Positions 1 through 64,000 of a stretch of DNA of 64,000 bases are shown here, piece by piece. The translations under genes and the position numbers were made by a program. The notes beneath the pieces were generated by a model. That model did not search any database and was not told the DNA's origin. It worked only from the letters and a program-made list of their open reading frames with translations. This DNA comes from Micrococcus terreus (lineage in GTDB: Bacteria > Actinomycetota > Actinomycetes > Actinomycetales > Micrococcaceae): the NCBI RefSeq assembly GCF_900116905.1, contig NZ_FPCG01000001.1, positions 62,001-126,000 on the forward strand. The letters are read 5' to 3'. Position 1 is the first letter of the stretch; every line of letters begins with the position of its first letter.

Positions 1-118
1 CGATCTCCGCGGCCGGCGCCGGGGCGGTGACGGCGATGTACAGCGGCAGCAGCCCCCACCAGAGGTAGGCGGAGAGCCCGTAGGCCAGCCCCGAGCCGGT
101 GACTGGCCGGGCACTCAC
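1..118 (-). CDS. RarD/EamA-type permease, N-terminal fragment (runs off left edge)
   Basis: Only the first 39 codons are present. The reading begins at a GTG that overlaps the eccC stop by 4 nt (GTGA), so the two are probably translationally coupled. The peptide contains GLSAYLWWGLLPLYI, which resembles the first membrane segment of RarD/EamA drug-metabolite transporters, and the visible part ends in AEI where RarD proteins have the start of a conserved AE-hydrophobic-xHR stretch. The family assignment rests on this short stretch only. Its position after a secretion ATPase looks like an operon accident rather than a functional link. Confidence 0.6.
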   Translation of the reverse strand, partial: MSARPVTGSGLAYGLSAYLWWGLLPLYIAVTAPAPAAEI

Positions 119-3100
119 CGGGAGGATCCTGCAGAAGCCGCCTGGCCGTCGTCGGGCCCTGCGGAGGCGCCTGCCTCGCCCTCGGGCTGCCAGAAGGTCT
201 GGACCGTCATCAGGGGACGGCCGGTCATTAGCAGCTGGCCACGGCCCGGAGGCAGCTTCTTGGCGCGGACCCCGTTGATCAGGCTGCCCTCGCCGCGGTC
301 GCCCGAGAGGATCAGGGAGGTGGTGCCGTTGTCCCGCAGGGTGGAGAAGAACGACTCGTACATCCCGCGTGAGGCGCCGCGCACCCGGCGGGTCAGGAAG
401 AAGTGCATGTTCAGGTCCGCCGCCATGGGCACGAATGGCACCAGCGGGGCCAGCGGGGACTGTCCGCCGCCCACGGTCAAGATGTCATAGTCGTCGATCA
501 GGGCGATCATCCGGGCCTTCCGCTGCGGGGTGTCGTTCTCCCCGGTGGGGTCCTGGCGCTTCTTGATCTCGGTCAGCACGGCGTTGGTCAGCTGTGCGCC
601 GATCGCCGAGTTCGTGGCATAGCCGCCCAGGTAGTCCTCCGGAACGGCGTCGCCCAGCACGCGGCGGGGATCCCAGACCACGAAGAACAGCTCGTCGTCC
701 GTGTGGGTGTCCGTGAACCGGCGCACCACATGGCGCAGCAGATTGGACTTGCCGGTCTCCTCGTCGCCCATGACGATGATGTTCCGGTCCTTGTTCTCCA
801 GGTCCAGCCACTCCGGCTCCAGGTCCAGCTCGCGCAGACCGATGGGGAACAGGCCGTGCTGGGCCGGCGTGGGCACGGTGGAGGCCTCCACGATGCCCGG
901 CAGCACCCGGACCTTCATGGCCGCGCCCTGGGTGAACCGGTCCACCTGGGCCACCAGGTCCTTCAGCCCGTCCGTGACCGTCTCCGGATCGTCCTGGCCG
1001 TCGATGCGCGGCAGGGCGATGTGGCCCTGGAGCTTCTGCGGGGACAGGGCCCGGCCCGGGGCCTCCGGGTTCACGTTCTCGGCCAGCTTTCGGTCCACCT
1101 GGGAGTCGCCCGGCTCGGTCAGATGCAACTCGATCCGGTGGGTGAAGAAGGACTGGTGGGTGACCCGGACCTCGTTGTTGCGGTTCACCGAGGTGACCAC
1201 GTGGATCCCGTAGCCGCCGCCGCGGCTGATCAGCGTGACCATCTTGCTGGTGAGGTCCTCGAACTCCTCGGCGATCTGGCCGTAGCCGTCGATCACCAGG
1301 AAGATGTCCGCACTGGGCAGCTCCGGCAGGCGTCCCTCGGCGTGCATCCGGCGCATGGTGGGCAGGGAGTCGATGGCGTGCTTCTCGAAGATCCGCTCGC
1401 GGTGAGCGAGCATGCCCATCACCTCGTCCACCGTGCGAGTGATGACCTCGCGGTTGGTGCGGATGGCCACGCCGCCCACATGCGGCAGGTCCCCCAGGGG
1501 CAGCAGGTTCGCTCCGAGCAGGTCGATGCAGTACACGCCCACCTGCTGCGGGGAATGGGTCAGCGCCAGGGAGGCGACGATGGTGCGCAGCGTGGTGGAC
1601 TTGCCCGACTGGGGCCCGCCGTGGACGATCAGGTTGCCCGAACCGGAGGCGAAGTCGATCTCCCACAGTCCCTGCCACTGCTTGGCCGGGTCGTCCAGGA
1701 TGCCCACAGGGACGCGCAGACGGCCTCCCTCCGGCAGGCGCAGGCCGGTCTCGGTCCGCTGGGGCTCGCCGACCGTGGCGTCCAGGGTGGTGGTCGCGGG
1801 CAGCGGGGGCAGCCAGATCGGCTTGACCGAGCGGGGGAAGGTGCGCAGGGTGTCCATCATGGTGGACATCACCGTGGGCCCGGTGGTGCGCCGGGCCGGT
1901 CCGTCCTTCTTCGTCTCGGACGTCTCGCCCGGGCCACGCTCGAACGGGTCGTCCAGCACCAGGGCGTAGTCCGGGGCCTCCAGCACCGGGGGGATCTCCT
2001 CCTCCGGGTCCCGGCGCTGCTCCTCCTCGAACTGCTCGTCCTCCAGAGGCCCGGAGACGTAGCCGGACTTGAACCGGGAGTAGACCGTGGTGTCCACCTT
2101 CAGGTAGCCGTAGCCCGGCAGCGGGGGCAGGTGGAAGGCGTCCGGGGTGTCCAGCACGGTGCGGGACTCGGACTCGGAGAGGGTGCGCAGGCCCAGCCGG
2201 TAGGACAGGTAGGTCTCCAGGCCGCGCAGCTTGCCGGACTCGATCCGCTGGGAGCTCAGCAGCAGGTGCACGCCGATCGAGCGGCCGATGCGCCCGATGG
2301 ACAGGAACAGGTCGATGAAGTCCGGCCGAGCGGTGAGCAGCTCACCGAACTCGTCGATGATCACCACCAGGTGCGGCAGCGGCTCGATCTCGTTGCCCTG
2401 GGCCAGCTGCTCATCCCGGTGGATCTGGTAGTCGGTGATGTTGGCGATGTTCCCGGCGGCCTTGAGCACCTCCTGGCGGCGCAGGATCTCCCCGTTGAGG
2501 GAGGCGTACACGCGCTCGATCAGGGTGAGGTCGTCCGAGAGGTTGGTGATGATGCCGGTGACCTGCGGGGCGCCTTCGAACGGTGCGAAGGTCGCGCCGC
2601 CCTTGAAGTCCACCAGGACCATGGCCAGCTGGTCCGGGGAGTGGGTGGCGAGCAGACCGAACACCAGCGAGCGCAGCATCTCGGACTTGCCCGAGCCCGT
2701 GGCGCCCACGCACAGTCCGTGGGGGCCCATGCCCAGCTGGGCGGCCTCCTTCAGGTCCAGCAGCACGGGCTTGCCCTTGTCATCCGGGCCGAGTGGGACG
2801 CGCAGGAAGTCCGCGTGGGGGCGGGGCTTCCAGAGCCGCTCCACATCGGCGCGGTCCAGGCGCTGGGAGAGCCCGAGCATCTGCAGGAAGGACAGGGCGG
2901 CGGCGTTCTCCGCGGCCGAGTGCTCCAGGGAGTCCAGGGAGAGCCTCAGCGGCGCCAGCTCCTGGGTCAGGCCGGTGGCGGTGGAGGAGTCGAACTCGTC
3001 CAGCCCGCCTTCGGTGCGCACGGGGTGGCCCTGGTCCTGGGTGCGGTCCTCGAGCAGGAAGCCCACCCGTCCGTCCTCCCGGGGGTGGGGGGTCTCGGAG

Positions 3101-4215
3101 ATGCGGTAGGAGACCTCGGAGGGCTCGTGCAGCCGGTCGGCGCACAGGTGGACCAGGGTGATGCCGCGGGCCTGCAGGCTGAAGTGCGAGTCGCCCATGG
3201 TCAGGTCCTGCACCGGTGTGCCGTAGCCGTCCACCACCACGATCAGGCGGGAGAGCAGCGGGGATCCCTTCGTCACCTCGTGCCCGTACCGGGTGGTCTC
3301 ACCGGCCACCTTGGAGCGGTACTGCAGGTCCTCGTCCAGCAGCTCCAGCAGCGCGCCGGTGTCCGGGGCGATCAGCTTCACCGCACCGGTGACATGCTGG
3401 GTGGAGGTGTCGTCCAGGTGGGGCAGCAGCTCCATCCAGTCCCAGTCCTCGCGGGACTCACGAGGGGCCACCAGGGCCAGGCGCACATCCTCGGGCGACT
3501 GCAGCGCGGCGGCTCCGGCCACCAGGGCACGGGCCACCCGCAGACCGAACTCGCGCGAGCCCACCACGGAGATGTTGCCCGCCGAGTCCAGCGGAACGGT
3601 CAGCGGCATGTCCGGGGCGGTCTCGAAGCGCTGCTTCAGGGCCTCGGCCTCGCGCAGCATGAACTCGTCCTGGACCTGGCTGGCCACCTCGGTCAGGGAG
3701 ACGCTGATCTCCCGGGTGGGGCGGCGGCCAGAGCCGATCCGGGTGTGCAGGAAGTCCTCGTGGTAGCGGCGGCGCTCCCACAGCCGAGCCGGGTCCCGCA
3801 CGATGTCGAACAGGGCGGCCGGCGGGGGACTGGAGGCCCGTGCCGCCAGCTGGGCCGCGGACTCCTCGTCCCGCAGCGTGCGGTGGGTGCGCTCCAGGTA
3901 GCGGTTGTAGGTGTCCCGCAGGGTCTTGCGCCGCCGCGTGGCCTTGCCGCGCTGCGAGGCGAACATGATCAGGGCGGCGATCAGCGAGACGATCATCGCG
4001 ATGGCCCCGACCGCTGCGAACGGGCTCTGCCGGAACGTCATCATCACCATCATGGAGCCGCCCGCGGCCACCATCGGCAGGATCTGCATGATGTTCCCGC
4101 CGCCGCTCTCCTCGGCCGAGGGGTCCACCGGCTGGGGGCCCTGGATGGAGAAGGGACGGTAGAGCCGGGCCGGGGCAGAGGTCCGTGCCGGCCGGTGGAT
4201 CACCTTCTGGGTCAC
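115..4215 (-). CDS. eccC: Type VII secretion FtsK/SpoIIIE ATPase EccC
   Basis: A 1366-residue motor ATPase of an ESX/type VII secretion system, expected at the inner membrane. Residues about 43-90 hold two membrane segments, followed by a DUF-like linker and three FtsK-type ATPase domains. Walker A motifs are visible near residues 503-510 (GATGSGKS), 866-872 (GPQSGKS) and 1150-1157 (GDEETGKS). Walker B-like stretches are VVIIDEF in domain 1, LVIDGYG in domain 2 and ALIDDYD in domain 3, so only domain 1 has the canonical DE. In characterised EccC proteins domain 1 drives transport and the later domains bind Esx C-termini; that is family knowledge. The start is a GTG overlapping the upstream gene by 4 nt, and the stop overlaps the rarD-like start. 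EccC is here one chain, not split into EccCa/EccCb. Confidence 0.95.
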   Translation of the reverse strand: MTQKVIHRPARTSAPARLYRPFSIQGPQPVDPSAEESGGGNIMQILPMVAAGGSMMVMMTFRQSPFAAVGAIAMIVSLIAALIMFASQRGKATRRRKTLRDTYNRYLERTHRTLRDEESAAQLAARASSPPPAALFDIVRDPARLWERRRYHEDFLHTRIGSGRRPTREISVSLTEVASQVQDEFMLREAEALKQRFETAPDMPLTVPLDSAGNISVVGSREFGLRVARALVAGAAALQSPEDVRLALVAPRESREDWDWMELLPHLDDTSTQHVTGAVKLIAPDTGALLELLDEDLQYRSKVAGETTRYGHEVTKGSPLLSRLIVVVDGYGTPVQDLTMGDSHFSLQARGITLVHLCADRLHEPSEVSYRISETPHPREDGRVGFLLEDRTQDQGHPVRTEGGLDEFDSSTATGLTQELAPLRLSLDSLEHSAAENAAALSFLQMLGLSQRLDRADVERLWKPRPHADFLRVPLGPDDKGKPVLLDLKEAAQLGMGPHGLCVGATGSGKSEMLRSLVFGLLATHSPDQLAMVLVDFKGGATFAPFEGAPQVTGIITNLSDDLTLIERVYASLNGEILRRQEVLKAAGNIANITDYQIHRDEQLAQGNEIEPLPHLVVIIDEFGELLTARPDFIDLFLSIGRIGRSIGVHLLLSSQRIESGKLRGLETYLSYRLGLRTLSESESRTVLDTPDAFHLPPLPGYGYLKVDTTVYSRFKSGYVSGPLEDEQFEEEQRRDPEEEIPPVLEAPDYALVLDDPFERGPGETSETKKDGPARRTTGPTVMSTMMDTLRTFPRSVKPIWLPPLPATTTLDATVGEPQRTETGLRLPEGGRLRVPVGILDDPAKQWQGLWEIDFASGSGNLIVHGGPQSGKSTTLRTIVASLALTHSPQQVGVYCIDLLGANLLPLGDLPHVGGVAIRTNREVITRTVDEVMGMLAHRERIFEKHAIDSLPTMRRMHAEGRLPELPSADIFLVIDGYGQIAEEFEDLTSKMVTLISRGGGYGIHVVTSVNRNNEVRVTHQSFFTHRIELHLTEPGDSQVDRKLAENVNPEAPGRALSPQKLQGHIALPRIDGQDDPETVTDGLKDLVAQVDRFTQGAAMKVRVLPGIVEASTVPTPAQHGLFPIGLRELDLEPEWLDLENKDRNIIVMGDEETGKSNLLRHVVRRFTDTHTDDELFFVVWDPRRVLGDAVPEDYLGGYATNSAIGAQLTNAVLTEIKKRQDPTGENDTPQRKARMIALIDDYDILTVGGGQSPLAPLVPFVPMAADLNMHFFLTRRVRGASRGMYESFFSTLRDNGTTSLILSGDRGEGSLINGVRAKKLPPGRGQLLMTGRPLMTVQTFWQPEGEAGASAGPDDGQAASAGSSR

Positions 4216-5372
4216 TGTGCACGGCCTTCCCGACGACGTCCCGCGGCTTCGGCGGCCCCGGCACCTCCGCGCTGACGGTTGGCTTCGGCCAGGATCCCGG
4301 AGGCCAGCTCCGCGGTGGCGCGGCGGTTCTCCGGGCGGATCAGCGGCAGACGGATCCCCACGCCTCCGGCCAGGTGGCGGTCGTAGCGCAGCGCGCCGGC
4401 CATCACTCCCACCCGGGTGAGGGCGGCGGCCTGGGCCAGCGGGTCCAGGGCGGAGGCTCGGTCACTGGCGGTGACCACGGCGGCCACCGGGATGGCGGAG
4501 AGGAACGGGTCCTGCAGCCAGTGCCGCAGGTATCCGGCGGCCTCGTCCACGCCGGTGGCCGTGGCGGGCACGGCGAACACGGCTGCGTGGGCCTGGGTGA
4601 GCACCTGGGCGGTGTCCGGGTGGTCCAGCCCGGTGGGGCAGTCCACCACGGTGACCGGGAAGAATCGGGAGACGGTGGCCAGGGTGGAGGTCAGCCGGGC
4701 TCGGCCGAGAGGGCCGCCGGCCGTGCGCGGACCGGTGAGGTGCAGCTCATCCGGGGCCTGTCCCATGAGCGAGGTGACACCCTGCTGGTTCACCTGGGGA
4801 AGTCCCACCAGACCTGCGGCCAGCTGATCCACGCTCGGGACCGGGACGCCGGCGGTGGAGGGGTCGGAGAGCCGTAGCGCCAGGGCACCCACGCCGGGGT
4901 CCAGATCCAGGGCCGCCACCGGCTCCGGACGCAGTGAGGCGTAGGTCCGCCCGAGCAGGGCGGCCACGGTGGTCTTGCCGGCCCCGCCGCGCAGTGAGAC
5001 CACGGCGATCCGTCGGCCGGTGGTGACCGGGGCCTGGACCCCGCGTGCGGCACTCTGCAGGCGCTCCGCGGTGGGATCGTGCCGGAACAGGTTCCCGGCC
5101 GAGCGCGCCGCCCGGGCCACCAGGGACAGTGCCGGTCGATCGCCCACCCGGCGGGAGAGGGCTCCGGAGACCGGTTCGAACCCGGTGCGGCGATCGTCTT
5201 GGGCACGGGCCAGCTCCTGGCGCATCTGGCCTCGTGAGCTCCAGTCCGCCTGCACGAAGCCCGGCACCTGCCGCGGCGCGGCAGCGGAACGGGACCGGCC
5301 GTCGTCGGGACCTGCCGGATCCGCCCAGGGATCACGCGAGGCGGGGGTGGTGCCCGGGGTCATCGAGCTCAT
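4212..5372 (-). CDS. MinD/ParA-like ATPase of the type VII secretion locus
   Basis: A 386-residue protein with a proline/arginine-rich N-terminal 115 residues and a C-terminal deviant-Walker NTPase domain. The P-loop SLRGGAGKTTVA lies near residues 122-133, and ALDLDPG follows as the switch/Walker A-prime region. It resembles the MinD/ParA-like proteins (EspI type) often encoded next to eccC and eccD, whose role is regulatory or organisational. It starts at an ATG that overlaps the eccD stop by one base (TGATG) and ends overlapping the eccC GTG by 4 nt, so all three are almost certainly one transcript. The usual KGG of the P-loop is RGG here. Its precise role is not known. Confidence 0.8.
   Translation of the reverse strand: MSSMTPGTTPASRDPWADPAGPDDGRSRSAAAPRQVPGFVQADWSSRGQMRQELARAQDDRRTGFEPVSGALSRRVGDRPALSLVARAARSAGNLFRHDPTAERLQSAARGVQAPVTTGRRIAVVSLRGGAGKTTVAALLGRTYASLRPEPVAALDLDPGVGALALRLSDPSTAGVPVPSVDQLAAGLVGLPQVNQQGVTSLMGQAPDELHLTGPRTAGGPLGRARLTSTLATVSRFFPVTVVDCPTGLDHPDTAQVLTQAHAAVFAVPATATGVDEAAGYLRHWLQDPFLSAIPVAAVVTASDRASALDPLAQAAALTRVGVMAGALRYDRHLAGGVGIRLPLIRPENRRATAELASGILAEANRQRGGAGAAEAAGRRREGRAQ
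4227..4240 (-). repeat. GCCGTCGTCGGGAA repeat, one mismatch
   Basis: GACGTCGTCGGGAA on the minus strand, at the 3' end of the ParA-like gene. Confidence 0.5.
5298..5311 (+). repeat. GCCGTCGTCGGGAA repeat, one mismatch
   Basis: GCCGTCGTCGGGAC near the 5' end of the ParA-like gene. Confidence 0.55.
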
Positions 5373-6724
5373 CAGAAGATCTCCCAGAGGGTTGCGTAGA
5401 TGCCGAAGTAGCCGATCAGCAGGGGGATCACCGCGAACAGGGCGAGCGCCTCCACGGTGTCGCCCAGGCGGCGCATGCGGGCCTGGGAATGCTCGGGCAG
5501 GTCCACGGACAGGCCGGAGCCCACCAGCAGGGCCAGGGCCAGCAGGACCGCCAGGAACACGCCGTCGAACTGAGGCTGGTAGGCGGTGGCCAGTCGGACC
5601 AGGGACAGCACCCCCACACCGGTGGCCAGGTAGAGCGGGATCCGTTCACTGGCCAGCGGGAAGGAGCGTGCACGCAGCCCCACGGCCAGGGTCAGAGCGG
5701 CCAGCAGGGGAACGGAGAAGGGGTGGTGTGAGGTGTCCTCGCCGATCAGCCACAGGGCCGCCGCCGCCGAGAGCGCACCCACCACGGTGCTGGTCACCAG
5801 TCCGCCGTGCGCGGCGTCGATCGCGGCATCGGCGTCCGTGCGCAGCAGCGACCGTCCCTGGGAATGGGAGTCGTCCAGGGAGGCCAGGCCGGAGGCGGAC
5901 AGGGCGATCTTGGGCAGCATGCCCAGCACGAGCACGGTGATGATCCCAGCGATCCCGGCGCTGCCGACCAGCACCTCGGCGTCCCGGTCGCCGATGCTCC
6001 AGTCGGCGATGAGCGGCGCCAGAGTCCACACCAGCGTCAGGCCGCCGGTGATCGCCGCGGCCATGAACATCGCCAGGGGACGGCGGACCACGAACCCCAG
6101 CAGACCCATCCCGACGGCGGCCAGGGCCCCAGAGGCGGGCAGCAGCCACTCCTGCGGCAGGTCCAGGTTCCACAGGCCGGTGCCCGCGAACAGGACTCCG
6201 GTGCCGATCAGGGTCCCGGCCACCGCCCGCATCCGTCCCGGTGCCGCCACGGAGGCCCCGGCGATCAGCAGCACGGCTCCCAATCCCAGCTCGATCCAGG
6301 CCCGGGTGTCCTGGGCGTACAGGTCCAGCAGCCCGTGGACCGCGAACCAGGTGCCCAGGGCGGCGATCACGCCGCAGATCAGATAGCGGTAGAGCTCGGA
6401 CCACCGGCCGCGCACCGACTCGGTGGCATCGGTGACGGCGTCGTTGAGGTCATAGACGATCGGTGCCGGGGGTGCCTCGGTCTGGGAGACCACACTCAGA
6501 CGCTCCCCGTCCAGCACCTCGGCCTCGGCGAAGGTCTGCTCCGGGTCCACCGTCTCGCCGGAGGTGCGCACCAGCAGCTTGGTCCCCAGTCCCTCTTGGG
6601 GGCGGTCGTCCAGCAGGTCCAGGATCTGCGGCAGCAGGGCGCCGACCGGGGTGTCTGAGGGCAACAGGGCATCGGCGTTGCGCCGCTGCCCGATCAGGGA
6701 CACGCGTGTGTAGGGGCTGGGCAC
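5372..6724 (-). CDS. eccD: Type VII secretion membrane channel protein EccD
   Basis: A 450-residue protein with the EccD architecture. Residues 1 to about 90 form a YukD-like ubiquitin-fold domain (starting MPSPYTRVSLIG), followed by a linker and about 11 hydrophobic segments from residue 110 to the C-terminus. EccD dimers build the membrane vestibule of ESX secretion systems. The start is GTG, one nucleotide after the stop of the upstream small membrane gene, and the stop overlaps the ParA-like gene. Eleven membrane segments matches the family. No eccB, eccE or mycosin gene is visible in the window, so the complex would be smaller than the mycobacterial one unless these lie elsewhere. Confidence 0.9.
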   Translation of the reverse strand: MPSPYTRVSLIGQRRNADALLPSDTPVGALLPQILDLLDDRPQEGLGTKLLVRTSGETVDPEQTFAEAEVLDGERLSVVSQTEAPPAPIVYDLNDAVTDATESVRGRWSELYRYLICGVIAALGTWFAVHGLLDLYAQDTRAWIELGLGAVLLIAGASVAAPGRMRAVAGTLIGTGVLFAGTGLWNLDLPQEWLLPASGALAAVGMGLLGFVVRRPLAMFMAAAITGGLTLVWTLAPLIADWSIGDRDAEVLVGSAGIAGIITVLVLGMLPKIALSASGLASLDDSHSQGRSLLRTDADAAIDAAHGGLVTSTVVGALSAAAALWLIGEDTSHHPFSVPLLAALTLAVGLRARSFPLASERIPLYLATGVGVLSLVRLATAYQPQFDGVFLAVLLALALLVGSGLSVDLPEHSQARMRRLGDTVEALALFAVIPLLIGYFGIYATLWEIF

Positions 6725-6725
6725 G

Positions 6726-7187
6726 TCAGCACCTTTCCAGGGGGTCGGCGCTCGCCGTCAGCGTGGTGGCGGCGATCGGCAGTGCGGTGAGGGCGGACAG
6801 GTCGGTGGGGGCGGCAGGGTTCGCACTCAGGTGGGCGGCCGGCAGGCGGAGAGTCGGAGCTGAGCCCTGAGACTGGTCCTGACGCTGCTGCTCCTCCTGC
6901 TGGCGTCGTTCCTGGTCGCGCTGCTCCATCTCCTGCTGGCGCTCCTGCTGCTGGCGTTCACGCTCCTCGCGGTCGGAGAGCCAGTTGGTCAGGATCTGGA
7001 CCACGAAGGAGATCGCCACGCACAGGGCGCAGATGACCGCGGTGGCGATCACGCCGTAGATGAGCAGGCGGGTGCGGTCCTTCCAGCGTCGCTCGGTGGG
7101 GTTGGCCCCATACAGCAGAGAGGCCGTCAGGCGGTTGCGACGGACCTCCACTGATTCGATCAGCTGGGAATCGAAGTCCATGGCCAT
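6726..7187 (-). CDS. Small membrane coiled-coil protein opening the T7SS operon
   Basis: A 153-residue protein of unknown function. Residues about 40-67 form one strong membrane helix (LLIYGVIATAVICALCVAIS and on). A short N-terminal domain of about 38 residues precedes it, and a Gln/Glu/Arg-rich stretch of about 40 residues, probably a coiled coil, follows it. The C-terminus is low in charge and Ala/Thr-rich. The N-terminal arrangement (short basic cytoplasmic part, one helix) recalls the membrane anchor of EccB, but the periplasmic repeat domain of EccB is absent, so I do not call it EccB. A good RBS (AGGAGGGG, 6-7 nt upstream) supports the ATG. It is the first gene of the eccD-parA-eccC operon. 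Confidence 0.7.
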   Translation of the reverse strand: MAMDFDSQLIESVEVRRNRLTASLLYGANPTERRWKDRTRLLIYGVIATAVICALCVAISFVVQILTNWLSDREERERQQQERQQEMEQRDQERRQQEEQQRQDQSQGSAPTLRLPAAHLSANPAAPTDLSALTALPIAATTLTASADPLERC

Positions 7188-7230
7188 GCTTGCCCCTCCT
7201 CTGCGTCCTCTGCCGGCACGGTGTCCACCG

Positions 7231-7252
7231 GGTGATCGACCGACCGATCACC
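7231..7252. promoter_or_regulatory. Inverted repeat, candidate operator of the T7SS operon
   Basis: Perfect 8-bp arms GGTGATCG and CGATCACC separated by 6 bp, ending 44 bp before the ATG of the first minus-strand gene. The spacing and symmetry fit a dimeric repressor site; the regulator is unknown. Confidence 0.5.
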
Positions 7253-7338
7253 GACGGCCGGCCGAGATCCATCATCCCAGGTTCTCCCCTGCATCATTCC
7301 AGCACCGGCCCTGAGATGATGCCAGGTGAGCGGCAGAG

Positions 7339-7364
7339 GAGCATGGGTAGTTCTCCCCATGCTC
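7339..7364. promoter_or_regulatory. Inverted repeat upstream of the esx genes
   Basis: Perfect 9-bp arms GAGCATGGG and CCCATGCTC with an 8-nt centre, about 190 bp before the first esx ATG. It could be an operator or an RNA hairpin; there is no T-run to mark a terminator. Confidence 0.4.
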
Positions 7365-7554
7365 GGCAGTTGACCTGCTGCAGCGACTCCACGGAGGATG
7401 GAATCACTGGGCCGGAGAGCTGCGGGGGAGGCGACGAACACACCGTCCGACTGGCACCGACCCGGTCGTCAGAACTGAACATCAGGGGCCGTCACACCAC
7501 GAACGGTCCGCATCCAGGAAACGGACCGGAGGGTCCTGACACAAGGGGAATCAC

Positions 7555-7881
7555 ATGGCTATCCAGCTTGAAATGACGGACATCAATGTCTTCCACAAGG
7601 CGATGCAGGACTCGGGCGACTCCGGCGAGCAGCTGCTGGCCGAGGTCGGCAACCTGGAGACCTCCGTCAAGGCTCTGCGTGACACCTTCAAGGGCGCCGG
7701 TGCTACGGCGTACGAGAACTTCATGGTCGAGGTCAACGAGTGCCAGAACATCCTGGTGGAGGCCCTGGGCATGATCAACACCGGTCAGGCCGAGGTGTAC
7801 CAGTCCTACATCGAGGAGCAGGACACCATGGTCGCCGACGCCACCTCGTCCACCACCGAAGAGTTCCCGATGTCTCGGTGA
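7555..7881 (+). CDS. ESAT-6-like (WXG100 superfamily) secreted protein, first copy
   Basis: A 108-residue helical protein. Two predicted helices are joined at FKGAGA near residues 46-51, which replaces the WXG turn of typical WXG100 proteins with F-K-G. Size, fold and position divergent from eccD/eccC make it a substrate or partner of the secretion system. The C-terminal YxxxD/E export motif is not evident: the tyrosines near VYQSYIEEQ are followed at +4 by I and Q. An RBS (AAGGGG) precedes the ATG. It pairs with the esx-like gene 80 bp downstream; such proteins usually work as homo- or heterodimers. Confidence 0.85.
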   Translation: MAIQLEMTDINVFHKAMQDSGDSGEQLLAEVGNLETSVKALRDTFKGAGATAYENFMVEVNECQNILVEALGMINTGQAEVYQSYIEEQDTMVADATSSTTEEFPMSR

Positions 7882-7960
7882 CGCCTCAGGCGCACCCGAC
7901 CTCATCCACCACTCCACGCCAGAGCTTCAGGTCTGAGAAGACCGCCCGAAAGGACCCATC

Positions 7961-8266
7961 ATGACCACCATCAAGTACGACGCCGGAGCAGCCGAGCAGT
8001 ACGAGGCCGACGTTGCCGCGATCGCCGGACGCATCGAGGGCATCCTCGGTGACCGCGAGACCCAGAAGAACTACGTGGCCAGCAACTACCAGGCCACCGA
8101 CAACGACGCCGAGTACGACACCGTCGAGAAGAAGTGGCTGGAGGCCGGTGACGCGGTCAAGCGCATCGTGGAGAAGGCCCGCAATCTGATGATCGAGAAC
8201 GACGTCACCGCCAGCAACGCCCACAAGCGCGCCTCCGACGCCATCCTGGGCATGAACCGCGGCTGA
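7961..8266 (+). CDS. ESAT-6-like secreted protein, second copy
   Basis: A 101-residue helical protein of WXG100 size that begins MTTIKYDAGAAEQYEAD. There is no WXG turn; a lone Trp occurs later (KKWLEAGDAV, about residues 57-66). It resembles the proteins annotated as pore-forming ESAT-6 family in actinobacterial T7SS loci. The RBS is GAAAGGA about 7 nt before the ATG. It is cotranscribed with the preceding esx gene and closed by a strong hairpin at 8303-8348. The two proteins differ clearly in sequence, which favours a heterodimer over a duplicated homodimer, but this is inference. Confidence 0.8.
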   Translation: MTTIKYDAGAAEQYEADVAAIAGRIEGILGDRETQKNYVASNYQATDNDAEYDTVEKKWLEAGDAVKRIVEKARNLMIENDVTASNAHKRASDAILGMNRG

Positions 8267-8302
8267 TCCCCGCCCCACGGGACGCCTCCGGGCAGCCCGT
8301 CC

Positions 8303-8348
8303 CAGCACCGCCCTCCCACGGCCTCGACCGTGCAGGAGGGCGGTGCTG
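8303..8348 (+). terminator. Strong hairpin terminator after the esx pair
   Basis: A 14-bp perfect stem (8303-8316 with 8335-8348) encloses a further 5-bp stem CACGG/CCGTG. It is followed by TGTTG rather than a long T-run, as usual in high-GC actinobacteria. Confidence 0.8.
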
Positions 8349-8357
8349 TGTTGCCGG

Positions 8358-8363
8358 TAGACT
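8358..8363 (+). promoter_or_regulatory. -10 element for fprA
   Basis: TAGACT, matching actinobacterial TANNNT, 61 nt before the fprA GTG and directly behind the esx terminator. No clear -35 was seen. Confidence 0.45.
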
Positions 8364-8424
8364 GGAGGGTCGGTGCCCCGAGCCCCGGACTGTCCCGAGA
8401 CCCCCACGCTGTGAAGGAACTCCT

Positions 8425-9834
8425 GTGAGCGCTGCCCCGTCCCGTCCCCTTCGTCTGGCCATCGTCGGCGCAGGACCGGCCGGCGTGTACACGGCAGACC
8501 TGCTGACCAAGGCGGAACGCGAATTCGAGGTCAGCATCGACCTCTTCGACCGCTATCCGGCACCCTATGGGCTGATCCGCTACGGCGTGGCGCCGGACCA
8601 CCCGCGGATCAAGGGCATCGTCAAGGCCCTGCACAAGGTGATGGACCGCGGGGACATCCGTTTCCTGGGCGGCGTGGACTTCGGCACCGACCTGACCCTG
8701 GAGGATCTGCGCCGGCACTATGACGCCGTCGTCTTCTCCACCGGCGCCATCCTGGATGCACCCCTGGACATTCCCGGTGCGGACCTGGACGGGTCCTTCG
8801 GCGCCGCTGACTTCGTCTCCTGGTACGACGGTCACCCGGACGTGCCCCGCGAGTGGCCGCTGAACGCCCGCGAGATCGCGGTGATCGGCAACGGCAACGT
8901 GGCCCTGGACGTGGCACGGATGCTCTCCAAGCACGCCGATGACCTGCTGGTCACCGAGATCCCGGACAACGTCTACCAGGGGCTGAAGGCCTCCCCGGTG
9001 ACCGACGTCCACGTCTTCGGTCGCCGTGGCCCGGCACAGGTGAAGTTCACCCCGCTGGAGCTGCGCGAGCTGGCCCACTCCCGCGACGTGGACATCGTGC
9101 TGTACCCGGAGGACTTCGAGTTCGACGCCGCCTCCGAGGAGGCCGCCTCCACGAACAACCAGATCAAGACCATGGTCAACACCCTGACCAACTGGCTGGT
9201 GGAGGAGCAGGACACCGGAGCCTCCCGCCGCCTGCACCTGCACTTCCTGCAGGCCCCCGTGGAGATCCTGCCCGGCGAGGGCGAGCAGTCCGGTGAGGTC
9301 GCCGGGCTGCGCATGGAGCGCATGGAGCTGGACGGCACCGGCGGCGTCACCGGCACCGGTGAGATGATCGACTACCCGGTCCAGGCCGTGTACCGGGCCA
9401 TCGGCTACTTCGGCTCCCCGGTCCCCGGTGTGGCCTTCGACGAGCGCCGCGGCGTGATCGTCAACGAGGCCGGCCGCGTGCTGGACGAGTCCGGGCAGCA
9501 TGTCCCCGGCCTGTACGCCTCCGGGTGGATCAAGCGCGGACCGGTGGGCCTGATCGGCCACACCAAGGGCGATGCCCTGGAGACCATCGGCTGCATGCTC
9601 GAGGACGAGCCGAACCTGTGGACCGCGCAGGTCCCGGACGAGCAGTCCGTGATCGACCTGCTCGAGCAGCGCGGCGTGGAGTACACCACCTGGGAGGGCT
9701 GGCTGGCGCTGGACGCCCATGAGCTCTCCCTGGGGCAGCAGGCCACGGCCGCCGGTCCGGTTGAGCGCGAGCGCGTCAAGGTGGTGCCCCGCGAGGAGAT
9801 GACGCGGATCAGCCGCGAGGCCCACTCCGGCTGA
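8425..9834 (+). CDS. fprA: Ferredoxin/NADP reductase (FprA type)
   Basis: A 469-residue flavoprotein of the adrenodoxin-reductase-like FprA family, which moves electrons between NADPH and ferredoxin in the cytoplasm. The FAD-binding motif GAGPAGVYTADLL lies near residues 15-27 and the NADP-binding motif VIGNGNVALDVARML near residues 153-167. The family signature PYGLIRYGVAPDH is at about 48-60 and a C-terminal GWIKRGPVGLIG segment contacts FAD. Length matches the family. The GTG start is preceded by GAAGGAAC as RBS. It stands alone, with its own -10 at 8358 and the leaderless htpX downstream. Confidence 0.93.
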   Translation: MSAAPSRPLRLAIVGAGPAGVYTADLLTKAEREFEVSIDLFDRYPAPYGLIRYGVAPDHPRIKGIVKALHKVMDRGDIRFLGGVDFGTDLTLEDLRRHYDAVVFSTGAILDAPLDIPGADLDGSFGAADFVSWYDGHPDVPREWPLNAREIAVIGNGNVALDVARMLSKHADDLLVTEIPDNVYQGLKASPVTDVHVFGRRGPAQVKFTPLELRELAHSRDVDIVLYPEDFEFDAASEEAASTNNQIKTMVNTLTNWLVEEQDTGASRRLHLHFLQAPVEILPGEGEQSGEVAGLRMERMELDGTGGVTGTGEMIDYPVQAVYRAIGYFGSPVPGVAFDERRGVIVNEAGRVLDESGQHVPGLYASGWIKRGPVGLIGHTKGDALETIGCMLEDEPNLWTAQVPDEQSVIDLLEQRGVEYTTWEGWLALDAHELSLGQQATAAGPVERERVKVVPREEMTRISREAHSG

Positions 9835-9870
9835 GTGCGGCCCTGCGCCGCTGGTGCGGTGCTCGCGATC

Positions 9871-9876
9871 TAGGGT
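9871..9876 (+). promoter_or_regulatory. -10 element of leaderless htpX
   Basis: TAGGGT, 6 nt before the ATG at 9883, which leaves no room for an RBS; transcription is expected to start at or next to the A of ATG. Confidence 0.6.
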
Positions 9877-9882
9877 GGTGGC

Positions 9883-10752
9883 ATGCATCGTCACCACAAC
9901 GGCCTGAAGACCGCCCTGCTCTTCGCCGCCCTGTTCGGGATCCTGCTGGCCATCGGCGGGCTGATCGCCGCGGGCACCGGCAGCTCGACCTGGATCTGGA
10001 TCTTCGCACTGATCGGCCTGGCCACCACGGCCTACAGCTATTGGAACAGTGACAAGATCGCCATCCGGTCGATGCGGGCCTACCCGGTCACCGAGCAGGA
10101 GCAGCCGGAGATGTTCCGGATCGTGCAGGAGCTCTCCGCGCAGGCCGGCCAGCCGATGCCGCGCCTGTATGTCGCACCGACGCCGTCCCCGAACGCCTTC
10201 GCCACCGGTCGGAATCCGCAGCACTCAGCGGTGTGCTGCACGGAGGGGATCCTGCGCATGCTCAATGCCCGGGAGCTGCGCGGAGTCCTGGGCCATGAGC
10301 TGATGCACGTCTACAACCGGGACATCCTGACCTCGTCCGTGGCCACCGCTGTGGCAGGACTGATCACCTCGGTGGCGCAGTTCCTGATGTTCTTCGGTGG
10401 CGGACGGGGCCAGCGCAACGTCAACCCATTGGCGATGATCGCCCTGGCCCTGCTGGCACCGCTGGCCGCCTCCCTGGTGCAGATGGCCATCTCCCGGACC
10501 CGGGAGTACGACGCGGACGAGGACGGGGCCCAGCTGACGGGTGACCCGCTGGCGCTGGCCTCGGCGCTGTACAAACTTGAGCACGGCGTGCAGGCGGCGC
10601 CGCTGCCGCAGGAGCAGCGGCTCGTCAACGCCTCCCACCTGATGATCGCCAACCCGTTCCGGAATCCGAAGGCGATGTTCTCCACCCATCCGCCGATGGC
10701 CGACCGGATCCAGCGGCTCGAGGGCATGGCCCGGGCGCTGGGCCAGCACTGA
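9883..10752 (+). CDS. htpX: Membrane zinc metalloprotease HtpX
   Basis: A 289-residue M48-family protease that degrades misfolded membrane proteins. Two N-terminal membrane segments lie at about 12-52 (LLFAALFGILLAIGGLIAAG and the following helix). The zinc-binding HELMH is at about 138-142, two more membrane helices follow at about 150-205, and the third zinc ligand lies in the SRTREYDADEDG segment. Length equals the family norm. The gene appears leaderless. A 12-bp hairpin at 10775 ends it, convergent with the next minus-strand gene. Confidence 0.95.
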   Translation: MHRHHNGLKTALLFAALFGILLAIGGLIAAGTGSSTWIWIFALIGLATTAYSYWNSDKIAIRSMRAYPVTEQEQPEMFRIVQELSAQAGQPMPRLYVAPTPSPNAFATGRNPQHSAVCCTEGILRMLNARELRGVLGHELMHVYNRDILTSSVATAVAGLITSVAQFLMFFGGGRGQRNVNPLAMIALALLAPLAASLVQMAISRTREYDADEDGAQLTGDPLALASALYKLEHGVQAAPLPQEQRLVNASHLMIANPFRNPKAMFSTHPPMADRIQRLEGMARALGQH

Positions 10753-10774
10753 CCGGACACCCCCAGCACGACGA

Positions 10775-10805
10775 CGGCGCCTCACCTTCTGCAGGTGAGG
10801 CGCCG
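10775..10805. terminator. Bidirectional terminator between htpX and a minus-strand gene
   Basis: CGGCGCCTCACC (10775-10786) pairs perfectly with GGTGAGGCGCCG (10794-10805) across a 7-nt loop; it lies between convergent genes. Confidence 0.75.
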
Positions 10806-10824
10806 TGCGCTGTGGAGACAGGGA

Positions 10825-11301
10825 TCAGGCGGCGTGGGACCCTGCCAAGGTGCCGCCCATGCGCTGCCAGGCTGCCACCAGGTGGTCCTTGACGTCTTCG
10901 TTCTTCAGCTTGTCCGCGGCCACCTCGGCCTCGTGGATGGCGTCGTCGGCGTCCTGCCGTGCCTTCTTCAACGCCGCGCGATCCTCGTCGCTCTGCCCGG
11001 ACACCGGTCCCAGTGAGGCCAGCTGCTCCTCGACGCGCCGCTGCTCCTCGGCGATCCGGCGCAGCCGGGCCGGCTCCATCAGGGTCTCCACGAAGGCCGG
11101 GTGCACCATCAGGCCACGGCGGATGTCGATCCCGTGGCGCAGGGCCGCGGCCAGGACGTCCGAGGGCTGGATTCCCGCGGGTGCCGGCGTCCACGCCAGC
11201 CGGGCCGGGTCGCGACCGTCTCGGCGCTCCATGACCTTGATCGCGCCGAGATCGTGCGAGGTCATCAGGACGGTGGCGTCGGGTTCGATCAGGTACATCA
11301 T
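10825..11301 (-). CDS. Hypothetical protein, charged helical C-terminus
   Basis: A 158-residue protein that I do not recognise. It begins MMYLIEPDATVLMTSHDL, with a basic central part (residues 25-85) and a Glu/Lys/Ala-rich, probably helical region (about 80-140). No membrane segment, signal peptide or catalytic motif is visible. Codon third positions are strongly G/C, as in its neighbours, so it looks coding. It lies 68 nt downstream of the YajQ-type gene on the same strand and may be cotranscribed. The start could be either of two adjacent ATGs; GGAAGGA lies about 12-13 nt upstream. Confidence 0.6.
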   Translation of the reverse strand: MMYLIEPDATVLMTSHDLGAIKVMERRDGRDPARLAWTPAPAGIQPSDVLAAALRHGIDIRRGLMVHPAFVETLMEPARLRRIAEEQRRVEEQLASLGPVSGQSDEDRAALKKARQDADDAIHEAEVAADKLKNEDVKDHLVAAWQRMGGTLAGSHAA

Positions 11302-11369
11302 GCCGGGGGTCCGGTCCTTCCGGGAGGGGACACCGGGGGTGGCCCGGTGAGGGGAGAGTGGGGCAGGGG

Positions 11370-11858
11370 TCAGCGGAAGTTGACGAACTGCAGGTCCGCG
11401 TCCTCGAAGTCCTTGAGCATGGCGATCACCGACTGCAGGTCGTCACGGGACTTGGAGGAGACGCGCAGCTCATCGCCCTGGATATTGGCCTTGACGGACT
11501 TGGGGCCCTCATCGCGGATCAGCTTGGTGATCTTCTTGGCGGTGGGCTGGTCGATGCCCTCCTTGATGGAGGCCTCCAGACGGAACTCCTTGCCGGAGGG
11601 GAAAGGCTCACCCAGATCCAGGGACTTCAGGGAGATTCCGCGCTTGACGAGCTTGGACTCGAAGACGTCCAGCACGGCCTTGACCCGTTCCTCGGAGTTG
11701 GCCTTCATCAGCACCTTCTCACCGCTGAAGTCGATCTCGGCGCCCACACCCTTGAAGTCGTAGCGCTGGGCGATCTCCTTCTGGGCCTGGTTCAGCGCGT
11801 TGCTGACCTCCTGCTTGTCCACCTTGCTGACGACGTCAAAGGTCGAATCGCTGGCCAT
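11370..11858 (-). CDS. yajQ: YajQ/UPF0234-family nucleotide-binding protein
   Basis: A 162-residue protein of the YajQ family (two ferredoxin-like domains). In some bacteria it binds c-di-GMP or nucleotides; its role here is not established. It begins [18 protein letters not shown] and shows family stretches such as [16 protein letters not shown] and [14 protein letters not shown], with a C-terminus DLQFVNFR. I placed the start at the ATG at 11858, 13 codons inside the longest open frame, because GGAGAA precedes it and homologues begin there. Length equals the usual 160-165 residues. Confidence 0.93.
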
Positions 11859-11958
11859 GGTTCTCCTTCTCGGCTCGGTCGGGGCAGCCGGGCGCACCGG
11901 CTGGCATCGTTCTGCTGTCAGCCTACCGTCGCCGTCCCGGACGGGGGAGCCGACGGAT

Positions 11959-11988
11959 TTCCAGATCGGGCTCAGCCTGCGCTACAGT
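11959..11988 (+). promoter_or_regulatory. Probable promoter of tRNA-Tyr
   Basis: TTCCAG (11959-11964), an 18-bp spacer and TACAGT (11983-11988), about 68 nt before the tRNA. The -35 is weak; the -10 is good. Confidence 0.4.
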
Positions 11989-12055
11989 AGGGAGTCGCTT
12001 GACGGGCGAGCGCGGGATGTCCCCTGGACGGAACGCGATCCCTGGAGAGTTCCCC

Positions 12056-12137
12056 GGCAGATTACCCGAGCGGCCAAAGGGGGCTGACTGTAAATCAGCT
12101 GGCATTGCCTACGGGGGTTCGAATCCCTCATCTGCCA
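12056..12137 (+). tRNA. tRNA-Tyr (GTA)
   Basis: A full cloverleaf of 82 nt: acceptor GGCAGAT/ATCTGCC, anticodon stem GCTGA/TCAGC around CTGTAAA (anticodon GTA), a long variable arm as in bacterial tRNA-Tyr, and TTCGAAT in the T-loop. Discriminator A; CCA is not encoded (ACAC follows). Confidence 0.96.
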
Positions 12138-12145
12138 CACCGCCT

Positions 12146-12181
12146 GAAGAATGCGGGAGCCACACGGCTTCCGCATTCTTC
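12146..12181 (+). terminator. Terminator after tRNA-Tyr
   Basis: GAAGAATGCGGGAGCC (12146-12161) pairs with GGCTTCCGCATTCTTC (12166-12181) over 16 positions with one G-T wobble and an ACAC loop. Confidence 0.8.
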
Positions 12182-12223
12182 GCATCTGGGCGGACTGTTC
12201 CCACCGATGATCCAGGAGTTCTG

Positions 12224-12355
12224 ATGCGTCAGCTCACCGCACTCCAGCCGTTCGGCCTCGCCGCACGGCTGACGGGCGAGCGCTCGCACCTGGTCGAGCT
12301 GAAGGCCCAGCCTCAGCCTTCTCCGGCATGTCATCGGCAGGGAGCCGAGACCTGA
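12224..12355 (+). CDS. Possible small ORF (43 aa) upstream of rtcB
   Basis: ATG with an RBS-like CAGGAG 5-6 nt upstream opens a 43-codon frame ending in TGA. The first 30 codons have almost exclusively G or C in third positions (MRQLTALQPFGLAARLTGER begins the peptide), which looks coding; the last third is less clear. No similarity is recognised and there is no signal or membrane segment. It could be a leader peptide, an independent small protein or chance. It occupies the 403-bp stretch between tRNA-Tyr and rtcB, which otherwise holds hairpins at 12395-12426 and 12436-12454. Confidence 0.35.
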   Translation: MRQLTALQPFGLAARLTGERSHLVELKAQPQPSPACHRQGAET

Positions 12356-12394
12356 CTCAGGACATCTGTGCCTCGCAGGGGCATTGACCTGACA

Positions 12395-12426
12395 GAGCGT
12401 CTCGAACCCACCGGTTCGGGACGCTC
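12395..12426 (+). terminator. 14-bp hairpin between the small ORF and rtcB
   Basis: GAGCGTCTCGAACC pairs with GGTTCGGGACGCTC (one T-G wobble) across a CACC loop. No T-run follows. It may terminate the upstream transcript or be part of the rtcB leader, where a second 7-bp hairpin (CAGGGAG/CTCCCTG, 12436-12454) follows. Confidence 0.5.
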
Positions 12427-12540
12427 AGCTGCTTCCAGGGAGGGAGACTCCCTGTCTCAGGCACCGCATCCCGGACCTTCACCGGTCCTCAGCACCAGCT
12501 GGGACCGCCTGCACCACCTGAAGGAAAGGACTCCACCGTT

Positions 12541-13707
12541 GTGGAACACATCAACCGGAGGCTCGTGAACTGGGCCTCCATCCTGGATGAGAAGACTCGC
12601 GACCAGGCGATCGCCACCTCGCAGCTGCCCTTCATCCACCCTCACCTGGCCCTGATGCCCGATGCCCACCTGGGCAAGGGCGCGACCGTCGGATCGGTCA
12701 TCCCCACTCTGGGGACCATCATCCCGGCGGCGGTGGGCGTGGACATCGGCTGCGGCATGATCGCCGTGCGCACCCAGTTCGCCCGTGACGACCTGCCCTC
12801 AGAGCGCACCAGCGTGCGCGAGGCGATCGAGCGCGCCATCCCTCTCTCGGCCGGCGGCTACAACCGGAAGGTCGTGGCCACGGCCGCACCGCGGATCGCC
12901 GAGCTGGAGGCACTCGCCGAGCAGGCTGGCTTCGATCCCTCCTCCTACGCCGGGCACTGGCGCGTCCAGCTGGGATCGCTGGGCTCGGGGAACCACTTCA
13001 TCGAGATCTCCCTGGACGAGCAGGACCGGGTCTGGACCTTCCTGCACTCAGGGTCGCGGGGAATCGGCAACAAGATCGCCCAGCACCACATCATGGTCGC
13101 GGCTGACGTGGCCCGGCGGTACTGGATCGATCTGCCGGACTCGGACCTGGCCTACCTGGTGGAGGGCACCCCGGAGTTCTCCCGGTACATCCGGGAGCTG
13201 CGGTGGGCCCAGCACTTCGCCCTGCTCAACCGCGAGGAGATGATGGACCGGGTGATCCGTCAGGTCTCCGAATGGGTGGGGACTCCGGTGCAGGAGCAGG
13301 AGCGGATCAACTGCCACCACAACTTCACCGAGTCCGAGAAGCACTTCGGCAAGCAGGTGTGGGTCTCCCGCAAGGGGGCCATCCGAGCCACCGAGGGGGA
13401 GATGGGACTGATCCCCGGCTCCATGGGCGACGCCTCCTACGTGGTGGAGGGCAAGGGCAACCCGGTGTCCCTGAACTCCTCACCCCACGGGGCCGGCCGG
13501 GCCTACTCCCGGTCTGCCGCGCGCAAGGCCTTCACCGTCGAGCAGCTGCGTGAGGCCATGGCGGGGATCGAGTACCGGGACACCGACGCGTTCCTGGACG
13601 AGATCCCGGCGGCCTACAAGCCGATCGACCAGGTGATGGCCGACGCCGCCGACCTGGTCACCGTCCGCCACACCCTGCGGCAGATCGTGAACGTCAAAGG
13701 GGATTGA
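12541..13707 (+). CDS. rtcB: RNA-splicing ligase RtcB
   Basis: A 388-residue GTP- and Mn-dependent RNA ligase that joins 2',3'-cyclic phosphate or 3'-phosphate ends to 5'-OH ends, used in tRNA or other RNA repair. The metal-binding segment GVDIGCGM is near residues 64-71. LGSLGSGNHFIE and FLHSGSRGIGNKI carry further metal ligands, and the guanylylated histidine lies in SSPHGAGRAYSR near residue 315. GTG start with GAAGGAAAGG upstream. It belongs to the shorter RtcB forms. No archease or RtcA gene is adjacent. A 12-bp hairpin follows the stop. Confidence 0.95.
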   Translation: MEHINRRLVNWASILDEKTRDQAIATSQLPFIHPHLALMPDAHLGKGATVGSVIPTLGTIIPAAVGVDIGCGMIAVRTQFARDDLPSERTSVREAIERAIPLSAGGYNRKVVATAAPRIAELEALAEQAGFDPSSYAGHWRVQLGSLGSGNHFIEISLDEQDRVWTFLHSGSRGIGNKIAQHHIMVAADVARRYWIDLPDSDLAYLVEGTPEFSRYIRELRWAQHFALLNREEMMDRVIRQVSEWVGTPVQEQERINCHHNFTESEKHFGKQVWVSRKGAIRATEGEMGLIPGSMGDASYVVEGKGNPVSLNSSPHGAGRAYSRSAARKAFTVEQLREAMAGIEYRDTDAFLDEIPAAYKPIDQVMADAADLVTVRHTLRQIVNVKGD

Positions 13708-13714
13708 GCGCCTG

Positions 13715-13750
13715 TGCCCCTGCCGGATCAGACCATGGCCGGCAGGGGCA
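13715..13750. terminator. Convergent terminator after rtcB
   Basis: TGCCCCTGCCGG (13715-13726) pairs perfectly with CCGGCAGGGGCA (13739-13750). The loop contains the stop codon of the opposing gene, so one element serves both transcripts. Confidence 0.75.
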
Positions 13751-14168
13751 TCAGGTCCCACAGCGTGCACAGGGAGTCGTCCTCGGCCCCCATGATCAGC
13801 TGGTAGTAGGCCCAGGCCCAGGCGGTGGCCCCGTTGGTGTCCGGCGGGCAGGGCGGGCAGTCGTCCGGATGGAACCAGCGGCCACCCACGCAGATGAAGT
13901 CGATCTCCAGGGACGTGGTCGTCTCTCGGGGAGGCATCAGCGGCCGCTTCAGGTCCGCCGCCCGGGCGACCGCGTAGAGCTCGGTGGCCGAGCGGTCCAT
14001 CACCAGCCCACAGTCCTCCTCGAAGGCCGCCACCCAGCCCATCGACTCCCGCAGGGCCTGGTCCTGATCCGATCCCGGGACCACCACCAGCACCGTGGCC
14101 CTCCGGCCCGGCATCATCCGCCCCGATCCCTGGGGCCCGTGGTGGTCGGTCATCGCCGTGCTGTCCAT
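13728..14168 (-). CDS. Hypothetical protein, cysteine-containing
   Basis: A 146-residue soluble protein of unknown function. Visible features are a hydrophobic strand ATVLVVVPGSDQDQ near residues 24-37, a Trp/His/Cys-rich segment (GGRWFHPDDCPPCPPDTNG, about 95-113) with two cysteines in a CPPC arrangement, and an acidic C-terminus. CPPC could bind a metal or form a disulfide, but no thioredoxin fold is evident. The ATG at 14168 has GGAG 8-9 nt upstream; another ATG lies 5 codons inside. It converges on rtcB, sharing the terminator. Confidence 0.55.
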   Translation of the reverse strand: MDSTAMTDHHGPQGSGRMMPGRRATVLVVVPGSDQDQALRESMGWVAAFEEDCGLVMDRSATELYAVARAADLKRPLMPPRETTTSLEIDFICVGGRWFHPDDCPPCPPDTNGATAWAWAYYQLIMGAEDDSLCTLWDLMPLPAMV

Positions 14169-14378
14169 GGTCGTCTCCGTCCGATCGTCCGGCAGGCGAC
14201 CTGATGTCCCCTGTCCATGGGATCGACGCTAAGAACGACTGGGGGCTCTCACCTGCGGCCAGAGCAGGATGTGGATCCTGGGGCTCAGCAGGTCCGCTGT
14301 GGAGGAGGTAACGCCGACGGTCGGAGCCGTCCCGTTCGCTGACTGTGGACACCCCTGACGACGCCCCGGGCGCACCGT

Positions 14379-14384
14379 TAGGGT
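14379..14384 (+). promoter_or_regulatory. -10 element of leaderless thioredoxin gene
   Basis: TAGGGT, 6 nt before the ATG at 14391; no RBS. Confidence 0.6.
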
Positions 14385-14390
14385 GGACGC

Positions 14391-14759
14391 ATGACTACCC
14401 GCGACATCACCGAAGCCGAGTTCGAGCAGGTCCTGACCGAGAACGAGATCGTGCTCGTGGACTTCTGGGCCGAATGGTGCGGACCGTGCAAGCGCTTCGC
14501 CCCCGTCTACGATCAGGTCTCCGCCGACCATGAGGACGTGGTGTTCGGCAAGGTGGACACCGAGGCACAGCCCGGACTGGCGGCCGCCGCCAACATCACC
14601 TCGATCCCCACCCTGATGGCCTTCCGGGACAAGATCCTGGTCTTCGCCCAGCCCGGCGCCATCAACGCCTCCCAGCTCGAGGACCTGGTCACTCAGGTCA
14701 AGGCGCTGGACATGGACGAGGTGCGCGAGAAGATCGCCCAGAACCAGAACGAAGGCTGA
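14391..14759 (+). CDS. trxA: Thioredoxin
   Basis: A 122-residue cytoplasmic disulfide reductase of the thioredoxin fold. The active site WCGPC is near residues 30-34, preceded by VLVDFWAE. The cis-proline segment TSIPTLMAF is near residues 75-83, where many thioredoxins have SIPTL. The C-terminus carries a charged extension of about 15 residues (KIAQNQNEG at the end). It stands alone and appears leaderless; a 7-bp hairpin at 14774 follows. It may be a second thioredoxin beside the trxA of a trxB operon, which is not in the window. Confidence 0.93.
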   Translation: MTTRDITEAEFEQVLTENEIVLVDFWAEWCGPCKRFAPVYDQVSADHEDVVFGKVDTEAQPGLAAAANITSIPTLMAFRDKILVFAQPGAINASQLEDLVTQVKALDMDEVREKIAQNQNEG

Positions 14760-14773
14760 CCTCGCCTTCCACG

Positions 14774-14796
14774 GCCTGCGCCCGACTGACGCAGGC
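14774..14796 (+). terminator. Terminator after thioredoxin gene
   Basis: GCCTGCG and CGCAGGC arms (7 bp) around a 9-nt loop, 15 nt after the stop. A second stem, CCGCTGA/TCAGCGG at 14828-14860, serves the opposing glycosylase gene. Confidence 0.5.
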
Positions 14797-14853
14797 TCCA
14801 CACTGACGTATCCGGCCGGCCCCGCCGCCGCTGACCGCCCCACCGGGACGGGC

Positions 14854-15933
14854 TCAGCGGCCGCGGTGGTCGGCCGGAGTCAGTCGCGGCCCGAATCGGG
14901 CGGGCCGGAAGCCGGAGAGCCCGATCAGCCGCACCACCCGCTGACGGTGTCCGACCCAGGGCCGCAGCAGGGCCAGCATGCCGGCGTCATCGGTCCGGCG
15001 GCCGGTCAGGGCCTCTCCCACGTGGTGGGCCAGATGGTAGTCGCCCACCGCCACCAGGTCAGCGGACCCGTGCGTGCGCTGCAGCGCCTCGGCCACCGTC
15101 CACGCCCCGATGCCCGGCACCGCCTGCAGCACTCGACCCAGCTCCGCGGCGGCATCCACTCGGTGCGACCCTGCGGTGCGACCATGCCGGTCCAGGGTCT
15201 GAGCCCGCGCGGCCACCTGCACCATGGCCCTGGACTGGCCGGGCTGGACCCACCCGGCATGCCACTGCCAGCTCGGGATCAGCCGCACCGCCTCAGCGCG
15301 CGGGGCCATCAGCATCCCCGCGGGCGCCGGGTCCGGAGCAGGCTCGCCGAACGTCCGCACCAGCCACCGCCACCCGGCCCGGGCCTGATCGTGCGTGACC
15401 TTCTGCTCCAGCACCACCGTGAACAGCTGATCCACCAGCCGACCGGTCGCCGGCAGCCGCAGGCCCGGGTGGGTCCGGCGCACGCGCACCACGGAGGAGG
15501 GCAGCGCCCGTGACCACCCCGCACTCCCGTGCCGCTGCGAGGTGAGCAGGTCATCGAAAACCGGCCAGCCGTCGTCGGGAAGTCCCAGCAGTGCGGGCGC
15601 AGACCGGATGGCCGCGTCCGCGCCGGGACCCCATGCCATCACGTGGACCGGACCGGGGACCAGGGGAGAGGGCGCCGGGCGGACCAGGACGGTGACCGGC
15701 AGGGCCGGGGCGGTGGGATCGTCCGGATCCGGCTGGCGGTGGCAGAGCCAGACGCCGTCCGGCCGGGACTGGACGGTGGGATCAGCATGACCGCGTTGCA
15801 GGACGCCCAGGGTCAGGCGCACATCCACCGGGACGCCCGGCTCCAGCACCGCCTGGGCGTCCGGGGTCGGCAGCGCACCCAGGACAGTGGGGGAGGTGCC
15901 CGCAGGGTCGCCGGGTCGCTGGAGGCTGCTCAC
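14854..15933 (-). CDS. DNA-3-methyladenine glycosylase (AlkA-like, HhH-GPD)
   Basis: A 359-residue base-excision repair enzyme that removes alkylated bases. The helix-hairpin-helix is at LQAVPGIGAWTVAEALQR and is followed by the GPD region with the catalytic Asp in VAVGDYHLAHH, near residues 288-322. The N-terminal half (about 1-170) is proline-rich and carries the degenerate AlkA-type domain. GTG start. It is divergent from cystathionine beta-synthase with about 110 bp between. One exact copy of the GCCGTCGTCGGGAA repeat lies in the coding region and encodes part of LPDDG. Confidence 0.88.
   Translation of the reverse strand: MSSLQRPGDPAGTSPTVLGALPTPDAQAVLEPGVPVDVRLTLGVLQRGHADPTVQSRPDGVWLCHRQPDPDDPTAPALPVTVLVRPAPSPLVPGPVHVMAWGPGADAAIRSAPALLGLPDDGWPVFDDLLTSQRHGSAGWSRALPSSVVRVRRTHPGLRLPATGRLVDQLFTVVLEQKVTHDQARAGWRWLVRTFGEPAPDPAPAGMLMAPRAEAVRLIPSWQWHAGWVQPGQSRAMVQVAARAQTLDRHGRTAGSHRVDAAAELGRVLQAVPGIGAWTVAEALQRTHGSADLVAVGDYHLAHHVGEALTGRRTDDAGMLALLRPWVGHRQRVVRLIGLSGFRPARFGPRLTPADHRGR
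15568..15581 (+). repeat. GCCGTCGTCGGGAA repeat, exact
   Basis: Inside the AlkA-like gene. One of six exact copies in the window. Confidence 0.7.
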
Positions 15934-16031
15934 CGCATGATGGTCTCACGCGCGGCGGACAGGATTCCGCGCTGGGCGGACGAACGTGACCTGCTGTGGC
16001 CTCGGACTGCTGTGGTGTCCGGGGTCGCCGG

Positions 16032-16037
16032 TACCGT
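16032..16037 (+). promoter_or_regulatory. -10-like element before cystathionine beta-synthase
   Basis: TACCGT, 7 nt before the ATG at 16045; no RBS, hence probably leaderless. Confidence 0.45.
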
Positions 16038-16044
16038 GGGGGCC

Positions 16045-17628
16045 ATGACGAATGAGGCACCCCAGACACCCGCCGCCCAGCCCGGACCCGAGCAGCACCA
16101 GATGCAGTATGCCGAGAACGTGCTCGGGCTGATCGGGAACACCCCCCTGGTGCGGTTGAACCGGGTGACCGAGGGGATCCGTGCCACCGTGCTGGTCAAG
16201 CTGGAGTACCTGAACCCGGGAGGCTCCGTGAAGGACCGGATCGCCCTGAAGATGCTCGAGGAGGCTGAGGCGGACGGACGCCTGGCCCCCGGCGGCACCG
16301 TGGTGGAGCCGACCTCCGGCAACACCGGCGTGGGCCTGGCCATGGTGGCCCAGCTCAAGGGCTACCGTTCCGTGTTCGTCACGCCGGACAAGGTTGGTCA
16401 GGAGAAGCGGGACGTGCTGCGCGCCTACGGCGCCGAGGTGGTGGTGACCCAGACCTCCGTCCCGCCCGAGTCTGAGGACTCCTACTACGGGGTCTCCAAC
16501 CGTCTGGAGCGGGAGATCCCCGGGGCGTATCAGCCCAACCAGTTCTTCAACCCCGCAGCGCCGGCCTCGCACTACGAGACCACCGGCCCGGAGATCTGGC
16601 GGGACACTGCCGGACGCATCACGCACTTTGTGGCCGGCGCAGGGACCGGCGGCACCGTCACCGGCACGGGCCGGTACCTCAAGGAGGTCTCCGCGGACCG
16701 CGCTGAGGGACCGGTGCGGATCGTGGTCGCAGACCCGGACGGCTCCATCTACTCCGGCGGCACCGGACGTCCGTACTTCGTGGAGGGCGTGGGCGAGGAC
16801 ATGTGGCCGGGCAACTATGACCAGTCCGTCCCAGACGAGGTCCATGCCGTCTCCGACGCCGAGTCCTTCGCCATGACCCGCCGGCTGGCCGCCGAGGAGG
16901 GCCTGCTGGTGGGCGGCTCCTCCGGCATGGCGGTAGTGGCCGGGCTGCGTGCGGCCCAGGACCTCACCGAGGAGGACGTCATGGTGATCCTGCTGCCCGA
17001 CTCCGGCCGCGGCTACCTGGGCAAGATCTTCAGCGACACCTGGATGGACGAGCAGGGCTTCACCACGGTGACCGCCGAGTCCGTGCTGCCCGAGGGCGTG
17101 GTGGGGGACGGCGCTCGCCAGCCCCGCGCGGTGGTGGCTCCCGGCGCCACCTCCGAGCCCGGCGAGGGCGAGCAGAGGACTCCCGACGGCGGCCCCTCGC
17201 CCTGGCAGGCCACGGTCGCCGAGGTCCTGGGAGACAAGGACGCCTGGATGCCCGGATCCCTCCCGAAGGTGGTCACCGCCAGCCGGGACACCACGATCGC
17301 CGAGGCCATCTCCACCATGAACCGGTACGGCGTGGACGCGCTCCCGGTGGTCGGCGCCCCGCGGGATGATCTGCGCACCGGAGAGATCCACGGCACCGTG
17401 CAGGTCACCGGGCTGGCTGAACTGCTCGCCTCCGGACAGGCCGGTCCGCAGGAGCCTGTCGGTGAGCACGCCGGTCCGGCCCTGCCGCGCGTCAACGTCA
17501 GCTCCACCCTGATCGAGGCCAGGGAACGGCTCGAGGACACCGGTGCACCGGCTCTGCTGGCCATGCAGGACGGCGTGGTGGCCGGGATCGTTACCCTGCA
17601 CGACCTGCTGGCCCACGTCACCCACTGA
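16045..17628 (+). CDS. cbs: Cystathionine beta-synthase
   Basis: A 527-residue PLP enzyme that condenses homocysteine with serine to cystathionine, the first step of reverse transsulfuration. The PLP lysine is in GGSVKDRIA near residue 63, followed by the serine-binding PTSGNTGVGLAM and the phosphate loop GAGTGGTVTG. A pair of CBS domains fills residues about 400-527. The domain order (catalytic core plus CBS pair) separates it from plain cysteine synthase. I chose the ATG at 16045, 172 codons inside the longest open frame, since the family begins here and a -10 lies 7 nt ahead. The next gene acts on its product. Confidence 0.94.
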   Translation: MTNEAPQTPAAQPGPEQHQMQYAENVLGLIGNTPLVRLNRVTEGIRATVLVKLEYLNPGGSVKDRIALKMLEEAEADGRLAPGGTVVEPTSGNTGVGLAMVAQLKGYRSVFVTPDKVGQEKRDVLRAYGAEVVVTQTSVPPESEDSYYGVSNRLEREIPGAYQPNQFFNPAAPASHYETTGPEIWRDTAGRITHFVAGAGTGGTVTGTGRYLKEVSADRAEGPVRIVVADPDGSIYSGGTGRPYFVEGVGEDMWPGNYDQSVPDEVHAVSDAESFAMTRRLAAEEGLLVGGSSGMAVVAGLRAAQDLTEEDVMVILLPDSGRGYLGKIFSDTWMDEQGFTTVTAESVLPEGVVGDGARQPRAVVAPGATSEPGEGEQRTPDGGPSPWQATVAEVLGDKDAWMPGSLPKVVTASRDTTIAEAISTMNRYGVDALPVVGAPRDDLRTGEIHGTVQVTGLAELLASGQAGPQEPVGEHAGPALPRVNVSSTLIEARERLEDTGAPALLAMQDGVVAGIVTLHDLLAHVTH

Positions 17629-17712
17629 TGTGACCTGACCTGATCTGGTCCGCCGGACCGCACCGGCGCCAGAGACCATCCACGCACACCGGACCACCGG
17701 AAGGAATCCGAG

Positions 17713-18900
17713 ATGACAGACCAGACCGAGCAGAACCAGCACCAGCACGGCTTCTCCACCCGCGCCATCCACGAGGGCCAGGAGTTCGACCCCATCACCG
17801 GTGCCGTGGTGCCGCCCATCCACTTCTCCACCACCTACGCGCCGGAGAAGATCGGGCAGCTGCGCCGCGGTTACGACTACGGCCGGGGCACCAACCCCAC
17901 CCGGGACTCCCTGCAGACCCAGCTCGCCGCGCTCGAGGCCGGCCCGGGCCAGCAGGCCCACGCCTTCACCTTCGGCTCCGGACTGGCCGCGGAGAACGCC
18001 CTGATCCACGCGATCGCCACGCCGGGCAGCCACATCGTGATGGGCAACGACGTCTACGGGGGCACCTACCGGCTGATCGACCGCGTCCTGGGCCCCTGGG
18101 GGATCGGCCACACCGTGGTGGACATGGGGGACGTCTCCGCCGTGGAGCGGGCGCTCGCCGAGGCGCAGGCGACGATCCTCTGGCTGGAGACCCCCTCCAA
18201 CCCGATGATGAAGGTCTCGGACATCTCCGCCCTGGCCGAGGTCGCCCATGCGGCCGGCGCCCTGCTGGTGGTGGACAACACCTTCGCCACCCCGTACCTG
18301 CAGCTGCCGCTGACCTTGGGCGCGGACATCGTGGTCCACTCCACCACCAAGTACATCGGGGGCCACTCGGATGTGGTGGGCGGGGCCGTCGTCGTGAAGG
18401 ACGCCGAGCTGGCCGAGAAGGTGCAGTTCCAGCAGTTCGCCGCCGGCGCCGTCAACGGACCCATGGACGCGTACCTGACCACGCGCGGACTCAAGACCCT
18501 GGGCGTGCGCATGGACCGCCACACCTCCAACGCCCAGCAGATCGCCGAGTGGCTGGTGGACCGTCCGGGCGTGGAGCGCGTGCTCTACCCGGGACTGCCG
18601 GACCACCCCGGTCATGAGCTGGCCGCCCGCCAGATGAGCGGCTTCGGCGGCATGGTCTCGGTGCAGTTCACCGGGGGCGCAGCGGCCGCCCGCCAGGTCG
18701 CCGAGACCACTCGGCTGTTCATCCTCGCCGAGTCCCTGGGCGGGATCGAGTCGCTGATGAACTACCCGGCCGAGATGACCCACGCCTCCGTGGCCGGCAC
18801 CGAGCTGGCCGTGCCGGACAACCTGGTGCGCCTGTCCGTGGGCATCGAGGACGTGCAGGACCTGATCGAGGACCTGGACCGGGCCATCAGCTCCCTCTGA
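17713..18900 (+). CDS. Cystathionine gamma-synthase/lyase
   Basis: A 395-residue PLP enzyme of the Cys/Met metabolism family. The N-terminal GFSTRAIHEGQEFDPITGAV is typical, YGRGTNPTR contacts the cofactor, and the PLP lysine is in STTKYIGGHSDVVGG near residue 213. Sequence alone does not separate gamma-synthase (metB) from gamma-lyase (cysteine formation). Placement 84 nt after cystathionine beta-synthase favours reverse transsulfuration to cysteine. A strong RBS (GGAAGGA) precedes the ATG. Confidence 0.92.
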   Translation: MTDQTEQNQHQHGFSTRAIHEGQEFDPITGAVVPPIHFSTTYAPEKIGQLRRGYDYGRGTNPTRDSLQTQLAALEAGPGQQAHAFTFGSGLAAENALIHAIATPGSHIVMGNDVYGGTYRLIDRVLGPWGIGHTVVDMGDVSAVERALAEAQATILWLETPSNPMMKVSDISALAEVAHAAGALLVVDNTFATPYLQLPLTLGADIVVHSTTKYIGGHSDVVGGAVVVKDAELAEKVQFQQFAAGAVNGPMDAYLTTRGLKTLGVRMDRHTSNAQQIAEWLVDRPGVERVLYPGLPDHPGHELAARQMSGFGGMVSVQFTGGAAAARQVAETTRLFILAESLGGIESLMNYPAEMTHASVAGTELAVPDNLVRLSVGIEDVQDLIEDLDRAISSL

Positions 18901-18911
18901 TCGGCAGCTTG

Positions 18912-18917
18912 TAGGGT
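18912..18917 (+). promoter_or_regulatory. -10 element of leaderless amidohydrolase gene
   Basis: TAGGGT, 6 nt before the ATG at 18924, in the 23-bp gap after the transsulfuration gene. Confidence 0.6.
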
Positions 18918-18923
18918 CGAAGG

Positions 18924-20180
18924 ATGACCGTTGAGACCTCCATCACCACCGACCAGACCGACGCCTCCCGCACGCTGACGGCGATCGTCAACGCGCACAT
19001 CGTGCCCATCAGCGCCGAGCCCTTCGACGGGACCATCGTGCTCGAGGACGGGCGGATCGCCGCGCTGGGCACCGAGGTGGAGGTCCCGGAGGGCGCTACG
19101 GTGGTGGACGCCGAGGGCGGTTGGGTGCTGCCGGGCTTCGTGGACGCCCACGTGCACCTGGGCATGCACCCCGAGGGCGAGGACGGCGGGATGACCGACG
19201 TCAACGAGATGACGAACCCGGTCATGGCCGGGGTCCGGGCCCTGGATGCCGTGGACCCCATGGACCCCGGCTTCGACGACGCCCTGGCCGGCGGTGTGAC
19301 CACCGTGAACGTCAACCCCGGCTCGGGCAACCCGATCGGTGGCCAGGCCGTGGCCATCCACACGCATGGCCGGATGATCGACGAGATGGTGCTGCGTGAG
19401 CCCTCCGGTGTGAAGTCCGCCCTGGGGGAGAACCCCAAGCGGGTCTACAAGGAGAAGAAGCAGACACCCTCCACGCGGCTGGGCACGGCGTTGGTGATCC
19501 GCGAGGCGTTCATGAAGGCCCAGCACTACCTGCGCCGCCAGGAGGCCGCCCAGACCGAGGGCGCCGAGCCGATCGCCATGGACCCACATCTGGAGGCCCT
19601 GGTGAAGGTCCTGCGGCGCGAAATCCCCTGGCGCCAGCACTGCCACCGCACCGACGACGTCGCCACCGCCCTGCGTCTGGCTGAGGAGTTCGGCTACGAG
19701 TTGGTCCTGGACCACGGCACCGAGGCCCACCCCCTGGCCGATGTGCTGGCCGAACGTGGCGTCCCGGTGCTGATCGGTCCGCTGTTCACCACCAAGTCCA
19801 AGGTGGAGCTGCGCGGCCGGGACCTGGCCAACCCGGGCCGACTGGCCGCCCAGGGCGTGGAGATCTCCATCATCACCGACCACCCGGTGATCCCCATCCA
19901 GATGCTGGTCACCCAGGCCACCATGTCCGTCAAGGAGGGCCTGGACCGCGAGACCGCCCTGCGCGCCATCACCGTGAACCCGGCGAAGGTGCTGGGACTG
20001 GACGAGCGGATCGGCACCCTGGAGGTCGGCAAGGACGCCGACGTGGTGCTCTGGACCGGCGACCCGCTGGACGTGATGCAGCGGGCGTCCCGGGTCTGGA
20101 TCGGGGGCCGTCAGGTGATGGAGTACGACCCCCAGACACGGCGCTCCGTGGTGGTGGACCGGCGAGCCCGCCTGGACTGA
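18924..20180 (+). CDS. Amidohydrolase family protein (imidazolonepropionase-like)
   Basis: A 418-residue metal-dependent hydrolase. The first metal-binding motif GFVDAHVHLG is near residues 70-79; further metal ligands are in RQHCHR and LDHGTEAH, and the C-terminal Asp in ISIITDHPV. The late motif LRAITVNPAKVLGLDERIG followed by VGKDADVVLW is typical of the family. The substrate cannot be told; related proteins include imidazolonepropionase and prolidase-like enzymes. It appears leaderless and independent of the genes on either side. Confidence 0.88.
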   Translation: MTVETSITTDQTDASRTLTAIVNAHIVPISAEPFDGTIVLEDGRIAALGTEVEVPEGATVVDAEGGWVLPGFVDAHVHLGMHPEGEDGGMTDVNEMTNPVMAGVRALDAVDPMDPGFDDALAGGVTTVNVNPGSGNPIGGQAVAIHTHGRMIDEMVLREPSGVKSALGENPKRVYKEKKQTPSTRLGTALVIREAFMKAQHYLRRQEAAQTEGAEPIAMDPHLEALVKVLRREIPWRQHCHRTDDVATALRLAEEFGYELVLDHGTEAHPLADVLAERGVPVLIGPLFTTKSKVELRGRDLANPGRLAAQGVEISIITDHPVIPIQMLVTQATMSVKEGLDRETALRAITVNPAKVLGLDERIGTLEVGKDADVVLWTGDPLDVMQRASRVWIGGRQVMEYDPQTRRSVVVDRRARLD

Positions 20181-20226
20181 ACCGAGGGGCAGGAGCCCCA
20201 GGCCGCTCCGGAACGTCACAGAGCAC

Positions 20227-20232
20227 TAGCAT
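20227..20232 (+). promoter_or_regulatory. -10 element of femX-like gene
   Basis: TAGCAT, 7 nt before the ATG at 20240. It overlaps the upstream in-frame ATG at 20231, which argues that the second ATG is the true start. Confidence 0.5.
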
Positions 20233-20239
20233 GAAGGCC

Positions 20240-21379
20240 ATGCCCACACTGACCCTGCGCCCGATCTCTGTCCCAGAGCACCGAGAGTTCCTGGCCACCC
20301 GGCCCGAGACCAGCTTCCTCCAGCAGCCGGAGTGGGCCCAGGTCAAGCCGGACTGGACCGCCGAGTCCCTCGGCTGGTTCGCCGGAGACGAGCTGGTCGG
20401 CGCAGCCCTGGTCTTGCATCGCGCGGCCCCGGTGGTGAAGAAGTCGCTGGCCTACATCCCCATGGGCCCGGTGATCGACTGGACCGCCTACTCCGTGGAC
20501 GAGGTGATGGCCCCCCTGGCTGAACACCTGAAGACGCGGGGATCCTTCGCCGTGCGGATCGGCCCGCCGGTGGACGTGACCGAGTGGGGCGCGGCCCCCG
20601 TGCGCAAGGCACTGGGCTCGGACGAGCTCTCCACTCTGGAGGAGCTGCCGCCGGTGACCACCCATCCGGCCGGAGAACAGCTGGTGGAGGAGCTCCGGGC
20701 CGCCGGACTGCGTCCGCTCTCCGCGGGGATGGACTTCCACGCCGGTCAGCCCGAGTACGTGGGGCGGGTGCCCCTGGTGGGCCAGGACGGTTCCCCCAAG
20801 ACCATCGACCAGGTGCTCAAGACCTTCTCCAGCAACACCCGCCGAGAGACCCGGAACACCGAGAAGGCCGATCTCCAGGTGGTCGAGGGCGGGCTCGAGG
20901 ACCTGCACCGTTTCCAGGAGCTCTACCGGCAGACCGCCGGGCGCCAGGAGTTCACCGGGCGACCGCTGAGCTACTTCCAGACCCTGTACCGCACCCTGAA
21001 CGAGGCCCGCCCGGGTGCCTGCCGCCTGTACTTCGCCGAGCACCAGGGCACCGATCTGGCCACGGCCATCATGGTCCAGTACGGCAACCAGGCCTGGTAC
21101 CTCTACGGTGCCTCCGGCAGCGAGCACCGGGAGCTGAACGGGCCCAAGGCGCTGCAGCTGCGCATGCTCACCGACGCCCTGGCCGCCGGCTGCGTGGCGC
21201 TGGACCATGGCGGTGTCACCCCCACCCTGTCCCTGGAGGGCGACCACCACGGGGGACTGACCCGCTTCAAGGCCTCCGTGGGGGCGAACATCGTCCGCAC
21301 GGCGGGGGAATGGGAGCTGGCCTTGAACCGTCCGCTCGCCTGGGCGTTCAACCGCTACATGGCCTGGCGCGCCCGTTAG
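20240..21379 (+). CDS. FemX/FemAB-like peptidoglycan bridge aminoacyltransferase
   Basis: A 379-residue protein of the FemABX family, which moves an amino acid from aminoacyl-tRNA to the lysine side chain of lipid II. Visible family traits are the early FLQQPEWAQVKP, two GNAT-like halves (about 1-190 and 200-379), the linker NTRRETRNTEKADL, and the C-terminal GGVTPTLSLEGDHHGGLTRF segment. I chose the second ATG because a -10 sits 7 nt ahead of it. The next gene encodes a D-aspartate-ligase-type ATP-grasp enzyme 10 nt downstream, so the pair probably builds the interpeptide bridge. The amino acid it adds is not readable from sequence. Confidence 0.85.
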   Translation: MPTLTLRPISVPEHREFLATRPETSFLQQPEWAQVKPDWTAESLGWFAGDELVGAALVLHRAAPVVKKSLAYIPMGPVIDWTAYSVDEVMAPLAEHLKTRGSFAVRIGPPVDVTEWGAAPVRKALGSDELSTLEELPPVTTHPAGEQLVEELRAAGLRPLSAGMDFHAGQPEYVGRVPLVGQDGSPKTIDQVLKTFSSNTRRETRNTEKADLQVVEGGLEDLHRFQELYRQTAGRQEFTGRPLSYFQTLYRTLNEARPGACRLYFAEHQGTDLATAIMVQYGNQAWYLYGASGSEHRELNGPKALQLRMLTDALAAGCVALDHGGVTPTLSLEGDHHGGLTRFKASVGANIVRTAGEWELALNRPLAWAFNRYMAWRAR

Positions 21380-21382
21380 GAT
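21377..21382 (+). promoter_or_regulatory. -10 element before the ATP-grasp ligase
   Basis: TAGGAT overlapping the femX stop codon, 7 nt before the ATG at 21390; no RBS, so the ligase may have its own leaderless transcript. Confidence 0.5.
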
Positions 21383-21389
21383 CCAGAGC

Positions 21390-22685
21390 ATGCCCGCCAC
21401 CGTCACACCTGCACAGCCCTTCGTCCCCGTCCTGCTCGGCGGGGACCTGGGGACCTACTCCCTGGCGCGGGAGTTCCACCAGGCCTACGGGGTCACCTCC
21501 GTGGTGGTGCTCGGCCAGCCCAACGGACTGGTCCAGGACTCCTCGTTCATCGAGCTGCGCCCCTACCCGGCCGGCGCCGCCACCGAGGAGGCGATGGTGG
21601 ACCACCTGGTCTCTCTGGGCGAGGATCTCGGGGCCGGTGGTCGACCGCTGCTGCTGCTGGGCTCGCTGGACGGCCACGTCAATCGGATCACCCAGCACCG
21701 GGACCGGCTCGAGGCTCACTTCACGGTGCCCTACCCCGCTGCGCAGACCGTGCAGCAGGTGGCTCTGAAGGACCACTTCTACGCCCTCTGCGAGCGGCTG
21801 GACATCCCGCATCCGCGCACCCGCACGGTGGTGGCCACCCAGGACGCCCTGGACCTGTCCGGCCTGGAGTTCCCGCTGATCGTCAAGCCCACGGACTCCG
21901 CCGCCTGGACCCGGATCAGCTTCCCTGGCAAGCAGAAGGTCCACACCGTACAGGACCAGTGCGAGCTCGACTCGCTGCTGGAACGGCTCCGAGCCGTGGA
22001 CTACAGCTCGCCGATGGCCGTCCAGGAGTTCATCCCCGGCGGAGACGACCACATGCGCCTGTGCACCTTCTGGGCCGAGCGCGTGGACGGGAAGACCCGC
22101 GTGGTCGCCGCCGGCTACGGCGAGGTGGTGCTGGAGGACCACTCGCCCCAGATGCTGGGCAACTCCGTGGCCATCATCTCGGCTGGAGACCACCCCGTGG
22201 TGGAGGCCGGCGCACGGCTGCTGCGGGAGATCGGCTGGGAGGGCTTCGCCATGATCGACGCCAAGCTGGACCCCCGGGACGGCACGGTCAAGCTCTTCGA
22301 GATGAACCCGCGGCTGGGCCGCAACCACTTCTATCTCACCGCCGCCGGGTTCAACCCGGTCCGGATGTACGTAGAGCGCTGGATGGGCCTCACAGAGCTC
22401 GCTCCGGAGCAGCCGCTGCTGGACCCCCGGTCCTTCACGGCCTCACCGGAGGGCACCCAGGTGCTCCAGCCGGAGGTCCTGTACAACACCATCCCGGCGC
22501 CGCTGCTGCTGCGCCACACCACCGGGCAGGTCCGCACGCGCGTACGCGGACTGCTCACGGCACGGCGCACCGCCAACCCGCTCTACACCCGGGCGGAGCG
22601 CAGCCCGAAGAGGTGGGCGTACATCGCGGCGTCCATGGCCAACTACTGGCGCAAGTTCAACGCCTTCCCGCCGCCGCGTGACTGA
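21390..22685 (+). CDS. ATP-grasp amino-acid ligase, D-aspartate ligase (Asl) family
   Basis: A 431-residue ATP-grasp enzyme close in length and layout to the D-aspartate ligase of Enterococcus faecium. Shared stretches, recalled from that protein, include FVPVLLGGDLGTYSLAREFH at the start, AVQEFIPGGDDHMR in the middle and LDPRDGTVKLFEMNPRLGR as the metal-binding core. Such enzymes use ATP to attach beta-activated D-Asp (or a similar D-amino acid such as D-Glu) to the lysine or bridge amino group of peptidoglycan precursors. With the FemX-like neighbour this suggests a two-residue bridge (A4-alpha type). The donor substrate is inference. Confidence 0.82.
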   Translation: MPATVTPAQPFVPVLLGGDLGTYSLAREFHQAYGVTSVVVLGQPNGLVQDSSFIELRPYPAGAATEEAMVDHLVSLGEDLGAGGRPLLLLGSLDGHVNRITQHRDRLEAHFTVPYPAAQTVQQVALKDHFYALCERLDIPHPRTRTVVATQDALDLSGLEFPLIVKPTDSAAWTRISFPGKQKVHTVQDQCELDSLLERLRAVDYSSPMAVQEFIPGGDDHMRLCTFWAERVDGKTRVVAAGYGEVVLEDHSPQMLGNSVAIISAGDHPVVEAGARLLREIGWEGFAMIDAKLDPRDGTVKLFEMNPRLGRNHFYLTAAGFNPVRMYVERWMGLTELAPEQPLLDPRSFTASPEGTQVLQPEVLYNTIPAPLLLRHTTGQVRTRVRGLLTARRTANPLYTRAERSPKRWAYIAASMANYWRKFNAFPPPRD

Positions 22686-22720
22686 CACGCGCCGGCAGCA
22701 CCCAGCGGCCAGGCGGCGGT

Positions 22721-23377
22721 TCAGCGCAGCTGGCGGCGCACCGGCGGCAGCCAGAGCAGCGCGGCGCCGACCAGCAGCAGCGCGCCCACCACGATCAGCA
22801 GCGGGGCCGAGCGGATCATCAGCGGCACGGCCACGATCACGGCCACCCCGGTGAGCATCCCCACGGCACTGCGACGCCTCCGCAGCAGCTGCACGGTCCC
22901 TGCCGCAGAGCCCAGTGCCACCACGCCGGCGGCGATCGCCAGCACGAACTGACCCGGGCTGCCGCTCAACGGCCCCTCGGTGCCCGGGGTGTCGTCCACT
23001 CCCGGCACGGCGATCGGTCCGGAGCCGGCCTGGATCTGCAGCCCGGAGAGCACGAACACGGTGGCCAGGACCGTGAACAGCAGGGTCACCGCCACCCACC
23101 ACCACCGCGCCGTGCGCAGCAGCGTGGAGGCGGGACCGTTCTGGGCGGCCTCCCGTTCGGCCTGCCGCCGGGCCAGCTCACGCTGACGCTCGGCCTCGCG
23201 CTCGGCCTCGGCGTCCCGCTCTGCCTGGCGCTTGAGTTCTGCGCGCCGTTCGGCGTCCTGACGCGAGGAGTCCAGGAAAGCGCGAGCGGCCTTGCCGGCG
23301 GCGCGGGCGTAGCGGTGGTCCCGGGAGTCCTGTGGATCGCCGGGGCCGGGGCGCGTGGGTCCATTCTGCTGGGGCAC
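22721..23377 (-). CDS. Hypothetical membrane protein with coiled-coil N-terminus
   Basis: A 218-residue protein of unknown function. Residues about 30-80 form a charged Arg/Glu/Ala-rich coiled coil. Four hydrophobic segments follow at about 92-112, 143-162, 169-187 and 190-208, with an extracytoplasmic Gly/Pro-rich loop between the first two. The C-terminus is basic (PPVRRQLR). GTG start with the -10 TAGGCT 6 nt upstream (23384-23389 on the minus strand), so it is probably leaderless. It converges with the ATP-grasp gene and is divergent from the helicase gene. No partner is evident. Confidence 0.65.
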   Translation of the reverse strand: MPQQNGPTRPGPGDPQDSRDHRYARAAGKAARAFLDSSRQDAERRAELKRQAERDAEAEREAERQRELARRQAEREAAQNGPASTLLRTARWWWVAVTLLFTVLATVFVLSGLQIQAGSGPIAVPGVDDTPGTEGPLSGSPGQFVLAIAAGVVALGSAAGTVQLLRRRRSAVGMLTGVAVIVAVPLMIRSAPLLIVVGALLLVGAALLWLPPVRRQLR

Positions 23378-23383
23378 ACGCTG

Positions 23384-23389
23384 AGCCTA
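23384..23389 (-). promoter_or_regulatory. -10 element of leaderless membrane-protein gene
   Basis: TAGGCT on the minus strand, 6 nt before the GTG at 23377. Confidence 0.5.
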
Positions 23390-23461
23390 CTCGGGCGCCC
23401 CGGCCGCGTGCCGTCGTCGTGGTGTGACCGATCTCCCGCCGTCCGGCCTGCGCCGATGCCG

Positions 23462-23467
23462 TAGACT
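23462..23467 (+). promoter_or_regulatory. Candidate -10 of the DEAD-box helicase gene
   Basis: TAGACT about 293 nt before the helicase start. If used, it makes a leader of roughly 285 nt (23475-23759). The leader contains one copy of the 14-mer repeat and several G/C-rich inverted stretches but no convincing gene. Confidence 0.4.
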
Positions 23468-23584
23468 CGGGGGACAATCCGGTCATTCCCCTGTGCACGC
23501 CGAACGTCGGCGTCATGATGTGTGGCCCGCCACCGAGAGTCTCGGCAGGCGCGGGCGGCCGGTCCCCCACCCTCTCCCAGAATC

Positions 23585-23598
23585 GTCCCGACGACGGC
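23585..23598 (-). repeat. GCCGTCGTCGGGAA repeat, one mismatch
   Basis: GCCGTCGTCGGGAC on the minus strand, in the untranslated leader of the helicase gene. Confidence 0.6.
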
Positions 23599-23759
23599 GC
23601 GCACCCTGCGCTGTCCGGTGCGGCTGGGTGCCACGAGGGAGGCGGGACTGCCAGGTGAGATGGAGCGGGCGTGAAGTTGGACCGCGCCCCGGGGAGCACC
23701 GGAGCCACCGATGCACAGCGGTGCCCAACCGGCCGCTGGACCCCACCGAAGGACACCAC

Positions 23760-26171
23760 GTGACTGATCACGAGACCCCTCAGACCACCACCGAGCAGAC
23801 CGAGAACCCCGAGATCTCCCAGACCACCGCAGCCGGCGGGGAACAGCAGCCAGCCGTGATCGTCGACACGATCGACGACCGCCCCGAGCAGGCTGAGCAG
23901 CCGGAACATGCTCAGCAGTCAGAGCGCGCAGACCGCGCAGATCGCACCCAGACCCGCGCTGAGGACTCCGATCTCCCCGCCGGTGAGGACGAGGGCCGCC
24001 CCGGCTTCGCGGACATGAACCTGGATCCCCGCGTCCTGCGGGCCGTGACCGATCTGGGCTACGAGACCCCCTCACCCATCCAGGCAGAGACCATCCCGCT
24101 GCTGCTCAACGGGCGCGACGTCGTCGGGCTGGCCCAGACCGGCACCGGCAAGACCGCCGCCTTCGCGGTGCCGGCCCTGTCCCGCCTGGCCGAGAACGCG
24201 GACCTGGACGGCCCGGCCTCCCAGCCGCAGATCCTGGTGCTGGCCCCCACCCGCGAGCTGGCGCTGCAGGTGGCCGAGGCGTTCACCTCCTACGCCAAGC
24301 ACCTGCCCAACGTCTCCGTGCTGCCGGTCTACGGCGGCGCCCCGTACGGGCCGCAGCTCTCCGGCCTGCGCCGCGGCGCCCAGGTGGTGGTCGGCACCCC
24401 TGGCCGCGTGATCGACCACCTGGAGAAGGGCTCCCTGGACCTCTCCGAGCTGCGCTACATGGTGCTGGACGAGGCCGATGAGATGCTGCGCATGGGCTTC
24501 GCCGAGGAGGTGGACCGCATCCTGGCCTCCACGCCGCGGGAGAAGCAGACCGCGCTGTTCTCGGCCACCATGCCCAACGCCATCCGCCGGATCTCCAAGA
24601 AGTACCTCAACGACCCGGTGGAGGTGACGGTGGCGGCCAAGTCCTCCACCGCCATGAACATCCGCCAGCGCTTCGTGCAGGTCACCCACCAGTGGAAGCT
24701 GGAGGCGATGACCCGCATCCTGGAGACCGAGGAGCACGACGGCGTGATCGCCTTCGTCCGCACCCGCAACTCCACCGAGGAGCTCACCACCAAGCTCAAC
24801 GCCCGTGGCTTCCGTGCCGCGGCGATCTCCGGTGACATCGCGCAGAACCAGCGGGAGAAGACCGTGGAGAACCTGCGTGCTGGCCGGATCGACATCCTGG
24901 TCGCCACCGATGTGGCCGCCCGTGGCCTGGACGTGGAGCGGATCAGCCACGTCATCAACTACGACATCCCGCATGACACCGAGTCCTACGTGCACCGGAT
25001 CGGCCGCACCGGCCGCGCCGGACGCTCCGGCGATGCCGTGCTGTTCATGACCCCGCGCGAGAAGTACCTGCTGCGGGCGATCGAGAAGGCCACGCGCCAG
25101 CAGGTCGAGCAGATGCACATGCCCTCGGTCTCTGACGTGAACTCCTCCCGCCTGCAGCGCTTCAGCGACCAGATCACCCAGACCCTGGCCGAGCAGGAGA
25201 CCCAGGTCTTCCGCGACCTGGTGGAGTCCTACGTGGCCGAGCACGGCGTGGCCCCCGAGGACGTGGCCGCCGCACTGGCGCACATGGCCCAGGGCGGCCG
25301 TCCGCTGCTGGTGGAGGAGCCGGACCTGCCCCAGCCCAAGTTCGGCCGCTACGACCGTGAACGTGAGGACGGCGGCCGTGAGCGCGGCAACCGGGACGGA
25401 CGCGGCTCCCGTGGTCCGAACCGCGAGCCCGCCGAGGGCAACGCCACCTACCGCATCGCCCTGGGCCGCCAGGACCGCGTGATGCCCGGCAACATCGTGG
25501 GTGCGCTGGCCAACGAGGCCGGCCTGCGCTCGAACCAGATCGGCGGGATCGACATCCGCTCCAACCACTCGCTGGTGGAGCTGCCGGAGAACCTCTCCCC
25601 GGATCAGTGGGCCGCCCTGCGGGAGACCACCATCAACGGCCGTCCCATCCAGCTGCAGAAGGACACCGGCCGTCCGGTGCGCGCCGAGCGCGGCGGACGT
25701 GGGAATTCTCACGACGACGGCCACTCCGGTGGGCGCGATCGCTCGCGGGAGGATCGCGGCGGTTTCCGCTCCGGTGGATTCCGCAAGGACGGCCCCCGTG
25801 GCGGTCGCGACGGCGGCGGCTACCGCGGACAGGGCGGACGCCCGGAGCGCAATGACCGGTTCAACCGTGACGAGCGCCCTGACCGCGGGGAGCGCACCGA
25901 TCGGTTCAACCGTGATGATCGGTTCAACCGGGACGACCGTCCCGCCCGGTACTCACGTGATGACCGCGCGGATCGCGGCGGAGACGCCCGTGAGGGCCGT
26001 GAGGATCGTGGTCCGCGCGGCTACCAGGGTGAGGGCGATCGCCGCGGCGGATCCGGCTTCCGCTCCGGTGGATCCAAGGGCGGTTTCGGCGGCTCTCAGG
26101 GCGGCAAGGGAGCCCGTGCAGGCAAGCCCCGCTGGAAGTCCTCCGGCCCCGGTGGCCGCAAGAAGTACTGA
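23760..26171 (+). CDS. deaD: DEAD-box ATP-dependent RNA helicase
   Basis: An 803-residue RNA helicase of the CsdA/DeaD type, active in RNA folding, ribosome assembly and cold adaptation. An acidic Glu/Gln-rich N-terminus (about 1-80) is followed by the Q motif and core: AQTGTGKT (motif I), PTREL (Ia), DEAD (motif II), SAT (III), and HRIGRTGRAGR (VI). A DbpA-like RNA-binding domain lies near residues 555-640. The tail (about 640-803) is a low-complexity Arg/Asp/Gly-rich region with RFNRDDR-type repeats, likely disordered. I chose the GTG at 23760, preceded by GAAGGAC, over the 112-codon longer open frame. Confidence 0.93.
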   Translation: MTDHETPQTTTEQTENPEISQTTAAGGEQQPAVIVDTIDDRPEQAEQPEHAQQSERADRADRTQTRAEDSDLPAGEDEGRPGFADMNLDPRVLRAVTDLGYETPSPIQAETIPLLLNGRDVVGLAQTGTGKTAAFAVPALSRLAENADLDGPASQPQILVLAPTRELALQVAEAFTSYAKHLPNVSVLPVYGGAPYGPQLSGLRRGAQVVVGTPGRVIDHLEKGSLDLSELRYMVLDEADEMLRMGFAEEVDRILASTPREKQTALFSATMPNAIRRISKKYLNDPVEVTVAAKSSTAMNIRQRFVQVTHQWKLEAMTRILETEEHDGVIAFVRTRNSTEELTTKLNARGFRAAAISGDIAQNQREKTVENLRAGRIDILVATDVAARGLDVERISHVINYDIPHDTESYVHRIGRTGRAGRSGDAVLFMTPREKYLLRAIEKATRQQVEQMHMPSVSDVNSSRLQRFSDQITQTLAEQETQVFRDLVESYVAEHGVAPEDVAAALAHMAQGGRPLLVEEPDLPQPKFGRYDREREDGGRERGNRDGRGSRGPNREPAEGNATYRIALGRQDRVMPGNIVGALANEAGLRSNQIGGIDIRSNHSLVELPENLSPDQWAALRETTINGRPIQLQKDTGRPVRAERGGRGNSHDDGHSGGRDRSREDRGGFRSGGFRKDGPRGGRDGGGYRGQGGRPERNDRFNRDERPDRGERTDRFNRDDRFNRDDRPARYSRDDRADRGGDAREGREDRGPRGYQGEGDRRGGSGFRSGGSKGGFGGSQGGKGARAGKPRWKSSGPGGRKKY

Positions 26172-26206
26172 CCCTCAGGTCGGTGACTGACGTGGGCTCA
26201 GCCCGA

Positions 26207-26236
26207 TTTCGCACTCACGGAAATCGCTGGTAGAGT
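26207..26236 (+). promoter_or_regulatory. Promoter of tRNA-Thr/tRNA-Met
   Basis: A weak -35 (TTTCGC, 26207) and a good -10 TAGAGT (26231-26236) 12 nt before the tRNA. Confidence 0.45.
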
Positions 26237-26247
26237 TTCACGTCGTT

Positions 26248-26319
26248 GCCCCGATAGCTCAGTGGTAGAGCGCCATCTTGGTAAGATGGAGGTCCCGGGA
26301 TCGATTCCCGGTCGGGGCT
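26248..26319 (+). tRNA. tRNA-Thr (GGT)
   Basis: A 72-nt cloverleaf: acceptor GCCCCGA/TCGGGGC, anticodon stem CCATC/GATGG around TTGGTAA (GGT), T-arm CCGGGATCGATTCCCGG. CCA not encoded. Confidence 0.96.
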
Positions 26320-26322
26320 CTG

Positions 26323-26373
26323 GAATGAGAAGCCCGTCGTCGCAGAACATCTGCGGCGCGGGCGCACTCATTT
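26323..26373 (+). terminator. Hairpin between tRNA-Thr and tRNA-Met
   Basis: A long interrupted stem: GAATGAG/CTCATTT, GCCCG/CGGGC and CGCAGA/TCTGCG with an ACA loop, ending in TTTCT. It may terminate the Thr transcript or guide tRNA processing. Confidence 0.5.
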
Positions 26374-26377
26374 CTAT

Positions 26378-26454
26378 GGCGGCGTAGCTCAGCTGGTTAG
26401 AGCGCACGACTCATAATCGTGAGGTCGGGGGATCGAGTCCCCCCGCCGCTACCA
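26378..26454 (+). tRNA. tRNA-Met (CAT), probably elongator
   Basis: Cloverleaf with anticodon stem CACGA/TCGTG around CTCATAA (CAT) and an encoded CCA (26452-26454). The D-arm AGCTCAGCTGGTTAGAGC and the place right after tRNA-Thr match the actinobacterial thrT-metT pair. Position 1-72 is a G-U pair. A lysidine-modified tRNA-Ile2 also has CAT and cannot be excluded by eye. Confidence 0.88.
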
Positions 26455-26457
26455 CCC

Positions 26458-26490
26458 CAGGCCCGGAGGCTCCCAGAGACTCCGGGCCTG
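26458..26490 (+). terminator. Terminator after tRNA-Met
   Basis: CAGGCCCGGAG and CTCCGGGCCTG arms (11 bp, perfect) followed by TTCC. Confidence 0.75.
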
Positions 26491-26548
26491 TTCCATATCC
26501 ACCGCCAGCTCCGACACATCAGCGTGGAGCGCCCACCAGGAGGCCGCC

Positions 26549-26785
26549 GTGTCCATCACCCCGTGGGACAACGGATCCCGTCTCTACCGCACCCTGCTGC
26601 TCAGCGGCATGGCCTCGATCTTCTTGGGGATCGTGCTCTCCATCCTCGCCACCGCTCTGAGTGCCCAGTGGCTGTACTGGCCCGCCCTGATCTGCATCGG
26701 CGCCGGACTGGCCACCCATGTCTCCGCGCAGGTGATCCGCTTCCGAGACGCCCGGGCACGCCAGGCGGGCCGCCCCCGGGACTGA
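26549..26785 (+). CDS. Small two-helix membrane protein
   Basis: A 78-residue hypothetical protein. Hydrophobic helices span about residues 16-38 (LLLSGMASIFLGIVLSILAT) and 42-62, and a basic tail RFRDARARQAGRPRD follows. GTG start with a perfect AGGAGG 6 nt upstream, which makes it a confident gene despite its size. No family is recognised. It stands alone between the tRNAs and the secreted phytase-like gene; an exact copy of the 14-mer repeat begins 5 nt after its stop. Confidence 0.7.
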   Translation: MSITPWDNGSRLYRTLLLSGMASIFLGIVLSILATALSAQWLYWPALICIGAGLATHVSAQVIRFRDARARQAGRPRD

Positions 26786-26789
26786 CCCG

Positions 26790-26803
26790 GCCGTCGTCGG
26801 GAA
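26790..26803 (+). repeat. GCCGTCGTCGGGAA repeat, exact, intergenic
   Basis: Noncoding copy 5 nt after a stop codon. Confidence 0.75.
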
Positions 26804-26813
26804 TCCCTGCTGC

Positions 26814-26841
26814 GTTCACCGGCTGACACCCCCTGTTCACC
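26814..26841 (+). promoter_or_regulatory. PHO-box-like direct repeats
   Basis: GTTCACC at 26814 and again at 26835, with TGACACC at 26824 between them, giving about 10-11-nt periodicity. This resembles the PhoP boxes described in Streptomyces. It lies 138 nt before the start of a secreted phytase-like gene. A 9-bp inverted repeat GTCCAGGCT/AGCCTGGAC follows at 26890-26927. Confidence 0.4.
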
Positions 26842-26978
26842 TCCGGGTGGATCGCGCGTCACATCCGCGCCGTTCGCAGGCGATGGACTGTCCAGGCTCG
26901 CATCCATCCCCCTCGGGCAGCCTGGACCGTCGATGAGGACGGCCCTGTGCTGTGCCCGCGCATCCGCGGAGGTATCCC

Positions 26979-29315
26979 TTGAACCGCAGCCCTCGTTCCC
27001 ACCGGCTCTCCCGTGCCGTCGGCCTCGGCCTGACCGCCGCCCTGGCAGGCTCCCTGGCCGTTCCCGCTGTGGCGGCTCCCAGCGCCCAGGCCCCCACCGT
27101 CTCCCTCTCCGGGTCCGGCACCCCGGCCGCTGAGTCCACCGGCCCGGCCTTCCACCGTCTGGCGACCCTGCCGGCCTACGCGAACACCGACCGTGGCATC
27201 GAGACCGTTGCCGAGATCTCCACGGTCACTCCGGATGGGAGGACCGTGGTCTACACCGACGCTGAGGCCGGTGGCATCGGGTTCGTGGACGTCACCGATC
27301 CGTCCGCACCGCAGGCGGACGGATTCCTGGAGACGCCAGGGTCCCCGACCAGCGTGTACGCCACCGAGAAGTACCTGATGGTCGTGGTGGACACCTCGGA
27401 GTCCTTCACCCAGCCCACCGGCAGGGTGGTGTTCGTGGACCTGCAGACCCGCCAGACCCTGCACGAGCTCGAGCTGGGCGGCCAGCCGGACTCGATCGAC
27501 GTCACCCCGGACGGCAAGACCGCCTTCATCGCCCTGGAGAACCAGCGCGATGAAGACCTCGGGGACGGCGGACTGCCGCAGCAGCCAGCCGGCACGCTGG
27601 CGATGATCCGCCTCAACGGGGCCATCCCCTCCCTCAAGGTCCGTCACATCGACCTGACCGGGCTGGACGGACTGGACACCCCGCAGGACCCGGAGCCGGA
27701 GTACGTCAAGACCTCTCCGGACGGGACCAAGGTGGCCCTGACCCTGCAGGAGAACAACGGCGTGGTCATCCTCAACGCCCGCAACGGCAAGGTCCTGAAC
27801 CACTTCTCCGCCGGTTCCGTGGAGCTGACCGGCGTGGACGTGGCTGAGGACGGGAACCTGTCCGTGGACGGGTCCATGGCGCTGGCCCCGCGGGAGCCGG
27901 ACGCCATCGGCTGGATCGACGACGACCACGTGGCCACCGCCAACGAGGGGGACTGGAAGGGCGGCACGCGCGGATGGACCGTGTTCGAGGCCGCCACCGG
28001 AGAGGTGGTGTGGGACGCGGGGACCAGCTTCGAGGACCTGGGCCATCGGTACGGCCAGTACCCGGAGCACCGCGCCGAGAACAAGGGCACCGAGCCGGAG
28101 GGGCTGACCGTGGCCACCTACGGAGACACCCGCTACGCCTTCGTGGGCTCCGAGCGCGGCAACTTCGTGGGCGTCTACGACGTCACCGACCCGGCGAAGC
28201 CGCAGTTCGCACAGTTCCTGCCCTCCACGAACGGCCCCGAGGGGCTGCTGGCCATCCCCGAACGGGACCTGATGGTGATCTCCTCCGAGACCGACGACGC
28301 CGAGAACGGGGTGCGTGCCTCCATCCAGGTCTTCCAGCTCGGAGAGGGCGCCGCCGCAGTCCCCACGCTGAAGTCCGCAGACGCCGCCGGCGGCCGGGCC
28401 GATGCCCCCATCACCTGGTCGGCACTCGGAGCCCTCTCTGCTGTGCCCGGCCAGGACGACCTGCTCTACGCCGCCCCGGACTCCTTCCTCTCCCCGTCCC
28501 GGATCTACACGGTGGACACCGCCACCCATGCCGACGGCGGCCCGGCCACCATCACCTCCGAGCTCACTCTGACCCAGGACGGGTCACCGGTGGGCTATGA
28601 CATCGAGGGCTTGTGGGCCGACCAGGACGGCTCGTTCTGGCTGGCGGTGGAGGGCGCGAAGTCCGCGGATCCCGCCGTGGGGTCCGAGGGCAACCGCCTG
28701 GTGCACGTGGACGCCTCCGGTGCGGTCCTGTCCGAGGTGGAGATGCCCGCCGAGGTGGCCTCCGGTCTGGCCGGCCAGGGCTTCGAGGGCGTGACCGGTG
28801 TGGGCAGCGGCCAGGACGCCGTGCTCTACACCGCCGTCCAGCGTGCCTCCTCGCATGATCCGAAGAACGTGGCGCGGATCGGGAAGTACACCGTGGCCAC
28901 CGGTGAGTGGGAGTGGTTCGGCTACGCGCTGGAGACCACGCAGACGGAGGGCGACTGGATCGGTCTGAGCGAGATCACCGCCGTGGACGAGGACACCTTC
29001 GCGGTGATCGAGCGGGACAAGCTCAACGGCCCGGATGCCGAGCTGAAGGCCGTGTACTCCTTCACCGTCCCCGCACAGGGGGCGGCCACCGGGGAGGAGC
29101 TGCCGATCCTGGAGAAGTCCCTCGCGGTGGACGTGCTGCCGCCCCTGGAGGGCCTCAACGGCTGGACTCAGGAGAAGCTCGAGGGCCTGACCATCGCCGG
29201 CAACGGCAGCGTCTACGCGGTGACCGACAACGACGGCGCCGAGGACGCAACGGGCGAAACCGTGTTCCTGGACTTGGGCGATGCCGCCGAGGTCTTCGCC
29301 CCGCAGGCCGACTGA
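26979..29315 (+). CDS. Secreted esterase-like/phytase-like protein
   Basis: A 778-residue exported protein. An N-terminal signal peptide (NRSPRSHRLSR, then AVGLGLTAALAGSLAVPAVA) likely ends at AAPSAQA. The first half (about 50-450) is a beta-propeller of the choice-of-anchor/YVTN type (TPDGRTVVYTDAEAG, VTPDGKTAFIALENQ). The second half fits the esterase-like activity of phytase domain (GYDIEGLWADQDGSFWLAVE). I chose the TTG at 26979 because GGAGG precedes it by 6-7 nt; the GTG at 26952 has no RBS. Substrate unknown; phosphate scavenging is suggested by the upstream PHO-box-like repeats. Confidence 0.82.
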   Translation: MNRSPRSHRLSRAVGLGLTAALAGSLAVPAVAAPSAQAPTVSLSGSGTPAAESTGPAFHRLATLPAYANTDRGIETVAEISTVTPDGRTVVYTDAEAGGIGFVDVTDPSAPQADGFLETPGSPTSVYATEKYLMVVVDTSESFTQPTGRVVFVDLQTRQTLHELELGGQPDSIDVTPDGKTAFIALENQRDEDLGDGGLPQQPAGTLAMIRLNGAIPSLKVRHIDLTGLDGLDTPQDPEPEYVKTSPDGTKVALTLQENNGVVILNARNGKVLNHFSAGSVELTGVDVAEDGNLSVDGSMALAPREPDAIGWIDDDHVATANEGDWKGGTRGWTVFEAATGEVVWDAGTSFEDLGHRYGQYPEHRAENKGTEPEGLTVATYGDTRYAFVGSERGNFVGVYDVTDPAKPQFAQFLPSTNGPEGLLAIPERDLMVISSETDDAENGVRASIQVFQLGEGAAAVPTLKSADAAGGRADAPITWSALGALSAVPGQDDLLYAAPDSFLSPSRIYTVDTATHADGGPATITSELTLTQDGSPVGYDIEGLWADQDGSFWLAVEGAKSADPAVGSEGNRLVHVDASGAVLSEVEMPAEVASGLAGQGFEGVTGVGSGQDAVLYTAVQRASSHDPKNVARIGKYTVATGEWEWFGYALETTQTEGDWIGLSEITAVDEDTFAVIERDKLNGPDAELKAVYSFTVPAQGAATGEELPILEKSLAVDVLPPLEGLNGWTQEKLEGLTIAGNGSVYAVTDNDGAEDATGETVFLDLGDAAEVFAPQAD

Positions 29316-29341
29316 CACCCCCGGAGTCACCCGATCCATCC

Positions 29342-29403
29342 AGAGGTCAGTTCTCCGCCTGATGCGCCCTCCAGCGGGGCTATGAGGTGGAGAACTGACC
29401 TCT
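29342..29403. terminator. Long inverted repeat after the phytase-like gene
   Basis: AGAGGTCAGTTCTCC (29342-29356) pairs perfectly with GGAGAACTGACCTCT (29389-29403); an inner GCCC/GGGC stem sits in the 32-nt loop. It can act as a terminator, but the long AT-mixed arms also resemble a dispersed intergenic element. Confidence 0.6.
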
Positions 29404-29472
29404 CGTTGTCAGGAGGAGGGGAGGAGGGACTGAGCTCTGCAGGACGAACCGGGGCCGGACGCGCTCTGCCGG

Positions 29473-29478
29473 TAGGCT
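29473..29478 (+). promoter_or_regulatory. -10 of the hadA-hadB-murB operon
   Basis: TAGGCT, 49 nt before the GTG of hadA, which has its own RBS. Confidence 0.5.
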
Positions 29479-29526
29479 GAACCGAGGTCATCAGCCCGCC
29501 ACCCCAGCCACTTCAGGAGGTACCCG

Positions 29527-29976
29527 GTGAGTGTGAACCCGGACGTCCAGGGACGCAGCTACCCGCCCAGCCCGCCCTACCAGGTCAGCCGGGAGAAGAT
29601 CCGGGAGTTCGCCGCCGCCGTGCAGGCCACACACCCGGCCCACACCGATCTCGCCGCCGCGCAGGCCCTGGGCCACCCCGATCTCGTGGCACCTCCCACC
29701 TTCGCCGTGGTCATCGCCCAAGGTGCCGAGGCCGTCGTCGTGAAGGACCCTGAGGCCAACATCGACTTCACCCGCGTGGTCCACGCGGACGAGCGCTTCA
29801 CCCACCACCGGCCGATCGTGGCCGGGGACGAGCTGGCCGCCACCGTCACCGTGGAGTCGGTCAAGTCCCTGGGTGGGCACTCGATGATCACCACGCGCGC
29901 GGACATCGCCACCACGGCGGGGGAGCCGGTCAGCACCGTGCGCTCCACCCTGCTGGTCCGCGGAGAGGAGTCCTGA
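29527..29976 (+). CDS. (3R)-hydroxyacyl-ACP dehydratase subunit HadA-like (FAS1-like hot-dog fold)
   Basis: A 149-residue protein with N-terminal hot-dog dehydratase features (UPF0336/MaoC-like): YQVSREKIREFAAAVQ, VAPPTFAVVIAQGAE and FTHHRPIVAGDEL. In mycobacteria HadA pairs with HadB or the like as a dehydratase in fatty-acid elongation. Here the partner is the next gene, overlapping by one base (TGATG). Whether the product serves mycolate-like or ordinary fatty acids is unknown; Micrococcales lack mycolic acids. GTG start with AGGAGG upstream. This gene follows thrT-metT as in Mycobacterium, though rpmG is missing between them. Confidence 0.85.
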   Translation: MSVNPDVQGRSYPPSPPYQVSREKIREFAAAVQATHPAHTDLAAAQALGHPDLVAPPTFAVVIAQGAEAVVVKDPEANIDFTRVVHADERFTHHRPIVAGDELAATVTVESVKSLGGHSMITTRADIATTAGEPVSTVRSTLLVRGEES

Positions 29977-30470
29977 TGAGCACGCACACCACCCCGGACA
30001 TCGCCGCCCTGAGCAAGGGCGAGAGCATCGGCACCCGCACCGTGGAGTTCACGCGCGGCGGCCTGGTCCGCTACGCCGGCGCCTCCGGTGACTTCAACCC
30101 CATCCACTGGTCGCCGTCCATGGCACAGTCCGTGGGACTGCCCGGGGTGATCGCCCACGGCATGCTCACCATGGGGACCGCCGTGCAGCTGGTCACGGAC
30201 TGGTGTGGTGATCCGGGCGCGGTGATCGACTATCAGACGCGCTTCACCGCCATGGTCCCCGTGGCCGACACCACCGCCGACGGCCCGGACGTCCCCGGCG
30301 CACGCCTGGAGGTGACCGGGAAGATCGGCGCACTCAACCTCGAGGACGGCACCGTCCGCGTGGACCTCACCGTCACCGACCCCGCCCAGGGCGGCGCGAA
30401 GATCCTGACCAAGGCCCAGGCCGTGGTCCGGCTGGCGCCTGGCACTGGCACTGGCGGAGACGCCCAGTGA
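29976..30470 (+). CDS. MaoC-type dehydratase subunit HadB-like
   Basis: A 164-residue hot-dog protein. It has the R-specific hydratase signature YAGASGDFNPIHWSP, with Asp and His as catalytic residues near 38-46, and GLPGVIAHGMLTMG. It overlaps hadA by one base and murB by 4 nt (GTGA), so hadA-hadB-murB is one transcript. The C-terminal third is a strand-rich hot-dog half. The catalytic Asp/His are in this subunit and absent from HadA, as in known heterodimers. Confidence 0.88.
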   Translation: MSTHTTPDIAALSKGESIGTRTVEFTRGGLVRYAGASGDFNPIHWSPSMAQSVGLPGVIAHGMLTMGTAVQLVTDWCGDPGAVIDYQTRFTAMVPVADTTADGPDVPGARLEVTGKIGALNLEDGTVRVDLTVTDPAQGGAKILTKAQAVVRLAPGTGTGGDAQ

Positions 30471-31699
30471 GCCCCACCCCGCAGGACCGTCCCGACGGCG
30501 GCGCTCAGGTCACGCTGGCAGCGCACACCACCAGCCGGGTGGGGGGACCGGCCCGGAGGTGGGTGCGTGCCCAGAGCGAGCAGGCGGCGATCGAGGCCAT
30601 CCGGGCCGCTGACGAGGCTGGCGAGCCGCTGCTCGTGCTGGGCGGCGGCTCGAACCTGCTGGTGGCTGACTCCGGCTTCCCCGGAACCGTGGTGCAGCTG
30701 GCCTGGTCCGGCGTGGAGCGGCTGGAGGACGCTGTGCCTGCAGGACCCCACGACCAGGGACACAGCACTGTCCTGGTCCGCATGGCCGCCGGACAGCACT
30801 GGGACGAGGCGGTGGCCCGGACCGTGGAGCACGGACTGTCCGGACTCGAGGCGCTCTCCGGGATCCCGGGCTGCGCCGGAGCCACCCCCGTGCAGAACGT
30901 GGGCGCTTACGGGGCGGACGTCTCCCAGACCCTGGTCTCGGTGCGCGCCTGGGACCGCCAGGCCGGGCAGGTCGTGGAGCTGAGCAACGCCGAGCTGGAG
31001 TTCGGCTACCGGGACTCGATCATCAAGCGATCCCTGCTGACCGAACTGGATCGGCTGGCCGCCGGAGAGCCCGGTGCCGGGGCGAGCCCGCGCTGGGTGG
31101 TGCTCTCCGTGGACTTCGCCCTGGGGGCACACCCGGTGGGCGAGGACGCCGAGGCGGGGGCCGCCGTCGCGCCCGTCCGATACGCCCAGCTGGCAGGTGC
31201 CCTGGGCGTGGAGGAGGGCACCCACGCCCCCCTGGACACCGTGCGTGAGCACGTGCTGGAGTTGCGTGCGGGCAAGGGGATGGTCCTGGACCCGGCCGAT
31301 CAGGACACCTGGTCCACGGGTTCGTTCTTCACCAACCCGGTGGTGCCGGCCAGCCTGCGCGCCCGACTGCCCGAGGGTGCTCCCGCGTTCGGTGCCGGCG
31401 AGGACGCTGAAGGCGAGCCGCTGGTGAAGCTCTCGGCGGCCTGGCTGATCGACCATGCCGGCTACGCCAAGGGGTTCGGCCTGCCGCAGGGCCCGGAGAA
31501 CGGCCGCGGTGCGGACGGTGCCGGGATCGCGGGGGGACGGGCGAGCCTGTCCACCAAGCACACTCTGGCACTGACGAACCGGGGCAGTGCGCGCACCGAG
31601 GACCTGCTGGCGGTGGCCCGCGTGGTGCGGGACGGCGTGGAGCAGGCCTGGGGGATCACCCTGCACCCCGAACCGGTCCTGGTGGGCTGCTCCCTCTGA
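30467..31699 (+). CDS. murB: UDP-N-acetylmuramate dehydrogenase
   Basis: A 410-residue FAD enzyme that reduces UDP-GlcNAc-enolpyruvate to UDP-MurNAc in the cytoplasm. The FAD-binding LVLGGGSNLLVADSG is near residues 52-66 and GIPGCAGATPVQNVGAYG near 133-150. The catalytic Ser is in STGSFFTNPVV and the C-terminal Glu in HPEPVLVG. It is longer than E. coli MurB because of an insertion near residues 200-250. The GTG start overlaps hadB by 4 nt. Coupling of murB to hadAB is a common actinobacterial arrangement. A 15-bp terminator follows. Confidence 0.95.
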   Translation: MSPTPQDRPDGGAQVTLAAHTTSRVGGPARRWVRAQSEQAAIEAIRAADEAGEPLLVLGGGSNLLVADSGFPGTVVQLAWSGVERLEDAVPAGPHDQGHSTVLVRMAAGQHWDEAVARTVEHGLSGLEALSGIPGCAGATPVQNVGAYGADVSQTLVSVRAWDRQAGQVVELSNAELEFGYRDSIIKRSLLTELDRLAAGEPGAGASPRWVVLSVDFALGAHPVGEDAEAGAAVAPVRYAQLAGALGVEEGTHAPLDTVREHVLELRAGKGMVLDPADQDTWSTGSFFTNPVVPASLRARLPEGAPAFGAGEDAEGEPLVKLSAAWLIDHAGYAKGFGLPQGPENGRGADGAGIAGGRASLSTKHTLALTNRGSARTEDLLAVARVVRDGVEQAWGITLHPEPVLVGCSL

Positions 31700-31716
31700 C
31701 CGTTCCTCACCCCGAG

Positions 31717-31756
31717 ACCGGAAACGCACCGCCCTGAGGGACGGTGCGTTTCCGGT
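31717..31756. terminator. Bidirectional terminator between murB and asd
   Basis: ACCGGAAACGCACCG (31717-31731) pairs perfectly with CGGTGCGTTTCCGGT (31742-31756). Confidence 0.85.
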
Positions 31757-31778
31757 TCGAGGGTGCGGAATCTGCGGG

Positions 31779-32978
31779 TCAGAGGTTGCCGGTGGCGATC
31801 ATCAGCATGCGGCGCACCGGCTCGGCGGCACCCCACAGCAGCTGGTCGCCCACAGTGAACGCGGAGAGGTACTCCGGGCCCATCTCCAGCTTGCGCAGCC
31901 GGCCCACGGGGATGGTCATGGACCCGGTGACGGCGATCGGGGTGAGGTCCCGCATGGAGTCCTCCTTGGTGTTGGGCACCACGGAGACCCATTCGTTGTC
32001 CGCCGCGATGATCTGCTCGATCTCCTCCAGCGGCACGTCCTGGGTCAGCTTCAGGGTCAGTGCCTGGGAGTGGCTGCGCAGGGTGCCGATGCGCACGCAC
32101 AGCGAGTCGAACGGGATCCGCTGCTGCGTGCGCAGGATCTTGTTGGTCTCGGCCCCGGCCTTCCACTCCTCCTTGGACATGCCGTTCTCCAGATCCTTGT
32201 CGATCCACGGGATCAGGGACCCGGCCAGGGGCACGCCGAACTGGGTGGCGTCCAGGGAGCCGTCGCGCTGGGCCTGCAGGATCTTGCGGTCGATCTCCAG
32301 GATGGCCGAGCCGGGATCGGCCAGTTCAGTGCCCACGGAGCCGGCCAGCACGCCGAACTGGTTGAGCAGCTCACGCATATGGCGGGCGCCGCCGCCGGAG
32401 GCCGCCTGGTAGGTCATGGCGGTTCCCCACTCCACCAGTCCGGCCTTGAACAGTCCGCCCAGGCCCATCAGCATGCAGGACACCGTGCAGTTGCCGCCCA
32501 CGAACTCCTTGACCCCGGCGGCCAGGCCGGCGTCGATCACGTTCCGGTTCACCGGGTCCAGCACGATGATCGAGGAGTCCTCCATGCGCAGGGTGGAGGC
32601 GGCATCGATCCAGATCCCGTCCCAGCCGGCGGCCCGCAGCTTCGGGTACACCTCGGAGGTGTAGTCCCCGCCCTGGGTGGTCACGATCACCGGCAGCTGG
32701 GCCAGGGTCTCGATGTCGTAGGCGTCCTGCAGTGTGCCCGGCTCGGCGTCCATGCCGGCGTACACGGGAGCGTCCCCACCGGCGTTGGAGGTGGAGAAGA
32801 ACACGGGGTTGACCTTGGCGAAGTCGCCCTCCTCGGTCATCCGCTGCATCAGCACGGACCCGACCATGCCGCGCCAGCCGATCAGCCCCACGGTGGGGAC
32901 GGCGGCGGTGTCGGCGAAGCCTGCGGCCTGAGGGGCGTCGGAGGGCACGGCAGGGGCGGTCTGATCCACGGAAGTCAT
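31779..32978 (-). CDS. asd: Aspartate-semialdehyde dehydrogenase (proteobacterial type)
   Basis: A 399-residue NADP enzyme that reduces aspartyl phosphate to aspartate semialdehyde for lysine, threonine and methionine synthesis. After about 28 extra N-terminal residues it runs nearly in register with E. coli Asd: [30 protein letters not shown] with the catalytic Cys near 163, [30 protein letters not shown] and the C-terminal [14 protein letters not shown]. This differs from the short Corynebacterium/Mycobacterium form. The ATG has the -10 TAGACT 7 nt upstream, so it is probably leaderless. Confidence 0.96.
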
Positions 32979-32985
32979 GCGGGCC

Positions 32986-32991
32986 AGTCTA
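32986..32991 (-). promoter_or_regulatory. -10 element of leaderless asd
   Basis: TAGACT on the minus strand, 7 nt before the ATG at 32978. Confidence 0.55.
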
Positions 32992-33098
32992 GTTCTCCGG
33001 CCTGTCCGCAGTCTGGGCCGGGCGTCACACTCCGGTCAGTTCCTTACCGACGTGGTGCTGCGCCGCCGGTGCCCCGTGGCAGGAGAGCGTCAGGGGAC

Positions 33099-33183
33099 TG
33101 AGTTGCACACATCGGCGACCTGACGTTCTGAGTTGCACAGTTCGCTGGTTTCCGGCCGGAATCCGGACAAGGTGCGCAACTCA
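33099..33183. repeat. Three copies of TGAGTTGCRCA
   Basis: TGAGTTGCACA at 33099-33109 and 33129-33139 (30 nt apart, direct) and TGAGTTGCGCA inverted at 33173-33183. They sit in the 283-bp gap between asd and the small membrane gene, which has no gene of its own. The origin is unclear: operator cluster or remnant of a repeat element. Confidence 0.5.
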
Positions 33184-33261
33184 TCAGCGCCTCACGTCAA
33201 GGGATGCAACCGATCCGAGCGAGCCGACGAACACCGCATCAGGGAACGGCCGTCACTGCCC

Positions 33262-33570
33262 TCACCGGCGCGGAGCTGCCCCGCCATCGCTCGCGCCCGG
33301 GGCAGTCCCGCCCAGCAGCTTCCTGCGCTGGGCGTAGGCCCACAGCCCCAGCACCACGAACACCTGGGTGAGCACCACCAGGAACACGACGCCGGCCACC
33401 ACCTTGTCCTGCAGCACCAGCACCAGCCCCATCACCGCGGTCACCAGTCCCAGCACGGGGGCGAGGATGAACGCGATGAAGGTCAGGGTCTGGCGGTTCA
33501 GGAACCCGCCGGTGTCCTCGGCGCCGGGGCCAGGCTGTGCGGAGGGTCCGGGGATGTTCGGGGTGCTCAT
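33262..33570 (-). CDS. Small two-helix membrane protein coupled to folA
   Basis: A 102-residue protein. A Pro/Gly-rich N-terminus (about 1-22) is followed by two or three hydrophobic helices at about 30-55 and 60-85 (TFIAFILAPVLGLVTAVMGL and the next) and a low-complexity tail. The ATG at 33570 overlaps the folA stop by 4 nt (ATGA) and is preferred over a start four codons upstream. Unknown function; the arrangement thyA-folA-small membrane protein suggests only cotranscription. Confidence 0.65.
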   Translation of the reverse strand: MSTPNIPGPSAQPGPGAEDTGGFLNRQTLTFIAFILAPVLGLVTAVMGLVLVLQDKVVAGVVFLVVLTQVFVVLGLWAYAQRRKLLGGTAPGASDGGAAPRR

Positions 33571-34073
33571 GGGCGTTCCCACCTCTCGAATCGGTAGCGG
33601 ACTCCGGTGCGGGACTCGTGCCAGCCGGTGTCCGGTTCCACGGCGGTTCGCTGCCAGGAGCCGTCCAGCACGGGGGCGAAGGTGTCTCCCTCCGCGTCCA
33701 CGTCCAGCACGGTGACCTCGGCCAGGGTGGCCACGTCCAGGGCCTGGTCGAACAGGGTGGACCCGCCGATCACCCAGATCAGGTCCAGTCCGTCGGACTC
33801 CAGGGCGGCGTCCAGTCCCTCGCGGAACCCGGGGACCACGGCGGCCCCGGCCTCACGCATCTGCTCGGCGGAGGTCTGCCGGCGCGAGACCACGATGTTC
33901 GTCCGCCCGGGCAGAGGGCGGTACTGGGCCGGGAGGGACTCCCAGGTCTTGCGCCCCATCACCACCGGGTGGCCGAGGGTGAGCTCCTTGAAGTGGGCGA
34001 GGTCCTCAGGAACGTTCCAGGGCATGCCGCCGTCCAGGCCGATCACCCCGTCCTGGGTCTGAGTCCAGATCAT
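33567..34073 (-). CDS. folA: Dihydrofolate reductase
   Basis: A 168-residue enzyme that reduces dihydrofolate to tetrahydrofolate with NADPH. It begins MIWTQTQDGVIGLDGGMPWN. The substrate-binding Asp is in PEDLAHFK, with MGRKTWESLP and IWVIGGSTLF as NADPH-binding segments; length is normal. I took the ATG at 34073, since homologues start here and no in-frame GTG/ATG with an RBS lies between it and the thyA stop 88 nt upstream. The order thyA-folA is the common bacterial pair: ThyA makes the dihydrofolate that FolA recycles. Confidence 0.94.
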   Translation of the reverse strand: MIWTQTQDGVIGLDGGMPWNVPEDLAHFKELTLGHPVVMGRKTWESLPAQYRPLPGRTNIVVSRRQTSAEQMREAGAAVVPGFREGLDAALESDGLDLIWVIGGSTLFDQALDVATLAEVTVLDVDAEGDTFAPVLDGSWQRTAVEPDTGWHESRTGVRYRFERWERP

Positions 34074-34161
34074 GCCGATCCGTGGCGTGGACGCCGACCG
34101 GCCGTCGTCGTGCTGGCCTGCCGAGGCAGGTCGCGAGGTGGAGGTGCGGGGGCGGGGACTG

Positions 34162-34965
34162 TCAGACGGCAATGGGGGCCTTGATCGTCGGGTGGTGCTG
34201 GTAGTCGACCAGCTCGAAGTCCTCCAGCTCGTAGCTGAAGATGTCCTGCGGGGTGCGGCGCAGCACCAGCTGCGGGTACGGGTGCGGCTCACGGCTGAGC
34301 TGCTCGCGCACCTGGTCTTCGTGGTTGGAGTAGATGTGGCAGTCCCCGCCGGTCCAGACGAACTCGCCCGGCTCCAGCCCGGTCTGCTGGGCCACCATCA
34401 GGGTCAGCAGCGCGTAGGAGGCGATGTTGAACGGCACCCCCAGGAACAGGTCCGCCGAGCGCTGGTAGAGCTGGCAGGAGAGCTTCCCATCCGCCACGTA
34501 GAACTGGAACATGGCGTGGCACGGGGGCAGGGCCATCTGGTCCACCTCGGCCGGGTTCCAGGCGGTCACGATGTGCCGGCGCGAGTCCGGGCTGGTCTTC
34601 AGCGACTCCACCACGCGCGCGATCTGATCGATCTGTCCGCCGTCCGGAGTGGGCCAGGAACGCCACTGCACGCCGTACACCGGCCCCAGCTCGCCGTCCT
34701 CGTCCGCCCATTCATCCCAGATCTTCACCCCGCGCTCCTGCAGCCAGCGCACATTGGAGTCTCCACGCAGGAACCACAGCAGCTCCAGCGCCACGGACTT
34801 GAAGTGCACGCGCTTGGTGGTGATCAGCGGGAACGACTCGCTCAGGTCGTACCGCAGCTGGCGGCCGAACACGCTGCGCGTCCCGGTGCCGGTGCGGTCA
34901 CCCTTCTGGGCGCCCTCGGCCATCACCTCGGCCAGGAGGTCTTCATACGGGGTGGGGATGGTCAC
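34162..34965 (-). CDS. thyA: Thymidylate synthase
   Basis: A 267-residue enzyme that methylates dUMP to dTMP using methylene-tetrahydrofolate. The catalytic Cys is in [11 protein letters not shown] near residue 148, with [27 protein letters not shown] and [10 protein letters not shown] as conserved parts. I chose the GTG at 34965 ([11 protein letters not shown]) over the ATG at 34974: TAGGAT (34973-34978) ends 7 nt before the GTG and overlaps the ATG itself, so the ATG could not be in a leaderless mRNA. The resulting length matches E. coli ThyA (264). Confidence 0.94.
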
Positions 34966-34972
34966 GGCGTCC

Positions 34973-34978
34973 ATCCTA
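34973..34978 (-). promoter_or_regulatory. -10 element of leaderless thyA-folA
   Basis: TAGGAT on the minus strand, 7 nt before the GTG at 34965; it overlaps the end of the GntR gene. Confidence 0.5.
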
Positions 34979-35422
34979 CCGGCGTGGAGCGTCTCCGGTT
35001 CCGGGTCCGGCCGGTGCGGGGGGACCTTCAAGGAGTTCCCGACGACGGCCCAGCAGTCCCAGCAGATCCTCCCATCCGAGCCCTGCGGCGCGGGCGCGGG
35101 TGAGCAGCTGGTCGGCGGCCTCGTCCACCTCGGTGGGGGTGGGCGTGGGCGGGGCGCCGGAGACGGTGGTGCCGTGGCGGCGGCGGGACTCCACGAACCC
35201 GGCGGACTCCAGTTCCCGGTAGGCCCGGGCCACGGTCCCCACCGCGATGCCCAGGTCCGCAGCCAGGGCCCGCACAGTGGGCAGCCGGCTGCCAGGGGCC
35301 AGGGCGCCCGTGGCGATCAGCTCGGTGACCTGGGAGCGGATCTGCTCGAACGGCGGGACCGCCGAGCCCAGGTCCACGGACAGGTCCGGGGGAGGGGAGG
35401 TCCCTGGTGAGACCGAGCTCAT
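34976..35422 (-). CDS. GntR-family regulator, YtrA-like
   Basis: A 148-residue repressor. The N-terminal winged helix lies at about 22-90 ([56 protein letters not shown]), and a short helical C-terminal part fits the YtrA subfamily. It overlaps the large membrane-protein gene by 4 nt (ATGA) and is cotranscribed with it. YtrA regulators usually repress their own operon, and the palindrome at 37301-37320 before the first gene is the likely operator. Its stop overlaps the thyA promoter region. Confidence 0.88.
35036..35049 (-). repeat. GCCGTCGTCGGGAA repeat, exact
   Basis: Minus-strand copy inside the GntR gene near its 3' end. Confidence 0.7.
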
Positions 35423-37254
35423 GGCCGCAGGTCCTGGCCGACCGGTTCGACCGCCGGCTCGGTGTCCGGTTCGATGCTCCAGGGCGGCGTGGGGCCGGGC
35501 CAGAAGGCGCTCAGAGCCGCCGCCAGGATCAGGGCGGAGGAGATGACGAGCGCTGTGCCCTCGGCGGGTTCGGAGGTCACCAACGAGTCGTAGGGAACCA
35601 CTCCGCGGGCGAAGAGCGCATCCCAGATCGGGGCCGCCCCGTGGATGGCGGCTGCCGTGACAGCGAAGACACCGCCCGTTCCGATGCCCAGGAGACGGTC
35701 GGCGCCAGCGGTGCGCAGGTGCTGATCCCAGGCGGAGCTGGCGCGGCCCAGAGCCGGCCTCCGCAGTGCGATCCGGGTCGCCAGGACGGTGAGTGCTGTC
35801 ATCACCGCTGCCACCAGGACCAGTGAGAGGGCCAGTCCCGGTTGAGCCAGGGGGCCGACCAGACTGAGGATGGCCAGGAGGACGGCCATGCCGCAGGAGA
35901 CTCCCAGGACGATCCACCGCCAGCGAGGCGCCGTGCCGGTGACCACGGGGTGCTCGGCCGAGGCGCGTGGTGTGTGGCCCCGGCGGATGCCGAACTCCAT
36001 CACCAGCATCAGCAACACCGCCACCGCAAAGGGGGCGACTGTCCCGGCCATCTGCATCCAGCGATCGCCGTCGGACAGCCCCTGGAAGGTCCTGCCGAGG
36101 GGCAGCAGGGCTGCAAGCGCGACCGCTCCTCCGATCAGCACCGCCAGCCGCCGCCCGTCGCTGCGCAGACGCCGAACCGCCTCCGGTGTGCCGGGCAGCG
36201 CCCTGGACGAATGCCGATCAGTGCCCGAGCCCAGTTCGCTCACCGCCGGTGACCGCCAGAGGAGCATCAGCAGCATCAGCACGAGGCCGATGCCCGGGGC
36301 TGCGGTGTCGATCCACCGGGCAGGATCCGGGACGGAGGCCATCCACGCCTCGGAGTACAGGTCGACCCCGTCGTCGAGCCAGTTCGACGGGTGGGGGCGG
36401 GCCTGGCGCAGGGCCTGCTCCTGCACTCCGCGCGCCCAGGCCTGGGCCGAGTGCACCAGGAACCCGATGCCGACCAGGGCTGCCGTCCGCAGGGCGCGGT
36501 TGGTGGCGATGCGCCGGGTGGCGTCGTCATCGGCCGTGCTCAGACCGGACAGTGGCGGCCGGCGGGCGATCACCAGGATGGTCAGCACGGTGGCCAGCAC
36601 CAGCACCAGCAGCCCGATCATCAGCCAGGGGGCAAACTCGGCGCCCGGGCGGAAGCCGGTCTGCGTCCAGTCATTGTAGGAGTAGCCGTACTCCAGGGAC
36701 CCGTCCACCTGCTGGAGGTGGATCGCCGGGGTTCCCGGTGTGGTCCAGGCCAGGGCCACGGCGGCCCCGGCGGCCAGCACGATGGCCCCTGCCACCCAGG
36801 TCAAGGTGCGGGGCAGGAAGTGTCCCGCCTCTCGGGGGGCCAGCCGGGCCGTGCGCACCTGGCCGGCAGGGCGGGGCCAGGTGTACTGGGCCACCCAGTA
36901 GATCAGCAGCAGCCAGACTGCCGGTCCGATCACCGTCCAGAGCGCATCCGTGGGACTGAGGGACAGCGCCGGCAGTTCGGTCACTGCACTCTCGGGCATC
37001 TCGTCGGGGTTGACGCCGATCCCGCTCGAGGCGGCCTGGTCCTGTCCCCGTTCGTACAGGGTGGCCAGTCCGGCGGTTCCTGTGGCGAACAGGGCAATCA
37101 GGGCGGTGACCATCCCGTGCATCCGAGCAGAGGCCACGGGTGATCCGCCGCCCGGTGTCCAGGCGCTGAACCGCAGGATCACGTAGATCAGGGCCACTCC
37201 GAGCGCGAGTCCGATGCCGGTGGCGGCGATGCTGGTGACCACCCAGAGATCCAT
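35419..37254 (-). CDS. Large multi-pass membrane protein of unknown function
   Basis: A 611-residue protein with about 12 hydrophobic helices distributed over its whole length, including residues 6-30, 45-62, 95-115, 145-165, 205-230 and pairs further on. Basic cytoplasmic loops (RRPPLSGLS, RRLRSDGRR) lie between. No transporter signature, ATP-binding motif or catalytic residue pattern is recognised. It is translationally coupled to a YtrA-type GntR regulator, as are many small exporters, so envelope stress or efflux is possible. The ATG at 37254 has GGGAGGGG 6 nt upstream; an in-frame GTG inside this RBS was rejected as start. Confidence 0.75.
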   Translation of the reverse strand: MDLWVVTSIAATGIGLALGVALIYVILRFSAWTPGGGSPVASARMHGMVTALIALFATGTAGLATLYERGQDQAASSGIGVNPDEMPESAVTELPALSLSPTDALWTVIGPAVWLLLIYWVAQYTWPRPAGQVRTARLAPREAGHFLPRTLTWVAGAIVLAAGAAVALAWTTPGTPAIHLQQVDGSLEYGYSYNDWTQTGFRPGAEFAPWLMIGLLVLVLATVLTILVIARRPPLSGLSTADDDATRRIATNRALRTAALVGIGFLVHSAQAWARGVQEQALRQARPHPSNWLDDGVDLYSEAWMASVPDPARWIDTAAPGIGLVLMLLMLLWRSPAVSELGSGTDRHSSRALPGTPEAVRRLRSDGRRLAVLIGGAVALAALLPLGRTFQGLSDGDRWMQMAGTVAPFAVAVLLMLVMEFGIRRGHTPRASAEHPVVTGTAPRWRWIVLGVSCGMAVLLAILSLVGPLAQPGLALSLVLVAAVMTALTVLATRIALRRPALGRASSAWDQHLRTAGADRLLGIGTGGVFAVTAAAIHGAAPIWDALFARGVVPYDSLVTSEPAEGTALVISSALILAAALSAFWPGPTPPWSIEPDTEPAVEPVGQDLRP

Positions 37255-37300
37255 AGTCGGCCCCTCCCTCACGGGACACCGATGGCATCCCTGGTGTGGA

Positions 37301-37320
37301 TCAATGTATCAACTCATTGA
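37301..37320 (-). promoter_or_regulatory. Candidate GntR operator
   Basis: TCAATG-N8-CATTGA, AT-rich in a GC-rich context, 47-66 nt before the ATG of the membrane-protein gene. The position and symmetry fit autoregulation by the downstream YtrA-like repressor. Confidence 0.55.
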
Positions 37321-37366
37321 CACAACGGGAAGGGGTCCGTCTGCGAGGACGGAGATCGGCTGCTCC

Positions 37367-37720
37367 TCAGAGCTCGTGCACCATCTCCTGGTACTCCGGA
37401 TAGCGCTGCAGATAGTCCTCCACATAGGAGCACTCCGGCGAGATCGAGTCTCCCTCGGCCTTCAGCCGGTCCAGCACCATGGTGACCAGTGCGCGGGCAT
37501 AGCCGCGGCGGCCGAACTTCTCGTCGATGATCGTGTGCTGCAGCCGGACCACACTCTCCCGCAGGCCGTCGGCACCGGTGGTCTCATCCACGGTGTAGCC
37601 CAGGAAGCCGATGTACTGGTCGTCCTGCCACAGCTCGTAGCGTCCACGGTCGGGGTCGCGCAGCACGCGCAGTCCGTCGTGGACGATCTTCGGGGTGTCG
37701 GAGGCCTGGGAAGCAGTCAT
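37367..37720 (-). CDS. YjdJ-like GNAT N-acetyltransferase
   Basis: A 117-residue protein of the small GCN5-related family (PF14542-like). The strand GRYELWQDDQYIGFLGY is followed by the acetyl-CoA loop DEKFGRRGYARALV near residues 66-79 and by the C-terminal ISPECSYVEDYLQRYPEY, a hallmark of this subfamily. Substrate unknown. The ATG has TAGGGT 6 nt upstream, so it is probably leaderless and independent of the GntR operon. Confidence 0.88.
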   Translation of the reverse strand: MTASQASDTPKIVHDGLRVLRDPDRGRYELWQDDQYIGFLGYTVDETTGADGLRESVVRLQHTIIDEKFGRRGYARALVTMVLDRLKAEGDSISPECSYVEDYLQRYPEYQEMVHEL

Positions 37721-37726
37721 GCATAG

Positions 37727-37732
37727 ACCCTA
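37727..37732 (-). promoter_or_regulatory. -10 element of leaderless GNAT gene
   Basis: TAGGGT on the minus strand, 6 nt before the ATG at 37720. Confidence 0.6.
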
Positions 37733-37772
37733 GTGGGGCGGACAGCCGGTGTCAGCAGTGCGCCAGCAGAAG

Positions 37773-38768
37773 TCAGTCGTCCCAGACGTCGTAGTGCTCC
37801 AGCGAGACGATCTTCCCGCCTCGGTCCAGCGCCTGGTGGGCCACGATCACCGCGCCGGGCTTCAGGTAGGGATCCTTGGTGGGCAGGGCCGCCAGGATCG
37901 CCTCGGTGTCCCGCCCGGCCACCGTCTCGGTCAGCTCCTCCAGGACCAGGGGCAGCACCGGACGGTGGGTGCACAGCAGGGTGGAGCGGTGCCGGTCCAG
38001 CAGGGCACGGGTCTCGCGGCGCGTCTTCTTGGGTTTGGCCTTGGCGGACTTCTCGGTGAAGGCGGCGATCGTCTTCAGGCTCTTGCGGGCGTGCTGCACA
38101 TAGGGAGTGACCGTCTCCACGCACCGCAGCCACGGGGAGGAGATCGGCTTCTCCGGCGACCACACGCGCAGCAGCTTCTCCACCGCCAGCGCCTGACGGC
38201 GACCGGTGGCCGCCAGGGGGCGTTCCCCCTCGGCGCGGGACCAGGACGAGCGGGGCTTGGCCTTGGCATGACGCAGCACCAGGAACGGCGCGGTGCGCAG
38301 GATCCGGCGCTCGTACGCGGTGACCAGTGCTTCGAGGGGCTCCCGGTCGGTGGGGTTGGTCAACCGCTGGCGGGCCTCCTCCGGGGTGACCCAGGCCGTG
38401 CGGTCCACCTCTCCGCCGTCCGGGGTGGGCTCCCGGCGGCCGGCCTCAGCCGCCCAGTACCAGACCTCCTTCGAGGTCCCGCTGTTCAAGGTGTAGTGGA
38501 TGGAGGGCAGTGGCAGTCCCAGGGTGACCGGCAGTCCGATCTCCTCCAGGGTCTCGCGCACGGCGCACTCGGGCAGGGTCTCTCCCTCATCCAGTTTCCC
38601 CTTGGGCCAGGACCAGTCGTCATACCGGGGGCGGTGGATGATCAGCAGCTCCAGTCCGCGACCGTTCTCCCGCCAGGGCAGCACGCCGGCCGCCAGCACG
38701 GCGGAGTCGGGGTGGGTGTCATGCAGTCCGGCGGCGGATCGTGCGGCGGTGTAGGGCATGGAGACCAT
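37773..38768 (-). CDS. NUDIX hydrolase-histidine phosphatase fusion (MutT1-like)
   Basis: A two-domain protein of about 331 residues. The N-terminal NUDIX domain carries the full box from GKLDEGETLPE to RETLEEIGL (residues about 57-79). The C-terminal histidine-phosphatase domain has the LRHAKAK catalytic motif and a second LCTHRPVLP near the end. Mycobacterial MutT1 has the same layout and removes 8-oxo-dGTP/GTP and diadenosine phosphates; this is the likely role. The start is uncertain: ATGs at 38768 and 38759 are both plausible, and a GTG at 38807 less so. It precedes no coupled gene; mshD lies upstream on the same strand. Confidence 0.88.
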   Translation of the reverse strand: MVSMPYTAARSAAGLHDTHPDSAVLAAGVLPWRENGRGLELLIIHRPRYDDWSWPKGKLDEGETLPECAVRETLEEIGLPVTLGLPLPSIHYTLNSGTSKEVWYWAAEAGRREPTPDGGEVDRTAWVTPEEARQRLTNPTDREPLEALVTAYERRILRTAPFLVLRHAKAKPRSSWSRAEGERPLAATGRRQALAVEKLLRVWSPEKPISSPWLRCVETVTPYVQHARKSLKTIAAFTEKSAKAKPKKTRRETRALLDRHRSTLLCTHRPVLPLVLEELTETVAGRDTEAILAALPTKDPYLKPGAVIVAHQALDRGGKIVSLEHYDVWDD

Positions 38769-38843
38769 TTCTGTACGGCGGATGATCTGGTGGCGGGAAC
38801 CCTGCACCCGGGCAGGCGAGCGTGCAGGCAGAACTCTAGTGGT

Positions 38844-39881
38844 TCAACCCCGCACGTACATCACATCGGTGTCCCAGCGAGTGAAGCCCAGTGCCCGGTA
38901 GAGGCTGACGGCAGGGGTGTTGTCCGCGTCCACGTAGAGCATCACCGCGTCGACCCCCTGCCGCTGCAGGTGTCGGATGCCGGCCACGGTGAGCAGTCGG
39001 CCCAGTCCGCGGCCCTGCGCCTCCGGGACGACCCCCACCACATACACCTCGCCCAGGGGAGCGTGCCCGTCCTGGGCCGGGTGGATCTTCGTCCAGTGGA
39101 AACCCAGCACGGTGGGTTCGGGCCCCGTGGTGTCCTCGGCGATCAGGAAGCCGTCGGCGTCGAACCACGGCTCGGCCTGGCGCGCTCGCAGATCCTCCAC
39201 GGTCATCGAGCCCTGTTCGGGGTGATCGGCGAAGGCAGCGGCGTTGGCCGTGACCCAGGCGGCATCGTCCACGCCGGGCTGGAAGGGACGGATGCGCACG
39301 CCCTCGGGAACGGTCTCATCCCACACGCGCGGGGTTTCCTCGGAGCCCGAAGACTCTGCGGACGTGTCGGTGCGGTGAGTCAGGCGCAGGCGGTACAGCT
39401 CGCGTCCGGCCTCAGCGCCGAAGCGCTCGGCCAGCCGGGCGGCGGCGGCGTGGTTGCCGTGGGCCCAGGCCTGGAGCCGTCCGGTCCCGGCATGGTCCAG
39501 GGCGGCCTGCGCCAGCGCGGTGCCCACGCCACGGCCTCGGCAGTTCGGATGGACCACCAGTTCCATGGTCGCCGCACCGTCCGCGTCTCCCGCAGCGGGA
39601 GAGACCACGACGACGGCCCCGGCCAGTTCTCCGTCCCGTCCGGCCTGGTGATCCAGCCAGGCCAGCACGGTGCGCACCCGGTCCGGGTCATCGGTGGTGC
39701 GCAGCTCCACCCAGGTCTGATCGGAGAGCGGAGGATTGCCGTCTGAGCGCTCGGCGGCGTCCACCAGGGCGGTGACATCGCGCAGGAGTCGCTGCTCCAG
39801 TCGTCCGGCCCGGGTGTCCAGGTTCGGTGCGTCCGCAGAGTCGCGGCGGGGGGAACGGTCTGCAGTGGCGGGGCTGTCCAT
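38844..39881 (-). CDS. mshD: Mycothiol synthase
   Basis: A 345-residue protein of two tandem GNAT domains (about 30-170 and 200-345) that acetylates Cys-GlcN-Ins, the last step of mycothiol synthesis. Acetyl-CoA loops are CRGRGVGTALAQAAL in the first domain and AQGRGLGRLLTVAGI in the second; the C-terminus RALGFTRWDTDVMYV is typical. TAGGGT 6 nt ahead of the ATG makes it leaderless. Its neighbour on the same strand is a GlnR-like regulator, the same pair as Rv0818-Rv0819 of M. tuberculosis (recalled). It marks the organism as a mycothiol-making actinobacterium. Confidence 0.94.
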   Translation of the reverse strand: MDSPATADRSPRRDSADAPNLDTRAGRLEQRLLRDVTALVDAAERSDGNPPLSDQTWVELRTTDDPDRVRTVLAWLDHQAGRDGELAGAVVVVSPAAGDADGAATMELVVHPNCRGRGVGTALAQAALDHAGTGRLQAWAHGNHAAAARLAERFGAEAGRELYRLRLTHRTDTSAESSGSEETPRVWDETVPEGVRIRPFQPGVDDAAWVTANAAAFADHPEQGSMTVEDLRARQAEPWFDADGFLIAEDTTGPEPTVLGFHWTKIHPAQDGHAPLGEVYVVGVVPEAQGRGLGRLLTVAGIRHLQRQGVDAVMLYVDADNTPAVSLYRALGFTRWDTDVMYVRG

Positions 39882-39887
39882 GGACCA

Positions 39888-39893
39888 ACCCTA
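39888..39893 (-). promoter_or_regulatory. -10 element of leaderless mshD
   Basis: TAGGGT on the minus strand, 6 nt before the ATG at 39881; it lies within the 22-nt gap after glnR. Confidence 0.55.
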
Positions 39894-39903
39894 CCGGCCG
39901 GGA

Positions 39904-40620
39904 TCAGGAGGCGGCAGGGGCGGCGGGGTCGGGGGTGTCCTGGTGGTCACGCGGCACGAACCGGTACCCCACATTGCGCACGGTGCCGATCAGCTGCTCA
40001 CGGTCTGGGCCGAGCTTGGCCCGCAGCCGCCGCACGTGCACATCCACCGTCCGGGTGCCGCCGAAGTAGTCGTAGCCCCAGACCTCGTGCAGCAGCTGCT
40101 CACGCGTGAACACCCGTCCGGGATGCTGCGTGAGGTGCTTGAGCAGCTCGAACTCCTTGTACGTCAGGTTCATCGGCTCACCATGGACCTTGGCGGTGTA
40201 GCTGGCCTCGTCGATCACCACACCGGAGGAGCGGATCGGCGCGGGGGCAGCGGAGGACTCCTTCTGCTCCGTGGACCGGGCCAGGGTCAGGCGCAGGCGT
40301 GCCGCCAGCTCGGCCGGCCCGGCAGTGTCCAGGATCAGATCGTCCATGCCCCAGGACGAGGACAGGGCTGCCAGCCCGCCCTCGGTGAACACGGCCAGGA
40401 TCGGCATCTGCGCATCGGCGGCGCGCAGGGCCCGGCACAGCGAACGCGCTGCCGCGAGATCGCGGCGTGCATCGACGATGACCAGATCGGTGTCCTGATG
40501 GCGCAGCAGCGAGCTCGGAGTGGGCGGTGCCACCTGCACCCGGTGCTCCAGGAACTCCAGGGACGCCACGACGGCCGACGGGGCGCCGGGCTGGGCGGTG
40601 AGCAGCAGCAGCCGGGCCAT
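39904..40620 (-). CDS. glnR: GlnR-type nitrogen regulator (OmpR family)
   Basis: A 238-residue atypical response regulator. The N-terminal receiver-like domain (about 1-120) keeps only one acidic pocket residue in LVIVDARRDLAAARSLCR. The C-terminal winged helix (about 130-228) contains NLTYKEFELLKHL, FTREQLLHEVWGYD and TVDVHVRRLRAKLG. It matches M. tuberculosis GlnR (Rv0818) closely from memory, including the place beside mshD. GlnR controls nitrogen assimilation genes without a cognate kinase. GGAGG lies 5 nt ahead of the ATG. Confidence 0.88.
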   Translation of the reverse strand: MARLLLLTAQPGAPSAVVASLEFLEHRVQVAPPTPSSLLRHQDTDLVIVDARRDLAAARSLCRALRAADAQMPILAVFTEGGLAALSSSWGMDDLILDTAGPAELAARLRLTLARSTEQKESSAAPAPIRSSGVVIDEASYTAKVHGEPMNLTYKEFELLKHLTQHPGRVFTREQLLHEVWGYDYFGGTRTVDVHVRRLRAKLGPDREQLIGTVRNVGYRFVPRDHQDTPDPAAPAAS

Positions 40621-40757
40621 GTGATCCTCCGGGTCGACGACGGTCTACGGTGGTCGAGCGTCCACCAGGGCATGCGGCTCTCCCCATGGACGTGTCGAGT
40701 ATAGAGAGTGGACCACGCCCGGCGGCGCCGATGGCGAGGCCGTGACGCGCCCGGTGG

Positions 40758-40763
40758 CAGACT
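40758..40763 (+). promoter_or_regulatory. -10-like element before the membrane-protein gene at 40771
   Basis: CAGACT, 7 nt before a GTG start; weaker than the TA-starting boxes. Confidence 0.35.
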
Positions 40764-40770
40764 GGTCGGC

Positions 40771-41538
40771 GTGAGACATCCCCTGACTGCCCTCGTGGCC
40801 TGTGCCGCTGCCGTGGTGCTCGGGGCCTGCAGTGCTGTGGGCACGGTGGCCACTGCGGCCGGCGTGAGCCTGGTGATCCTGATCGCCGCGCTGGGCTGGC
40901 CTCAGCTGCTGGGCGCCCCGGCGCGCACGTCCCTGACGATCGTGTTGGCGGCCACCGGCCTGCTGGCCACCTGGGCCGTGGTCATCTGGCCTCTGGAGGA
41001 CGGCGGGCGTCCGGTCCTGCTCGAGCCGATCGCCGTCTGCATCGCGCTGGGGGCGATGGCCGCCTTCATGGTCCAGTTGATCCGCGGTCACGGTCGGCCC
41101 CAGCGCCTGGAGTCCACGGCGGGGACCATCACCGGAGTGGCGGGGATCGCCTCGGCGGCCGGATGGACCGCCCTGGCCCGCTGGCAGGAGCTGACCGACG
41201 GTGCCGCCGGCGCCCTCCAGCTCTCCTTGGCAGCGTCACTGGGTCTGGCCGCACTCTGCGCCCTGCTGCCCGGCGCCCGTCTGCTCGGTCGAGTCCTGGG
41301 GCTGCTGCTGGCCGCCGCTGCGCCGTTCGTCCTGGTCCAGCTCCTCCCCGACTTTCCGCTGTGGTCTGCCGTCGTCGGCGGCACCCTGGCCGGCCTGGTG
41401 ACCGTGCTGACCGGCTCCCTCGTCTCCAGCGAGACCCGCCGGCCGGCCGGACTGCGCGCCTCGCTGGCCCTGGGAGTGGCGCCGGTGGCCCTGACGGGAC
41501 TGCTCGCGTACGTTGTCCTGAGGATCATGACGGTCTGA
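40771..41538 (+). CDS. Multi-pass membrane protein, unknown function
   Basis: A 255-residue protein with about seven hydrophobic helices (residues 5-24, 30-46, 54-72, 82-102, 122-138, 150-172, 178-240 region). It has no ATP-binding or transporter motif. VVLGACS near the N-terminus looks like a lipobox, but the preceding sequence is a full membrane helix and the rest is polytopic, so lipoprotein processing is unlikely. The GTG at 40771 is preferred over one 21 codons upstream, since the upstream residues are an Arg-rich shadow. Divergent from glnR. The next gene starts 27 nt downstream. Confidence 0.7.
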   Translation: MRHPLTALVACAAAVVLGACSAVGTVATAAGVSLVILIAALGWPQLLGAPARTSLTIVLAATGLLATWAVVIWPLEDGGRPVLLEPIAVCIALGAMAAFMVQLIRGHGRPQRLESTAGTITGVAGIASAAGWTALARWQELTDGAAGALQLSLAASLGLAALCALLPGARLLGRVLGLLLAAAAPFVLVQLLPDFPLWSAVVGGTLAGLVTVLTGSLVSSETRRPAGLRASLALGVAPVALTGLLAYVVLRIMTV

Positions 41539-41565
41539 CCGTCACCGAACGAACGGAGACCTCCG

Positions 41566-41940
41566 ATGAGTGATCAGCCAGTCCAGCCCGGCCAGCAGAT
41601 GGCCGATGACGTCTTCAACGCCGAGCTCGAAGAGGGCGGGGAATCGGCCCTGGAGCGGGCCGGCCGCTTCGCCACCGGTGTCCTGACCTCCGCGCTGGGA
41701 GGCTCCGGGGCTGCTGTGGTCGGCGCCGCCGTGGTGGTGCGCCGTCGCGCGGACGAGGAGGAGGTGCTGCGGATCGATGTGCCGGACGCCGAGTCCGGGG
41801 ACCAGATCCTGCAGGCCATGCGCGAGGATCTGCGCACCTACCCGGCCGAGGAGTTCGTCACCGCCTGGGTGGAGCGGGACAGCACCCGTCATGGACGTCA
41901 CTCAGCGGGCGGCGCCGATCACGGCACCCGGCTGGAGTAG
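41566..41940 (+). CDS. Hypothetical acidic protein
   Basis: A 124-residue protein of unknown function. One Gly/Ala/Val-rich hydrophobic stretch lies at about 38-58 (TSALGGSGAAVVGAAVVV), ending in RRRADEEE, and could be a single membrane or amphipathic segment. A DUF-like alpha/beta part (EVLRIDVPDAESGDQILQ) and a charged tail follow. GGAGA lies about 8 nt before the ATG. Its stop codon TAG is also the first half of the -10 TAGGAT of the following tiny gene. Confidence 0.6.
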   Translation: MSDQPVQPGQQMADDVFNAELEEGGESALERAGRFATGVLTSALGGSGAAVVGAAVVVRRRADEEEVLRIDVPDAESGDQILQAMREDLRTYPAEEFVTAWVERDSTRHGRHSAGGADHGTRLE

Positions 41941-41943
41941 GAT
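41938..41943 (+). promoter_or_regulatory. -10 element of the 37-aa membrane protein gene
   Basis: TAGGAT, sharing the stop codon of the previous gene, 6 nt before the ATG at 41950. Confidence 0.5.
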
Positions 41944-41949
41944 CGAGAC

Positions 41950-42063
41950 ATGTCGATTCTTGCGCTTGAGATCTTCTTCATCGCCCTGCTCGTGCTCGCC
42001 GGACTGGCCATGGCCGGGTTCGCCGCGCTCGTGATCTCCGGACTGTACAAGGGCCAGAAGTAA
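41950..42063 (+). CDS. Tiny membrane protein, 37 aa
   Basis: A leaderless-type start (TAGGAT plus 6 nt) opens a 37-codon frame ending in TAA. The product is one hydrophobic helix (SILALEIFFIALLVLAGLAM, then AGFAALVISGLY) with the basic tail KGQK. Third positions are almost all G/C. It ends 6 nt before the nitrobindin-like gene, so both share a transcript. Similar tiny proteins sit before FABP-like genes in related Micrococcaceae as far as I recall; the function is unknown. Confidence 0.65.
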   Translation: MSILALEIFFIALLVLAGLAMAGFAALVISGLYKGQK

Positions 42064-42069
42064 GCAGCT

Positions 42070-42720
42070 GTGCCCACTGAACTCCCGTACGACCTCACTC
42101 CCGAGCTCGCACCCCTCTCCTGGCTGATCGGTGCCTGGGAGGGACAGGGCCGTCTGGGCTCCGGTGAGGACGACAGCGAGATCTTCTACCAGCGGGTGGA
42201 CTTCACCGAGCACGGGCTGCCGTTCCTGGAGTACCGCGCCGAGTCCTGGCTGTGCGAGGCCGATGGCACCTTCCTGCGTCCGCTGACCGTGGAGAGCGGC
42301 TTCTGGGCGCTGGACCGTGACCGTCGAGACGGCGACCTGGGGCCGGGCATGCGCCCAGCCGATGTGGTCCCGGCCTTCCGCTCCGCCGAGGACGTGGAGC
42401 AGCTGCGCCGGGAGGACAACTCCTTCCCCATCACCGCCACGATCACCCACCCGGGCTCCATCTCCGAGCTCTACTACGGTGTGATCCGTGGACCCCAGGG
42501 CCAGCTGGTGACCGACTCCGTGCTCAAGGGCTCCGCCGCCGGGCCCTATGAGACCGCTCAGCGGATCTTCGGCATGGTCAACACCCAGCTGTTCTGGCGC
42601 TGGGACGTCACCGTGGGCGGAGAGGAGTCCCCGCACGCCTCCGCCATCCTGGACCGCATGCCCGATCCCTCCCAAGGTCGGCTGGCACCGGGGGCACCCC
42701 GGGAGCCCGGCCGTGGCTGA
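42070..42720 (+). CDS. Nitrobindin-like heme-binding beta-barrel (FABP family)
   Basis: A 216-residue protein of the actinobacterial FABP/nitrobindin family, a small beta-barrel that binds heme and isomerises peroxynitrite. The GxWxGxG-type motif GAWEGQGR is near residues 20-27, and the His in SPHASAILDRM near the C-terminus is the candidate heme ligand. It is longer than nitrobindin owing to an insertion at about 85-125. GTG start, 6 nt after the tiny membrane gene; it overlaps the YgfZ-like gene by 8 nt. This pairing with YgfZ is frequent in actinobacteria. Heme binding is inferred. Confidence 0.8.
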   Translation: MPTELPYDLTPELAPLSWLIGAWEGQGRLGSGEDDSEIFYQRVDFTEHGLPFLEYRAESWLCEADGTFLRPLTVESGFWALDRDRRDGDLGPGMRPADVVPAFRSAEDVEQLRREDNSFPITATITHPGSISELYYGVIRGPQGQLVTDSVLKGSAAGPYETAQRIFGMVNTQLFWRWDVTVGGEESPHASAILDRMPDPSQGRLAPGAPREPGRG

Positions 42721-43912
42721 GCCCGGCCAGACCGAGCCCACGCCGCGCCGGTCCCCGCTGTTGAGCGGTCCCGATTCGATCCACGGAGCCGTGGCTGGCG
42801 GGGGACCCGACGCCGGGGTGGCCGCCCACTATGGACAGCCCGCCGCCGAGCAGCGTGCCCTGGACGAGGGCCGGGCGATCGTGGACCTCTCCCACCGTGC
42901 CGTGCTCTCGGTGTCCGGGCCGGACCGGCTGAGCTGGCTGGACACCCTCAGCTCCCAGCGCCTGGCTGACGCCCCTGCAGGCACCAGCACCCAGACCCTG
43001 TTCCTGGACGTGCAGGGACGCATCGAGTTCGACGTCCAGGTGCTTGAGGACGGTGCGGCCACCTGGCTGATCACCGAGGGAGAGCGGGGCCCGGCCCTGG
43101 TGGACTGGCTGGTCTCCATGCGCTTCGCCCACCAGGTCACCCTGCGCGACCACACCGGCACCGTGGCCGTGGTGGGCGCCACCGCCGCCGTGCCCGGCTG
43201 GGAGGACCGCACGGTCTGGATCGACCCCTGGCCGCACATCGCCGAAGGCGGCTACCCCTACTCAGCTGAGGCCGACCCGTCCCGCCACCCGGCGGCTGAC
43301 TGGACCTGGCGGGAGTACCTGGTCACCCTGACCGACCTGCAGCAGACCGCCGCCCGGCTCGGCGCCGGGGAGCTCGCCGAGTGGCGGCTCGCCGGGACCA
43401 TGGCCAGCGAGGCACTGCGGATCGCCGCCGCTCGCCCTCGTCAGGGCCGGGAGATGGATGACCGCACCATCCCGCATGAGCTGGATCTGCTGCGCACCGC
43501 CGTCCACCTGACCAAGGGCTGCTACCGCGGCCAGGAGACGGTGGCCCGCGTGCACAACTTGGGGCGTCCGCCCCGCCGGCTGGTGCTGCTGCACCTGGAC
43601 GGTTCTGGGCACACCCTGCCTCAGCCCGGCTCCGACCTGATCCTGCGCCCGTCCGGTCAGTCTGATGCGCCGGAGTTGGAGAAGGCCCGCCCGGTCGGTC
43701 GCCTGACCTCGGTGGCCCTGCACCACGAGATGGGCCCGATCGCCCTGGGCGTGCTCAAGCGCAACGTGGACCCCACAGCCGAGCTGCTGGTGCGGGACAC
43801 CGCCACCGGCGAGCGCACCGAGTACACGGCAGCAGCCCAGGAGGTGGTGGTCTCCCCGGACTCCGGGCAGGTGGTCGGCCGTCCCGCCGGACTGCTGCGC
43901 GGTCCCCGCTGA
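42713..43912 (+). CDS. ygfZ: Folate-binding YgfZ-like protein (Fe-S cluster/tRNA modification)
   Basis: A 399-residue member of the GcvT-related YgfZ/CAF17 family, which helps iron-sulfur enzymes with tetrahydrofolate. The signature KGCYRGQETVARVHN is near residues 264-278, and the N-terminal GcvT fold shows VDLSHRAVLSVSGPDRL. The GcvT catalytic Asp region is not matched by a glycine-cleavage context, so it is not the aminomethyltransferase. The GTG at 42713 overlaps the previous gene by 8 nt; GGGAG lies ahead. Confidence 0.9.
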   Translation: MAEPGQTEPTPRRSPLLSGPDSIHGAVAGGGPDAGVAAHYGQPAAEQRALDEGRAIVDLSHRAVLSVSGPDRLSWLDTLSSQRLADAPAGTSTQTLFLDVQGRIEFDVQVLEDGAATWLITEGERGPALVDWLVSMRFAHQVTLRDHTGTVAVVGATAAVPGWEDRTVWIDPWPHIAEGGYPYSAEADPSRHPAADWTWREYLVTLTDLQQTAARLGAGELAEWRLAGTMASEALRIAAARPRQGREMDDRTIPHELDLLRTAVHLTKGCYRGQETVARVHNLGRPPRRLVLLHLDGSGHTLPQPGSDLILRPSGQSDAPELEKARPVGRLTSVALHHEMGPIALGVLKRNVDPTAELLVRDTATGERTEYTAAAQEVVVSPDSGQVVGRPAGLLRGPR

Positions 43913-43947
43913 GCCTGCCCCGTACGCGCAGAGCGCACCTGCGGGTC

Positions 43948-44772
43948 CTACGGCTCGAAGACCACCGTGGTCTGGGACCCGGCCAGCTCGAAGCCCAGCG
44001 TGTCCGCCAGATGCTGTGAGGCCCGGTGTCCCATCCGCGCTCGCCACTGGGGGATCAGCCCCTCGGTGAACGCCTCCTCCATCGCCACGCCGGCCGCATA
44101 GGCGCCCAGGCCCAGGCGGCGCACATCCGGACGGACCAGCACGCTCACCTGCCCGATCAGCCCCTGCCACTCCTCGTATCCTGACCCGGCCACCGGGTCA
44201 GCCGAGCCCTGCAGGTCATCCTGTGCGCCGTCGTCGGGAACGAGGGTGAAGGTGGAGTCCAGGCCGCTCAGGCCCGCCTCAGCCACATCATCGGCCGGGC
44301 ACAGCGACTCCAACTGCGCAGCGTGGTCCGTCTCATAGGACACCGCCAGGGTCTCCGAGCGGTCCATCTGCGGGACGCCGTCCGCGTAGTACAGCGCGGC
44401 CTCGCCCAGCGAGCGGACCCGGTGGGAGGCGCCCAGCCGGATGAAGGTGGACTCCAGCGCCAGCACCTCGTCGTCCACGTCCCGCGCGGCGTCCAGCAGC
44501 CACCGCGGCCCGTAGAGGACCGAGGCGCCGTAGAGCCGGACGAAGGTGGCCACCTGCTCGTCCTCGCGTCCGGCCCGGCGGGCCTCGCCCTCCGCAGGGC
44601 GTCCCGACGGCGGCCCCTCACCATCCGTGGGCACCTCCAGGCGCGCTGGGCGCGAGGACCCGGCGGAGGAGCCGGCGGCACCGATCAGGCCGGTCAGGGA
44701 GTCGTCGGGCAGACCGAGGATGCGTGACCAGGCCAGGGCGACGATCTGGCGGGTGTGGGAGTCCAGGGGCAT
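43948..44772 (-). CDS. GNAT-family acetyltransferase
   Basis: A 274-residue protein. The C-terminal part has acetyltransferase features: the strand EEWQGLIGQVSVLVRPDVRR with an acetyl-CoA loop RRLGLGAYAAGVA near residues 212-224, then ASQHLADTLGFELAGSQT. The N-terminal half contains a 35-residue Pro/Gly/Glu-rich insertion (about 25-65). ATG 5 nt after pfkA on the same strand, so it is cotranscribed. Substrate unknown. An exact copy of the 14-mer repeat encodes VPDDG in the middle. Confidence 0.8.
   Translation of the reverse strand: MPLDSHTRQIVALAWSRILGLPDDSLTGLIGAAGSSAGSSRPARLEVPTDGEGPPSGRPAEGEARRAGREDEQVATFVRLYGASVLYGPRWLLDAARDVDDEVLALESTFIRLGASHRVRSLGEAALYYADGVPQMDRSETLAVSYETDHAAQLESLCPADDVAEAGLSGLDSTFTLVPDDGAQDDLQGSADPVAGSGYEEWQGLIGQVSVLVRPDVRRLGLGAYAAGVAMEEAFTEGLIPQWRARMGHRASQHLADTLGFELAGSQTTVVFEP
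44227..44240 (+). repeat. GCCGTCGTCGGGAA repeat, exact
   Basis: Inside the GNAT gene next to pfkA. Confidence 0.7.
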
Positions 44773-44777
44773 GCCGG

Positions 44778-45809
44778 TCAGCGCCCGAAGAGGACTTTGG
44801 CCTCGTCGTAGCGGTGCTGGGGGACCTCCTTGAGCCCGTCCAGCGCCTGGGCCAGGTCCACCTGGACGATCTCGGTGCCGTCCAGGGCCACCATCTGGCC
44901 CCACTTGGACTGATGCACCAGGTCCATGGCGCCCATGCCGAAGCGGGTGGCCAGCACCCGGTCGAAGCCGGTGGGCGCGCCACCGCGCTGGATGTGGCCC
45001 AGCACGGTGTTGCGGGTCTCGATCCCGGTCATCTGCTCGATCTGCTGGGTGACCCACTCGCCGATCCCGCCCAGGCGTGGCCGTCCGGACTCCTCCACGC
45101 CGGCGTCGGCCAGCGGATCGTCCAGGCCCTCGGGGATGAAGCCCTCGGCCACCACCACCAGGGGAGAGCGGCCACGGTCATGCACCTGGCGCACCCAGTC
45201 GCAGACCTCCTCCATGGAGGTGCGCTGCTCGGGGATCAGGATGGCGTGGGCGCCGGCGGCGATCCCCGAGTGCAGGGCGATCCAGCCCACGTGCCGACCC
45301 ATCACCTCGGCCACCATGCAGCGGTGGTGGGAGTCACCGGTGGTGCGCAGCCGGTCCATGGCATCGGTGGCGATGGACACGGCGGTGTCGAAGCCGAAGG
45401 TGTAGTCCGTGGCCTTGAGGTCGTTGTCGATGGTCTTGGGCACGCCCACGATCGGCAGGCCGTCGTCCGCCAGGCGCTTGGCCCCGGCCAGTGTGCCCTC
45501 GCCGCCGATCGCCACCACGGCGTCCAGACCGATCTTCTCGATCATCCCGGCGATGTTCTCCGGGCCGCCCTGCGGGTGGTTGTACGGGTGGGTCCGGGAG
45601 GTGCCCAGGATGGTGCCGCCCGTGCGGGCCAGACCCCGGACCACCTGGCGGGGCAGCTCCTGCCAGTCGCCCTCGATCAGTCCCCTCCAGCCGTCCCGGA
45701 TGCCGACCATCTCGTCGTCGTAGGTCTTGATGCCGTGCAGGACGGCGGAGCGGATGACGGCGTTCAGGCCGGGGCAGTCTCCGCCGCTGGTGAGCAGACC
45801 GACGCGCAT
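44778..45809 (-). CDS. pfkA: 6-phosphofructokinase
   Basis: A 343-residue enzyme of upper glycolysis (fructose-6-phosphate to fructose-1,6-bisphosphate). N-terminal LLTSGGDCPGLNAVIR, catalytic PKTIDNDL with the Asp near residue 128, MGRHVGWIALHSG and GHIQRGGAPT. The phosphoryl-donor sites read GGEGT (Gly at the position that is Asp in PPi enzymes) and PKTIDND (Lys as in PPi enzymes), the mixed combination of the actinobacterial ATP-using group III; ATP is therefore likely. AAAGGAG lies 7 nt before the ATG. Confidence 0.94.
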   Translation of the reverse strand: MRVGLLTSGGDCPGLNAVIRSAVLHGIKTYDDEMVGIRDGWRGLIEGDWQELPRQVVRGLARTGGTILGTSRTHPYNHPQGGPENIAGMIEKIGLDAVVAIGGEGTLAGAKRLADDGLPIVGVPKTIDNDLKATDYTFGFDTAVSIATDAMDRLRTTGDSHHRCMVAEVMGRHVGWIALHSGIAAGAHAILIPEQRTSMEEVCDWVRQVHDRGRSPLVVVAEGFIPEGLDDPLADAGVEESGRPRLGGIGEWVTQQIEQMTGIETRNTVLGHIQRGGAPTGFDRVLATRFGMGAMDLVHQSKWGQMVALDGTEIVQVDLAQALDGLKEVPQHRYDEAKVLFGR

Positions 45810-45878
45810 GAGGGGACTCCTTTCGCAGGGGATGCGGCCGGAGAGCTCCGACCGCTCCCTGCCAGGCTATCGGTTCTC

Positions 45879-46160
45879 TCAGACGCGGTAGGAGCCGGGC
45901 TGTCCCGGACCTCCGCGGCGGCCGCCGTTCAGGGCGCGCTCGAGCGGAATGGACCCGTCCTGCCAGGGCAGCAGCAGCCAGGCGACCAGGTAGGTGGCCA
46001 GCCCGATGAACGGGAACAGGAAGCTGATCAGCACGGCGATGCGCACCACCAACGGATCCCAGCCGAACTTGGCTGCCAGCCCGGCGCAGATGCCGCCGAC
46101 CCAGCGCTTCGGGCCGCGGCGGAAGGGGATGGAACGCAGGCTGCGGTAGATGTTCTCCAT
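45879..46160 (-). CDS. Small PspC-domain membrane protein
   Basis: A 93-residue protein made of little more than a PspC domain: PKRWVGGICAGLAAKFGWDP is followed by the membrane helix ISFLFPFIGLATYLVAWLLL and a charged glycine-rich tail. PspC proteins sense or stabilise the membrane under stress. AGGAGAG lies 7 nt before the ATG. It is the third gene of a minus-strand group (PspC/LiaF-like, small membrane protein, PspC) divergent from a PspC-fused kinase. Confidence 0.88.
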   Translation of the reverse strand: MENIYRSLRSIPFRRGPKRWVGGICAGLAAKFGWDPLVVRIAVLISFLFPFIGLATYLVAWLLLPWQDGSIPLERALNGGRRGGPGQPGSYRV

Positions 46161-46210
46161 GGTCTCTCTCCTGGGGTGTTCGAGGGTGGGGTGGGTGAGT
46201 TCGGGGGATG

Positions 46211-46459
46211 TCAGTCCCGCTGGCGGGCCGCCCCGGCGATCCCGCCGCCGATCAGGGCGATGCCCACCAGGCCGGCCAGGCCGATGCCCATCAGCACCGG
46301 GTCCGGGGTCCAGTCCAGCAGGACCGTGGACAGCGACCACAGCGCGACGAGCAGGGCGATCAGTCCCCAGATCAGGGTGCCGAGGCGCACTCCGGAGCGG
46401 GGCGGGGTGGCCGCGTAGAGGGAATCGTCGGTCGAGGAGTCAGGGGTGGTGTGGCTCAT
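46211..46459 (-). CDS. Small two-helix membrane protein of the PspC cluster
   Basis: An 82-residue protein with helices at about 28-47 (LIWGLIALLVALWSLSTVLL) and 54-75, the second Gly-rich. It lies 11-12 nt after the PspC/LiaF-like gene, so translation may be coupled. The start is either the ATG at 46459 or a GTG three codons upstream; neither has a clear RBS. Unknown function, envelope-related by context. Confidence 0.6.
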   Translation of the reverse strand: MSHTTPDSSTDDSLYAATPPRSGVRLGTLIWGLIALLVALWSLSTVLLDWTPDPVLMGIGLAGLVGIALIGGGIAGAARQRD

Positions 46460-46470
46460 GGTGCGCACGC

Positions 46471-47898
46471 TCAGTTCTGTTCGGTGGGCGTCGAGGAGGT
46501 CGGGACCTGCGAGACCTGGACGTCCACGGTGGCGAAGGCCAGATCGGTGTCCAGGTGCAGGACGGTGTCCCCGGGGGCGTCCGCGATCAGCTGGCGGTCC
46601 AGGTCATGGTTGGCGTTCTCGTAGGTCATGTCTGACCCGGGGGTCGGGTGGGTGATGGTGCTGAAGCCCTGGTCGGTGCTCAGCAGCACGTCCACATCGT
46701 CCGGCACCAGGATGGTCACGGTGGAGAAGTCCACCTCGATCGGCACGGTGAGCTCACCGCCGGGCGGCAGCTCCAGGTCCGTCAGATCGCTCAGGTCGAT
46801 CAGTCCCGTGCTGAACCGCATCTCATAGCCGGACTCGGAGCTGCCCTGCAGCGTTCTGAGCTCGGGATCGAAATGGATCAGGTTGCCGGTGGTCGAGGCG
46901 ATCACCGGCAGGGTCAGGATCGCGGTGGCCACGGTCAGCCCGCCGCCGGTCCTCCCGCGCAGGGCGGCGAACAGCACGCCCAGGGCCATCACGCCCAGGG
47001 CGGTGGCGGAGGCGGTGACCCAGACCAGGCTCCAGGGCACCTCGTAGACCCCCAGGTACTTGAGGAGCCCGACGACGGCCGCGGCCACCAGCGCCAGGCC
47101 CACCACGGCGGCCTGCAGGGATCCCGGCAGAGCGCGAGCCGGGGGCTTCCGCGCCGGGCCCACCGGTGCGGACGGTCGGGAGTGGCCCGCCTCGCCATAG
47201 GGGTCGGGCACCGTGGGGGGAGCGACGGTCTGCTGGCTCATGGGGTCCTCTGTCTCATGGAGTGCCGAGGGAACGGCAGGATCGGTCTCGGCATGCCCGG
47301 CAGGTCGCTGTGCCGCCGTGGAGCCGGAACCGGACGGGGCCGTCGTCGTGTCCGCGCTGCCGTACCAGTCGGTACGGCTGGGGGCCAGGTGGACGGTGGG
47401 TGCCGGAGCTGCCGGCGGGGTGCGCGGCGCAGGACCGGCAGATCCGGAGGGAAGCTGACGGGGGCGGTCGCGGCGGGCGATCACCATCCAGATGAACAGG
47501 CCGATCAGCACGGCCCCAGCCACCGAGCCCGGTCCGCGCCAGGCCCCGCGGTCACTGGTGGCGAAGAGCAGGTCCTGGGCGCCCAGCACGGTGAGGATCA
47601 CCGCACCGGTCATCCCGGCGGTCCAGCGGCCGGCGCCGGCCTCGCGCAGGTGGATGCGGCCGTCCGGCTCGGGCAGCAGCAGCCAGCACAGGCCGTAGAA
47701 CAGCACGGCCACCCCGATCGTCAGGAAGCAGGCGACCACGAACACGGCACGGGCCAGCGTCCGGTCGATCTCCAGACGGTCGGCGATCCCGGACACCACG
47801 CCGCCGAACCAGCGCTCAGGGGACCGGACGGTCTGCAGGGAGCGGATCCAGCCGTAGAAGCCGGGGTCGGGGGAGCGGTGCTCGAGGTTCGAGGTCAT
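46471..47898 (-). CDS. PspC- and LiaF-like membrane protein
   Basis: A 475-residue protein. The N-terminal PspC domain (about 25-85) reads SPERWFGGVVSGIADRLEID plus one helix. More helices lie at about 95-145, followed by a long Pro/Ala/Thr-rich linker (150-255), four helices at about 265-345 and a C-terminal beta-rich domain (about 350-475) with repeats of VDFSTVTILVPDDVDV type, as in LiaF/toast-rack proteins. LiaF-type proteins hold a partner kinase inactive until envelope stress. The ATG at 47898 lies 135 bp from the divergent PspC-kinase start; GGAAGG is upstream. Confidence 0.82.
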   Translation of the reverse strand: MTSNLEHRSPDPGFYGWIRSLQTVRSPERWFGGVVSGIADRLEIDRTLARAVFVVACFLTIGVAVLFYGLCWLLLPEPDGRIHLREAGAGRWTAGMTGAVILTVLGAQDLLFATSDRGAWRGPGSVAGAVLIGLFIWMVIARRDRPRQLPSGSAGPAPRTPPAAPAPTVHLAPSRTDWYGSADTTTAPSGSGSTAAQRPAGHAETDPAVPSALHETEDPMSQQTVAPPTVPDPYGEAGHSRPSAPVGPARKPPARALPGSLQAAVVGLALVAAAVVGLLKYLGVYEVPWSLVWVTASATALGVMALGVLFAALRGRTGGGLTVATAILTLPVIASTTGNLIHFDPELRTLQGSSESGYEMRFSTGLIDLSDLTDLELPPGGELTVPIEVDFSTVTILVPDDVDVLLSTDQGFSTITHPTPGSDMTYENANHDLDRQLIADAPGDTVLHLDTDLAFATVDVQVSQVPTSSTPTEQN

Positions 47899-48021
47899 GG
47901 CTCCAGCCTTCCGGACCGGAGGCCCAGGCGGTATCCGGATTGACCCGGAGGCGACCCTGAGTGGTCCCGGAGCCAGCCCGGGATCACTCCGGATCCGCAC
48001 CCAGACGGCACAGCACTGGGG

Positions 48022-48027
48022 CAGGAT
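48022..48027 (+). promoter_or_regulatory. -10-like element of the PspC-kinase gene
   Basis: CAGGAT, 6 nt before the ATG at 48034. Confidence 0.35.
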
Positions 48028-48033
48028 GGACCC

Positions 48034-49320
48034 ATGACCGCCCCGCTGACCCGCGCTGTGCACGGCCGTGCTGTGGCCGGAGTCTGCGCCGGACTGGCTG
48101 GGCACCTGAGCCTGCCCGTGACCTGGGTGCGCGTGGGCCTGGTGGTGCTGAGCCTGATGGGCGGGGCCGGGCTGGTCTTCTACGCCTGGCTGTGGATCTT
48201 CCTGCCCTCCGAGCATGAGGACGCCGTGGTGACCGCGGAACGGGTCCGCGGTGCCGCCGTGCCGCTGCCGCCCTCTGAGCCTGGTGGTCCGTCCTCACCC
48301 GGCCTCACCGGGGAGGTGAGCGTGGGCGCCGAGGATGCGCTGCGTCGTCGGGCCCTGTGGAATGGCTGGCAGGTGATCGTGGGTGTGGTGGTCCTGGCGA
48401 TCGCCGTGGTGCTGGGCCTGCAGACGGCCGGCATCCCGGTGTCCTGGGGGATCGTGGGCCCGGGCGGCGTGGTGCTGTTGGGCATGGCCGTGGCCTGGCT
48501 CCAGCTGGACTCGCTGCGGGGGGCCTCACGGCGGGGAAGGGTGGTCTCCGTGCTCCAGGTGGTCCTGGGGCTGCTGCTGGTGCTCGGCGGTGTCCTGGCG
48601 CTGGCCTCCGGATTCGTGGGGATGGAGGAGCTCTGGCTGGGACTGTTCGTGGCCGTGGCGGTGCTCGTGGGGCTGCTGCTGGTGGCCGCACCCTGGGCAC
48701 TGAAGGCCTGGCGAGACCACATGGCGGAGCGCACCGCCCTGGCCGCCCAGACCGAGCGTGCGGAGATGGCGGCCCATCTGCACGACTCCGTGCTGCAGAG
48801 CCTGGCCCTGATCCAGAAGAACGCCGAGGACCCCGCCCGCGTGGCCCGCTACGCCCGCGCCCAGGAGCGGGAGCTGCGGCAGTACCTCTACCAGGACCCG
48901 AGCCGACCCACCGGGACCCTGGGAGATCGCCTCGAAGAGCTCGCCGAGACCCTGGAGGAGCGCCACGGCCACTCGATCGAGGTGGTCACCGTGGGCACCG
49001 CCCAGGGCGCCTGGCTGGACCCGCTGCTGCAGGCCGCCCAGGAGGCCATGCGCAATGGGGTCCGTCACGCGGGGCCCGTGCGTGTCTACGCCGAGGCCGG
49101 ACCGGACGGCGCCGAGGTGTTCGTGCGTGACCGCGGCACCGGGTTCGACCTGGACGCCGTGCCCGCCGACCGGCTGGGGGTGAGAGAGTCGATCATCGGG
49201 CGGATGCAGCGCTCCGGTGGCACCGCCCAGCTGCGCACCGGGCCGGACGGCACCGAGGTCCGACTCCACCAGCCGCGCCCGGCCCAGCAGTCCCACCCCA
49301 CTGAACAGGACAGGACCTGA
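48034..49320 (+). CDS. PspC-fused NarL-type sensor histidine kinase
   Basis: A 428-residue kinase. Residues about 8-60 are a PspC domain (VAGVCAGLAGHLSLPVTWVR and a helix). Five further membrane helices lie at about 108-222, then a HisKA_3 dimerisation region with the phospho-His in AAHLHDSVLQSLALIQ near residue 250, and an HATPase domain with EAMRNGVRHAG and VRDRGTGFDLD. It probably senses membrane or cell-wall stress with the divergent PspC/LiaF-like protein, and signals to the response regulator that overlaps its stop by one base. Confidence 0.9.
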   Translation: MTAPLTRAVHGRAVAGVCAGLAGHLSLPVTWVRVGLVVLSLMGGAGLVFYAWLWIFLPSEHEDAVVTAERVRGAAVPLPPSEPGGPSSPGLTGEVSVGAEDALRRRALWNGWQVIVGVVVLAIAVVLGLQTAGIPVSWGIVGPGGVVLLGMAVAWLQLDSLRGASRRGRVVSVLQVVLGLLLVLGGVLALASGFVGMEELWLGLFVAVAVLVGLLLVAAPWALKAWRDHMAERTALAAQTERAEMAAHLHDSVLQSLALIQKNAEDPARVARYARAQERELRQYLYQDPSRPTGTLGDRLEELAETLEERHGHSIEVVTVGTAQGAWLDPLLQAAQEAMRNGVRHAGPVRVYAEAGPDGAEVFVRDRGTGFDLDAVPADRLGVRESIIGRMQRSGGTAQLRTGPDGTEVRLHQPRPAQQSHPTEQDRT

Positions 49321-49979
49321 TGAACCAGACCCCGCCCGTCACCGTCGTCGTGGTGGACGACCACGCCATCTTCCGCACCGGTCTGAAGGCAGACCTGGAC
49401 GCGGACCGCATCCAGGTGCTCGGGGAGGCCGCCGACGTGGACTCCGCGATCGCCGCCATCCGGCAGCACCGCCCCGCCGTGGTGCTGCTGGACGTCCACC
49501 TGCCCGGCGGCCGTGGGGGAGGAGGCGCCGAGGTGGCCGCGGCCTGCCACGACCTCGCGCCGGAGGTGCGCTTCCTGGCCATCTCGGTGTCAGACGCCGC
49601 CGAGGACGTGGTCGGGGTGATCCGGGCCGGCGCTCGCGGGTACCTGACCAAGACCGCCTCCGGAGCGGAGGTCAGCGACGCTGTGCAGCGTGTGGCGGCG
49701 GGGGACGCGGTGTTCTCGCCTCGACTGGCCGGCTTCGTGCTGGACGCGTTCGGCACCGCCGCGGTGGCCGTGCAGGACGACGAGCTGGACCTGCTCTCCG
49801 AACGTGAGCTCGAGGTGATGCGGCTGATCGCGCGCGGGTACACCTACAAGGAGGCCGCCAAGCAGCTGTTCATCTCGGTGCGCACCGTGGAGACCCACGT
49901 CTCCCACGTGCTGCGCAAGCTCCAGCTCTCCAACCGGCACGAGCTCAGCCGCTGGGCGGGCGAACGCGGACTGCTCTGA
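49320..49979 (+). CDS. NarL/LuxR-family response regulator
   Basis: A 219-residue regulator. The receiver domain (about 1-130) has VVDDHAIFR, the phospho-acceptor Asp in VVLLDVHLPGG near residue 57, and Lys in YLTKTASGAE. A C-terminal LuxR helix-turn-helix (about 155-215) contains LSERELEVMRLIARGYTYKE and FISVRTVETHVSHVLRKL. The ATG overlaps the kinase stop by one base (TGATG). The receiver carries a short Gly-rich insertion (GGRGGGGAE) after the Asp. Likely targets include the divergent PspC operon. Confidence 0.92.
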   Translation: MNQTPPVTVVVVDDHAIFRTGLKADLDADRIQVLGEAADVDSAIAAIRQHRPAVVLLDVHLPGGRGGGGAEVAAACHDLAPEVRFLAISVSDAAEDVVGVIRAGARGYLTKTASGAEVSDAVQRVAAGDAVFSPRLAGFVLDAFGTAAVAVQDDELDLLSERELEVMRLIARGYTYKEAAKQLFISVRTVETHVSHVLRKLQLSNRHELSRWAGERGLL

Positions 49980-50007
49980 GCCTGCGCTCGCCGCGCGGGT
50001 CTGCGGC

Positions 50008-51216
50008 CTACTGCGCGAGCAGGCGCTGGATGCGCTGCACGCCTTCGGCGAGGTCGTCGTCGCCCAGGGCATAGGACAGGCGGAGGTAGCCGGACGGGCC
50101 GAAGGCCTCTCCAGGCACGACGGCGACCTCGGCCTTCTCCAGGATCAGCCCTGCCAGCTCGGCTGAGGTCTGGGGGGTCTGCCCTGCGATCTCCCGACCC
50201 AGCGCCTCGCGGACGTCCACATACGCGTAGAAGGCGCCCTCCGGCGTCGGGCAGCTGAACCCGGGGACCGCGTTCAGGCCCTCCACCATGGCACGGCGGC
50301 GCCGATCGAAGGCGGTCTTCATCTGCTCCACGGCATCCAGCGGTCCGGACACGGCCGCCAGAGCGGCGCGCTGGGAGACGTTGGAGACGTTGGAGGTGGC
50401 GTGGGACTGCAGGTTCGTGGCGGCCTGGATGACGTCCTTGGGCCCGATCATCCAGCCCACGCGCCAGCCGGTCATGGCGTAGGTCTTGGCCACCCCGTTG
50501 AGGATGACGACCTGGTCTGAGAGCTCCGGCACCGCGCGGGCGATCGAGGTGAACGGCATGCCGTCATAGGTGAGGTGCTCGTAGATCTCGTCGGTCACCA
50601 CCCACAGCCCGTGCTCGGCCGCCCAGCGGCCCACCGCCTCGGTCTCCTCCGGGGAGTACACCGCGCCGGTGGGGTTGGAGGGGGAGACGAACAGCAGGAC
50701 CTTGGTGCGCTCGGTGCGCACGCTCTCCAGCTGCTCCACGGAGACCTTGTAGCCGGACTCCGGCCCGGCGAAGATCTCCACCGGCACGCCGCCGGCCAAC
50801 CGGATCGCCTCCGGGTAGGTGGTCCAGAAGGGGGTGGGGACGATCACCTCGTCACCGGGGTCCAGCAGCGTGGCGAAGGTGTTGTAGACGGCCTGCTTGC
50901 CGCCGTTGGTGACCAGCACCTGTGATGCCTCGACCTCCAGGCCCCCGTCCCGCAGGGTCTTGGCGGCGATCGCCTCGCGCAGCTCCGGCAGTCCCGCGGC
51001 GGGGGAGTAGCGGTGGTTCTTGGGGTCGTGTGCGGCGGCGACAGCGGCCTCCACGATGTAGTCCGGGGTGGGGAAGTCGGGTTCGCCGGCCCCGAAGCCG
51101 ATCACCGGCCGGCCGGCGGCCTTCAGGGCCTTGGCCTTCGCGTCCACCGCCAGGGTGGCGGACTCGGCGATCGAGCCGATGCGCTGGGAGATGCGACGCT
51201 GGGGAGTCTGGGACAT
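50008..51216 (-). CDS. aspC: Class I aminotransferase, aspartate aminotransferase type
   Basis: A 402-residue PLP enzyme of the bacterial I-gamma aspartate aminotransferase group. [14 protein letters not shown] near 41-54, [23 protein letters not shown], the Asp of [10 protein letters not shown] and the PLP lysine in [15 protein letters not shown] near 241, with the C-terminal Arg in [17 protein letters not shown] lies 7 nt before the ATG. It is divergent from trpT-secE, a typical neighbourhood in Micrococcales. Some relatives also transaminate prephenate. Confidence 0.93.
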
Positions 51217-51337
51217 GACGGTCCTTCCGGATCAGGGCCGCCGAGCGACGGCCGAGAAGCTCAGTGCTCTCCAGCGTAGTCCTCGCGCCCGGGCCCAGAC
51301 CGCACGAGACCGGTTCGACGCACTGCGCCAGATGGAG

Positions 51338-51343
51338 TAGTCT
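51338..51343 (+). promoter_or_regulatory. -10 of the tRNA-Trp-secE-nusG unit
   Basis: TAGTCT, 84 nt before tRNA-Trp. Confidence 0.4.
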
Positions 51344-51426
51344 TGATCCCTGGTGTTGTGAAGCACCATCATCGGCTGTGCCCCCTCCGGACCCATTGAC
51401 GGGGACGAAGGTGTGGAGGCGGTCGA

Positions 51427-51499
51427 AGGGTAGTGGCGCAATTGGTAGCGCAGCGGTCTCCAAAACCGCAGGTTGCAGGTTCGAGTCCTGTCTGCCCTG
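51427..51499 (+). tRNA. tRNA-Trp (CCA)
   Basis: A 73-nt cloverleaf: acceptor AGGGTAG/CTGCCCT (one T-G pair), anticodon stem GCGGT/ACCGC around CTCCAAA (CCA), T-arm GCAGGTTCGAGTCCTGT. CCA end not encoded. Linked to secE as in most actinobacteria. Confidence 0.96.
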
Positions 51500-51504
51500 C
51501 GCAG

Positions 51505-51532
51505 GGTGGACCCGGAGAGGTCCGGATCCACC
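51505..51532 (+). terminator. Hairpin between tRNA-Trp and secE
   Basis: GGTGGA-CCGGA pairs with TCCGG-TCCACC across a GAGG loop with one C-A mismatch. It may end tRNA transcripts or aid processing. Confidence 0.4.
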
Positions 51533-51592
51533 GGCAGGAACAGTTGGGCGTCAGTAGGACGCTCAATCCGGCACCCACCTAGTGAGGTTCAT

Positions 51593-51853
51593 GTGACCGA
51601 AGCCACCGCGGACCATCGGGGGGACACCCCCGGCGAGCCCCGCAGCCGTGGATTCTTCGGCCGGATCGGCCTGTTCCTCCGTCAGGTGGTGGACGAACTC
51701 AAGAAGGTCGTCACCCCCACGCGTGAGGAGCTGGTTAAGCTGACCGGTGTGGTGCTCGCGTTCGTGATCCTGATGATGCTGTTGGTCACCGGTCTGGACT
51801 GGGTCTTCGGCCAGATGGCCACCTTCACCTTCGGTGAGGGCACCCCCCAGTAA
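51593..51853 (+). CDS. secE: Preprotein translocase subunit SecE
   Basis: An 86-residue subunit of the SecYEG channel. The conserved amphipathic helix [20 protein letters not shown] (about 29-48) is followed by one membrane helix [21 protein letters not shown] short charged N-terminus of about 20 residues precedes it. The GTG at 51593 was chosen, with GAGG 6-8 nt upstream, over a start 40 codons upstream that would overlap tRNA-Trp. Cotranscribed with nusG, 86 nt downstream. Confidence 0.94.
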
Positions 51854-51939
51854 CGGGTCCTGACCGACCCGGCCAGCAGGACGGTCCGCCGGGATGCCCT
51901 GCCGGAACATCGTCGACCGCGTGTAGAAAGCAGGAACCC

Positions 51940-52857
51940 GTGTCCGAGCAGGAACTCGAACAGCAGAACGTCCCGGAGACCGAGGGCGCCGACCTGGAGC
52001 AGCAGGTCGCCGACACCGAGGTGGCCGAGGACTCCGCTGTGCCCGCAGAGTCCGCCGAGACTGCCGAGACTGCCGACGCCGAGTCGGTCGAGTCCACCGA
52101 GGCCGACACCGCTGAGACCGACGACGTCGAGTCCGCAGAGTCCCCTGCGACCGAGACCGCAGAGGCCCAGGACGCCGAGACCGAGCAGTCTGCAGAGGCC
52201 GCAGCGTCAGAGTCCGCCGAGGAGCCCGAGGTCGACCCGGCCGAGGAGCTCAAGGCCCGACTGCGCCGCCAGCCCGGCGACTGGTACGTCATCCACACCT
52301 ACGCCGGCTACGAGAAGCGGGTGAAGACCAACCTGGAGACGCGTATCCAGACCCAGGACATGGAGGACTTCATCTACGAGATCGACGTCCCCATGGAGGA
52401 GGTCGTCGAGATCCGCAACACCACCCGCAAGGTGGTCAACCGGGTGCGCATCCCCGGCTACGTGCTGGTCCGCATGGACCTGACCGACGCCTCCTGGGGC
52501 GTTGTGCGGCACACCCCGGGTGTCACCGGCTTCGTCGGCAACGCCCACGATCCGTTCCCGCTCTCGCTGGACGAGGTCTACTCCATGCTGGCCCCCTCCG
52601 TCATCCAGGAGGCCACCAAGACGGCCCAGTCGGAGGGCCGCCCGGTTCCGGCCAGCGCCCAGGACGCACCCCAGCAGATCGCCGTGGACTTCGAGGTCGG
52701 CGAGTCGGTCACCGTCAACGACGGTCCGTTCGAGACTCTCCCGGCCACGATCTCCGAGATCAAGCCCGAGTCCCAGCAGATGGTCGTGCTGGTCACCATC
52801 TTCGAGCGCGAGACCCCGGTCACGCTCTCCTTCAACCAGGTCACCAAGATCCGCTGA
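51940..52857 (+). CDS. nusG: Transcription antitermination factor NusG
   Basis: A 305-residue transcription factor that binds RNA polymerase and links it to Rho or the ribosome. The first about 105 residues are an acidic Glu/Ala/Thr-rich extension, likely disordered and seen in many actinobacterial NusG proteins. The NGN domain follows ([20 protein letters not shown] to [12 protein letters not shown]) and then a KOW domain at the C-terminus ([19 protein letters not shown]). GTG start with GCAGGAA upstream. Confidence 0.95.
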
Positions 52858-52882
52858 TCCTGACCTGCTGAACCCAGTCTTC

Positions 52883-52916
52883 GTCCGTGCCGGGGAGCTT
52901 TGCCCCGGTGCCGGAC
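52883..52916 (+). terminator. Hairpin in the nusG-rplK gap
   Basis: GTCCG plus CCGGGG pair with CCCCGG plus CGGAC around a short AGCTTTG loop. It is either a terminator after nusG or part of the rplK leader, where L11 operons are often autoregulated. Confidence 0.45.
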
Positions 52917-52997
52917 GGACCGGCCGCCGCGCCACGGCGGCCACACCCCCGGAGGCACGCTCCGTGTCCCGGGGACCGCTAGTGAAAAGGACCCAAC

Positions 52998-53429
52998 ATG
53001 GCCCCCAAGAAGAAGGTCTCCGGTCTGATCAAGCTGCAGATCCAGGCAGGCGCCGCCAACCCGGCACCTCCGATCGGCCCCGCGCTCGGTCAGCACGGCG
53101 TGAACATCATGGAGTTCTGCAAGGCGTACAACGCCGCCACGGAATCCCAGCGCGGCAACGTCGTGCCGGTGGAGATCACCGTCTACGAGGATCGCTCCTT
53201 CACCTTCATCACCAAGACGCCTCCGGCTGCAGAGCTGATCAAGAAGGCCGCCGGTGTGAAGAAGGGCTCCGCCACCCCGCACACGGACAAGGTCGGCAAG
53301 CTGACCCAGGCCCAGTGCGAGGAGATCGCCTCCACCAAGATGGAGGACCTCAACGCCAACGACGTCAAGGCCGCGGCCAAGATCATCGCCGGCACCGCCC
53401 GCTCCATGGGCATCACGGTCGAGGGCTGA
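52998..53429 (+). CDS. rplK: 50S ribosomal protein L11
   Basis: A 143-residue protein of the GTPase-associated centre that binds 23S rRNA. Hallmarks are [20 protein letters not shown] near the start, FCKAYNAAT and the C-terminal [12 protein letters not shown]. Length is the family norm. AAAGGACC lies upstream of the ATG. rplK and rplA form one unit, as usual; an exact copy of the 14-mer repeat lies between them. Confidence 0.98.
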
Positions 53430-53465
53430 CCCTCACCATCCGCCTCATCTGAGGCACCCCCTAAG

Positions 53466-53479
53466 TTCCCGACGACGGC
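53466..53479 (-). repeat. GCCGTCGTCGGGAA repeat, exact, between rplK and rplA
   Basis: Noncoding minus-strand copy in the 134-nt spacer between two ribosomal genes. Confidence 0.75.
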
Positions 53480-53563
53480 CGGCGGCTTCCAGCCTCCCCG
53501 TACGTCACAGTGGCAGGGCCGCGCGCGGCCCGCAGACCACGACTGCACAAGGAGAACACGCAG

Positions 53564-54268
53564 ATGGCACAGCGCAGCAAAGCATACAAGGCCGCTCAGG
53601 CCGCCATTGAGGACCGCCTGTACGGTCCGGCCGAGGCGATCGCCCTGGCCAAGGAGACCAACCCCTCCAAGACCGACGCCACCGTGGAGGTCGCCTTCCG
53701 CCTGGGCGTCGACCCCCGCAAGGCCGACCAGATGGTGCGCGGCACCGTCAACCTGCCCAACGGCACCGGCAAGACCGCTCGCGTGGTCGTCTTCGCCACC
53801 GGTGACAAGGCCGCAGCCGCTGAGGCCGCCGGTGCTGACTTCGTCGGCTCCGACGACCTGATCGCCAAGATCGCTGACGGCTGGGTGGACTTCGACGCCG
53901 CCGTGGCCTCCCCGGAGCTCATGGGCAAGGTCGGACGTCTGGGCAAGGTCCTGGGCCCGCGCAATCTGATGCCGAACCCCAAGACCGGCACCGTGACCCC
54001 GGACGTGGCCAAGGCCGTGACCGACATCAAGGGCGGCAAGATCGACTTCCGCGTCGACAAGCACGCCAACCTGCACTTCATCATCGGCAAGACCAGCTTC
54101 GACGCACAGAAGCTGATCGAGAACTACGCCGCCGCTCTGGAGGAGGTGCTGCGCCTGAAGCCGTCCTCGTCCAAGGGCCGGTACATCTCCAAGGCCACCG
54201 TCTCCACCACCTTCGGCCCGGGCATCCCCGTGGATCCGAACGTGACCAAGGTCGAGGCTGAGGCCTGA
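53564..54268 (+). CDS. rplA: 50S ribosomal protein L1
   Basis: A 234-residue ribosomal protein of the L1 stalk, also a translational repressor of its operon in many bacteria. [11 protein letters not shown] at the start, [20 protein letters not shown] in the middle and GPGIPVDPN at the end. I chose the ATG at 53564 with AAGGAGAA upstream; the open frame extends 18 codons further without an RBS. A strong hairpin follows the stop. Confidence 0.98.
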
Positions 54269-54298
54269 TCGTTCCACTCGATCTGAGCTGATCGCATC

Positions 54299-54338
54299 CA
54301 GCGGCCGGTCGTCTCCTCTGGGAGGCGGCCGGCCGCTG
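54299..54338 (+). terminator. Terminator after rplA
   Basis: CAGCGGCCGG (54299-54308) pairs with CCGGCCGCTG (54329-54338); an inner CTCC/GGAG stem extends it. It separates the rplKA unit from the GNAT gene. Confidence 0.75.
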
Positions 54339-54415
54339 TGCTGTCTGCATCGGAGCGCAACCGGGCCCGGGTGTGCCGTGATGTGCTCGGGCCCCAACTG
54401 CGGTTGAATGTCCCC

Positions 54416-55828
54416 ATGACCGATCAGCAGGGCAGCAGCATCCCCTCCTCCGAGTCCGGCGTCGCAGCGGGCGAGCGGCAGTCGGACTCCTGGTGGGAGT
54501 TCTCCGCGTCCTCCGACCCGTCCTGGGTCGGCGGCGAGGCCCCGCTGCAGGTGACCGGTCGCACGCTGCGCGAAGCGCAGGGAGGTGCACCCCACGGTGA
54601 CTCTGTGGAGGTGCGCCTGGCCTGGCTGGAGCTGCCGGAGCGCCTGGAGCAGCATCGGCTCCCCATGCCCCCGGCCACGGCTGACTTCCTCCAGGTGGCC
54701 CAGCTGGGCAATATGATCACCTCCCTGTTCTGGGGGAACAACGACTTCTATGAGTCTCCGGCCGAGAAGCTGGCCGGAGCCCAGCCCCGAGCCGACCTGA
54801 TCACGCGGTACGTCATCGCCCTGATGCAGAACGCGGACTCCTCGGACTTCGATGCCGACGGACGGATCATCGGGTACGGCGTGCTGAGACTGCCGCAGGA
54901 CGCGGGCGCCGTGACCGCTCAGGCCTGGGTGGGAGTGCATCCGGGGTTCCGCCGGCACGGTGTGGGAACGGCCTTGGCGGCCGCTGTGGAGGAGGCCGCC
55001 CGGGAGGCCGGCCGCACCGTGATCCAGTCCTGGACCGACCACCAGCTCCTGGATCCGGAGGCGGTCGGGTCCAGGCCCGTCTACGTCCGCGGACACGAAG
55101 CACAGGACGAGGACTCGCCCGCCGCCGCACCGATGCCCCAGGGCGGGGGGCCGGAATCCGTGGACACCGGCGCCCCGGCGCTGGAGCTGGACCCCACTCG
55201 TGCGGATGCCTCCTTCGCTCGGGCCTGCGGATTCGCCGCTGCGCAGCTGGAGCTGGTCTCGGTCCTGGACCTCTCCACAGCTCTCGGTGCTGCGCAGCAG
55301 GTGGCCGCTCGCCCCGACCCGGCAGGATCCACCGCCCTGGACCAGTACGAGCTGATCGGCTGGACGGGGGCCTGCCCCGAGGAGCACGCGGAGGCCTTCG
55401 CGCAGCTGTGGGGCCGGATGAGCCAGGATGCTCCCTCCGGGGAGATGACCGTGGACCCGGAGCAGTGGGACGTGGATCGGCTGCGTCGGATGGAGGCCGC
55501 CCGCGAGGCCGAAGGACTCGTGGTGATCACCGCCGCTGCGCTGCACCGGCCCACGGGCCGGATCGTGGGGCACTCCGACATCGAGAGCTATGAGTATCTG
55601 CCGCAGGCCGCGTTCCAGGCCAACACCCTGGTGCATCCGGATCACCGGGGACACCGGCTCTCCCTGCTGCTCAAGGCACGCAACATCCCGCAGCTGCTGC
55701 AGATCCGGCCGGAGGCTGAGCGCCTCTACACCTGGAACGCCACGGAGAACGCCTCGATCCTGCGAGCGAACAGCCGGCTGGGATTCGTCCCCGCCGCGCT
55801 GATGGCCGCCTGGGAGAAGTCCGTCTGA
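54416..55828 (+). CDS. Two-domain GNAT acetyltransferase between rplA and rplJ
   Basis: A 470-residue protein with two acetyltransferase halves. The first domain (about 40-260) has the acetyl-CoA loop HPGFRRHGVGTALAAAVEEA near 178-197. The second (about 290-470) has HPDHRGHRLSLLLKARN near 405-421 and a C-terminal ANSRLGFVPAALMAAWEK. Both loops keep the R/Q-x-x-G-x-G/A pattern in part; the second is RGHRLS. The ATG at 54416 has TTGAAT 6 nt ahead (leaderless), so the open frame 26 codons upstream was rejected. Substrate unknown. It interrupts the usual rplKA-rplJL order. Confidence 0.82.
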   Translation: MTDQQGSSIPSSESGVAAGERQSDSWWEFSASSDPSWVGGEAPLQVTGRTLREAQGGAPHGDSVEVRLAWLELPERLEQHRLPMPPATADFLQVAQLGNMITSLFWGNNDFYESPAEKLAGAQPRADLITRYVIALMQNADSSDFDADGRIIGYGVLRLPQDAGAVTAQAWVGVHPGFRRHGVGTALAAAVEEAAREAGRTVIQSWTDHQLLDPEAVGSRPVYVRGHEAQDEDSPAAAPMPQGGGPESVDTGAPALELDPTRADASFARACGFAAAQLELVSVLDLSTALGAAQQVAARPDPAGSTALDQYELIGWTGACPEEHAEAFAQLWGRMSQDAPSGEMTVDPEQWDVDRLRRMEAAREAEGLVVITAAALHRPTGRIVGHSDIESYEYLPQAAFQANTLVHPDHRGHRLSLLLKARNIPQLLQIRPEAERLYTWNATENASILRANSRLGFVPAALMAAWEKSV

Positions 55829-55844
55829 CCACGGGCCCGCCGAT

Positions 55845-55874
55845 TTGGCAGACGTCGGCCGGGACGAGTACGAT
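55845..55874 (+). promoter_or_regulatory. Promoter of rplJ-rplL
   Basis: TTGGCA (55845-55850), 18-bp spacer, TACGAT (55869-55874): the best sigma-70-type match in the window, about 258 nt before rplJ. Confidence 0.65.
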
Positions 55875-56039
55875 GAGTCCACCACAGACCGCCGGTCGTT
55901 GACGTCCTGTGCCCACTTGGCGGTGAGCACACTCGGGACCCAACCGTAAAGATCTCCACACGGAGACGGCCTGCGCAGGTGAACTGAGCCACGCACTCCT
56001 GAACCACAGGATCCGACATGCATCACGCATGAGGTGAGA

Positions 56040-56053
56040 TCCGTCGTCGGGAA
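56040..56053 (+). repeat. GCCGTCGTCGGGAA repeat, one mismatch, in the L10 leader
   Basis: TCCGTCGTCGGGAA, just before the attenuator-like hairpin. Confidence 0.6.
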
Positions 56054-56059
56054 CCTGCC

Positions 56060-56085
56060 ACGCCCCGTGCACCTGCACGGGGCGT
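56060..56085 (+). terminator. Attenuator-like hairpin in the L10 leader
   Basis: Perfect 11-bp stem, 4-nt loop, followed by CTTTC, 46 nt before the rplJ ATG; a terminator placed ahead of an essential gene implies regulated read-through. Confidence 0.65.
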
Positions 56086-56131
56086 CTTTCGTGTCAGGGG
56101 TCCACCGGCCTCAAGCAATGGAAGGAGTGCC

Positions 56132-56710
56132 ATGGCGACGTCCGAGAAGACAGCCGCAGTGGCGGAGCTGACGGAACTGTTCCGCACCTCCACCGCAGCC
56201 GTCCTGACGGAATACCGTGGTCTCACCGTGGCCGAGCTCAAGCAGCTCCGGCGCGCACTCGGTGAGAACGCCCACTACGCCGTGGTGAAGAACACGCTCT
56301 CTGAGATCGCGGCCAAGGAAGCCGGCATCGACGCCTTCGCAGGCAAGATGTCCGGACCCTCCGCGATCGCCTTCGTCTCCGGTGACCCGGTGGACGCGGC
56401 CAAGGCGATGCGTGACTTTGCCAAGGATCACGAGGCCCTGATCGTCAAGGGTGGCTACATGGATGGCCAGTACCTGGACGACGCGGCCGTCAAGAAGCTC
56501 GCGGATCTTGAATCCCGTGAGGTCCTGCTGGCCAAGCTGGCTGGCGCCATGAAGGGCAACCTGTACAAGGCTGCCTACATGTTCCAGGCCCCGCTGTCCC
56601 AGGCCGTCCGCACCGTGGACGCCCTGCGTGCGAAGGTCGAGGAGCAGGGTGGCGCTGCGGCTCCGGCTGCAGAGAACACCGAGGCAGCCGCAGAGGCCGC
56701 CGCCGAGTGA
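56132..56710 (+). CDS. rplJ: 50S ribosomal protein L10
   Basis: A 192-residue protein that anchors L7/L12 dimers to the ribosome. The start [19 protein letters not shown] is followed by [20 protein letters not shown] and [13 protein letters not shown]; the C-terminal helix (about 130-165) binds L12, and an Ala/Glu-rich tail follows. AAGGAG lies before the ATG. The stop codon lies in a 7-bp hairpin GTGACCC/GGGTCAC (56707-56727), which may tune L10 to L12 expression. Confidence 0.98.
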
Positions 56711-56854
56711 CCCGCCTCCGGGGTCACTCCCGGGAGCACCCGGCTGTCCGCGACACCATGCGGAACGGCCACCAAGATCCGCCGCCCACCGGCAGTGACG
56801 CAGTGAAGACTGCACGCCGGTGAGCGAATCACCACACACTGTGAAGGAGCCATC

Positions 56855-57244
56855 ATGGCCAAGCTGTCCACTGAAGAACTTCTCGAGGCTTTCTCCGAGC
56901 TGTCCCTGATCGAGCTGTCCGAGTTCGTCAAGGCCTTCGAGGAGAAGTTCGAGGTCACCGCTGCCGCTCCCGTCGCCGCCGCTGCCGCTCCGGCCGCCGG
57001 TGGTGCCGGCGCCGAGGCCGCCGCTGAGGAGAAGGACGAGTTCGACGTCGTTCTCGAGGCTGCCGGCGACAAGAAGATCGGCGTCATCAAGGAGGTGCGC
57101 GCCCTGACCTCCCTCGGACTGAAGGAGGCCAAGGAGCTCGTCGACGGCGCCCCCAAGCCCGTGCTCGAGGGTGTCAACAAGGAGACCGCCGAGAAGGCCA
57201 AGGAGCAGCTCGAGGGCGCCGGCGCCACCGTCACCCTGAAGTGA
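56855..57244 (+). CDS. rplL: 50S ribosomal protein L7/L12
   Basis: A 129-residue stalk protein that recruits translation factors. N-terminal dimerisation domain ([20 protein letters not shown]), Ala-rich hinge (about 35-55), and C-terminal domain with [20 protein letters not shown] and [21 protein letters not shown] precedes the ATG. A strong terminator follows at 57278. Confidence 0.98.
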
Positions 57245-57277
57245 TGACTGCGGCCTGAGCCGCACTCAGCTCTCTGT

Positions 57278-57323
57278 GACGACCCCGTCTCAGCCACCGT
57301 TCGGTGGTCGAGGCGGGGTCGTC
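57278..57323 (+). terminator. Terminator after rplL
   Basis: GACGACCCCG (57278-57287) pairs with CGGGGTCGTC (57314-57323), and an inner CCACCG/CGGTGG stem strengthens it. Confidence 0.8.
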
Positions 57324-57419
57324 TGCGTCTCGGCCTCGGCCCTGCGTCCAGGCAACGTCCAGCCGGCAGTCCTAAGGTCACAGTTTGATCACGAAGCCGA
57401 CCAGGAGGATCTGCCGGGC

Positions 57420-58745
57420 ATGACCGCCACCCTGACCCAGCCGCGCCGCATCGAGGCGGCGCCGCAGGTGCGCCCTGCGTCCGGCCCTGCCGGAGTGGGG
57501 ACGCCCTCAGGCGGCCGGGCGCGCCTGGCCCTGCTGGACGTGCTGCGGCTGGTGGCCGCAGTGTCCGTGGTCCTGTTCCACTGGACGGCGTGGCATCACG
57601 GCAACTGGGGACGCCATGGCGCCCCGGCGGCCGAGGCCTGGCCCGAGCTCAGCCAGTGGAGCTCCGTCGGAGCCTTGGGCGTGCAGCTGTTCTTCATCAT
57701 CTCCGGGTTCGTGATCCTGCTCTCCTGCTACGGCAGGGCGCCGGCCCGATTCATCGGATCCCGCATCGGCAGGCTCTACCCGGCCTACTGGGTGGCCGTG
57801 CTGGCGGTGGTCGTGCTGCTGTTCGTCCTGTGGCCCGAGCTGGGGGTGAACCGCAGCCCGTCGGAGATCCTGCCCAACCTGACGATGTTCCAGGGCGGGA
57901 TGGACGGGGTGGGCCATCTGGACGGCGTCTACTGGACGCTGTGGGTGGAGATGAAGTTCTACCTGTGGATCCTGGCGTTCATGCTGGTGGGCATGACCCG
58001 AGCGCGCGTGCTCGTCTTCGCAGCGCTGTGGCCCGTGGCCGGCACGGTGCTGCACACCGTCCTGTCCGGCGCCGGACAGAACGTGGCCTGGGTCCAGGTC
58101 ATGCTGTTCCCCGAGTACTCGGCACTGTTCGCGGGGGGCATGGTGCTGTTCCTGATCCACCGTTTCGGTCACACCTGGACCCGGTGGGGAGTGCTGGCGG
58201 TGAACGTGGTCCTGGGCTCGGCCTGGTCCGCGCACATCCAGCGCAGAGAGACCGCAGAGCTCACCGGCTATGACTACCCGCTTCCACTGTTCTGGGCGAT
58301 CGTCGCCGGGCTGTTCGGGGTGGTGGCCCTGCTGACCCTGACGCGCCTGTCCCGTGTCCAGGTGCCCGGCGCGGCACTGGCCGGATCCCTGACCTACCCG
58401 GTCTACCTGGTCCACCAGCTGTGGGGATGGTGGCTGATCATGCTGCTCTCACCGCTGCTGCCGAAGGAGGCCGTGCTGATCTTGACGCTGGGGGCCGTGC
58501 TGCTGGCGGCATGGCGCATCCACCGCAGGGTGGAGACCCCGCTGGGACCGCGCCTGCAGCGCACGGTGACGGCCGTCGTCGGGAATCTGCCCGTGGTGGG
58601 GCCGTGGCTGGCCCGGCCCCGGGGAGACCGGTCGGCGGCCCACCGTGCCGTCCCGCAGCGCTACCGACTGTCCGTGGAGCCTGCAGCACTGCGCGGATCA
58701 CCGGTGGTGACCACGATTCCGCCGCACCGGATTCCGATGCGGTGA
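57420..58745 (+). CDS. Acyltransferase-3 family membrane protein (OafA-like)
   Basis: A 441-residue polytopic acyltransferase that typically O-acylates cell-surface polysaccharide or peptidoglycan sugars. The first helix carries LLDVLRLVAAVSVVLFHWTA with the catalytic His near residue 56. GALGVQLFFIISGFVILLS and RFIGSRIGRLYPAYWVAV are the family's R-x10-R-type region, and about ten membrane helices follow. The C-terminus (about 380-441) is basic and cytoplasmic. The ATG at 57420 has AGGAGGA about 10 nt upstream. It is inserted between rplL and rpoB, with an exact 14-mer repeat near its end. Confidence 0.88.
   Translation: MTATLTQPRRIEAAPQVRPASGPAGVGTPSGGRARLALLDVLRLVAAVSVVLFHWTAWHHGNWGRHGAPAAEAWPELSQWSSVGALGVQLFFIISGFVILLSCYGRAPARFIGSRIGRLYPAYWVAVLAVVVLLFVLWPELGVNRSPSEILPNLTMFQGGMDGVGHLDGVYWTLWVEMKFYLWILAFMLVGMTRARVLVFAALWPVAGTVLHTVLSGAGQNVAWVQVMLFPEYSALFAGGMVLFLIHRFGHTWTRWGVLAVNVVLGSAWSAHIQRRETAELTGYDYPLPLFWAIVAGLFGVVALLTLTRLSRVQVPGAALAGSLTYPVYLVHQLWGWWLIMLLSPLLPKEAVLILTLGAVLLAAWRIHRRVETPLGPRLQRTVTAVVGNLPVVGPWLARPRGDRSAAHRAVPQRYRLSVEPAALRGSPVVTTIPPHRIPMR
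58572..58585 (+). repeat. GCCGTCGTCGGGAA repeat, exact
   Basis: Near the 3' end of the acyltransferase gene, where it encodes part of AVVGN, a different frame from the PDDG-coding copies. Confidence 0.7.
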
Positions 58746-58829
58746 GCGGGTCCTGCTCCCGCTGGTGGGACGCTGGCGGGCCAGAGTAGCGAGGCCGGCG
58801 GGGGAGTGGGGCAGGACACGCCGGGGTCA

Positions 58830-58859
58830 GTGGACGGATGGAGACCTCCGGGTTATGAT
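58830..58859 (+). promoter_or_regulatory. rpoB promoter and long leader
   Basis: TATGAT (58854-58859) with a weak -35 GTGGAC (58830-58835). The leader to the TTG start is about 190 nt and holds GTCCACC/GGTGGAC (58881-58918) as a stem. The whole 311-bp gap 58746-59056 has no convincing gene. Confidence 0.55.
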
Positions 58860-59056
58860 GGATCTTTGCGTCTCCCCTAAGTCCACCCCTGAGGTCTCCT
58901 CCGGCATGCCCGGTGGACGTCAGCGTGGACCGGGCAACGGACTGGCCTTCATATAGCGGTGGGCCCCGTGGAATGCAGCGACTCCCGGACCCTGATGGTC
59001 CCACGGAGCGCCGGGGGAGCGAACGGAAGCACTCAAGGCCTGTGGAAGGAACCCCT

Positions 59057-64000
<4,944 letters not shown>

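Follow-up and report, generated by a model that had tools for sequence, protein, structure and literature searches.

A candidate DNA-uptake-sequence-like self tag in Micrococcus terreus and related Micrococcaceae

Known uptake tags and other short genomic words

Sequence-tagged DNA uptake is known only in the Neisseriaceae and the Pasteurellaceae, according to the accessible text of a 2025 paper (PMC12616744). The DNA uptake sequence (DUS) of the Neisseriaceae, GCCGTCTGAA, is read by the minor pilin ComP. The accessible part of the relevant study describes dialects of this word, copies that lie inside genes and others that form inverted pairs at terminators, with copy numbers from 943 to over 3400 in Neisseria (PMC3630211). 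The uptake signal sequence (USS) of the Pasteurellaceae, AAGTGCGGT, is likewise short, spread over the genome and split into dialects, and its receptor is not established as far as the accessible portions of the sources go (PMC12616744, PMC5031613). The word considered here, a 14-mer of Micrococcus terreus, is unrelated in sequence to the USS, which is gammaproteobacterial and was compared by its description in the literature only. Short words may also spread through genomes for other purposes. KOPS and SRS are short, genome-wide polar sequences that serve FtsK or SpoIIIE; unlike them, the M. terreus word has no orientation bias in strand counts or runs. HIP1, a cyanobacterial palindrome (GCGATCGC), is highly over-represented and its function is unsettled; the M. 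terreus word shares these two traits but is non-palindromic and has dialects.

The likeness to the DUS covers several features. A non-palindromic word of about 10-14 bp on both strands, present within and between genes, paired in inverted orientation at hairpins that resemble terminators, differing by species dialect and accompanied by competence genes, matches what the accessible text on Neisseria reports (PMC3630211). We therefore read the 14-mer, with a probability of roughly 0.65, as the species-preferred form of a self tag of this type, carried by Citricoccus-like and Micrococcus species, since its signatures are those of Neisseria-type uptake sequences. There are differences, to be sure. 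The sequence is not that of the DUS, the common GCCGTC start being probably a coincidence; the host is a high-GC Gram-positive organism with Tad/Flp pili and ComEA/ComEC; and copies are fewer (143 exact, or 541 of GCCGTCGTCGKG) than the Neisseria figures given above.

Copies in the window

The window is the whole 64,000-nucleotide stretch that was analysed. An initial annotation, made from its letters, had listed 12 copies of the 14-mer, and a scan bears out every place, strand and mismatch number; the list was nonetheless incomplete, lacking two one-mismatch copies (Table 1) and five two-mismatch copies, which start at 6108, 17180, 25708, 30489 and 44601, all on the reverse strand. With up to three mismatches allowed, the window holds 40 matches, where shuffled sequences average 16.75 and reach 26 at most. 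The exact copies had been judged to exceed what base composition would give, and an order-4 Markov model of the window indeed expects 0.0017 where six are found. Within window genes, as delimited by our own caller, three exact copies stand against an average of 0.005 over 200 synonymous-codon shuffles. The surroundings first described for the copies at 23585, 26790, 53466 and 56040 also hold.

Table 1. Positions of the 14-mer, its variants and one core copy in the window
Feature	Positions	Strand	Setting
Exact 14-mer GCCGTCGTCGGGAA	15568..15581	+	N-terminal part of PALP/CBS protein ORF 15529-17628, A-V-V-G; probably coding
Exact 14-mer	26790..26803	+	Noncoding, 4 bases after small ORF 26549-26785
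Exact 14-mer	35036..35049	-	Inside GntR-type regulator gene 34976-35377 (-), sense, frame offset 1
Exact 14-mer	44227..44240	+	Antisense in GNAT acetyltransferase-like gene 43948-44772 (-), reads P-D-D-G
Exact 14-mer	53466..53479	-	rplK (L11)-rplA (L1) spacer, 37 bases past L11 stop, antisense to genes
Exact 14-mer	58572..58585	+	Inside acyltransferase gene 57420-58745 (+), sense, frame 0
One-mismatch copy GACGTCGTCGGGAA	4227..4240	-	Coding
One-mismatch copy GCCGTCGTCGGGAC	5298..5311	+	Noncoding by own caller
One-mismatch copy GCCGTCGTCGTGAA	18385..18398	+	Coding; missing from the initial annotation
One-mismatch copy GCCGTCGTCGGGAC	23585..23598	-	Noncoding by own caller, before DEAD-box RNA helicase gene 23721-26171
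One-mismatch copy GCCGTCGTCGTGAA	29731..29744	+	Coding; missing from the initial annotation
One-mismatch copy TCCGTCGTCGGGAA	56040..56053	+	Noncoding, before rplJ (L10)
Two-mismatch copy GCCGTCGTCGGGCC	145..158	+	Antisense in FtsK/SpoIIIE-family gene 115-4215
Two-mismatch copy GCCGTCGTCGGGCT	47066..47079	-	Coding
10-mer core GCCGTCGTCG	10769..10778	-	3' foot of strong predicted hairpin (85-nt fold, -48.8 kcal/mol); example of a terminator-like setting

The copy at 15568 had been placed by our caller in the noncoding class, and it is probably coding because alignments with relatives begin at residue 4 of the 699-aa ORF starting at 15529. At the 44227 site the whole word is present in the aligned congeneric genome G002, and CGTCGTCGGGAA in the aligned G005, with alignment gaps adjoining.

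Genome-wide excess

The excess extends beyond the window: the genome, Citricoccus-like within the Micrococcaceae and 3,087,520 bases long (approximately 3.09 Mb), contains 143 exact copies, and the reversed pattern, used as a control, occurs once. Coding and noncoding copies were compared in a 464 kb sample, 15% of the genome, where genes were called with a simple codon-score caller of our own rather than with an annotation pipeline; at least one copy (15568) was probably misclassed. By this caller 15 of 35 copies, one of them probably coding, lie in noncoding DNA, which makes up 10% of the sample; none was found in any of 20 Markov sequences. Coding copies number 21 as counted (20 distinct sites), against a mean of 0.19 and a maximum of 1 in 100 synonymous shuffles. 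The 20 sites occupy five of the six frame and strand classes, the commonest readings being P-D-D-G (9/20) and A-V-V-G (5/20). It had been argued at the outset that the copies are not accounted for by codon use, and the shuffles and the noncoding excess agree. An open ranking of 10-mers in the same sample also puts pieces of the word first, in coding DNA after correction by synonymous shuffles as well as in noncoding DNA.

The variant profile is sharp and recognition-like. Single-base variants in the 464 kb are absent at positions 3, 4, 6-10 and 12 and occur once each at positions 1 and 13, and positions 2, 5, 11 and 14 tolerate change. Flanks carry little information, without a conserved longer unit. 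The preferred form in M. terreus is GGCCG(T>C)CGTCGGGAA, a signal at the DNA level with the core GCCGNCGTCG.

Dialects in relatives

Among the 20 genomes counted, relatives carry related words, made of the GCCGNCGTCG core with a species-specific fifth base. Counts of GCCG[T/G/C]CGTCGKG, for which the sole control was the reversed pattern, a control that ignores codon structure, are 541/64/210 in M. terreus (541 being GCCGTCGTCGKG), 151/413/232 in G002, 150/261/393 in G007, 492/28/100 in G152, which we infer to be M. lylae, and 209/120/153 in G167, which we take to be M. luteus NCTC 2665. The fifth base is thus T over G by 541:64 in M. terreus and 492:28 in G152, and the ratio is 151:413 in G002, which belongs to the same genus as M. 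terreus. Genomes with such a strong change of dialect are 79% identical over aligned blocks. Sample densities of the 14-mer in G002 are biased upward, its stretches having been partly chosen around its own copies; the whole-genome counts are free of this bias. In a sample of M. lylae NBRC 15355 (G061), the core ranks first among noncoding 10-mers (54 vs 1.96 expected). In M. luteus it occurs 27 times in noncoding DNA (vs 1.6) and 93 times in coding DNA (vs 40), in stretches where G+C makes up only 67% of all letters and where some letters are therefore probably masked.

Other genera were followed in loci that are orthologous and not independent. Twenty-five Arthrobacter loci display some excess (GCCGTCGTCG coding 38 vs 19.8; GCCG[ACG]CGTCG coding 171 vs 73.7, noncoding 16 vs 2.4), as do two Sinomonas loci for the core (coding 11 vs 2.0, noncoding 0) and, weakly, two Zhihengliuella loci; the core may therefore predate Citricoccus and Micrococcus or reach beyond them. 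Excess of the core was not seen in the Glutamicibacter and Paeniglutamicibacter loci, nor that of GCCGTCGTCG in the Agrococcus loci.

Stops, hairpins and inverted pairs

Noncoding copies have a preferred place. Eleven of the 15 noncoding exact copies lie within 60 nt past a stop codon, against a background fraction of 0.28 (P = 0.0003), and eight of these 11 are antisense to the gene. Core copies form seven inverted pairs within 100 bp where 1.5 are expected (P = 0.0005); the figures are 7 vs 2.0 in M. lylae (P = 0.0055) and 3 vs 1.6, not a significant excess, in M. luteus (P = 0.22).

The word might, instead of an uptake tag, be a chromosomal site for a cytoplasmic DNA-binding protein acting on the nucleoid, on segregation or as a global regulator, and a change in the specificity of that protein would create the dialects. 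The sharp profile over 10-14 bp, the mixed orientation and the wide scatter fit non-polar binding, and enrichment in noncoding DNA fits as well. However, a post-stop position and inverted pairs are unusual for a site that organises chromosomes, and so are copies in five of six coding frames and a strong dialect change at 79% identity. We consider this explanation unlikely.

The same setting brings to mind a transcription terminator or another element working at the RNA level, the word then belonging to hairpins that close operons at their 3' ends. Besides the position and the antisense orientation just described, a predicted stem adjoins 24 of 39 noncoding core copies vs 32 of 83 coding ones (P = 0.02), and hairpins bear the word in both arms at three loci (L043, 2870/2908; L033, 5154/5194; L031, 10949/11015). 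AGGTG-like letters upstream of spacer copies were considered as an extended unit and discarded, as they correspond to hairpin arms in part of the copies. Against a terminator stand the 20 of 35 copies within genes, in five of six frames and at about 100 times the codon-shuffle expectation. Pairing of the word in folds fails to separate the classes, being found for 39/39 noncoding and 81/83 coding copies, and uptake tags of Neisseria are described at the very same position in the accessible text (PMC3630211). The terminator reading is accordingly improbable.

Distribution along the genome

The initial annotation had described a mixed orientation, unlike that of KOPS. Strands are in fact balanced, at 67 forward and 76 reverse for the 14-mer genome-wide and 131/131 for the 13-mer. 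Along the contigs, which are unordered, one-strand runs are not significant among 100 copies listed out of 143: 48 of 88 neighbours share a strand vs 43.7 expected (P = 0.21). Even spacing was not seen in these 100 copies either (gap CV 1.14). Chi sites, which mark recombination hotspots, are shorter than the 14-mer. A signal of this or another recombinational kind would agree with the dense and symmetric genome-wide distribution and with the high recombination of M. luteus (gamma/u 10.87 in the accessible text of PMC7890812), but the lack of significant strand runs and the preference of the copies for spacers behind stop codons make it very improbable. When genes were ranked in quartiles of codon score, a weak proxy for foreign DNA, the 10-mer GTCGTCGGGA showed no depletion where codon use is atypical: it occurs 18.1 times per 100 kb in the lowest quartile and 5.3 in the top one.

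Conservation of individual sites

Of the M. terreus core sites that could be aligned to G002, 18/42 kept GCCGNCGTCG, against 9.8% of 2431 phase-matched control windows; dropping two sites fetched for G002's own exact copy leaves 16/40. Core conservation at own sites was without excess in five other Citricoccus samples (11/63 pooled vs 10-17% in controls), and the excess is thus seen in G002 only. One site illustrates a swap of dialect, with GGCCGTCGTCGGGA in M. terreus and GGCCGGCGTCGTGC in G002, next to a 3-base gap. The initial annotation had named absent conservation at noncoding positions of close relatives as evidence against its reading, and that absence is what the three alignable noncoding copies of the window (5298, 23585 and 53466) present. 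This counts against site-by-site conservation; turnover of sites together with change of dialect would explain it.

Numerous copies, enriched in spacers and sometimes paired, could also be thought of as an interspersed mobile repeat of the REP or MITE kind, and 18 of 23 rows aligned to relatives do have gaps at or beside the site. These gapped rows lie in poorly alignable DNA, though, and decide nothing. At three coding sites (L018, L019 and L039:2905) G002 aligns ungapped and has an identical or related word, which means that these copies are not insertions in the M. terreus lineage; the flanks are nearly uninformative and coding copies sit in five frames. A mobile origin is, if anything, a shade less credible than a recombination signal. 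Codon and amino-acid usage with mutational bias (Asp-Asp and Val-Val runs in a GC-rich genome), which the dominance of P-D-D-G and A-V-V-G would suit, was rejected as the cause through the synonymous shuffles and the noncoding excess, is at odds with opposite fifth-base preferences within one genus, and has next to no probability. A methylation site is not favoured on the letters of the word, which differ from the four methylated motifs that the accessible text reports for another genome, M. luteus SA211 (PMC6346199).

Competence machinery and a possible mechanism

Natural transformation of M. luteus needs comEA/comEC and Flp pili, as described in the accessible parts of two studies (PMC6370729, PMC8467076). 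The com genes that the initial annotation had suggested looking for are present in M. terreus, where ComEA (SLBB and helix-hairpin-helix domains) adjoins ComEC (Competence and lactamase domains), both reading frames being open; the genome also has two Tad pilus loci. ComEC was found in 58 of the 59 genomes searched, and all 20 genome entries searched for ComEA and TadE-type proteins have them (two of these entries, G003 and G067, look like one genome). With such near-universal presence, the machinery does not predict which genomes carry the tag, and it was dropped as an explanation of the distribution. The candidate reading as an uptake sequence, called speculative at first, is partly supported by signatures read from the genomes: dialects, inverted pairs, post-stop position and competence genes.

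The following sequence of events can be proposed for an uptake tag. A surface DNA receptor belonging to the ComEA/ComEC and Tad-Flp pilus transformation machinery would bind the word on free DNA, and tagged DNA of the same species would thereby be taken up preferentially. Each recombination of a tagged fragment into the chromosome would favour tagged over untagged alleles, and the word would build up at any place where protein or RNA tolerates it; in spacers this would be mostly just behind stop codons, partly in hairpins that may act as terminators. A changed specificity of the receptor would then shift the fifth base and the tail, creating species dialects. We would give slightly better than even odds to the broader proposal that Citricoccus and Micrococcus, the transformable M. 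luteus among them, possess a third, independently evolved system of self-tagged uptake, the first in Gram-positive bacteria and the first served by Tad/Flp pili, in which a single base at position 5, be it T, G or C, would serve as a dialect code and set the species that exchange DNA. If true, a tag in Micrococcaceae would mean a third origin, in a different type of cell envelope and with a different pilus system, and would place a sequence barrier in the way of genes passing from one named species to another. It would make DNA recognition in M. luteus directly testable with short fragments.

A receptor tracking the dialect might be expected to group M. terreus with G152. None of six Com/Tad proteins does so, and none was a convincing candidate: identities within the own genus are 63-72% for TadE and TadF and 55-64% for ComEA, and those with G152 are 43-45% and 50%, respectively. 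Residues common only to M. terreus and G152 are absent from ComEA and amount to 0-3 columns in five Tad proteins. The upper figure is that of TadF, a weak lead: three columns are shared only with G152, and nine other Micrococcus give 0-1 by the same count.

A repeated word in Micrococcus terreus

The initial annotation had listed twelve copies of an over-represented 14-mer in the window, six exact and six mismatched; all are present as described, together with two one-mismatch and five two-mismatch copies that the list lacked. Chance would indeed yield far less than one exact copy (0.0017 under a Markov model of the window vs. 6 present). The whole genome (3,087,520 bases, 31 contigs) holds 143 exact copies, against one of the reversed pattern, in the mixed orientation already noticed (67 forward, 76 reverse), while the 13-mer GCCGTCGTCGGGA occurs 262 times, 131 per strand.

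Codon use had been discounted as a source of the set, rightly so. In a 464 kb sample (the window and a further 20 stretches from contigs C12 and C18), our own caller found 415 genes covering 90% of the sequence and placed 35 exact copies as 20 coding and 15 noncoding; the copy at 15568, classed as noncoding, is probably coding. Synonymous-codon shuffles (n = 100) gave a mean of 0.19 coding copies and a maximum of 1, vs. 21 counted, one copy in overlapping genes being counted twice, and the coding copies occupy five of the six frame classes. Noncoding DNA held 15 copies vs. 0 in 20 Markov sequences. When 10-mers were ranked openly, with no word chosen beforehand, pieces of the motif led in both coding and noncoding DNA. 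Single-base variants were absent at positions 3, 4, 6-10 and 12 of the 14-mer in this sample and occurred once each at positions 1 and 13; the second-choice bases are C at position 5 and C or T at position 14.

Distribution and dialects

The nearest named relatives of a window protein are Citricoccus and Micrococcus. A search of 59 genomes found the exact 14-mer in 24: beside M. terreus, seven genomes of its genus (Citricoccus-like in our reading) carry 4-9 copies and the rest of the 59 carry 0-3. Among 395 Micrococcaceae genomes, the 13-mer count of M. terreus is followed by 205 in an inferred M. lylae (G152), with 19-28 in the seven other same-genus genomes, 6-36 in ten other Micrococcus genomes and at most 18 in each of the remaining 376. 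In M. lylae NBRC 15355, GGCCGTCGTCG occurs 506 times vs. 45 for its reversed control, and 13 exact 14-mers turn up in a 400 kb sample, where 0.03 are expected.

The fifth base varies between species, a dialect of the word.

Fifth base of GCCG[X]CGTCGKG in whole genomes (20 counted; reversed-pattern controls 4 to 30 per genome)
Genome	T	G	C	Remark
G000 (M. terreus)	541	64	210	
G001 (Citricoccus zhacaiensis)	161	414	251	
G002 (same genus)	151	413	232	
G005 (same genus)	152	407	232	
G003 (same genus)	125	283	302	
G004 (Citricoccus sp. CH26A)	120	209	215	
G006 (same genus)	117	212	221	
G007 (same genus)	150	261	393	
G152 (inferred M. lylae)	492	28	100	
G167 (presumed M. luteus)	209	120	153	
G181	49	24	46	low
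G008 (another genus)	40	12	35	low

In the other eight Micrococcus genomes with a clear excess, no single base is favoured so strongly (T 124-269, G 83-157, C 85-196). G002 is 79% identical to M. terreus at the DNA level across aligned blocks totalling 41.7 kb, and the reversal of their fifth base is hard to derive from the proteomes of one genus; the top coding word of G002 against shuffles is GCCGGCGTCG (100 vs. 34.7). At M. terreus sites of the core, the shared 10-mer, that align to G002, GCCGNCGTCG is kept in 18 of 42 (16 of 40 after dropping two sites whose G002 stretch had been chosen for its own exact copy) vs. 9.8% of 2431 control windows; five other genomes pooled kept 11 of 63, no excess over control.

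Setting and machinery

Of the 15 exact noncoding copies, 11 are found no more than 60 nt downstream of a stop codon, vs. 28% of random noncoding positions, and eight of these 11 are antisense to the preceding gene. Inverted pairs of the core within 100 bp number 7 vs. 1.5 expected in the M. terreus sample and 7 vs. 2.0 in M. lylae, the excess in M. luteus (3 vs. 1.6) not being significant; some pairs form long hairpins carrying the word in both arms. Neisseria uptake sequences have a like arrangement, with inverted pairs at terminators, according to the text available of PMC3630211.

The com genes that the initial annotation proposed to look for are there: ComEA, which has SLBB and helix-hairpin-helix domains, adjoins ComEC, which combines Competence and beta-lactamase-like domains, on contig C18, at about 49.4-52.8 kb. 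Of two Tad loci, the first encodes a small DUF4244 protein that looks like the Flp pilin of M. luteus, then a TadE protein; the second encodes TadE and T2SSF proteins and one 51% similar to M. luteus TadF, both comparisons following the accessible part of PMC6370729. As far as the accessible text goes, M. luteus, with two tad clusters, needs ComEA/ComEC and Flp pili for transformation (PMC6370729, PMC8467076).

In C. zhacaiensis (C6:28823-29610) the comEA match consists of two overlapping fragments, one of them containing a TGA in frame, and in G007 the ComEC match is split between C1:1545632-1549085 and the distant 1631859-1632596; judging from these matches, the competence genes of the two genomes may be disrupted or rearranged. 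In the window, an ATPase (115-4215) that contains two stretches matching FtsK_SpoIIIE, as well as other AAA matches, adjoins a CbiA/MinD-type protein (4212-5372), a pair that we take to be reminiscent of a type VII secretion locus.

A candidate uptake tag

What the sequence evidence shows is an over-represented word, the dialects and setting of its copies, and the presence of the machinery genes. As to function, we put at roughly two in three the probability that the word is a DNA uptake tag. Tagged DNA would be preferentially taken up via a surface receptor, recombination of tagged alleles would let the word accumulate, and receptor change would drive dialect change. Several results count against this: copy number is modest, neither even spacing nor depletion from atypical genes was seen, the conservation in relatives hoped for at noncoding sites failed for the alignable window copies, and no receptor was found among the Com/Tad proteins compared. 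Titles and abstract openings of a mostly open-access literature, bioRxiv excluded, yielded no uptake-sequence motif in Actinobacteria, Micrococcus or Gram-positives, nor did a search with the word itself match a description of one in these bacteria; the term 'uptake sequence' is absent from the searchable text of three M. luteus competence papers (PMC4322843, PMC12849477, PMC8467076).

Other over-represented words

Seven Agrococcus genomes strongly over-represent another 10-mer, GGCGGATGCG, in 140 kb of orthologous, non-independent loci (L138, L140, L143, L144, L146, L149, L150), with 34 coding copies vs. 3.8 in synonymous shuffles and 4 noncoding vs. 0.65. This 10-mer may represent a second uptake-like word in Actinobacteria; the 464 kb M. 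terreus sample has only 2 copies. M. lylae (G061; L175-L194) over-represents GGCGATCGCC, which we take to contain the HIP1 octamer, in coding DNA (27 vs. 7.6 in shuffles). A 440 kb M. luteus sample (G167; L195-L196, L215-L234) contains 12 copies, noncoding by the caller, of the AT-richer repeat TCCCGAACGAAA, probably a REP-like element. In G002 (L051-L070, L159, L160) the top noncoding 10-mer is TCGACTGAAA (10 vs. 0.06), which probably belongs to a short interspersed repeat.
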